Part shown: one piece after another, positions 1 to 31,649 of the stretch
Layout: each line of letters begins with the position of its first letter
How positions within the stretch are numbered: position 1 is the stretch's first letter
Source of the DNA: a virus
Length of the DNA: 31,649 nucleotides
Virus record (IMG/VR): IMGVR_UViG_3300048026_000431
Span: 1 to 31,649 of that record
Strand: one strand, 5' to 3'
Translations under genes and position numbers: made by a program
The notes under the pieces: model-generated
Seen by the model: the letters and a program-made list of their open reading frames with translations, nothing else
The model's database searches: none
Told to the model about the DNA's origin: nothing

Positions 1-2
1 CA

Positions 3-2111
3 GACGGTGATAGTTACGATACAATACTTGAAGGCGGCGCCCTAACTTATGGTAATGCTGGTGGTATTAACGCAGACGACATTATCTTAGACGGAGATTT
101 ATTTGTTACTCCGTTAACAACAGGCGGTCCAGAAGAATTAGTTAATGGTCAAGTTATGGACTCTGTTAATATAACAGTTTATGAAAGAAACGGTGAAGGT
201 CAGGGACAAATATATAATCAAAATTACTTAACTGATGGCACAACTACAACTTATCCACTAGGATTAGCGCCACACGGTAACGATGCTGTAATTGTTAAAC
301 TAGGTAATACAATAGTTGATAAAGCACAGTACACATTAGATTACAAAGCCCTTACAGTAACATTTAATAATGCACCTACAACAGACCAAGTACTAACAAT
401 ACTTACAGTTGGAATAAACGGAGAAAATATAATTGATCTTGGAGTATTGTTTACAGAAGAAGGACAAAGTTCGTATGTAACAAATATTTTATGGAGTGAT
501 AGTTATGCAGTTTATCTTAGAAAAGATGGACAAGAGCCAGACGGACCTGAATTGATTGCTAAGAAAAGTGATACAGGCTTTATTGAATTTGTGTTTAGTC
601 CAGTACCGCCTCCAGAAGGCACAAGACTAGATTATGAAATTTACTCTAATAATACACAAATTAATTATAGTAAAATACAAAAAGACAATATTATTGCTGA
701 CGGCTCAAGTGTTACATATAACTTATCAACTAGTGCAATATACGAAACACCTGCAGAGTTCTTTAGCATTGTAGAAGTTAATGGTGCTATTAAAAAGCCA
801 GGCTACTCAAAAGTATTCCATATTACAGATGCAACACGAAGAGAATATACTTTAGAAACATTCCAAGTACAAGAGTCAACTCTAAGTCCTGCTGATACTG
901 AAATATATCTTAATGGTAAATTATTAAACCAGCAAGATAGTTATGCTGTTAACATTGGTCAAAGTAGTATTACAATAGGAAGTAATATTTTGTCACAAGG
1001 TGATATACTAACTGTTTACTTTAGAAATGGTGATTATCGTGTTATTGGTAACCAAGTTACATTTACGGATTTACCAGCAGAAGACGATATTATAAATGTT
1101 TACACATTTAGTAATCATGATATATTAGATATTAACCGCATAAGTTATGATGTTATTAATAGAAGTGCATTAACGCCTGGATCAGATAACTTTTCAGCGT
1201 ACCATCAATTAACAGGTGGTAGAGTATTGTTAAATCAACCAGCCAGCGGTGTTGAATATGTTTGGTTATTTAAAAACGGTTCCATGTTATCACCAAGTGT
1301 AGATTATAAGTTACAGAGTAACATGAAAATAATTGAGCTTGTTAACGAACCTGCTGAAAATGATACAATAGATATTATACACTTTACAGCACCAATTAGT
1401 ACACCAACTATTGCATGGCAACAGTTTAAAGATATTCTTAATAGAACGCACTATAAACGTGTTGACAATAACGATGGTGTAAAACTAGCACAAGATTTAG
1501 CATTTAATGATCTTAGAATTGTTGTTGTTGAAGGAGCAGATAGATTACCAAGGCCAGATAAGCGTTCTAATAAACCAGGCATTATTTGGATTGGCGGCGA
1601 ACGTATTGAGTACTTTGCAAAAACAGGCAATGACTTAAGACAGTTACGTAGAGGCACATTAGGAACAGGTATTGCATCAATACACAGTGCAGGATCTAGA
1701 GTTTACGGCGCAGGAGTAGAGAAAAATATTCCATATACTGATCAAACTATAGCTTGGACACCAGTTGATGCTGTAACCGAAGGACAAACTGAATTTACAC
1801 TTGATTTTACACCTAATAGTGTAAATGAGTTTGAAGTGTTTGCTGCAGGAAAGAGGTTAAATAAGGCTGCTATAGCTACATTTGATCCCGTACTTGCAAT
1901 TGATTCACCTGAAGGTGATGTAAATACACCAGCAGAGTTCACTGTAAATGGCAATACATTAACACTAACAAGTCCAATGAAAGCAGATCAAAAGTTAGTT
2001 GTTATTAGAAAAGTAGGTAAATTGTGGACAGACCCGGGCACTCCATTAAAAGATGCTCAAAACGACATTGGTAGTTTCTTACGTGGAGCAAGAAGTGAAT
2101 TACCCGAATAA
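3..2111 (+). CDS. Large virion structural protein, 5'-truncated by the window edge
   Basis: The reading frame is open from the first complete codon at position 3, so the ATG at 156 is internal and the real start lies upstream of the window. The visible 702 residues are low in Cys and rich in Thr, Asn and Asp. They form repeated beta-type units with recurring phrases such as YLNGKLL, VFAAGKRLN and LFKNGSML, each followed by a short 'Tyr-x-Leu/Val' strand and a 'gD-l-v' turn. A later segment (about 1590-1720) carries WIGGERIEYF followed by LRQLRRGTLGTGI, a phrase I associate with large structural proteins of marine T4-like phages. It is followed 21 bases later by another structural gene. The role is probably baseplate, tail or fibre; I cannot name a T4 counterpart. 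The structural assignment is fairly sure, the exact role is not. Confidence 0.75.
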   Translation, partial: DGDSYDTILEGGALTYGNAGGINADDIILDGDLFVTPLTTGGPEELVNGQVMDSVNITVYERNGEGQGQIYNQNYLTDGTTTTYPLGLAPHGNDAVIVKLGNTIVDKAQYTLDYKALTVTFNNAPTTDQVLTILTVGINGENIIDLGVLFTEEGQSSYVTNILWSDSYAVYLRKDGQEPDGPELIAKKSDTGFIEFVFSPVPPPEGTRLDYEIYSNNTQINYSKIQKDNIIADGSSVTYNLSTSAIYETPAEFFSIVEVNGAIKKPGYSKVFHITDATRREYTLETFQVQESTLSPADTEIYLNGKLLNQQDSYAVNIGQSSITIGSNILSQGDILTVYFRNGDYRVIGNQVTFTDLPAEDDIINVYTFSNHDILDINRISYDVINRSALTPGSDNFSAYHQLTGGRVLLNQPASGVEYVWLFKNGSMLSPSVDYKLQSNMKIIELVNEPAENDTIDIIHFTAPISTPTIAWQQFKDILNRTHYKRVDNNDGVKLAQDLAFNDLRIVVVEGADRLPRPDKRSNKPGIIWIGGERIEYFAKTGNDLRQLRRGTLGTGIASIHSAGSRVYGAGVEKNIPYTDQTIAWTPVDAVTEGQTEFTLDFTPNSVNEFEVFAAGKRLNKAAIATFDPVLAIDSPEGDVNTPAEFTVNGNTLTLTSPMKADQKLVVIRKVGKLWTDPGTPLKDAQNDIGSFLRGARSELPE

Positions 2112-2114
2112 ATA
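2107..2114 (+). promoter_or_regulatory. Possible T4-type late promoter box (AATAAATA)
   Basis: AATAAATA overlaps the stop codon of the preceding gene and lies 18 bases upstream of the ATG at 2133. It differs from the T4 late consensus TATAAATA at the first base. Transcription would start just before the AGGA ribosome-binding site. In an AT-rich genome such an octamer can occur by chance; position is the main support. Confidence 0.4.
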
Positions 2115-2132
2115 TACTAGTAGGAATAGAAA

Positions 2133-2753
2133 ATGACAAACACAATTAATGAACAAAACGGTGTATTTGTACAGGGGCATATTAAAATAAGTGACCCTAG
2201 CAGCGGCGAAGTCTTTGTTAACAAAAAGAACGCCATACACTATGAAAATATGAGTATTGCTCTTGCAGAATCTTTAGGTAATGCAGGACAAGGGCCTATT
2301 GCTGTAATGAGCTTCGGCAACGGCGGTACAAATATAGATACAACAGGAGTAATAACATATCTTACTCCAAACTCAACAGGAACAAACGCAGGTTTGTACA
2401 ATCAAACGTTTACAAAGATAGTTGACGATAGAAATACAGATAATTTAGATCCTACTAGAAACAAGATTGAAACTAGACACGTAAATGGTACAAATTATAC
2501 TGATATTGTTATTACATGTTTACTAGATTACGGCGAACCAAATGGTCAAGATGCATTTGATACAGCATCTGATACAGATAACAGTTTTGTATTTGACGAA
2601 TTAGGGTTAAGAAGTGCTAGTGCAGACGGTATTATAGGCAACGGTAGATTATTAACACATGTTATTTTCCACCCTGTACAAAAGTCACTAAACAGATTGA
2701 TCCAAGTAGACTATACGGTTCGAGTACAAAGCCTTAGCGGAGGTAACAGCTAA
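2133..2753 (+). CDS. Putative virion structural protein (206 aa)
   Basis: A 206-residue acidic protein with no signal peptide or membrane segment. Its N-terminus reads VFVQGHIKI followed by a Gly/Ser-rich loop, and the middle has GNGGTNIDTTG and many Asn/Thr residues. The C-terminus ends in an alternating beta-strand pattern (VDYTVRVQS). An AGGA element precedes the ATG. The stop overlaps the next ATG by one base (TAATG), so translation is coupled to the fibre gene that follows. Context between a large structural gene and fibre genes suggests a virion component or fibre assembly protein. I do not recognise a named family. Confidence 0.6.
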   Translation: MTNTINEQNGVFVQGHIKISDPSSGEVFVNKKNAIHYENMSIALAESLGNAGQGPIAVMSFGNGGTNIDTTGVITYLTPNSTGTNAGLYNQTFTKIVDDRNTDNLDPTRNKIETRHVNGTNYTDIVITCLLDYGEPNGQDAFDTASDTDNSFVFDELGLRSASADGIIGNGRLLTHVIFHPVQKSLNRLIQVDYTVRVQSLSGGNS

Positions 2754-4831
2754 TGGCATATCAAATCCAATTTACAGATTTTACAAATAAAGGATCTATT
2801 GTTGTAGAAGACAGAGAAATAAACAATACTGATACTAGTTTATCTCTACCTGGCAGAAACAGCACAGCATACGGCGAAGCGATTGCAAGCAACTTTTTGC
2901 ATATTATAGAAAACTTTGCAAATAACAATCCGCCTGCTAATCCTGTTGAAGGACAAACATGGTATGATACAACAGTTGGCGTCGATGCACTTAAAGTATA
3001 TGACGGAACAAATTGGATTGAATCAGGAGGCATCAAAAAAGGTGCGTCACAGCCTGAAGTTGGAAACAGCGTAATTGGCGACCTTTGGGTAGATACTAGT
3101 AATCAGCAATTATATTTGAACAACGGTTCAAGTTGGATACTTGTAGGACCAGAATTTAGTGAAGGATTATCTTCGGGTACAAAAGCAGAACTAATTCAAG
3201 GTACCGATGACAAAAGTTATAGAATATTAAAAATTGAAGTAGATGCACAACCTATAGCAATTATAACAAATGCACAATTTACACCTAAAGTAAACATTAG
3301 AGGCTTTTCAGTTCTTAAGCCAGGATTTAATTTAACTAATTTAACATTGTCAAGTACTATTGCCAAATATAACGGCACAGCAGAATCAGCAGAAGCACTT
3401 AGAATTGGAAACAATAATATTCCATCTAGTAACTTTTTACGTGCTGATGTAGATACAACGTCAAATGGTATACTTTATGTTAAGAATAACCAAGGTGTGC
3501 AAGTAGGTGCAAATTCACAGTTAGCATTAGAAGCATCAGGAGAAAGCGGAGTTGTAAAAAGCAACTTCAATGGTGCTAGTTTAGACTTCAAAGTTAAAAA
3601 TGATCAAGGCGAACAAACAGCAATTAGAATTAAGTCTGACACTAATGTTGGTATCAATCAAGAAAATCCACAAGTACCGTTAGATGTAACAGGTAGTGGT
3701 CGTTTTTCAGGTAACTTAGATGTTAATGGCATTGAAGATGCAGATGATAGTTTTAATGATACATTAACTGAAGGTACTATTGTAACATCAGGTGGTGCAA
3801 GTGTTGCTAAGAATCTTAAAATTGGCGCAAAACTTACTGTAAAAGGTCAAACAAATATCGGTGGCGATGTTGTTGCTGACCCAGATGCATTAACTAAACC
3901 TAATATGGAAGGGTTTGGCACTGTTAAAGCAGATACATTTGAAGGTTTCTTTAACGGAAGTGTGTCAGGTACTATTAACGGTACAGCATCAAGCGCGGCA
4001 AAACTTAACAATAAAACTGTGTTTGAAATGACAGGTGATGTAAGTTCAGATCCAATAACATTTGATGGTGCAGGCGATCTTACAAAAACATTTACAACTA
4101 CATTAAGTGATAGATTTATATCAGATAAAAGTGTTGTTGTTACTCCTCAAACAGGAGACGAATTATTAATTAACAGAACACAAGGCGAAGGCGGATTATT
4201 TAGAATATCTCAAACAAACTTGTTGAAAGGTGTTCCAAAAAATCCAGTAGCAATGATTGTACCTTTTGCAGGCGAAGTTGCACCTCCGGGTTGGTATTTG
4301 TGTGATGGAAAAGAAATTAGACAAACAGAAGCATCAGCATTATACAACGTTATTGGATTTAAATTTAAAAATCCGGTTGATATGGATAATTCGTCAGCAT
4401 CATTCTTTACTTTACCAGATTTTAGAGGTAGATTTTTATTAGGTGCTGATAACATGGGCGGCTTACCAGCAAATACTACAACAAATACTAATGCAGATGC
4501 TGTAGGTAAAACAGCAGGTTCAGAATTTATAGATATTAAGAAAGAAAACTTACCAGAACACGAACACGACATGAAGTCACCTGGCGGTACACAGCATTAT
4601 GCAATTATTGATGATACTGTACCACCCGGCGAGCAAGGAAGTATTAACCAACCGTTAAATATTTCCCAAGGCACACAAACAACTAGCGGTATTCCATCAA
4701 GCGGTGGAATAAAAGAAGGCGGAACAGACGGACAAGGATCATTTAGAGGTGCAGAACAATTAGGTACAGCAATTGATGGGTTACCACCGTTCGCTACAGT
4801 AAACTACATAATATTTGCCGATAATGTTTAG
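2753..4831 (+). CDS. Tail fibre protein with phage tail-collar domain
   Basis: A 692-residue fibre-like protein. Residues about 1-125 form a domain shared with the next two genes: a 'GRN-x3-YGEAI-x2-NF' segment, then 'ENFANNNPPANPVEGQTWYD' and two short beta repeats. The middle is Thr/Ser/Gly-rich with 'NGTAxSAExL' units typical of fibre shafts. A phage tail-collar domain follows: MIVPFAG at residue 501, GWYLCDG at 513-519, DFRGRFLLGAD at 556-566. The C-terminus, PPFATVNYIIFA, is the usual ending of collar-type fibres. GGAGG lies 10 bases before the ATG, which overlaps the preceding stop. Role: distal tail or fibre protein, probably receptor-facing. Confidence 0.85.
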   Translation: MAYQIQFTDFTNKGSIVVEDREINNTDTSLSLPGRNSTAYGEAIASNFLHIIENFANNNPPANPVEGQTWYDTTVGVDALKVYDGTNWIESGGIKKGASQPEVGNSVIGDLWVDTSNQQLYLNNGSSWILVGPEFSEGLSSGTKAELIQGTDDKSYRILKIEVDAQPIAIITNAQFTPKVNIRGFSVLKPGFNLTNLTLSSTIAKYNGTAESAEALRIGNNNIPSSNFLRADVDTTSNGILYVKNNQGVQVGANSQLALEASGESGVVKSNFNGASLDFKVKNDQGEQTAIRIKSDTNVGINQENPQVPLDVTGSGRFSGNLDVNGIEDADDSFNDTLTEGTIVTSGGASVAKNLKIGAKLTVKGQTNIGGDVVADPDALTKPNMEGFGTVKADTFEGFFNGSVSGTINGTASSAAKLNNKTVFEMTGDVSSDPITFDGAGDLTKTFTTTLSDRFISDKSVVVTPQTGDELLINRTQGEGGLFRISQTNLLKGVPKNPVAMIVPFAGEVAPPGWYLCDGKEIRQTEASALYNVIGFKFKNPVDMDNSSASFFTLPDFRGRFLLGADNMGGLPANTTTNTNADAVGKTAGSEFIDIKKENLPEHEHDMKSPGGTQHYAIIDDTVPPGEQGSINQPLNISQGTQTTSGIPSSGGIKEGGTDGQGSFRGAEQLGTAIDGLPPFATVNYIIFADNV

Positions 4832-4839
4832 GAAACGAT

Positions 4840-6669
4840 ATGAGTTATAATTTAAATAAAACAGATGGAACACTACTTACAGAACTTGTAGATGGTATAT
4901 TAGATAACAACACTACTGACATAAGTTTAGTAGGTAGAAACTATTCTGGATACGGCGAATTTATAAATGAAAACTTTATAAAGATGCTAGAAAACTTTGC
5001 TAATCCAAATAGTCCTGTAACTCCACTAAAAGGACAACTGTGGTATGATACAAGCGAAAACAAATTAAAGGTCTTTGATGGCACTAGTTTTCAATCAGCG
5101 GCTGGTAGTTTTATTAGCGAAACTTTTCCTTCAGGACCAGTACCAGGCGATACATGGTTTAGCACAGAAGAAAAACAATTTTATTTGTATGACGGCGAAA
5201 CATGGACATTAATTGGTCCAGCATTTAGTAGATTACAAGGCAAAAGTGGTGTTATTACAGATACAATTTTTGATACAGATCTTAATGCAAAAACAGTACT
5301 AAAAGTTTTTGTAGACGAAATATTACAGGCTGTAATAGCAGGTGAAACTTTTACACCAAACCCAATACCTAACAACTTAGTACCAGGACTAGTTACATCT
5401 GATAATGCTACAGGCACTATTTTTAAAGGTGTAAACTTAATAGACAGAACAAACTTCAAATATAGAGGTACCGCTGAGTTTGCAGAAAACTTAATTAATT
5501 CAGAAACTGGGTTAGAAGTTAAAGAATCCGAATTAATGAAAAATAATACTGATCAGGTATTAGAAGGAAGATTAGACGTTAGAGTAAGTGCAGGTATATC
5601 AATTGGTGAAAACGATGATACTAGATTGTTTATGGATAACGGTTTTACTATTAGGAATACTAGAGCAGGCGATGATTTTAATATTCTTGTACGTGGTGCT
5701 AATGATGTACTTGACCAAACAAATGCGTTAGTAATTAAACCTACATCAAAACGTATAGGTTTATTTAATGCAAATCCTGCTTACAATTTAGATGTTACGG
5801 GCGATGTGCGTATCACTGGCAATTTAACAGTAGAGGGCGACAGTTTTGTAACTGAAGCAGAAACACTACAAATAGCAGATAAAAACATTGAGTTGGCTGT
5901 AGTTGATAGTCCAACTAATTTAACATGTGACCAAGGCGGCATTACACTTAAAGGTACTACTGATAAAACATTCCAATGGTTAAATTTATCAAGTGCATGG
6001 ACAAGTAGTGAACACTTAGATCTAGTATCTAGCAAAACTTATAAGATTAATAATACTGATGTACTAAGTGCTACAACAGTTGGCGCTGGTGTAATTAACA
6101 GTAGCATAAGAACTCTTGGCGTACTTGAAACACTTAACATTGGTACTGGCGGCACAGCAAGTTTAAATATATCCAATGCAGGTGTAATTACAAGACCAGG
6201 CGCAGGCTCAGGTCTGTCAATTAACGTTGCTGGCGATGTTGATTTAAACAGTAACAAAATTACAAACTTATTAACTCCAACAGCAGACGGAGATGGTGTT
6301 AATAAAGTATATGCTGATCAAACTGTACAAACAGAACCATTAATAATGGCACTAGATATTACAGGCATGGTTAGTATTAATGATGAAATTATTACAATAT
6401 TACAAAGTCTGTACCCTGCAACAACGTTTGCAAATGGCAAAGAAGCAAGAATTGCTACAACGTCTTATGCAGGACAATCAACAGACCCAATTGATATTGG
6501 AACACCTACTACAACAACTGAAGTTGATGTTAATGCAGCCGCAGGCGGCGTAGTAAGTGTAATACAGGGCATAAGTTTACCTAACTCTTTAACTCCTACA
6601 TTTACGTTAAGCGTTACAAGAGGGCAAAGAAACTTTATAATTACTAATGGGGCATGGACTGCAAATTAG
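4840..6669 (+). CDS. Tail fibre-like structural protein, paralogue 2
   Basis: A 609-residue protein whose first 125 or so residues match the preceding and following genes (GRNYSGYGEF, ENFANPNSPVTPLKGQLWYD, then WTLIGPAFS near residue 125). The middle has 'RGTAEFAENL' and 'NPAYNLDVTGDVRITGNLTV' shaft-type repeats. The C-terminal third ('NKVYADQTVQTEPLIMALD') has no collar or protease motif that I can see. The start is supported by AGGA formed across the previous stop codon, eight bases upstream. The shared N-terminus probably docks onto the virion while the C-terminal parts diverge. Specific function beyond fibre or baseplate attachment is inference. Confidence 0.75.
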   Translation: MSYNLNKTDGTLLTELVDGILDNNTTDISLVGRNYSGYGEFINENFIKMLENFANPNSPVTPLKGQLWYDTSENKLKVFDGTSFQSAAGSFISETFPSGPVPGDTWFSTEEKQFYLYDGETWTLIGPAFSRLQGKSGVITDTIFDTDLNAKTVLKVFVDEILQAVIAGETFTPNPIPNNLVPGLVTSDNATGTIFKGVNLIDRTNFKYRGTAEFAENLINSETGLEVKESELMKNNTDQVLEGRLDVRVSAGISIGENDDTRLFMDNGFTIRNTRAGDDFNILVRGANDVLDQTNALVIKPTSKRIGLFNANPAYNLDVTGDVRITGNLTVEGDSFVTEAETLQIADKNIELAVVDSPTNLTCDQGGITLKGTTDKTFQWLNLSSAWTSSEHLDLVSSKTYKINNTDVLSATTVGAGVINSSIRTLGVLETLNIGTGGTASLNISNAGVITRPGAGSGLSINVAGDVDLNSNKITNLLTPTADGDGVNKVYADQTVQTEPLIMALDITGMVSINDEIITILQSLYPATTFANGKEARIATTSYAGQSTDPIDIGTPTTTTEVDVNAAAGGVVSVIQGISLPNSLTPTFTLSVTRGQRNFIITNGAWTAN

Positions 6670-6677
6670 TATAAATA
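6670..6677 (+). promoter_or_regulatory. T4-type late promoter box (TATAAATA)
   Basis: An exact TATAAATA octamer, the T4 late promoter consensus recognised by the gp55-type sigma factor, starts directly after the preceding stop codon. It lies in a 44-base gap, one of the few gaps in the structural block. Transcription would start near 6684-6690, leaving a short leader with an AGGA element before the ATG at 6714. Confidence 0.65.
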
Positions 6678-6713
6678 CAACGTGTAAACACAGGATTATA
6701 TAGGACAAAAAAA

Positions 6714-8213
6714 ATGGCGTATCAAATAGATAGATTTAATAAGAGCCCTTTAACAACAGTAGAGGATGGTACTCTTGACGAAACTACAGATATTAAATTT
6801 GTAGGTAAAAATTATGCAGGATATGGAGAAATACATAACGAAAACTTCTTATTCTTGCTAGAAAACTTTGCAGGTGCTAATCAGCCACCTAAACCACTAA
6901 GCGGTCAACTTTGGTTTGACAGTGGCTCAGACAGAATGAAGTTTAGAGACGGTAACCAAAACTGGCGAACAGTAGGCGGTGCAGAAGTTTCCGGTGCTCA
7001 ACCAGCAGGATTAGCAGAAGGTGATTTTTGGTGGGATAGTGCTAACGAACAACTTTATGTTTACAATGGTTCAAATTTTGTCCTAATTGGACCACAAGAC
7101 GCAGGCGAAGGCCAAACAGCAATGGTTAGTCGTACTGTACTTGATAATACAAGTCCAACAGGTGTTTCAAGAAGTATTATTACAGCAACAGTAAATGATT
7201 CTGTACAGTTTGTTATATCACCAGTAGCATTTACGCTAGGCTCAGGTGCAGACAACGAAATAAGCGGATTTAGTGATATACAACAAGGTGTTACATTAAA
7301 AGACACGCCAGCTTCGGGTGTAACAAGTACAGCAGTTAGATTCCATGGTACAGCAACAAACGCTGAAAAATTAGGAGGCCTAAGTGCAGGTGATTTTGTA
7401 CAAGGCGGAACACCTACTTTTTCATCACAGTTAGACCTTAGTTCAGGATTAGTTACTCATAGTAACTTTTACTTTACAATGCGTCCGGACAACCAAACTG
7501 GATTAATTAAAAATACAAGTGCAAATGCAAATCAAATTGACTTTGAATTAAAAGCACCTTCCACAGGTACACTTACACACTCTGTTGCAATTACAGCAGG
7601 CGGCATAATGCCAGGTGTTGCATCAACTGATTTAAAATTAGGTGAAAGTGGAAATGTTTGGGACGAAGTACATGCAACAGCATTTAAAGGTATTGCAGAT
7701 AGTGCAAACCAATTAAGAATTGGTAATTCAGGTACTTCTTACACGTATGCTACAGCATCAAATGTAGGCGGAACTATTGCAATAAGAGAACAAGACGGTT
7801 CTAATACAAAATTAGTTGCAGACATATTCCAAGGTACAGCAACACAAGCACAATTTGCTGACTTGGCAGAAAAATACACAGTAGAAAAAGATCATCCTGT
7901 AGGAACAGTTATGTATGTAAGCAGAGCAGGTGAATATGAAATTGCACCATGTTTGCTAGATAGTTATCCAGTAGGTGTTATATCTGAAAAGCCAGCATAC
8001 TTAATGAATGCAGAAGCAGATGGTCAAGCAATAGCACTTGAAGGACGTGTTCCTGTAAGATGTATAGGCGAAGTACGTAAAGGTGATAAAGTTTACGTAG
8101 ATGCTGAAGGTTGTGCAAGTATAAAATTCGACGGTAATCCTTTAGTTGGTATAGCACTTGAAAGCAACTTAGACGAAGAAGAAAAATTAGTAGAGTGCAT
8201 ATTAAAACTTTAG
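6714..8213 (+). CDS. Tail fibre-like protein, paralogue 3, with peptidase G2-like C-terminus
   Basis: A 499-residue protein with the same N-terminal domain as the two upstream genes (GKNYAGYGEI, ENFAGANQPPKPLSGQLWFD, WRTVGGAE), then a shaft with 'HGTATNAEKLGG' units. Residues about 381-499 form a distinct compact C-terminal domain: DLAEKY, then HPVGTVMYV, GVISEKPAYLMN and GRVPVRCIGEVRKGDKVYV. This layout resembles the intramolecular chaperone/autoprotease region (peptidase G2 type) at the end of many phage fibres; I cannot confirm the catalytic residues by eye. A TATAAATA box at 6670 and an AGGA element serve it. Likely role: trimeric fibre protein with a C-terminal folding domain. Confidence 0.75.
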   Translation: MAYQIDRFNKSPLTTVEDGTLDETTDIKFVGKNYAGYGEIHNENFLFLLENFAGANQPPKPLSGQLWFDSGSDRMKFRDGNQNWRTVGGAEVSGAQPAGLAEGDFWWDSANEQLYVYNGSNFVLIGPQDAGEGQTAMVSRTVLDNTSPTGVSRSIITATVNDSVQFVISPVAFTLGSGADNEISGFSDIQQGVTLKDTPASGVTSTAVRFHGTATNAEKLGGLSAGDFVQGGTPTFSSQLDLSSGLVTHSNFYFTMRPDNQTGLIKNTSANANQIDFELKAPSTGTLTHSVAITAGGIMPGVASTDLKLGESGNVWDEVHATAFKGIADSANQLRIGNSGTSYTYATASNVGGTIAIREQDGSNTKLVADIFQGTATQAQFADLAEKYTVEKDHPVGTVMYVSRAGEYEIAPCLLDSYPVGVISEKPAYLMNAEADGQAIALEGRVPVRCIGEVRKGDKVYVDAEGCASIKFDGNPLVGIALESNLDEEEKLVECILKL

Positions 8214-8223
8214 GAGAAAACAC

Positions 8224-9237
8224 ATGCCGGCTGTAACAGACTTAGTTAACTCGTCCGTATACAATGCGATTAGAAGTTCTATAAACAATGTATTAGGAGT
8301 TGGCGACGGCGCCCAAAACGGATACGGTAGAACGCTTGAGAGTGAATCCAAGGCTGATAACGATGTGATATATGCTGCTGATATGCAGAAACTTTTTAAC
8401 GATTTAGTTAAAACAAGAACGCATCAAAAAGGCAATCCTCCAACATGGTCAAATGCAGACGGACTTGCAGTTCCGTCAATAGGCGAATTAGTTGGTGTGT
8501 ATGCAGCAGATATTGGACCAGGTGGAACAAGTGCAGATGCAACAGCAGATCAAGCAGAAGGTTTTGCAGACTTTGAAGCTGCGGCACAGGATATTTTAAC
8601 TGATAAAGATGTATTTGATGCATCACAGTTTAGTACAACTATAGAAGATACAAACACAAGGCAGTCAAGTTGGAACGGCAGTATTAATCATACTGTAACA
8701 GTTACTTGGCAAAACGCTGATGAAAGAAGATACTTTTTTAATACTGGTGGAACAATTAAGTTTGATTCTAACCTAACAGGCGGAACAAGTGTGCCTGGAG
8801 ACGTTACAACAACACCACCTGCTACTAAAGATGAAATATGGCAAACAATGTTAGGTACAATGGGTACTGTAAGATTTAGTAAAGGTATAACAGCATCAGA
8901 TGGTACTAATCCTGGTACAGGCACAGCAATTGGTAATTACTATGATTGGTCAGGATCAAGTTCGTCAAGTCCAGTAAGAATTTTTACAAAAAGCGGTGCT
9001 GGCTTGTATGCTGAAAACGAATATTATATTGATGCTTGGGAAACAGCGTCTAATAGTTTAAGATTTAATATTGTACTCATAGATAATGATATAGGCGACG
9101 ATGCAGGCGGAGCCAGTTCATCAGGTCCAGAAGATGAAGACGTTACTGGTGTAACTGAAAGCACAGTTTCATTTGTTTATGCTAGTGGAGCGTTAGAAAT
9201 ACCTAAACCGGCGTTAACAGTTAATTCAAATCTATAA
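8224..9237 (+). CDS. Virion structural protein, tandem paralogue A (337 aa)
   Basis: A 337-residue protein whose N-terminus (residues about 15-95) contains NNVLGVGDGAQNGYGR and a 'DMQKLFNDLVKTRTHQ' helix. It later has RRYFFNTGGTIKFD, then 'MLGTMGTVRFSKG' and 'IGNYYDW'. All these are repeated in the next gene, so the pair arose by tandem duplication. No membrane segment or catalytic motif is seen. TAGGAG formed across the upstream stop gives a ribosome site nine bases before the ATG. Lying between fibre genes and the accessory block, it is most likely a virion component, exact position unknown. Confidence 0.65.
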   Translation: MPAVTDLVNSSVYNAIRSSINNVLGVGDGAQNGYGRTLESESKADNDVIYAADMQKLFNDLVKTRTHQKGNPPTWSNADGLAVPSIGELVGVYAADIGPGGTSADATADQAEGFADFEAAAQDILTDKDVFDASQFSTTIEDTNTRQSSWNGSINHTVTVTWQNADERRYFFNTGGTIKFDSNLTGGTSVPGDVTTTPPATKDEIWQTMLGTMGTVRFSKGITASDGTNPGTGTAIGNYYDWSGSSSSSPVRIFTKSGAGLYAENEYYIDAWETASNSLRFNIVLIDNDIGDDAGGASSSGPEDEDVTGVTESTVSFVYASGALEIPKPALTVNSNL

Positions 9238-9240
9238 GTA
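9233..9240 (+). promoter_or_regulatory. Possible late promoter box (TATAAGTA)
   Basis: TATAAGTA overlaps the end of the preceding gene and lies 23 bases before the ATG at 9264. It differs from TATAAATA by one base. An AGAGGA ribosome site (9251-9256) follows at a suitable distance. Support is positional only. Confidence 0.3.
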
Positions 9241-9263
9241 CAGTACATTAAGAGGAAACACGA

Positions 9264-10442
9264 ATGGCTGTAATTGGAACAAATGTTACCGCGGCAAATT
9301 ATAATACAATCCAAGGTAAAATACAAGATGTTTTAGGTGTCGGAGATGGCGCTCAAAACGGTTACGGTCGTGCATTAGCAAGTTCTACAAAATCATCAGG
9401 TGATATTATTGCCGCACAAGACATGGCAGACTTATACACTGACTTATTCAAAGCAAGAAAACACCAAGCAAACCCAGTAACATGGACCAACGCAGATGGT
9501 CTTGAATCAATTATTGAAGGTGACGATGTTGGTGCAGCTGCCGCTGATATAGGTGACGAAACACCAATCGCTATTTTTGCACTTGTTGCATCAAGAGAGT
9601 ATGTGATTATTGACACTGGCGATAGTAATTTTACATTAATAGGTGCTTCTGCTAACGAAGCAGGAATAAAATTTACAGCATCAGGGCCAGGAACTGGTAC
9701 AGGTACTGCTAGAGTAGCACCTACAAGTACAAATGCAGAAGAAGACCTTGGAGGCGGCTATTTAGATTTTGAATCAGCTGCTGACGAAATAGTTGCAAAT
9801 ATAAATGTACACGATCCTGATAACTTTTCAACTACAGCAAAATCTACTAGCACAAGAACTTCTAACTGGGGCGGAGAAGATCCAGCAGCCCCTGGAGCTA
9901 AAATTACTCATGAAGTTGAAATTACTTGGACAAACGCTGACCAAAGAAGATACTTCTTTAACGCAGGCGGCGAACTTAAATTTGATGCTAGTTTAGCAGG
10001 TGGTGTTGTTGCTAATTCTAAAAACGATTTTTGGCGTTCTATATTAGACACTATGGGAACAATTACATTTGGTAAAAATTCTACAGTAGCAAATGGATCA
10101 TCACCAGGTACTGGCAGTCCTACAATAGGAAACTATTATGCAGATTGGAATTTAACTAGTTCTTCTCAACGTGTTATACTTTTTACTAAAAATGGCTCTG
10201 GTATATATGCTGATATTAAATATCAGATTGAGGCATGGCAAACAGCCGCTGGCAGTGCATCAACGCCTAGCACAATGAGATTTAGAATAGAATTACAAGA
10301 TAATGATTTTGAATCAGGCGGTCAGTATAGTAGTGTAGACGAATATGTTACTAATGACATCACAAGTACAGTTAGTGAACGTGTTGATTCAATTTTAGGA
10401 ATACCTTCCCCAACAGCTACTACAATTACAACATTAGAATAA
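9264..10442 (+). CDS. Virion structural protein, tandem paralogue B (392 aa) with inserted beta module
   Basis: A paralogue of the preceding gene: it shares VLGVGDGAQNGYGR, 'ADLYTDLFKARKHQ', RRYFFNAGGELKFD, 'ILDTMGTITFGKN' and 'IGNYYADW'. It is 55 residues longer, mainly because of a segment at residues about 99-152 (REYVIIDTGDSNFTLIGAS then GTGTGTARV). That segment resembles a small 'FTLIGA-GTGTGTA' module I associate with many marine phage structural proteins. AGAGGA eight bases before the ATG supports the start. It closes the structural block; the next gene is preceded by a host-type promoter. Structural role likely, location in the virion unknown. Confidence 0.65.
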   Translation: MAVIGTNVTAANYNTIQGKIQDVLGVGDGAQNGYGRALASSTKSSGDIIAAQDMADLYTDLFKARKHQANPVTWTNADGLESIIEGDDVGAAAADIGDETPIAIFALVASREYVIIDTGDSNFTLIGASANEAGIKFTASGPGTGTGTARVAPTSTNAEEDLGGGYLDFESAADEIVANINVHDPDNFSTTAKSTSTRTSNWGGEDPAAPGAKITHEVEITWTNADQRRYFFNAGGELKFDASLAGGVVANSKNDFWRSILDTMGTITFGKNSTVANGSSPGTGSPTIGNYYADWNLTSSSQRVILFTKNGSGIYADIKYQIEAWQTAAGSASTPSTMRFRIELQDNDFESGGQYSSVDEYVTNDITSTVSERVDSILGIPSPTATTITTLE

Positions 10443-10454
10443 CTTATCTTTTTC

Positions 10455-10483
10455 TTGACATTTGACCTATACGAGTGTATAAT
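10455..10483 (+). promoter_or_regulatory. Sigma70-type promoter, perfect consensus
   Basis: TTGACA (10455-10460) and TATAAT (10478-10483) are separated by exactly 17 bases. Both hexamers match the bacterial housekeeping consensus without a mismatch. Transcription should start near 10490, giving a leader of about 20 bases with GGAGA before the ATG at 10510. It lies in the 67-base gap between the structural block and the accessory block, so it is the likely entry point for host-polymerase transcription of the accessory genes. Confidence 0.85.
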
Positions 10484-10509
10484 TACTATTATACCTTTGG
10501 AGATGTTGT

Positions 10510-10857
10510 ATGGACGAAAAACTAGCAAAAGCACTTGAAGCAAGTAACTTGCTTGACACAATTAATCAGCAAAAAAAGATACTACAACAGCAATATGATG
10601 CTGGACTAATTCATTACGAAAATGGGTGCCAATTTACATCTAGTAAAGAACTAATTAGTTTTTGTCAAAGTTTAATATCATTAGAGCAAGATCAAATTGT
10701 TCTAATAGACGATAATGGACTTCCTTCTTTAATAGAAGATTTACCTGTGTTTACAAAAAATCTAGTAAACACATATGCAACAGCATCTAACAAATACTTC
10801 AATGAATATAACAAATTAAAAAAACAACGTTCAGTTGCAGGCATATTTAATGACTAA
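10510..10857 (+). CDS. Small conserved-type phage protein of unknown function (115 aa)
   Basis: A 115-residue charged protein without signal or membrane segments. The first 40 residues are helical and heptad-like (LEASNLLDTINQQKKILQQQ). A middle motif, 'HYENGCQF' followed by 'LISFCQSLI' and 'IVLIDDNGLP', leads to a second helical stretch ending in 'YNKLKKQRSV'. From memory, proteins of this shape occur beside tail genes in marine T4-like phages, but no function is known to me. GGAGA lies eight bases before the ATG, directly downstream of the sigma70-type promoter. It overlaps the next gene by eight bases. It might be an assembly factor or a cofactor for the enzymes downstream; neither can be shown. 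Confidence 0.6.
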   Translation: MDEKLAKALEASNLLDTINQQKKILQQQYDAGLIHYENGCQFTSSKELISFCQSLISLEQDQIVLIDDNGLPSLIEDLPVFTKNLVNTYATASNKYFNEYNKLKKQRSVAGIFND

Positions 10858-11680
10858 AGGTATTCTTGTTTTTGCACACAATAATGCTGAAATAGATTAC
10901 GTAAAACAAGCGGCATTTCTTGCTGGTAGAGCAAAAGAATATCTTAACTTGCCAGTTAGTATTGTAACTGATAAAGAAAGTATTGGTGACAGATATAAAG
11001 ATTGGTTTGATAAAATTATCATTAATGAAATACCAACAGCGTCAACTAAAAAGCAATATTACAATGGAGCAAAAACTCACAGTGTTTTAGAATTTAAAAA
11101 TGACAATCGTTGCCTAGCATACGAGCTTAGTCCGTATGATGAAACACTAATGTTAGACAGTGACTATGTTATAGCAGATGATGTATTCAAAAATTGTTTT
11201 ACTAGTACATACGATTTTTTATTATACAAAGACGCTATAGATATCGCCGGCAATAGAGATACTGGTGAATTTAGTACCATAAGCGAAACAAGTGTAGATT
11301 TTTATTGGGCAACTTGCGTGTTCTTTAGAAAGACAGAATTAAACAAACGCTTTTTTGATTTAATAAAACATATACAAGAATACTATACACACTACAGGAA
11401 AGTATATAATATTCAATCAACAACATATCGCAACGACTTTGCATTTAGTATTGCAATTCATATAATGAACGGATTTAAACAAGGCAACTTTGCAAAAAAA
11501 ATGCCCGGTAGATTATTCTTTACAGCAGACAGAGATATATTACATTCTATAGACGGAGATAAGTTTATCTTTCTGCTACAATGTAAAGACTCGCTAGACA
11601 ATTTTAGCCCTTGTCAAATTCAAGGCAACAGTGTGCATGTAATGAACAAGTATACTTTGGAGGATAATTTAAGTGCCTAA
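10850..11680 (+). CDS. Glycosyltransferase-like protein with DxD motif (GT8-like)
   Basis: A 276-residue protein from the ATG at 10850. A TTG start at 10835 would add five residues, but the ATG start aligns with the next gene's N-terminus (ILVFAHNN...DYVKQAAFLA versus ILVAQNT...DYVKQACALA). The N-terminal Rossmann-like strand, 'SIVTD' near residue 40 and D103-S104-D105 (MLDSDYVIAD) fit the nucleotide-sugar and metal-binding core of GT-A, family 8-like transferases. No transmembrane segment is present, so it is cytoplasmic. It overlaps the preceding gene by eight bases. The acceptor is unknown; role is inferred from the fold pattern. Confidence 0.6.
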   Translation: MTKGILVFAHNNAEIDYVKQAAFLAGRAKEYLNLPVSIVTDKESIGDRYKDWFDKIIINEIPTASTKKQYYNGAKTHSVLEFKNDNRCLAYELSPYDETLMLDSDYVIADDVFKNCFTSTYDFLLYKDAIDIAGNRDTGEFSTISETSVDFYWATCVFFRKTELNKRFFDLIKHIQEYYTHYRKVYNIQSTTYRNDFAFSIAIHIMNGFKQGNFAKKMPGRLFFTADRDILHSIDGDKFIFLLQCKDSLDNFSPCQIQGNSVHVMNKYTLEDNLSA

Positions 11681-12509
11681 TTTTATTCTTGTTGCCCAAA
11701 ATACATTAGAAGTAGATTATGTAAAACAGGCGTGTGCTCTTGCTATGAGTATACATGCAACTACTCCAAACAGCAAAATTAGTATACTCACTGATGACAA
11801 AGTACCTGCAAAGTATAAAGGCTTGTTTGATCTCATAATCAAAATACCTTGGGGAGACTTAGCAAACAAGTATGATTGGAAAATACACAATAGATGGAAA
11901 ACGTATTTTATTTCACCCTATGAAGATGCAATAGTGTTAGATACAGATATGCTTGTACTTGAAGATATTACATCTTGGTATGATTATTTACAACAGTATG
12001 ACATGTTTCTAACATCAACAGTATTTGATTACAGAGGAAACAAAATTACAGATACGTTCTATAGAAAGAATTTTGCCAAGCACAACTTGCCCAACACTTA
12101 TATGGGGTTACATTATTTTAAGAAAAGCGACTTTGCACTAGAGTTTTACACCTGGTTAGATACTATTACAAATAACTGGAAAGAATTTTACAAACTAGGT
12201 GGCGAAAAACAAATACAAAATTTTGCAAGTATGGACCTTACAGCGGCAATGACTGTAGATATACTTGATTGCAAATCAAAAGTTACTAATGAAAATGTAT
12301 CAGTTCCTAGTTTTACACACATGAAAGCAAATATACAAGGGTGGAATGACCTTAGAGAAAGTTGGCAAACTAAAGTTGGCACATATTTTACTGATGATGC
12401 TGAACTGTACATAGGTAACTATAAACAATCTGGTATATTTCATTACACAGAAGATGACTTTTTAACAGATGATATTGTGCAAGTGCTAGAAAAAAGGGTA
12501 AATTTATGA
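11673..12509 (+). CDS. Glycosyltransferase-like protein with DxD motif, paralogue of the preceding gene
   Basis: A 278-residue protein beginning at GTG, preceded by GGAGGA about eight bases upstream and overlapping the preceding stop by eight bases. It shares the N-terminal 'ILV...DYVKQA.ALA' strand-helix with the preceding gene. It has ISILTDD near 37-42 and a clearer catalytic-type motif D90-T91-D92 within IVLDTDMLVLED, as in GT-A glycosyltransferases using nucleotide sugars and Mn/Mg. A later 'THMK' near 220 could be the metal-binding His region seen in family 8-like enzymes, but I am not certain. The tandem pair suggests duplication, with each copy possibly adding a different sugar. Confidence 0.65.
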   Translation: MPNFILVAQNTLEVDYVKQACALAMSIHATTPNSKISILTDDKVPAKYKGLFDLIIKIPWGDLANKYDWKIHNRWKTYFISPYEDAIVLDTDMLVLEDITSWYDYLQQYDMFLTSTVFDYRGNKITDTFYRKNFAKHNLPNTYMGLHYFKKSDFALEFYTWLDTITNNWKEFYKLGGEKQIQNFASMDLTAAMTVDILDCKSKVTNENVSVPSFTHMKANIQGWNDLRESWQTKVGTYFTDDAELYIGNYKQSGIFHYTEDDFLTDDIVQVLEKRVNL

Positions 12510-13081
12510 TTGTTTTAGAAACGCCCAAATACGAAATAGTATACAAAGTATATTTTGATAAGAATACAGGCAATATTTTGTCTATCTCAAATGTAGAACA
12601 AGATATAGAAAATTCCTTTGTAGCAGATATAGATGATATTAGACCGTATATCAATGGTGAAAAAAGTATTACAAGACACAAAGTAATCTATGACATAAAA
12701 ACGTCAGCATATGTTATTGTAGACAAGTACAAAAAAATAGAATCAGATGTAAACGACAATGTTTATAAAATTGAACAGCAAAACAATGCACAAATTTTTG
12801 TGCAATATATAAAATCTACAAATAAATGGAAAATAACACTGTCGGACACAGCTAAAAAAGATTTATCGACAAAGAAAGAACTTATTAACCAAAGATTACA
12901 GTTTAGCATTACTCAAAAAAATAATCCTAATATCTTGTACGAATATTTTACAACAACTGTAGAACTGTTGTTAGACGAACCTATAATTATTGATAGCCAG
13001 AGTCAGTATGATTTTGACAATTTTAGTGTATATACTAATAGGAAGTTCCAAAAGTATTCGTGCGAGGTTGTAGATGGATAA
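12506..13081 (+). CDS. Unrecognised 191-aa protein
   Basis: A 191-residue Lys/Asp/Ile-rich protein with no signal, membrane segment, Cys cluster or catalytic motif that I recognise. The N-terminus has a beta pattern (YEIVYKVYFDKNTGNILSI), and the middle repeats Tyr-Lys-Ile strands. It starts in an ATGA overlap with the upstream glycosyltransferase-like gene and ends eight bases inside the next gene, so it is translated as part of the operon. It may be a binding or scaffold protein, or the protein modified by the neighbouring enzymes; both are speculation. Confidence 0.5.
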   Translation: MIVLETPKYEIVYKVYFDKNTGNILSISNVEQDIENSFVADIDDIRPYINGEKSITRHKVIYDIKTSAYVIVDKYKKIESDVNDNVYKIEQQNNAQIFVQYIKSTNKWKITLSDTAKKDLSTKKELINQRLQFSITQKNNPNILYEYFTTTVELLLDEPIIIDSQSQYDFDNFSVYTNRKFQKYSCEVVDG

Positions 13082-13964
13082 AATTAAAATTATTGACCAG
13101 GACATTATCTTTTTGTCCTACGATGAACCCAATGCAGAAAAAAATTATGCTGATTTATGTAACAAATTACCATGGGCAAAACGTGTACACGGTGTAGATG
13201 GGTCAGATGCCGCACATAAAGCATGCGCAGATCTTAGTGAAACAGAATATTTTGTTACTGTTGATGGCGATAACATCATTGACACTGAATTCTTACAACA
13301 AGAAATTGATATTGAAAAATTAGGAGTCACACCTGACCACGTTTTTAGTTGGTGCGGCAATGTTCATGTAAATGGACTGATGTACGGCAATGGCGGACTA
13401 AAATTATGGACACGTAAATTTGTTCATAACATGAAAACACATGAAAACAGCGATTCTGATGATACCGCAGGCCTAGTGGAATTCTGTTTTGATGAAAAAT
13501 ATTACCAATTTAATGACAACTACAGTACAAGTTACACAAACGCTACCCCATTTCAGGCATGGAGAGCAGGTTTTCGTGAAGGTGTTAAAATGAGCCTAAA
13601 TGAAGGGGCAAAACACGTTGACATACAAAACATTTGGTGGCAAAATTTAGACAGATTACGCATTTGGTGTAGCATTGGTGCCGATGTAGAAAATGGTAAC
13701 TGGAGTATGTTAGGAGCAAGGATGGGTTGCTATATGACTATGTGTACAGATTGGGATTACACAAATGTACGTGACTTTAAATACCTAACTAGTTACTGGA
13801 AAGATGAAAAAGTTGCTGATTTAGATGTTAGCTCTGAACTATTTAGATATGGCAACCTTATACGATCAGAATTAAACTTAGAAATTGCTGATATAGACGC
13901 ATTAGGAAGCAAGTTCTTTAAAAGTGTTTACCACAATACTCCAAGGATTATTAAAAAGAGATGA
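13074..13964 (+). CDS. GT-A-like protein with DGD motif
   Basis: A 296-residue protein. The N-terminal strand DIIFLSYDEPNAEKNY is followed by a helix and VTVDGDNII, where D64-G65-D66 is a DxD-type metal/nucleotide-sugar motif. Further on are 'NGLMYGNGGLKLW' and a Trp/Tyr-rich C-terminal half. The same series (FISYKEPNAD, VVDGDADM, NGLQYGNGGVKLL) appears in the last module of the gene at 21097, so the two are homologous. No transmembrane part is seen. It most likely transfers or binds a sugar nucleotide. The next gene, a radical SAM enzyme, starts in an ATGA overlap. Catalytic activity is inferred from the motif alone. Confidence 0.6.
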   Translation: MDKIKIIDQDIIFLSYDEPNAEKNYADLCNKLPWAKRVHGVDGSDAAHKACADLSETEYFVTVDGDNIIDTEFLQQEIDIEKLGVTPDHVFSWCGNVHVNGLMYGNGGLKLWTRKFVHNMKTHENSDSDDTAGLVEFCFDEKYYQFNDNYSTSYTNATPFQAWRAGFREGVKMSLNEGAKHVDIQNIWWQNLDRLRIWCSIGADVENGNWSMLGARMGCYMTMCTDWDYTNVRDFKYLTSYWKDEKVADLDVSSELFRYGNLIRSELNLEIADIDALGSKFFKSVYHNTPRIIKKR

Positions 13965-15337
13965 ACACCGAATTAATTAGGATTAAGGAAATAATGCCGG
14001 GTGTTGAAAAAGAGACTTCACCTACTTTTTGTTTGGCTAAATGGCATCATGTAACAATCTATTTACAAACTGGCGAAACACATAGTTGTTATCATCCTGC
14101 TCCCCACAAGATTCCGTTAGAAGGCCTTGAACAAAATCCTAGTCAACTACATAATACTCCACAAAAGAAACAAGAACGACTTGCTATGCTTAACGGCCAA
14201 AAGCCAGCAGGCTGTCAGTACTGTTGGAATATTGAGTGTATGGGCAAAGACTATGTTAGTGACAGACATATAAAGACAACCAGCATTTATACACCAGAAC
14301 GCATTGAAGAAATAAAAAATAATCCTTGGGATTACGATATAAATCCTGAATACATTGAAGTTAACTTTAGTAATGAATGTAATTTTAAATGCGGTTACTG
14401 TCATCCTAAATTTAGTAGTAGATACTACAGCGAAATAAAACAAAACGGACCATATAGTAATAGTACAGAACACCGTAATGATATTGACTGGTTTGAATTA
14501 TATGAAGAAGATACTAACCCTTATGTAGACGCATGGTGGAAATGGTGGCCTGAAGTAAGCAAGACACTAAACATTTTGCGTGTAACTGGCGGCGAACCAT
14601 TAATGCATAAAAGCACATGGCGGCTGTTTGACGAACTAGAGCAAAATCCTAAGCCACACCTTAATATTGAACTTAATAGTAACATGGGCGTTAAGCCTGC
14701 AATGGTATACAGGCTAGTAGAGCGTGTAAAAGATCTAAAAGAAAAAGGTTGCATCAATAGTTTTAAATTATACACAAGTATTGACACTTGGGGTAAACGT
14801 GCAGAATATACACGTACAGGTTTAGATGTTGAACTATGGGAACGTAACTTAGATTACTATCTTACAGCAACAGGTTGGCCTGTAACATTTATGGTTACAT
14901 TTAATTTATTTGTAGTTACAAGTTTTAGTTCTTTGTTAGAAAAAATATTAGAATGGCGTACAAAGTATAACACTGACGCAAACGAAACACAATGGCAACG
15001 TGTAAGATTTGACACACCTTATCTTAAAGAGCCTTTGCAATTTGATATGAATATTTTGCCTAAGGATGAATTTTTACCTTACATGGAAAAACATCTAAAG
15101 TTTATAGAAGAAAATACAGATGATAAAGATAGAACAAAATTTAGTTCTCTTGAATTTGAAAGATTTAGACGTGTAATAGACTATATGAAAAATACTAATT
15201 ATGATCAAGATAAAGTTATACACGGCATGCGTAACTTCTATTCTTGGTTTAGTGAGTATGATAAACGTAGAGGTACAAACTTAGTTGAAACTTTTCCTGA
15301 GTTAGAACATTTTTACAAGGACTGTAGCAATGTCTAA
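13961..15337 (+). CDS. Radical SAM protein with N-terminal Cys-rich (twitch-like) domain
   Basis: A 458-residue enzyme. The radical SAM core carries C140-x3-C144-x2-C147 (CNFKCGYC), which binds the [4Fe-4S] cluster that cleaves S-adenosylmethionine, and TGGEP at 209-213 for SAM binding. Before the core lies an extra Cys region (C24 in FCLAKWHH, C43, C85-x2-C88, C93), the order seen in 'twitch-domain-containing radical SAM' proteins with the auxiliary-cluster region at the N-terminus. The ending 'ETFPELEHF' matches that of the radical SAM gene at 26980. It starts in an ATGA overlap and overlaps the next gene by eight bases. Substrate unknown; sugars, peptides or lipids are all possible for this family. 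Confidence 0.85.
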   Translation: MNTELIRIKEIMPGVEKETSPTFCLAKWHHVTIYLQTGETHSCYHPAPHKIPLEGLEQNPSQLHNTPQKKQERLAMLNGQKPAGCQYCWNIECMGKDYVSDRHIKTTSIYTPERIEEIKNNPWDYDINPEYIEVNFSNECNFKCGYCHPKFSSRYYSEIKQNGPYSNSTEHRNDIDWFELYEEDTNPYVDAWWKWWPEVSKTLNILRVTGGEPLMHKSTWRLFDELEQNPKPHLNIELNSNMGVKPAMVYRLVERVKDLKEKGCINSFKLYTSIDTWGKRAEYTRTGLDVELWERNLDYYLTATGWPVTFMVTFNLFVVTSFSSLLEKILEWRTKYNTDANETQWQRVRFDTPYLKEPLQFDMNILPKDEFLPYMEKHLKFIEENTDDKDRTKFSSLEFERFRRVIDYMKNTNYDQDKVIHGMRNFYSWFSEYDKRRGTNLVETFPELEHFYKDCSNV

Positions 15338-16616
15338 AAAATTAAACTTTGCATATCAATGGATTGGACCAAACGGACCAATAACTAATAACAGAATACC
15401 TACAATAGCAGATCTATCTTGGGCTTTAAATAGCGAACATCGCCCGCCACGAGACTTATTACAAGAACCTCATTTTCATACAAGGTTTGGCGATGATGCA
15501 AATATTGTAAGTTGCCATAAGATACCCAAAGGTAAGTTTTTATACGAACTTAATTTTTCACCCTATCATTATAGGAACTGGCGGAAACTGTTTAGTATTA
15601 ATGACGGTCCATTTTCCAATCAAGCATTTACTCAAGAAGACATAGATTATCTACTTGCAAACAATGGTTATTTTTTAGTTACAATTTTATTTGAAGGATG
15701 GGCACACGATCAATTATTTGATGAAATGTCAAGGTTCTTTACACATTATAACATACCGTTAGACAGAGTAATTTATGTTACTAACTGTCATAATGTATCT
15801 GAGATATACAACAACTATTGTAATAAAAGAAATGTACAGACTAAACTTAATGTAGAACATTTTCCTACATTTAGATATGATAGAACAAATTTAGAAGAAG
15901 TAACAAAAAAATACGTTACAACAGAATACGTATGCGGTCCAAGAGAAAAAGACTTCTTATGTTTTCAAAGACGGTATAATGATCAACGACTTGCATTTTA
16001 TATGGAAATGCATCGTAGTAATATGTTAGACAAGTTTTATATGAGCATGGATGCAACACAGCCAGAAAGTGGGCAATCATTTGAAAGCAACATAACACAC
16101 CTAGCAAATAGAAGACCAGAACTTAAAATTACACAAGAAGAAACAGTAGCGGCAAAACACAGTTTACCACTTATATTAGATACAACTAATTTTAGTTCTT
16201 ATCCTATGGAAGAAACACAATTCAGCACCGAACATTACTACCAAAATTCACTTATAAATATTATTCAAGAAACTTATTTTTACAGTCCAGAAATACACTT
16301 GACTGAAAAAACATTTAAGCCTATTGCATTTAAACAACCTTTTATAATGATAGGTGCAAAAGGTTCTTTAAGACATCTTAAAGATTTAGGGTTTAAAACA
16401 TTTAGTGACTTTTGGGACGAATCTTATGATAACCAAGAAGATAGTAAAAGAATGATAACTATCTTTAAACTAATTAATGAAATATCTAATTGGTCACAAG
16501 AGCAAAAAATACAATTAACAAAAGATGTAAAATCTATTCTTGATTATAATTGCAATCATTTTGATACAATGAAGCATCAAGAACTAGAACATTTTAAGGA
16601 GCAATATGGAAACTAA
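15330..16616 (+). CDS. Putative glycosyltransferase with TEK motif (fucosyltransferase-like), paralogue 1
   Basis: A 428-residue protein. The diagnostic part is C-terminal: YYQNSLINIIQE, then HLTEKTFKPIAFKQPFIMIG (TEK at residues 325-327), then a 'DLGFKTFSDFWDESYD' tail. The N-S-L, T-E-K and hydrophobic-Pro-Gly series resembles the donor-binding signature of GT10 fucosyltransferases (a GT-B fold). A mid-protein 'FLCFQRRYNDQR' motif also recurs in the genes at 17564 and 19940. No membrane segment is present. Together with the GDP-mannose epimerase-like gene just downstream, use of a GDP-sugar donor is a reasonable guess. Eight-base overlap upstream, 11-base overlap downstream. Confidence 0.55.
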   Translation: MSKKLNFAYQWIGPNGPITNNRIPTIADLSWALNSEHRPPRDLLQEPHFHTRFGDDANIVSCHKIPKGKFLYELNFSPYHYRNWRKLFSINDGPFSNQAFTQEDIDYLLANNGYFLVTILFEGWAHDQLFDEMSRFFTHYNIPLDRVIYVTNCHNVSEIYNNYCNKRNVQTKLNVEHFPTFRYDRTNLEEVTKKYVTTEYVCGPREKDFLCFQRRYNDQRLAFYMEMHRSNMLDKFYMSMDATQPESGQSFESNITHLANRRPELKITQEETVAAKHSLPLILDTTNFSSYPMEETQFSTEHYYQNSLINIIQETYFYSPEIHLTEKTFKPIAFKQPFIMIGAKGSLRHLKDLGFKTFSDFWDESYDNQEDSKRMITIFKLINEISNWSQEQKIQLTKDVKSILDYNCNHFDTMKHQELEHFKEQYGN

Positions 16617-17580
16617 AAAGAAAATATTAGTATGTGGAGCAGGCGGCTTCATAGGACATCATCTAGTTAACACACTAGTTGAACAAGGGCATTATGTAAT
16701 AGGTGCAGATATAAAACAACCTGCTTTTGAACCTACAAACGCACAAGAATTTTTTCAAGTAGATTTACGTAACCCAGACTTTGTTGCTGGTTGTGTAAAA
16801 TCTGATTTAGATGAAGTGTACCAACTTGCGGCAGATATGGGCGGAACAGGATATATTGGCATTGGCGATCATGATAGTGATATTATGCATAACAGTGCAT
16901 TGATAAATTTAAATGTATTACACGAAGCAACTAAAAAGGGCATAAAGAAAATCCTTTATACAAGTAGTGCATGCATTTATCCTGAACGTAATCAGTTAGA
17001 TCCTGACAATCCTTATTGTGAAGAGTCTAGTGCATATCCAGCAGAGCCTGATACAGAATACGGATGGGAAAAATTGTTTAGTGAAAGACTATATCTAACA
17101 CACAAGAAAAACTATGACATTGATGCAAAGGTTGTAAGACTACACAATGTTTTTGGCCCACTTGGAAGTTGGGAAGATGGCAAAGAGAAAGCACCAGCGG
17201 CACTGTGTCGTAAAGTTGCTGAAAGCGATGGTACTGTAGATATATGGGGACCAGGAAATCAAACTAGAAGTTTCTTGTATATAGAAGAATGTATTACAGG
17301 CTTACAAAAAATTATGGCAAGTAATATTGATCAACCAGTGAACCTTGGTAGCGAAAGAATGATTTCTATCAATGACCTAGCACAACTTATAGGACAAATT
17401 GCCGGTAAGAATACTTTAGAAATTAACAATGTAGATGGTCCAATTGGCGTGATGGGTAGAACTAGTCATAACAATCTTATTGAAGAATTACTTGGATGGC
17501 GCCCTAGTGAAGATTTAGAGTATGGACTTAAACATACCTATGCATGGATAAAGGATAAAGTTGATGAGCGTACACAGTAA
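16606..17580 (+). CDS. GDP-mannose 3,5-epimerase homologue (extended SDR)
   Basis: A 324-residue extended short-chain dehydrogenase/reductase with GAGGFIG at 11-17 for NAD. It shows the full motif set of GDP-mannose 3,5-epimerase: ADMGGTGYIG (76-85), SSACIYPE with Cys123, YPAEP, Tyr152-x3-Lys156 (YGWEK), EKAPAALCRK with Lys195, and QTRSFLYIEEC. In characterised enzymes the Cys of SACIYPE and the Lys of EKAPAA do the acid/base epimerisation at C3 and C5, giving GDP-L-galactose or GDP-L-gulose. All key residues are present and the length is close to the catalytic core of the plant enzyme, so it should be active. It is flanked by two putative transferases of the same paralogous family, the likely users of its product. 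Confidence 0.85.
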   Translation: METKKKILVCGAGGFIGHHLVNTLVEQGHYVIGADIKQPAFEPTNAQEFFQVDLRNPDFVAGCVKSDLDEVYQLAADMGGTGYIGIGDHDSDIMHNSALINLNVLHEATKKGIKKILYTSSACIYPERNQLDPDNPYCEESSAYPAEPDTEYGWEKLFSERLYLTHKKNYDIDAKVVRLHNVFGPLGSWEDGKEKAPAALCRKVAESDGTVDIWGPGNQTRSFLYIEECITGLQKIMASNIDQPVNLGSERMISINDLAQLIGQIAGKNTLEINNVDGPIGVMGRTSHNNLIEELLGWRPSEDLEYGLKHTYAWIKDKVDERTQ

Positions 17581-18679
17581 AACAGGCAAGAAATGGTCAC
17601 ATGACTTAGCATTCAGCGATGTAGAAGACCTAAGTACAGTAGATCTTGAAAGTAAAGAAGTTTTATACTACCATCATCCTTATGATTCATTGATGGAAGG
17701 TGTGCCTTTGTTAAATGCATTAAATGAACCAAATTGGAATCATATAAAGCGTTTTAAAGATGTTCACTTAGTACATGAAAACGATAGTGAAACATTTAGT
17801 ATTGACTTTGCAGAAGATCTAAAAAATACTTTAGTTGAATACAGTTTAGGATTCGATGACATTCAAGTTATTGTAATGGACGAAAATCACAAACAATTTT
17901 TACAATCATACCTTGCAAAATATGGTAGAGATTGTAATATTGTAGTTGATAATTATTTGTTAAAAGAAGTTACTATACCAGAATCTCATGAAGCAGAAAT
18001 AACACATAAATTTAGTAGTCTTAGCCGTAATTACAGAGACTGGCGAGCAATGCTATATGTAAAACTACTTGATAGCGGTGTTCTACAAGAACATTTCAAA
18101 TACAGTTTCTTTAACATATGGCCATACCAAAATCCTCCAAAGGTTTTTAAAGCAAAACAAATAGTAGAAGATTTAGAAAAGCGTTCTGTATCAACAAGTA
18201 AAGAAGCATATCGTTGGCTTAAAGAGTGTCCACATGAATTAGATGCAAATACTAGTGTGTTAAACAAATGGTCAAATGTAACATATGACGCAATATTATC
18301 AGCAGATTTTCATATTGCTATTGAGACACATTTTGATCAAACGTATTATACTAATCAAAATACATATGATAGAAATTATGCACCTACAAGTATTACAGAA
18401 AAGACATATAAATCTGTAGCATGTAAGAAACCATTTATTGCATTTAGTACGCCCCGTATGCTTGTAGACTTTAGGGCATTGGGTTTTAAAACTTTTAATC
18501 CGTATATAGATGAATCGTATGATGTAGAGACAGACAACGAAAAACGGATAAATATGATTGTAGACGAAATTACTCGCATTTGCAATCTTCCTCCACAAGA
18601 GTATGCAGATGTACTAGAAGGTATAAAAGAAATTACCGAGTACAACTTTCGTAAACTTGTAGAGAAACAAAATGCATAA
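17564..18679 (+). CDS. Putative glycosyltransferase with TEK motif, paralogue 2
   Basis: A 371-residue protein from the ATG at 17564. A TTG immediately before it is also in frame, but AAGGA eight bases upstream favours the ATG. The C-terminal half has FSSLSRNYRDWR, then SITEKTYKSVACKKPFIAFS (TEK at 278-280) and ALGFKTFNPYIDESYD, closely paralleling the gene at 15330. The first 140 residues are divergent. No membrane segment is seen, so it is probably cytoplasmic. It overlaps the epimerase gene by 17 bases and the oxygenase gene by eight. The GT-B, GT10-like assignment is motif-based. Confidence 0.55.
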   Translation: MSVHSKTGKKWSHDLAFSDVEDLSTVDLESKEVLYYHHPYDSLMEGVPLLNALNEPNWNHIKRFKDVHLVHENDSETFSIDFAEDLKNTLVEYSLGFDDIQVIVMDENHKQFLQSYLAKYGRDCNIVVDNYLLKEVTIPESHEAEITHKFSSLSRNYRDWRAMLYVKLLDSGVLQEHFKYSFFNIWPYQNPPKVFKAKQIVEDLEKRSVSTSKEAYRWLKECPHELDANTSVLNKWSNVTYDAILSADFHIAIETHFDQTYYTNQNTYDRNYAPTSITEKTYKSVACKKPFIAFSTPRMLVDFRALGFKTFNPYIDESYDVETDNEKRINMIVDEITRICNLPPQEYADVLEGIKEITEYNFRKLVEKQNA

Positions 18680-19352
18680 TGAAATTTATCAACACTTTAA
18701 TAGTTTAGATATTACACCAAGAAAAGTTAGTAGCGATCCTACAGACATTTATGTTGTAGATAACTTCTTACCGCAGAATATTTATGAAGCAATAGTTAAA
18801 CAAATTGCTGATATTCCGGATGCAAATTATAACACATTTGAAAATGAATCTAGTAGTAGGACAGAATGCAGAAATCCTGTAAATGCACCACTATTAGAAA
18901 CACTACAAAATACTCTTAATTCAAGTAAAACAATTAACTGGTTACAAGAACAAGTAGGGGTACCACATCTTGTGCCTGACCCGCATTTGCGTGGTGGAGG
19001 ACTATGCAGAATAAAAAGCGGATCTAAGTTAGACTTGCATACAGACTTTAATTGGAATGACCAAATTAAACTAAACAGACAAGTAAATTTAATACTTTAC
19101 TTAAACAACTGCTGGGACGAATCTTGGGGCGGAGATTTAGAATTCTGGGATAACGAAAAAACAAAATGTATGCATAGATTAGCACCTAAGCCTAATAGAC
19201 TTGCATTTTGGAAATATGATACAGATCTTGTGCATGGGTTTCCTAACCAACTACAAACGCCTGATGATACGTCAAGGGATAATTTAATATTATTTTATTA
19301 TACTAGCAACGGAACATGGGAAAAGGAACCACGCAGATCTCAATTTATGTGA
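18672..19352 (+). CDS. 2-oxoglutarate/Fe(II)-dependent oxygenase (prolyl hydroxylase-like)
   Basis: A 226-residue protein with the complete metal triad H123-x-D125 (LHTDFN) and H188 (VHGFP), plus R202 (SRDNL) for binding 2-oxoglutarate. The intervening NLILYLN, 'WGGDLEFWD' and 'RLAFWKYD' strands match the double-stranded beta-helix of prolyl-4-hydroxylase-like enzymes, and the length is typical. Members hydroxylate proteins, sugars or small molecules using O2. An eight-base overlap with the upstream transferase-like gene and a six-base gap before a methyltransferase-like gene suggest it tailors the same product. The true substrate cannot be read from the sequence. Confidence 0.85.
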   Translation: MHNEIYQHFNSLDITPRKVSSDPTDIYVVDNFLPQNIYEAIVKQIADIPDANYNTFENESSSRTECRNPVNAPLLETLQNTLNSSKTINWLQEQVGVPHLVPDPHLRGGGLCRIKSGSKLDLHTDFNWNDQIKLNRQVNLILYLNNCWDESWGGDLEFWDNEKTKCMHRLAPKPNRLAFWKYDTDLVHGFPNQLQTPDDTSRDNLILFYYTSNGTWEKEPRRSQFM

Positions 19353-19358
19353 GGTAGC

Positions 19359-19943
19359 ATGGCAAACTTTCATCTTTATGCAAAACCATTTATAGACAAA
19401 CTAACCTCTTCAGATTCCATTATAGTTGAAATAGGAAGTGAACGTGGCGAAGGTAGCACAGCATGGTTTGATACTATAGCACAACAACTTAACAAAGATT
19501 TTTACTCTGTAGATGTTACAAACTATGCATCGTCTACGTTAACGCATTTAAAAAATACTAATTTTATTGTTACTAGTGCAGGATCTAAATGGGCAAAAAA
19601 CAACAGTAAAAAAATTAGTGTATTGTATCTTGACAATTACGATTGGATTAGTACTATGAATAGTATACGTCCTGTTGAACAGCAAATGATAGACGAGTAC
19701 AATGATAGAGGTGTTGACATGACAAACTTTGATTGTCAGCGTGAACATTTAGAACAAATGATAAACTGTATGTCTTGTATGGATGAACAAAGTATTATAA
19801 TTTGTGATGATACTCCATTTGATAAATCGTCAGGCGTGTACTTTGGTAAGAATGGACCAGTTATTCCTTATTTGGTTATACACGGCTACAAAATAGTACA
19901 CAGTGGTAACAACGGTGTCATACTTACAAGAGGCATGGAATGA
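19359..19943 (+). CDS. Class I methyltransferase-like protein (194 aa)
   Basis: A 194-residue protein with the Rossmann-type order of class I SAM-dependent methyltransferases: motif I IVEIGSERGEGS (22-33), a second strand FYSVDVT, a motif IV-like VLYLDNYDW and a later IIICDDTPF. There is no N-terminal signal. The overall pattern resembles sugar or small-molecule O-methyltransferases in polysaccharide clusters. It starts six bases after the oxygenase stop with a GAGG element and overlaps the next gene by four bases (ATGA). Methyl transfer to a sugar or to the product of the cluster is likely but unproven. Confidence 0.6.
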   Translation: MANFHLYAKPFIDKLTSSDSIIVEIGSERGEGSTAWFDTIAQQLNKDFYSVDVTNYASSTLTHLKNTNFIVTSAGSKWAKNNSKKISVLYLDNYDWISTMNSIRPVEQQMIDEYNDRGVDMTNFDCQREHLEQMINCMSCMDEQSIIICDDTPFDKSSGVYFGKNGPVIPYLVIHGYKIVHSGNNGVILTRGME

Positions 19944-21076
19944 AGTTTCAATTTTCTAATAGTGATAGACTGAATTTAGATCATGTGCCTCAAATAAAAG
20001 AAGTACGGCCGTTTAAACAATTTATTTTAAGACACAAAACTACTGACGTAGGAGTTGCATTTGGAGATCCCGGAACAGAGTCACAGTGTATTTTTCCTAT
20101 AGAAGTTTCTAAGTATGCCTTTCAATGGACAGGTGATGTACGAAATCCTGACTCCTTTAATACACTATTAAATATTCCTATAAAGGTAATACAGAGTGTA
20201 CAACATGGAATATGCAGAATTGCAATTATTAGTATTGTGGAAGGCGATTCGTTTATTACAGCCCATTGGAATGCATTCAAAGCTCTACATCATGATATGG
20301 AACAAAGAAGTTTGCCAAATGGCAGTGTGGTAGTTGTAAGTGGTAATTTAAAATTAAATGAAGAATATCAACAATGGTGTAAAGATGCAAACGTTTATCC
20401 TAAGTTAGAAATACAGGCTGGCATAGAATGGGATGCCAAAACAGCATATAAAGAAGATGACCTTGTAATTGATAAAGTGTTGCGTAATTGGAGTACTATT
20501 GCTCTGTTTAATAGTCTTAATAGAGCACCTAAAGAACACAGAAACAAACATGTGTTATGGTTAGAAGAAAAAAATCTTGTAAAAGGTAATTTAGTTTCAG
20601 GGTTAGGACACTATGTTGATGTTCAAAGTCCTATAGATCATGTTTTAGGAAATATATGTAATAGAGACATATATGAAAATAGTCTGCTGTCAATAATTAC
20701 TGAGTCTCATTTTAAGGAACCTGGATTGTTTATAACAGAAAAGACATTTAGGTCAATTGCTATTGGACATCCTTGTATGGTATTAGGGCAACCTGGAATA
20801 CTAGACTACTTTGATAGCATAGGTATTAACTTGCGTTTACCAGGATTAAATACCGTCTACGACAGCGTACAAGACCCTACAATGCGTTTTAATATATTCC
20901 ACGACACTATACAGTACTGGGTACATTTAGAGCGTACAGAGCGTTATAAGTTGCTTAAAAGTTGGCAACCTATACTAAAAAAGAACGCACAAGTGTACAA
21001 TAGCATTAATTTTAAACATCAAATAACTGAGAATATTCTAAAATCAACTGAAGAATATTTCTTGACTAAACCATAA
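19940..21076 (+). CDS. Putative glycosyltransferase with TEK motif, paralogue 3
   Basis: A 378-residue protein and the third member of the TEK family here. It has ALFNSLNRAPKEHRNK (about 188-203), then YENSLLSIITESHF, LFITEKTFRSIAIGHPCMVLG (TEK at 266-268) and a C-terminal helical region. The N-S-L-x3-TE and TEK-x6-A-x4-P pattern is the best of the three for the GT10-like donor site. The N-terminal 150 residues are unlike the other two copies, suggesting different acceptors. Its 3' end contains the -35 element of the promoter for the next gene. Confidence 0.6.
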   Translation: MKFQFSNSDRLNLDHVPQIKEVRPFKQFILRHKTTDVGVAFGDPGTESQCIFPIEVSKYAFQWTGDVRNPDSFNTLLNIPIKVIQSVQHGICRIAIISIVEGDSFITAHWNAFKALHHDMEQRSLPNGSVVVVSGNLKLNEEYQQWCKDANVYPKLEIQAGIEWDAKTAYKEDDLVIDKVLRNWSTIALFNSLNRAPKEHRNKHVLWLEEKNLVKGNLVSGLGHYVDVQSPIDHVLGNICNRDIYENSLLSIITESHFKEPGLFITEKTFRSIAIGHPCMVLGQPGILDYFDSIGINLRLPGLNTVYDSVQDPTMRFNIFHDTIQYWVHLERTERYKLLKSWQPILKKNAQVYNSINFKHQITENILKSTEEYFLTKP

Positions 21077-21090
21077 AAAAGTAGTATAAT
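21062..21090 (+). promoter_or_regulatory. Sigma70-type promoter, nearly perfect, with almost no leader
   Basis: TTGACT (21062-21067; one mismatch from TTGACA) and TATAAT (21085-21090) are 17 bases apart. The -35 lies inside the preceding gene. The next ATG is at 21097, only six bases after the -10, so transcription should begin at or next to the start codon. No purine-rich ribosome site can be fitted on such a transcript. Confidence 0.7.
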
Positions 21091-21096
21091 AACAAG

Positions 21097-22074
21097 ATGT
21101 ATGATATAATATTTGTATCACCAAAGAATAACCAGTCTCAGTACAAGACATTATGTACGAAATACCCCACGGCTAAATTTGCAACTAGTTTTGAACAAGC
21201 ACAACGTAAAGCTCTAAGCGACATGTTTTATGTTGTTTGGGACGATGTAGATGTACAAGACAGTTTTACATTTGATTACGAAGTAGCTGAATGGGATAAG
21301 AAGTATGTACATACATTTTTAAATGATACGTACTTTGACGGCATATGTTTAGTTCCAAGAGATATACACATATCAACAAAAGAAATAAAACACAGATTTT
21401 TTGTAAACAAAAAAGAAGTTGATATAGTAGCAAGTATGCCAACTAGGTATGACGTTTTTTACATAGATTCTTATGAAGATTATGAAAATGCACTTGAAAA
21501 GTGTAATACCAATATGTTTTGGTGCATATGGAAGAACGTAGAACTAACCAAAAGTGTCATACTGGCGTCATACTTTAGTCATCATAACAGTTATGATAGA
21601 AATGAAAACCATGTATACAAAAATGCATGTAACGATGAAGAAAGTTATCACGGTGGCGTTGTACTTGCATCTGTTAACAAGCCTTTGTCTAAAAGAGAAG
21701 TAGAACATAGATTTTTAATCAACAGAAAAGAAGTTGATGTAGTTGTTAGTAGGTATAGATATCCAAGGTATGTTGTTGGCTCTTACGAACAGTATGAGAA
21801 AATACTTATAAAAGAAACTAGTCCGTTGTTTTGGCTAGTATGGGATAATGTTGACATTACAAATAAAACAATTTTTGACTTGTACTACAATCCCACAGAT
21901 GGTAGATATGATGCTGACAGAGAAATGCATCATGTGTATCAGCATTTATTTAAAGGCGAGGAAACATACCATAACGGTGTTGTGTTAACAACTACTAAGC
22001 ATACATTAGGTAGACGTGAATTTAACAGTAGGTATGTTGTAACAAGAAAAGAACACAAACACGTTATATCAAAA
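21097..22074 (+). repeat. Three tandem protein-level repeats of about 107-113 codons
   Basis: Units at about 21097-21435, 21436-21753 and 21754-22074 encode related modules. Each has a start strand, a tyrosine/glutamate-rich helix (SYEDYENAL, SYEQYEKIL), a Trp-Asp strand, a Gly-Val-Val-Leu strand and an ending REVxHRF-x-INRKEVDVVVS-like segment. DNA identity is limited, so the duplications are old. Confidence 0.7.
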
Positions 22075-22782
22075 CCGTTGCCTTATGATGTTGTTTTTAT
22101 CAGCTATAAAGAACCTAATGCTGACAAACACTTTCAAAAACTACAAGATAAAATTAGACAAGAAGATCCAAGAATAAGTTTACGTTGGGTAAGAGATGTT
22201 AAAGGAATACATCAAGCACACAAAAAAGCCGCTGAATTATCATCGACTAGAATGTTTTTTGTAGTAGACGGTGATGCTGATATGTGCGATGATTTTAAAT
22301 TTGATTACCAAGTGCCTGTGTGGGACGAAACAACTGTACATGTATGGAGAAGTATAAATCCTGTTAATGGATTACAGTACGGTAACGGTGGTGTAAAACT
22401 ATTACCAAGACTACTTACAGAAAACGTAGATGTTAACACAACTGACATGACTACTAGTATTAGTGATAGATTTAAAGTTGTAGACCAAATAAGTAATTAT
22501 ACAGTGTTTAATACTGATGCATATAATACTTGGAAAAGTGCATTTAGAGAATGTACTAAACTAGCAAGTAAAAGTATTACTGGACAAATTGATGATGAAA
22601 CAGAAGATAGATTGCAAGCATGGCTGCATCCTATACCAGATGCATCATTTAGAGAAGAAGCAAAACGTGGCGCTGAACAAGGCACTGTGTTTGGAAAAGA
22701 AAATAAAAACAAGCCCGAAGTTCTTGCACTTATTAACGACTTTGATTGGCTAGAGGAACAATTCCAAAATAGTTATGATTAG
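21097..22782 (+). CDS. Four-module GT-A-like protein (three degenerate repeats plus one full domain)
   Basis: A 561-residue protein built of four related units. The last (about 327-561) matches the gene at 13074: YDVVFISYKEPNAD, VVDGDAD (D391-G-D393), NGLQYGNGGVKLL. The first three (1-113, 114-219, 220-326) each begin with a YDxxF- or YxVVGSYE-type strand and contain 'MFxxxWDxVD' where the full domain has 'MFFVVDGDAD'. Each ends in a 'xREVxHRFxxxRKEVDVVxS' linker, so the DxD site is degraded there. The full domain may act as a sugar transferase while the others bind or scaffold. The ATG is fixed by homology of the first strand to the later modules. It has its own sigma70-type promoter and overlaps the next gene by eight bases. 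Confidence 0.6.
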   Translation: MYDIIFVSPKNNQSQYKTLCTKYPTAKFATSFEQAQRKALSDMFYVVWDDVDVQDSFTFDYEVAEWDKKYVHTFLNDTYFDGICLVPRDIHISTKEIKHRFFVNKKEVDIVASMPTRYDVFYIDSYEDYENALEKCNTNMFWCIWKNVELTKSVILASYFSHHNSYDRNENHVYKNACNDEESYHGGVVLASVNKPLSKREVEHRFLINRKEVDVVVSRYRYPRYVVGSYEQYEKILIKETSPLFWLVWDNVDITNKTIFDLYYNPTDGRYDADREMHHVYQHLFKGEETYHNGVVLTTTKHTLGRREFNSRYVVTRKEHKHVISKPLPYDVVFISYKEPNADKHFQKLQDKIRQEDPRISLRWVRDVKGIHQAHKKAAELSSTRMFFVVDGDADMCDDFKFDYQVPVWDETTVHVWRSINPVNGLQYGNGGVKLLPRLLTENVDVNTTDMTTSISDRFKVVDQISNYTVFNTDAYNTWKSAFRECTKLASKSITGQIDDETEDRLQAWLHPIPDASFREEAKRGAEQGTVFGKENKNKPEVLALINDFDWLEEQFQNSYD

Positions 22783-23839
22783 GGAATACTTAGACAGCAT
22801 AACAGCATTACATATTGAGCTTACAGATAAATGTCAAGCGGCTTGTCCTATGTGTGCTAGAAACATTAATGGCGGCGCAGATAGACCGTTTATTAAAAAT
22901 GCTGACATAAGCATTGATCAATTTGTACAATGGTTTACACCTAAGTTTTTATCTAAACTAAACAATTTTTATAGTTGCGGCAACTATGGCGATCCTGCTT
23001 TTGCTAAAGACTGTTTAGAAATTTACACTTATGTAAGACGGTGCAATCCTACAGCAAGATTAGCATTACACACTAATGGTAGTTTGCGAACTAAAGATTG
23101 GTGGCAAGCACTTGCAAAAATTATTAATCCTAATGGACAAGTTATATTTGCTGTAGACGGGTTTGCTGGTAAGCATGAATTATATAGACGTCATACTAAA
23201 TTTGAAAAAGTAATTGAAAGTATTAAAGCATTTGTTGATGCGGGCGGAGATGCAAGAGTAGACAGTTTAGTGTTTGCACATAACGAACACGAAACAAAAG
23301 AATTAGAAAAATATCTATTAGACTTAGGTGTTACTGAAGTAAACTTTAAATCTACAAAAAGGTTTTATAACTTAGGAGGCTTCCCCGTACAAAATAAAGA
23401 TGGAAGTCATGCATACGATTTACATCAAGCAACCTTGCCAGAATGGAACAACGGATTTAAAGATGATATTGAAAAGTTTTTATCACCAGATGCTATACAA
23501 CAATTAATAGATAAATCAACAATAGAACCACAGTGCGTTACTAAGAATGAATTATATGTTGATCCCTATGGTAATCTATTACCGTGCTGTTGGATAGGGA
23601 GCGATTGGATTGAAGAACCAATTAACGGAAATATGGTGCTACAAAAATTACGTGACCTAACAGTTGAAAACAGTCAAATGATAATGACAGATGTAGGCGT
23701 ACCAAATTTAAATAATGCTAATATAGATGATACACTTGCAAATCAAAGCATGTGGGAAAAGTTAGAATCATATTGGATAGGAGAAAACAAGTGTATTACG
23801 TGTGTAAAAAATTGTTCAGGAGCATTGTATGAGCAATAA
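22775..23839 (+). CDS. Radical SAM/SPASM-type protein with GNYGDP motif
   Basis: A 354-residue enzyme. C20-x3-C24-x2-C27 (CQAACPMC) near the N-terminus binds the SAM-cleaving cluster. CGNYGDP stands where most relatives have GGEP. The C-terminal third carries a SPASM-type set (C254, C271-C272 in NLLPCCW, then C340-x2-C343-x3-C347), which would bind one or two further [4Fe-4S] clusters. SPASM enzymes commonly modify peptides or proteins, but some act on sugars and other small substrates. It overlaps its neighbours by eight and 11 bases, and a second radical SAM gene follows directly. Confidence 0.85.
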   Translation: MIREYLDSITALHIELTDKCQAACPMCARNINGGADRPFIKNADISIDQFVQWFTPKFLSKLNNFYSCGNYGDPAFAKDCLEIYTYVRRCNPTARLALHTNGSLRTKDWWQALAKIINPNGQVIFAVDGFAGKHELYRRHTKFEKVIESIKAFVDAGGDARVDSLVFAHNEHETKELEKYLLDLGVTEVNFKSTKRFYNLGGFPVQNKDGSHAYDLHQATLPEWNNGFKDDIEKFLSPDAIQQLIDKSTIEPQCVTKNELYVDPYGNLLPCCWIGSDWIEEPINGNMVLQKLRDLTVENSQMIMTDVGVPNLNNANIDDTLANQSMWEKLESYWIGENKCITCVKNCSGALYEQ

Positions 23840-24815
23840 TTACGATCAAATACCATGGCAAGATATTACTGAGTTTGGCCAGAAAACTCTCCTAGAGAGC
23901 CATCTTTTCACAGTCTCTTGGATTACCACTAGATATTGTAATTATTCGTGCAGTTATTGCTGGCCTCACGCAAGATCTAGTGTCCCTGATACCAAACCTA
24001 CAGAATTATACTTAAACACCATGGATAGTATCAAAGCACAAGCTCGTGCTAATAACTTTACAGACTTCCATTTTAGTTTTTCAGGCGGTGAACCTACAGC
24101 AAATAAACAGTTTATGCCGTTGGTTGAACATTACTGTAACGATGACAAAGCTGAATATCAAAGCATACATATGACCACAAACCTATCCCCTGGACCTATT
24201 TGGTGGGATAAGTACATACGTAGTACAAAAAGTTTACAACGTCGAAGTGTTACAGCAAGTTTTCATGCAGAGTTTGCAGATGAACAAAAATTCGGCGATA
24301 CATGTTTACAACTTATGGAAGGAGGAGTTTTTGTTACAATCAATCAAGTTATGGTTCCGCAAATGTTTGAAGATCTTTACGAAAGGCTTGAGCGATTTGC
24401 CGCCAGAGGTATTAACGTCACTCTCAAGCCCCAGTCCGATCCAACCGCCTCCCACGTGGTACATGGATACACTGAAGACCAAATCACAACAATGCGACAA
24501 GGTTTCCCACAACACTGGGAAGGAGAAACGGTTGCCCAAGTCTTACTCAAAACAGCTCAAGGAGTAGAGTACGAAGTAGATCAAGCAGAACGGTTTAATG
24601 CGTTTGGCTTTAATAAATTTCAAGGGTGGTCTTGCAATGCAGGCTATCAAGGTATTATTATACGAGATACAGAAGTAAGGCGTAGTCATAGTTGTCATGA
24701 TGAACTACTAGGCACTACAACAGACGGGTTTGAAATATTTAAACAACCGAAAGCATGTATAACTCCGAGCTGTATGAGTAGTGCAGATAGCAAACTACCA
24801 AAGAGGAAACAATGA
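23829..24815 (+). CDS. Radical SAM protein with C-terminal four-Cys tail
   Basis: A 328-residue enzyme with C37-x3-C41-x2-C44 (CNYSCSYC) and SGGEP at 85-89. The C-terminus has WSCNAGYQGI (C269), RRSHSCHDE (C289) and ACITPSC (C310, C315), a possible auxiliary cluster. The same C-terminal layout appears in the minus-strand gene at 29454. Base use is odd: 89 of the 180 bases from 24361 to 24540 are G or C, with codons such as CTC, CCC, TCC and GCC that are rare in neighbouring genes, suggesting recombination within the gene. It overlaps the preceding gene by 11 bases and the next by four. Substrate unknown. Confidence 0.8.
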   Translation: MSNNYDQIPWQDITEFGQKTLLESHLFTVSWITTRYCNYSCSYCWPHARSSVPDTKPTELYLNTMDSIKAQARANNFTDFHFSFSGGEPTANKQFMPLVEHYCNDDKAEYQSIHMTTNLSPGPIWWDKYIRSTKSLQRRSVTASFHAEFADEQKFGDTCLQLMEGGVFVTINQVMVPQMFEDLYERLERFAARGINVTLKPQSDPTASHVVHGYTEDQITTMRQGFPQHWEGETVAQVLLKTAQGVEYEVDQAERFNAFGFNKFQGWSCNAGYQGIIIRDTEVRRSHSCHDELLGTTTDGFEIFKQPKACITPSCMSSADSKLPKRKQ

Positions 24816-25546
24816 AATTTGGAATATTAGGATATGGATATGTAGGTAAAGCTACACACAAGGGTTTGCTTCGTGATGCAAGAACTGTTGTGCATGACAT
24901 AACATTCGATACAGAAAAAATAATTTTAAAAGAATGCGATACAATATTTGTATGCATACCAACTGAAACACAAACAGATATTAATACTGTTATTTCTGAG
25001 ATAGCTGAAATACAAGAATTTAATCCTTCTGCAACATTCGTGATTCGTAGTACATTACCGTTAGGCGCAAGTGAACGTATTCAAGCATGTGTTGGTAGTA
25101 TAATTTACATACCAGAATTTTTACGTGAACGATATTGGGACACAGATTGCTTTAAGCGTCCGTTAGTTGTAGGTTGTGATAGTAAAGATTTACCACAGTG
25201 GTTATTAGATGACGAAATTAAAACTTGCTCTACAAAAGAAGCAGAGCTTATAAAAATGTTTTCAAATAACTTTGCAGTAATGCGTATTGCATTTGCTAAC
25301 GTATTTTATGATTTATCAGAAGACGTTGGCGCAGACTATAACAAAATACTAGACATGTACATGGATGTACAACAAGATCAAACTTACATGGAAGTTCCGG
25401 GGCATGACGGTACACGAGGATTTGGCGGTAAGTGCTTACCTAAAGATTTAGACTTCCTTATTGAAACACTTGATCAAAAAGGCATTAACCAGAATTGGTT
25501 TAAACATATAAGAGAGTTAAACAAAGGATGGAAAGAAAAGTTCTAA
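24812..25546 (+). CDS. Truncated UDP-glucose/GDP-mannose dehydrogenase-like protein
   Basis: A 244-residue protein with the NAD-binding motif GYGYVG (7-12), the central-domain segment ELIKMFSNNFAVMRI (K148, N152) and GFGGKCLPKD with C208 and D212, the nucleophile region of UDP-sugar dehydrogenases. Full enzymes are about 390-450 residues with a third domain that binds the UDP part. This one stops soon after the catalytic Cys and lacks that domain. No frameshift remnant is seen, since the next gene starts inside its 3' end, so this is a shortened form rather than fresh damage. It could make a uronic acid nucleotide with a partner, or act on another substrate. Confidence 0.75.
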   Translation: MKFGILGYGYVGKATHKGLLRDARTVVHDITFDTEKIILKECDTIFVCIPTETQTDINTVISEIAEIQEFNPSATFVIRSTLPLGASERIQACVGSIIYIPEFLRERYWDTDCFKRPLVVGCDSKDLPQWLLDDEIKTCSTKEAELIKMFSNNFAVMRIAFANVFYDLSEDVGADYNKILDMYMDVQQDQTYMEVPGHDGTRGFGGKCLPKDLDFLIETLDQKGINQNWFKHIRELNKGWKEKF

Positions 25547-26394
25547 CAGGTCATAAAGGATTCATAGGAAGTCATTATTACAACTATGTAAAAGACACCT
25601 ATGAGGTATATTCTTATGATAGAAAGAATGGCGAAGTTGACGATCTAAGCAACAACAATGTCACTAGCAAAATGCCGGACTGTGATATTGTAGTCCATCT
25701 AGCGGCCACTAACGGTACAAGGTTGTTTTATCAACAGCCTACTGATATTATTATTAACAATACACTTCCAACAATTAACTTAATTGAACGTTATAGAAAC
25801 ACAAACACAAAGTTTGTATTTGCTAGTACTTGTGAAATATTCAACAGTACAATAGACAACGGCTATTACCATGTACCTACTGATGAAGCGGTGCCAGTTA
25901 TGTACAATGACATTACAAATCCACGTTGGAGTTATAGCATACCAAAAGCACTAGGTGAAAACTTAGTTGCTAATAGCGGACTTGAGTATCTTATCATACG
26001 TTACTTTAATGTATACGGTCCAGGACAAACAGATCACTTTGTAAATGAGTTTGTAGAACGCTGTAAACAAGGCGAGTATTATATTAACGGCAATGACACA
26101 CGTAGTTTTTGCTACGTTGACGATGCTGTACGTATGACAGATATGCTAGTAAAAACTACTAGTAACAATACCGTAAACGTAGGACAAGACGTAGAAACAC
26201 GTATAAGTATTGTAGCAAAACTAATAATGGGATATATGGGAATTAATCCAGACAGACTTGAAATACGTCCTGCACCGAATGGTAGTGCAACACGTAGGTG
26301 CCCTGATACAACATTAGTACAAACACTTACAGGTTTTACAGATTATACACCTTTAGATGTAGGCCTAAAAAAGACATTGGAAAGTTTATTATGA
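25528..26394 (+). CDS. NAD-dependent sugar epimerase/dehydratase/decarboxylase (extended SDR)
   Basis: A 288-residue extended SDR: GHKGFIG (8-14), VVHLAA near 55-60, ASTCEIF with S100/T101, Y136-x3-K140 (YSIPK), IIRYFNVYGPGQ and RSFCYVDDAV. The catalytic Ser/Thr-Tyr-Lys set is complete. The pattern fits UDP-glucuronate decarboxylase, dTDP-glucose dehydratase or a UDP-sugar 4-epimerase, and I cannot separate these by eye. Because it follows a UDP-glucose dehydrogenase-like gene with a 19-base overlap, a uronate-consuming step such as decarboxylation to a pentose is an attractive guess. It ends in an ATGA overlap with a methyltransferase-like gene. Confidence 0.75.
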   Translation: MERKVLTGHKGFIGSHYYNYVKDTYEVYSYDRKNGEVDDLSNNNVTSKMPDCDIVVHLAATNGTRLFYQQPTDIIINNTLPTINLIERYRNTNTKFVFASTCEIFNSTIDNGYYHVPTDEAVPVMYNDITNPRWSYSIPKALGENLVANSGLEYLIIRYFNVYGPGQTDHFVNEFVERCKQGEYYINGNDTRSFCYVDDAVRMTDMLVKTTSNNTVNVGQDVETRISIVAKLIMGYMGINPDRLEIRPAPNGSATRRCPDTTLVQTLTGFTDYTPLDVGLKKTLESLL

Positions 26395-26987
26395 AAGTAG
26401 ATATGCAAGATGTATTATTTTGGATGGATGCTATTCGTAATAGTGAAGATAGATATCGCACACTTGAAAGTTTTTGGAAAGGCCAAATAAACAGCAAACT
26501 TTGGCTAATACAACAGATGCAAGAACATAAACTTGCAGGCAGTGTTGCTATATACGGTGGATGGAATGGTGTACTTGCAAGTTTACTTTTCAATAGTGAT
26601 CTTACTATTCCAGAAATAGAAAGTATAGATATTGATCCTAGTTGTAAGCCCATTGCGGAAACAATTAATATGCGTTATCATATGCAAGGCAGATTTTTTG
26701 CTACAGCCGCAGATATGTGTGAGTACACTACTGATGCAGATATTGCTATTAATACAAGTTGCGAACATTTAACACAAGAACAATACGATACATGGCTAGA
26801 CAATTTACAAGCAGGAACAAGAGTTGTATTACAAAGTAATAATTATTTCGAACATGAAGAACACGTAAGATGTGTTAACAATATGGAAGAGCTTATACAA
26901 CAGTCAAATGTGCATGTAAGTTATGTAGGCGAATTAGAAATGCCAAAATACACTAGATATATGATAATAGGAAAAAAGTATGGATAA
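26391..26987 (+). CDS. Class I methyltransferase-like protein (198 aa)
   Basis: A 198-residue protein with a SAM-binding motif I variant (VAIYGGWNGVLASLL, 52-66), an acidic second motif ESIDIDPSC (D80, D82) and INTSCEHL in the motif IV position. A conserved 'RTLESFWKGQINSKLWLI' helical part precedes the Rossmann region. No membrane segments. Start and end overlap neighbours by four and eight bases. A methyltransferase fold is likely; the target is unknown, and the unusual GGWNG loop leaves open a SAM-binding but non-methylating role. Confidence 0.55.
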   Translation: MKVDMQDVLFWMDAIRNSEDRYRTLESFWKGQINSKLWLIQQMQEHKLAGSVAIYGGWNGVLASLLFNSDLTIPEIESIDIDPSCKPIAETINMRYHMQGRFFATAADMCEYTTDADIAINTSCEHLTQEQYDTWLDNLQAGTRVVLQSNNYFEHEEHVRCVNNMEELIQQSNVHVSYVGELEMPKYTRYMIIGKKYG

Positions 26988-28389
26988 AGATTGGTATCAC
27001 GATAAAGATACTCAACTAGGTAAGTATCAAAGACTGATTGAGAAAGAATCAGGATCTCCTACTTTCTGTGTTTTACCTTGGATACATTTTGCAACCAGAC
27101 CAAATGGAGATATGCGTTTGTGTTGTAGTAGTAATGCTAGTGGCGCAGGTTCCGACCATGAAGTTGGTCTAGTTAAAATGGAAGACGGCAGGCCTGCAAA
27201 CTTTGGTAAAGATACTCCTATGGAAGCATGGAACAATGACTACATGAAAAGTGTACGTAAAACTATGATGAATGGTGAAATACCTGCTAGTTGTCGTAAA
27301 TGTTTCCAAGAAGAAAAAGTAGGAGTTGTAAGTAAACGTGTTTGGGAAAGCGGAACGTGGCACGAAGATGGTGTAGACATTCCACACCTAATTGAGCAAA
27401 CTAAAGAAGATGGCACAGTACCGGAAGAGTTAGTTTATTTAGACTTGCGTTTAGGACATACTTGTAACATTAAATGTGTAATGTGTAGTCCACATGATTC
27501 TAGTAAGTGGGTAGCAGATCATAAAAAACTTATTCCTGTATTACAAGACCCTGATGTTAAAAGACAAATGCAATGGGATAGATCAGAGTTTAATAATAAG
27601 TGGCACGAAAAGGATACGTTTTGGGAAGAAATGAATGCACAAATTCCAAACCTAAAACAAGTATACTTTGCCGGCGGTGAGCCTTTAATGATTAAAGAAC
27701 ATAAAATGTTCATTGAAGAAATATTACGCCAAGGCTATCAAGATAAGATATTACTACGTTATAACTCTAACGGGTTATTAGTTGACGAAGACTTAATTGA
27801 AATGTGGTCAAAGTTTAAGAAAGTTAAATTTGCTATTAGTATGGATGCTAGTCACGAGCGTGATGAGTATATACGTTTTCCTACAAACTTTGATACTGTA
27901 GAAAAAACTTTGCATATGCTTGACAATACACCTGACAATATACAAACAAGTTTAGCAACAGCAATACAAATATTCAACGTAAAACACTTGCCAGACTTTA
28001 TGAAATGGAAAGTTGAAAGCGGGTTTAAAAAACTAAATGCAGGAACAGTACCAGGCGGAACACAAATGGGCGGCGGCTTAGTTAATATGCATTTACTGTA
28101 TATTCCAACATTTCTTAGTATACAAATATTACCTAAAGAAGACAAGCAGGATGTTGAAGAACGTTTTATGGATTTTAAAGATTGGCTATGGAACAATTAT
28201 AGACAAGACGATGATTATTGGAAACATAATCCTTATGGGTGGAAACGTTGGGAAGCTGTACTTAAACATATGAATGCACAAGACAATAGTCATATGCTAC
28301 CTGGATTTAAAGAATATACTAATAAGTTAGATAATATTAGAGGACTAAACGCGGCAACCGTGTTTCCTGAGTTAGCGCATCTGCTCTAA
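26980..28389 (+). CDS. Radical SAM protein with N-terminal Cys-rich (twitch-like) domain
   Basis: A 469-residue enzyme. The N-terminal auxiliary region has FCVLPWIHFATRPNGD (C30), RLCCSS (C48, C49) and C105-x2-C108. The radical SAM core has C162-x3-C166-x2-C169 (CNIKCVMC) and AGGEP at 231-235. The ending 'FPELAHLL' matches the gene at 13961. This order, auxiliary cysteines before the core, defines the same subfamily as the genes at 13961 and 30343. It starts with an eight-base overlap and is the last + strand gene. Its final 53 bases are shared with a convergent minus-strand gene. Substrate unknown. Confidence 0.85.
   Translation: MDKDWYHDKDTQLGKYQRLIEKESGSPTFCVLPWIHFATRPNGDMRLCCSSNASGAGSDHEVGLVKMEDGRPANFGKDTPMEAWNNDYMKSVRKTMMNGEIPASCRKCFQEEKVGVVSKRVWESGTWHEDGVDIPHLIEQTKEDGTVPEELVYLDLRLGHTCNIKCVMCSPHDSSKWVADHKKLIPVLQDPDVKRQMQWDRSEFNNKWHEKDTFWEEMNAQIPNLKQVYFAGGEPLMIKEHKMFIEEILRQGYQDKILLRYNSNGLLVDEDLIEMWSKFKKVKFAISMDASHERDEYIRFPTNFDTVEKTLHMLDNTPDNIQTSLATAIQIFNVKHLPDFMKWKVESGFKKLNAGTVPGGTQMGGGLVNMHLLYIPTFLSIQILPKEDKQDVEERFMDFKDWLWNNYRQDDDYWKHNPYGWKRWEAVLKHMNAQDNSHMLPGFKEYTNKLDNIRGLNAATVFPELAHLL
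28337..28389. other. Tail-to-tail overlap of two convergent coding regions
   Basis: The last 53 bases of the + strand radical SAM gene and of the minus-strand 371-aa gene coincide, so both strands are coding and no terminator hairpin separates the two transcription units. The + strand peptide here (ending FPELAHLL) is conserved in the paralogue at 13961. Confidence 0.7.
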
Positions 28390-29452
28390 GAGTAAAATTA
28401 ATCTTAACATCGGATAATTTACTGTGTAGACAATATTCCAGTAAACTTTCTGCTTTAATTCTATCTTCCAAACTATATTGTGCAACAGTTCCTTCGTAAC
28501 AAAATATATTAGATAAGTTTACTAGTGTTTTCATTTTAGGATCTAAGTGGTCTACAATTGATAACTCTTCTAGTAAGTTAGTGTACACAAACACATACTC
28601 TATGTGTTCCTTACGTGGACATACTTCTTTCCAATAGTCTAGAGCTTTTTGATTATAGTCATAAAATACCACACGACCAGCATCAATTAAATCTAAGTAT
28701 AATGTTCCACTAGCAGGTAAAACAACTTGTTCGTACTTTTCATCTATACCTGTAGACCATTCAGTGTTGTTTGTATGTACAAACTCGTTCTTACAGTAAT
28801 CTAGTTTTTCTTGTATCAAATGACAATGTTTATAATAGTCATCTTTGCTTTCAGGATAATAATGTATTTTGTTGTTTCTAATACTGTCATCAAAAACAAC
28901 TACAGGCAGATCGTTTTCAAATGCTATTTTTAGTAAATTCCAACCATGACATTTATGCTCGTATGTTACTTTATTAATTCCTGTACTAACAAATTTAGGG
29001 GTATAATCGTCGTGTATATTGTTTAAACTACGTGTAGGTTCTAGTTGGGTATGTTGTACGTCTTTTTCAAAACAACCTACTGTAGGGCCCTTATATGCGT
29101 TATAAACCGCCATATTAACCACATAGCACTGATGATGTAGTTCGTAGTATGCATTATGCATAGTTCTATCTAATACGTGTCCTGCTATAAAAAAGTCTCT
29201 TTTTACAAGTTCTTCTATAGCCTCAAAAAACGCAATTCCGTTAATTATTTCTGTACCAGGACTCATTACAACAGCATGCTTGTAACCATTTGCAAGTTGT
29301 AAAAGTTTATCTTCATTGTCCCCTACTAGAACTTCATAACCTTTTGTTTTTATATTTGCGATTGTAAAATTTGCTATATTGGTAATTGTTGTTTTGATAT
29401 CTTGAGAATCATAACTATCTATATCATTAACTATGCAAAAAACAATAGACAT
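28337..29452 (-). CDS. Unrecognised 371-aa protein, possibly with a methyltransferase-like C-terminal part
   Basis: A 371-residue soluble protein with no Cys cluster or DxD. The N-terminal half contains VVMSPGTEI and HGWNLLKIAFENDLPVVVFDD. The C-terminal half has GTLYLDLIDAGRVVFYDYN, YVFVYTNLLEEL and TLVNLSNIFCYEGT. The LDLIDAG...YDYN and NLSNIF pieces could be motifs I/II and IV of a Rossmann methyltransferase, but the similarity is weak. AAGG precedes the ATG, one base after the upstream minus-strand stop, so it is cotranscribed with the radical SAM genes. Its 3' end overlaps the + strand radical SAM gene tail-to-tail by 53 bases. Confidence 0.55.
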   Translation of the reverse strand: MSIVFCIVNDIDSYDSQDIKTTITNIANFTIANIKTKGYEVLVGDNEDKLLQLANGYKHAVVMSPGTEIINGIAFFEAIEELVKRDFFIAGHVLDRTMHNAYYELHHQCYVVNMAVYNAYKGPTVGCFEKDVQHTQLEPTRSLNNIHDDYTPKFVSTGINKVTYEHKCHGWNLLKIAFENDLPVVVFDDSIRNNKIHYYPESKDDYYKHCHLIQEKLDYCKNEFVHTNNTEWSTGIDEKYEQVVLPASGTLYLDLIDAGRVVFYDYNQKALDYWKEVCPRKEHIEYVFVYTNLLEELSIVDHLDPKMKTLVNLSNIFCYEGTVAQYSLEDRIKAESLLEYCLHSKLSDVKINFTLRADALTQETRLPRLVL

Positions 29453-29453
29453 T

Positions 29454-30350
29454 TTATTTTACCTTTGTAAGTGGAATATCAGCGGCACATGTACACCATT
29501 TACGTGTACAGATAATTGATTGTGTTGGATAATCAAAACTACCGTTGTATATATTACCTAAACTTCCACCAACTCTACATGTTGCTCGATGAACTTCACC
29601 GTCCCAGTTAATCATTAAACTTTCTACACCAGCATTGCATTTCCAACCTTCAAAAGAATTTAATTTTTCTTTTATTACATCATTGGCATGCATTTCTTTA
29701 TCATCGTCAATAATTACATTAGATTTTGCTGTTGCTGTTTTGTCAAGAATCCATTTTAAGTCATCGCCTTTATATCGCATATCGTCAAACCAGTCACGGT
29801 CATCTGCTTCAGTCCATCGTATTCGTCTAATGACATACGGTACAATATGAGTGTCAAACATGCGTGTAACTTCTCTTACCTTTTGCATATGTTCGTGATG
29901 TGCCATAATATTAAGTTGGAAAGGTAAGTTATCAACTTCGTTGTTTTGCGCCCATACTAAAACGTTGCTTACAACTTTATCAACAATATCGTTGTCAAAA
30001 TGTATACTAAACACGTAATGGTTTACCGGCAACTTAATATAGAAATCATATGGTAATGTACCGTTTGTTGTAATGTTTATCCATTCAACTTTATCTCTTG
30101 CATATGCAAGTATTTCTTTTATATTAGGATGTACACACGGTTCTCCGCCTGTGAAACTTAGTCTTATAGGTTTACCTATTTCTACTAACTTGTCAATTGC
30201 ATCTTTAAATGTTTGCAAAGGAGTATGCGGGCTAAAGTTATCGTGTATTGCGGCTGGACAATACCCACAATCTAAATTGCAACGTTTGCCCATATTCCAT
30301 TCAACGTGAATACTATCTTGGTGAGGCCACTTGCTTATAATTTTATACAT
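29454..30350 (-). CDS. Radical SAM protein with C-terminal Cys tail (298 aa)
   Basis: A 298-residue enzyme from the ATG at 30350. A GTG eight codons upstream is possible, but the ATG gives the same eight-base start/stop overlap common in this region. C24-x3-C28-x2-C31 (CNLDCGYC) and TGGEP (67-71) define the radical SAM core. The C-terminus has WKCNAG (C238), C258 and IICTRKWCTC (C281, C286, C288), parallel to the + strand gene at 23829 (WSCNAG...). It lies between a second radical SAM gene and the 371-aa gene in one minus-strand operon. No substrate can be assigned. Confidence 0.8.
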   Translation of the reverse strand: MYKIISKWPHQDSIHVEWNMGKRCNLDCGYCPAAIHDNFSPHTPLQTFKDAIDKLVEIGKPIRLSFTGGEPCVHPNIKEILAYARDKVEWINITTNGTLPYDFYIKLPVNHYVFSIHFDNDIVDKVVSNVLVWAQNNEVDNLPFQLNIMAHHEHMQKVREVTRMFDTHIVPYVIRRIRWTEADDRDWFDDMRYKGDDLKWILDKTATAKSNVIIDDDKEMHANDVIKEKLNSFEGWKCNAGVESLMINWDGEVHRATCRVGGSLGNIYNGSFDYPTQSIICTRKWCTCAADIPLTKVK

Positions 30351-31614
30351 ACAACTTAAACTCTGGATTTGCACTTAGGAAATCTTGGTTTCGTGTTTTG
30401 TCTAATCTTTTGTTGAATTCTATACAGTCTTGCCAGTGTGTATTGTACATACATTTTGCTTGTAAGAAATTAATATTATCTTGTATCTGCTGTAGTGTAA
30501 CTTTTTTAAGTAAATTGTTTTCTTGTACTAGTTTATAACTTAAAACTTTTTCTTTCATGTCTTCTAAATCACTTACAACTTTTTCTTTTAGTTCTGGCGG
30601 CAATACTTGTGCAGATAGTGACATAGGATAATTTACTCTATGCGAATAAAATATAATACCCATGTCATTTAAGAAGTAGTCTATAACATCGCAGATTTGT
30701 AAAATGTTATTTGCTTGTACAGTAAATGCGCCTACTACTCTACTTACATTAGGAAAGCTCTTAAATACTTTTACGTTTTCTTCTACTTCACTAAATTTAC
30801 CATTACCTCTAATGTATTCGTATACATCGTGTATGCCGTCTATACTTACATTTACAGCAACACTTTTAAACTTAGGCCAATAGTCGTGTATAGTGCGCCC
30901 GCCTTTTATACCTAGTGTAGTACCGTTTGTAGCATATTTTATTTCTATGTTTTTACCATACGGAGCAAGCATATCTAATATTTTATAGTGATAAGGGTCC
31001 ATTAATGGTTCACCACCTGCAAACTCTACACGTCTAAAATATGGTAAGAGTTTTTCAAAACTTGCCCACCAGTTATCTGAGTTGTCAAACGGTCCTATAT
31101 ATTGTCCTGGTTTTTCTACAAGTGCATCAACAGTCGGTATAAGATAGTTATTTTCTTTTTTGTAAAACTCTGTAACTTGATTCCAGTCTTTCCAACTTGT
31201 ACTATCCAACGGATTACACATACGACACTTTAAGTTACACAAGTTATTAAGTTTAATTTCCATTGTAGGAAGTTCAAACGGCATACTATAGTCGTCTTCT
31301 AACGCATCTAATGCATCTGGGTATAAGTTGACTCTTGCTTCTGGTATAACTCCTGCTATATGACGCTGACGTAAGCTCTCTACACCCTGATCTTCTAAGT
31401 CAAAACACGGTTTGCAAACATCTGGTCGTTCGTTATTTAAAACTTGGCGTCTAACTTCTTTCATCTTGTCGCCATTCCAAACTTCTTCTAAGGTTTGGTC
31501 TTGTATAAACCCAATAGGCTGACTACGACAGCATACTTTAATAGCACCATCTTCTCGTGTAGCAAGTCCTGTAAAAGGATGCATGCAAAATGTACAACTA
31601 TTTGACTTTTTCAA
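30343..31614 (-). CDS. Radical SAM protein with N-terminal Cys-rich (twitch-like) domain, TTG start
   Basis: A 423-residue enzyme with N-terminal cysteines C7, C10 (CTFCMHPF), C28-C29 and C67-x2-C70, then the core C126-x3-C130-x2-C133 (CNLKCRMC) and AGGEP at 199-203. The same domain order is seen at 13961 and 26980. The start at 31614 is TTG with a GAGAG element about eight bases upstream. The frame stays open to the window edge, so the true start could lie beyond it, but the FC-x2-P segment normally sits close to the N-terminus. It overlaps the next minus-strand gene by eight bases. Confidence 0.8.
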   Translation of the reverse strand: MKKSNSCTFCMHPFTGLATREDGAIKVCCRSQPIGFIQDQTLEEVWNGDKMKEVRRQVLNNERPDVCKPCFDLEDQGVESLRQRHIAGVIPEARVNLYPDALDALEDDYSMPFELPTMEIKLNNLCNLKCRMCNPLDSTSWKDWNQVTEFYKKENNYLIPTVDALVEKPGQYIGPFDNSDNWWASFEKLLPYFRRVEFAGGEPLMDPYHYKILDMLAPYGKNIEIKYATNGTTLGIKGGRTIHDYWPKFKSVAVNVSIDGIHDVYEYIRGNGKFSEVEENVKVFKSFPNVSRVVGAFTVQANNILQICDVIDYFLNDMGIIFYSHRVNYPMSLSAQVLPPELKEKVVSDLEDMKEKVLSYKLVQENNLLKKVTLQQIQDNINFLQAKCMYNTHWQDCIEFNKRLDKTRNQDFLSANPEFKLYV

Positions 31615-31648
31615 GTGCCCACTCTCGTTCTTTGCACCAAAAACATTC
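31598..31648 (-). CDS. Extreme 3' end of an upstream minus-strand gene (partial)
   Basis: A minus-strand frame enters from the window edge and ends at TAG (31598-31600), giving 16 residues, ECFWCKEREWALEKVK. The C-x2-C and charged helix look protein-like, and a 17-base overlap with the following radical SAM gene fits the style of the region. Too short to identify; chance is possible. Confidence 0.35.
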   Translation of the reverse strand, partial: ECFWCKEREWALEKVK

Positions 31649-31649
31649 T

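Follow-up and report, generated by a model that had tools for sequence, protein, structure and literature searches.

A recurring radical SAM gene core within a variable sugar-enzyme island beside the fibre genes of T4-superfamily phages

Introduction

What might a phage make with six radical SAM (rSAM) enzymes, and where would the product be placed? The question is raised by a viral contig of 31,649 nt (the window), in which the tail fibre genes are followed by an island of six rSAM genes and sugar-enzyme genes, arranged as one packed operon plus three convergent genes. An earlier note had read this set as a pathway for a heavily modified glycan or glycopeptide, possibly decorating the fibres or remodelling the host surface.

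Results

Phage context of the island

The source of the window is probably a large, uncultivated myovirus of the T4 superfamily, for which we infer a marine origin. The window itself contains only fibre-region genes; its relative G001 carries a gp23-type capsid gene together with sheath, portal and wedge genes on the same record, placing G001 in the T4 superfamily, and gp23 was found in 8 of 17 related records, most of these being fragments. The window is phage DNA, in a fixed order with fibre and baseplate genes, and not a chimera, one of the concerns raised earlier: similar islands are frequent among its relatives, T4-superfamily viruses with capsid and baseplate proteins like those of jumbo phages in culture.

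The window opens with the C-terminal part of a giant structural protein (3..2111, plus strand, open at the contig edge), which has a weak tail PHROG match and is 31-32% identical by blastp to proteins of G002 and G001 (4325 and 4637 aa). It is followed on the same strand by a conserved structural-region protein of phrog_11259 (2133..2753; 243 bits; 73% to G001) and by fibre or other virion structural genes starting at 2753, 4840, 6714, 8224 and 9264 (2753..10442), the first three recognized by PF07484 or tail and virion PHROGs and the last two, 8224 and 9264, left unassigned. The tail-collar domain (PF07484) lies in gene 2753, and genes 2753, 4840 and 6714 are 35-39% identical to their G001 counterparts. 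In G001, the homologue of the giant protein (a family of 4325-4637 aa) adjoins a wedge gene at the left border, and ligase and ATPase genes form the right border. The window is best read as the left-hand portion of an extended, variable island adjoining fibre genes, and both synteny and the varying gene shell fit a host-recognition cluster, that is, a variable island next to fibre or baseplate genes.

A conserved promoter at the left end

Fibres and island are separated by 67 nt, which contain a perfect sigma-70-type promoter sequence (TTGACA-17-TATAAT, 12/12 matches; 10455..10483, plus strand). Of 14 distinct upstream sequences, 12 have such a promoter with no more than one mismatch (shuffle null, 8 in 4000). 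The first gene of the operon (10510..10857, plus strand) encodes a 115-aa protein with orthologues in G001 and G002 and marks the left end of the island. A homologue of gene 10835 lies downstream of it in all 23 loci fetched with this gene, and fibre genes adjoin the island in the window, G001, G002 and 21 of these 23 loci; in the other two, the sequence begins too near the first island gene to show fibres. Neighbouring genes among the 19 on the plus strand either overlap or are separated by no more than 20 nt, and a second sigma-70-like promoter (11/12 matches; 21062..21090, plus strand) is also found 5' of the G013 orthologue of gene 21097.

The left-end promoter differs in type from the late-type motif found elsewhere, ATAAATA being enriched before other genes. 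It leads to a simple prediction on the timing of product synthesis. Late-type motifs are, however, present in divergent spacers within the island of relatives, and therefore part of the island may not be early. These observations bear on the possibility that the enzymes glycosylate or otherwise modify the upstream fibres, altering host range or stability, which we consider conceivable but doubtful. The adjacency of fibres and island, the late-type motifs in the divergent spacers and a second rSAM-like cluster in G001, a few genes past another giant gene (3920 aa), are consistent with such virion decoration, whereas the separate sigma-70-type promoter at the fibre/island border argues against it.

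The radical SAM genes

A genome search confirmed the six rSAM proteins, with six PF04055 matches over the cut-off and no internal stops, and each protein has one intact CX3CX2C motif, so that the motif occurs in 6 of 22 island proteins versus 0.035 expected from shuffling. Three exceed the cut-off (170 bits) of the twitch-domain rSAM model NF033640: TW18 (13961..15337, plus strand; 322 bits; CNFKCGYC at residue 140), TW2 (26980..28389, plus strand; 396 bits) and TW6 (30343..31647, minus strand; 331 bits). In hmmscan, TW18 falls just under the PF04055 cut-off (27.7 versus 29.5). The TW6 frame is open to the contig edge, and a TTG start at 31614 fits the length in relatives.

The remaining three, rA (22775..23839, plus strand; PF04055, 34.6 bits), rB (23829..24815, plus strand; 47.7 bits) and rC (29454..30374, minus strand; 52.8 bits), fall outside this subfamily-level model, which scored 37.4 bits for rA and 38.7 bits for rB and was absent among the best 25 of 49 matches for rC. 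Likewise, no NCBIfam cut-off was passed by rA in 23 matches, or by rB and rC among the best 25 of 39 and of 49, respectively. Our literature search found no reaction for the NF033640 subfamily. Values of dN/dS were 0.025-0.14 for TW2, TW6, TW18, rC, the methyltransferase-fold protein MT0 and the informative rB pair.

Profile comparison with solved structures gave cytosylglucuronate decarboxylase as the best match of rA, weak but of sugar type; viperin for rC and MoaA for the TW proteins, both matches at superfamily level, were about as good. The rC match could suggest counter-defence or host takeover through viperin-like modified nucleotides, since rC also matches viperin structures (about 2e-6) and, in PADLOC, pVip (56 bits). 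The best-matching pVip stretch, however, is confined to residues 22-146 of 306, and the NCBIfam viperin model reached at best 43.5 bits (rC) against a cut-off of 180, making this explanation very improbable.

Maturation of a ribosomal peptide by SPASM/twitch rSAMs, oxygenase and methyltransferase is also unlikely. It would be in keeping with the SPASM-type domains in TW2 and TW6 and with weak matches to peptide maturases, but the narrow spacing of the 19 plus-strand genes leaves no room between them for a separate precursor gene, and no rSAM reached a maturase cut-off among the matches listed (the best 25 for rB and rC). A modified-glycan pathway, as proposed earlier, agrees with the phage DNA, the packed operon and the linkage of rSAM, GT-A-fold and methyltransferase-fold genes.

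Sugar, transferase, oxygenase and methyltransferase genes

All features in this section are on the plus strand except where stated. The sugar-nucleotide enzymes named earlier held up. A GDP-mannose 3,5-epimerase homologue (16606..17580) is clearly nearer to the solved enzyme (295 bits to 2c59; next family, 93 bits) than to other SDRs. The UDP-sugar dehydrogenase-like protein (24812..25546; PF00984/PF03721) matches UDP-sugar dehydrogenases and contains GFGGKCLPKD, but has only 244 aa, in a short family of 237-264 aa in 32 members. A further SDR is epimerase/dehydratase-like (25528..26394; PF01370, 121 bits), and gene 18672 (18672..19352) encodes a 2OG-Fe(II) oxygenase (PF13640, 56 bits; cut-off 27).

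The transferases fared less evenly. About seven had been proposed, of which two were sustained: GTx (13074..13964) and its 30% identical paralogue with a long N-terminal region (21097..22782; 741 aa in G013). GTx is a putative glycosyltransferase, with a predicted GT-A fold and a DXD-type motif: its AF2 model (pLDDT 86.5) matched SunS, RmlT and TarP in Foldseek (E 2e-5 to 1e-3, TMq about 0.3-0.4) and B4GALNT1 in VIA (Z 10.6), and D64 and D66 are invariant in nine sequences. The fold matches also include nucleotidyltransferases, which share the GT-A fold. The other five have no family or fold support of their own; family searches gave no match over cut-off for 15330, 17561 and 19940, and the two related putative glycosyltransferases 10835 and 11673 (10835..12509) have weak matches, PF11051 and NF045582 both below cut-off.

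Similarly, one of two suggested methyltransferases was retained, MT0 (26391..26987), with a predicted class I methyltransferase fold (AF2 pLDDT 88.6; NodS, TMq 0.67, E 4.5e-10), and gene 19359 received no assignment in family searches. The convergent part also contains a 371-aa protein of the variable shell (28337..29452, minus strand), which matched no family in Pfam or PHROG and no sequence in the PDB.

A recurring core in a variable shell

Examination of 77 loci, fetched with MT0 and not with an rSAM, revealed at least one rSAM in all 77 and at least three in 64 (60 when only intact CX3CX2C motifs are counted). Frequencies were 71 for rB, 66 for TW2, 61 for rA, 57 for GTx, 37 for rC and 28 for TW6, showing that these contigs carry rSAM, GT-A-fold and methyltransferase-fold genes as a linked set. 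A TW2 relative is encoded on 347 IMG/VR stretches and an MT0 relative on at least 593. Each of the 21 relatives examined with 60 kb or more of sequence had 5-18 rSAM matches; multiplicity is therefore usual among them, and the statement that phage rSAM genes are usually single fails for these relatives, although 5 of 11 named phages examined had none or one.

The recurring core comprises rA, rB, rC, TW2, TW6, MT0, GTx and a QueC-like PP-loop protein, whose gene lies just past the window end in relatives and adjoins TW6 or rA in many. The PP-loop motif is present in 47 members of its family, and in one relative the protein is fused to rA. This neighbour might suggest 7-deazaguanine-type modification of phage DNA bases, as might other G002 genes that look QueE- and FolE-like, judged only from an inspection of their first residues. 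We regard this as highly unlikely, given that the PP-loop protein fell short of the Pfam cut-off for QueC (16.2 versus 22 bits), a QueC match occurred in only 1 of 22 records, and the core sits with GT-A-fold genes.

The shell consists of sugar-nucleotide enzymes and putative glycosyltransferases that differ among relatives. The named sugar-nucleotide genes each occur in a minority of the 104 sources (UGD in 32, UGD15 in 16, and the two families of SDR in 12 and 11), and therefore the core need not act on sugars.

Conservation relative to G001 and G002 is uneven, with identities of 84-89% for TW2 and TW6, 61-66% for rB, rC and TW18, 34-35% for rA and 22-40% for the fibre genes. TW2 and TW6 therefore do not track fibre sequence, which together with the left-end promoter weakens the suggested decoration of the fibres. 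Nevertheless, rA is as diverged as the fibres, in keeping with virion decoration, and the conservation argument covers only part of the core.

A related operon occurs in two Bacteriovoracaceae-type MAGs (L133 and L134). In L134, the only one scanned, it is accompanied by three GT2 glycosyltransferases, an amine-oxidase-like flavoprotein and a QueC-family protein (27 bits, over the cut-off of 22), which blastp did not match to the PP-loop protein of the phages.

Discussion

We give an even chance to the explanation that the operon makes a radically modified sugar and transfers it to a glycan, remodelling the host envelope rather than decorating fibres. In its favour we count the gene content, the linkage around MT0, the folds of MT0 and GTx, the QueC-like neighbour, the sugar-type match of rA, the bacterial operon with its GT2 genes, the low dN/dS values and the left-end promoter. 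The shell would supply activated sugars, GDP-L-galactose and uronic acids among them; radical C-H chemistry on a sugar or sugar-nucleotide would fall to the rSAM enzymes of the core; the PP-loop enzyme may activate a carboxylate so that an amide or nitrile can form; methylation would be due to MT0, and transfer of the product onto a glycan to GTx and its neighbours. That glycan would most likely be in the envelope of the infected cell, and altering it there would block superinfection or tune adsorption; glycans of the virion are the second candidate. More speculatively, and with confidence well below even, the rSAM, QueC-like ligase and methyltransferase core might make a new kind of sugar, for instance an amidated or nitrile-bearing uronic acid rearranged by radical chemistry, put early on the host envelope by large ocean phages and also made by some marine bacteria that have a related operon. 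Hundreds of viral contigs encode parts of the core, and we found no described reaction for any member; should its product be a modified sugar, large phages would have a widespread glycan chemistry not yet described.

The earlier view that several rSAMs are exceptional and their combination undescribed does not hold, because multi-rSAM phage modules are already in print (PMC2853527, PMC5332604, PMC7029224). Campylobacter phages CP220 and CPt10 have 11-12 rSAM genes and, near baseplate genes, an exchangeable five-gene rSAM module (Timms 2010, PMC2853527). Two module neighbours are annotated with sugar-transferase domains; the module differs in an annotated amidinotransferase, and its closest rSAM is 24% identical to rA over 79%. 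The 183-kb T4-like ocean virus TARA_ERS488813_N000010 has 12 rSAM genes (Nishimura 2017, PMC5332604) and is set apart by an Fe-S carrier gene; PF01521, the model for this family, gave no match in any of the 17 related records tested here, mostly fragments.

In the pelagimyophage host recognition cluster, a large hypervariable island with glycosyltransferases adjoins the fibres and VrlC, and UDP-glucose 6-dehydrogenase and rSAM gene cassettes are mentioned (Zaragoza-Solas 2020, PMC7029224). The cluster belongs to SAR11 phages, HTVC008M being filed under Kyanoviridae; its far border is gp14, in contrast to the ligase and ATPase genes of G001, and the present core is not named in the sections of that paper that we consulted. 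In the cultured Pelagibacter phage Mosig EXVC030M, the stretch from fibres to VrlC has MoaA-annotated, sugar-aminotransferase, epimerase, oxygenase and methyltransferase genes. This phage has the single MT0 relative found among 50,697 phage records, only 26% alike; it differs in having two PF04055 matches, one below cut-off. The Bacteriovoracaceae/Halobacteriovoraceae operon shares the rA-TW2-rB block (33-56% identity), MT0 and GTx (32-41%) and a PP-loop gene, but lies on MAG contigs in genomes without gp23, with GT2 glycosyltransferases in L134 and a PP-loop protein not detectably similar to that of the phages. Against this background, what is new is the recurring core in a variable sugar shell, the conserved sigma-70-type promoter at its left end and the related operon beside GT2 glycosyltransferases in a bacterial MAG.

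An Island Beside the Fibre Genes of an Uncultivated Phage Lineage

The window is a linear IMG/VR virus record of 31,649 bases whose left end lies inside a giant structural gene, after which fibre-type genes run to 10442. These are followed by an island of 19 plus-strand genes (10510-28389), which overlap or are spaced by at most 20 nt, and by three minus-strand genes that face them (28337-31647), the reading frame of the last one still being open where the contig ends. The earlier note had allowed that the locus might come from a bacterial chromosome or a chimeric assembly. Both are ruled out, because two related virus records, G001 and G002, show fibre genes and island in the same order, and because 21 of the 23 loci retrieved through the first island gene (10510) have this junction of fibres and island too. 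The island is real and carried by phages; it is conserved and under selection.

G001 (159,618 b), the longest of the relatives retrieved in full, has portal, capsid, sheath and wedge genes of T4 type. Among the best 25 of 2486 records matching its capsid protein are Phosso, Vibrio 2.275.O, PA5oct and GAP32 (69-72%), all large cultured phages of the T4 superfamily, and the best 15 of 66 matches to its wedge protein include Phosso, Atu_ph07, SCTP-2 and PA5oct (36-39%). Related records are as long as 261,806 and 267,783 b. Since it is syntenic with G001 and G002, the window, which itself has no capsid gene, probably belongs to an uncultivated lineage near these large phages rather than to the pelagimyophages. 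A DNA search for window positions 1-8000 among cultured phages gave no match. The lineage is presumably marine, judging from seawater-type MAG names and general background, the IMG/VR records giving no habitat.

Gene Identities

The window encodes six radical SAM proteins: rA (22775), rB (23829), rC (29454, minus strand) and the twitch proteins TW18 (13961), TW2 (26980) and TW6 (30343, minus strand). Three of the six fall inside the NCBIfam twitch subfamily NF033640, and the other three reached no NCBIfam cut-off among the matches listed; PADLOC did not find a full viperin in the window. Sequence comparison identified the epimerase (16606) as a clear GDP-mannose 3,5-epimerase homologue. The UDP-sugar dehydrogenase (24812-25546) is a short form whose length of 237-264 aa is kept across 32 family members; no match to the C-terminal domain was seen. 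AlphaFold2 models gave the 26391 product (MT0) a class I methyltransferase fold, nearest to NodS, and the 13074 product (GTx) a GT-A fold, which is common also to nucleotidyltransferases such as MobA and IspD. PDB sequence searches with GTy (A6), the 28337 family (A7), MT0 and the PP-loop protein described below returned no useful match. Several of the other gene labels first proposed from the sequence are putative.

A GTx paralogue (21097-22782) has a long N-terminal region, and its copy in the otherwise near-identical record G013 (9572-11797, L114) is 180 aa longer. By eye this region looks like a repeated unit, window segments aligning at several places in G013; a blastp self-comparison listed no internal repeats.

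A Conserved Core and a Variable Shell

We clustered ORFs and compared gene order across 104 sources (99 loci together with the window and four longer records). The loci had been fetched with TW2 or rB, so that the presence of these two is by construction, and some loci derive from one contig. A gene-neighbourhood search was the check proposed in the earlier note, and the radical SAM, MT0 and GTx families recur together. The recurring cassette consists of GTx, rA, rB, MT0 and TW2, often with further radical SAM genes, facing rC and TW6, after which comes a PP-loop gene; other relatives have the PP-loop gene between rA and TW2. Core families were present in most sources (MT0 in 103, rA together with the PP-loop protein in 102, TW2 in 99, rB in 87, rC in 74, GTx in 67 and TW6 in 64), and shell families in far fewer (the UDP-sugar dehydrogenase family in 32, UGD15 in 16, two SDR families in 12 and 11 and the 2OG family in 9). 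Because the earlier loci had been fetched with TW2 or rB, contigs were fetched again with MT0; in the 77 of 80 loci analysed (three had already been fetched), a radical SAM gene was present in 77/77, at least three in 64/77 and rA in 61/77, PP-loop fragments being counted apart from rA.

In G013 the PP-loop gene lies just past the position of the window's edge. By inspection, its G001 homologue has a QueC-like cysteine pattern; the PP-loop protein scores under the QueC cut-off, and a natural fusion of rA with a QueC-like PP-loop protein (624 aa) occurs at L035:8131-10005. Separately, QueE-like and FolE-like genes in G002 (C1:62730-64309, L120), judged from their first residues by inspection, suggest a possible deazaguanine metabolism elsewhere in that genome.

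Values of dN/dS between 0.025 and 0.14 were obtained for pairs of TW2, TW6, TW18, rC and MT0, and a value of 0.10 for rB between G001 and G002; that of the shell gene 28337 was 0.27. For rA and rB compared with G013 the ratios are based on hardly any differences, and several of the dS values are above 1. Identity to G001/G002 was 84-89% for TW2 and TW6, 61-66% for TW18, rB and rC, 57-60% for MT0, and 34-35% for rA; the fibre genes are 22-40% identical, apart from structural gene 2133 at 73%.

Bacterial Relatives of the Core

A single scan of a species-genome collection yielded 52 loci. In two of them, L133 and L134, whose MAGs bear the titles Bacteriovoracaceae and Halobacteriovoraceae, rA-TW2-rB occurs with MT0 and GTx, and gp23 was not found in either genome. 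Pfam neighbours, scanned for L134 alone of the two, include three GT2 glycosyltransferases, a flavin amine-oxidase-like protein and a QueC-family protein over the cut-off, with weak matches to TMEM260-like, Asp/Asn-hydroxylase and aminotransferase families; the L134 MT0 and GTx matched no Pfam family. It is this neighbourhood that hints most strongly at a glycan-related role of the core.

Two further loci, L136 (PAAV01000055.1) and L137 (NZGL01000008.1), filed under Chloroflexi and Gammaproteobacteria MAGs, were judged to be probable phage contigs and left aside, since the coordinates of gp23 fit the same contig. For L157, gp23 lies on a different contig of its MAG, and no gp23 was seen in the L135 genome.

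Promoters and Proposed Function

Across 88 upstream regions of four records, 22 occurrences of ATAAATA were counted, compared with 0.36 expected. It precedes the wedge gene and a 3920-aa gene of G001, window gene 6714, several genes of unassigned role and island genes. The window shows no enrichment of the T4 late motif TATAAATA in its exact form (2 versus 6.8 expected). The first island gene, which has a 10835 homologue downstream in 23/23 loci, is preceded by TTGACA-17-TATAAT rather than by ATAAATA, which was absent from all 22 regions upstream of it. These 22 regions, from the loci of the 23 with enough upstream DNA, include 8 identical copies and give 14 distinct sequences, one the window's own, in a set related by descent. 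The site is perfect in 9/14 and has at most one mismatch in 12/14, the remaining two having two (G001 and copies) and three mismatches; of the shuffled controls, 0/4000 were perfect and 8/4000 had at most one mismatch. G002 has a site of this type with a weaker -10.

Such sigma-70-type sites are associated with early expression in T4-like phages. Given this site, the enzyme operon could plausibly be read by a host-type polymerase separately from the fibres. Divergent spacers within the island of G001, G002 and G013 contain late-type motifs, which would count against a simple early-operon picture. Some of these spacers (G013 21173-21878 and 32810-33509, G001 19087-19807), a few of them near-palindromic, carry ATAAGTATT or ATAAATA, perhaps a variant late promoter.

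We judge some kind of glycan or surface role to be probable. The best match of rA, weak and at superfamily level, is cytosylglucuronate decarboxylase, which would fit a uronic-acid substrate. Gene linkage, predicted folds, selection and the promoter sequence are established here, and substrate, step order and target of the pathway are inferred. The reading we prefer, in which a modified sugar built by the core is placed first on the envelope of the infected cell, has an even chance of being right. That the sugar primarily decorates fibres or virions, as the adjoining fibre genes and the late-type motifs might suggest, appears less likely to us beside an operon that may be read apart from those genes.

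Occurrence in Relatives and Comparison with Known Islands

All 22 long relatives, chosen for length among the records found in the searches for relatives, have PF04055 matches (4-15 each). In 80 loci around 2133, a radical SAM gene of the compared families lay within 10 kb in only 2 and GTx about 9.5-10 kb downstream in 14; this flank was too short, and whole records were counted instead. Of 24 such records, hand-picked for length from the 80 loci, PF04055 matches (E 1e-6) were present in 20, with five or more in 16; the other 4, fragments of 41-52 kb, had none. Each of the 21 records measuring 60 kb or more (6 from the 22 relatives, 13 from the 2133-derived set and two picked with MT0) has 5-18 such matches. 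G001 also has a second cluster (C1:112630-122655, L111-L112), beyond the 3920-aa gene, of nine CX3CX2C proteins, seven of which have no blastp relatives in the island set; the one protein scanned had no Pfam match.

In named phages (E 0.001, some matches under cut-off included), PF04055 matches numbered 11 in each of Campylobacter CP21 (three with an internal stop), CJLB-12 and CP220, 6 in Vibrio K566, 4 in Phosso, 2 in Mosig, one in each of HTVC008M, SynMITS9220M01 and GAP32, and none in Vibrio 2.275.O or PA5oct. Searches with TW2, TW18, rC, rA, GTx and MT0 found the same island in no cultured phage: TW2 and TW18 match only Vibrio phages K566/K567 (24-27%), rC nine records (23-35%), rA five (21-25%), MT0 Mosig alone and GTx none.

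The combination had been thought undescribed, but islands of this kind are already on record (PMC2853527, PMC5332604, PMC7029224). They describe 11 and 12 radical SAM genes and an exchangeable five-gene module in CP220 and CPt10 (PMC2853527), and pelagimyophage host-recognition clusters of glycosyltransferases and radical SAM cassettes, which the authors proposed to modify the host O-chain and to avoid coinfection (PMC7029224). For IBB_35, radical SAM genes are named as a rare trait (PMC3322345); other papers mention radical SAM and glycosyltransferase genes in Tasman Sea phages (PMC7150976) and one phage cluster with one radical SAM protein (PMC10783043). A T4-like ocean genome with 12 radical SAM genes has an Fe-S carrier partner (PMC5332604); none was found in 17 records here. 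Among the papers listed by searches of the open-access PMC literature, we found none naming the twitch radical SAM/methyltransferase/QueC-like core or its promoter. The island of the window is one more form of this already described kind, of interest chiefly for its defined core, its promoter and its chemistry.
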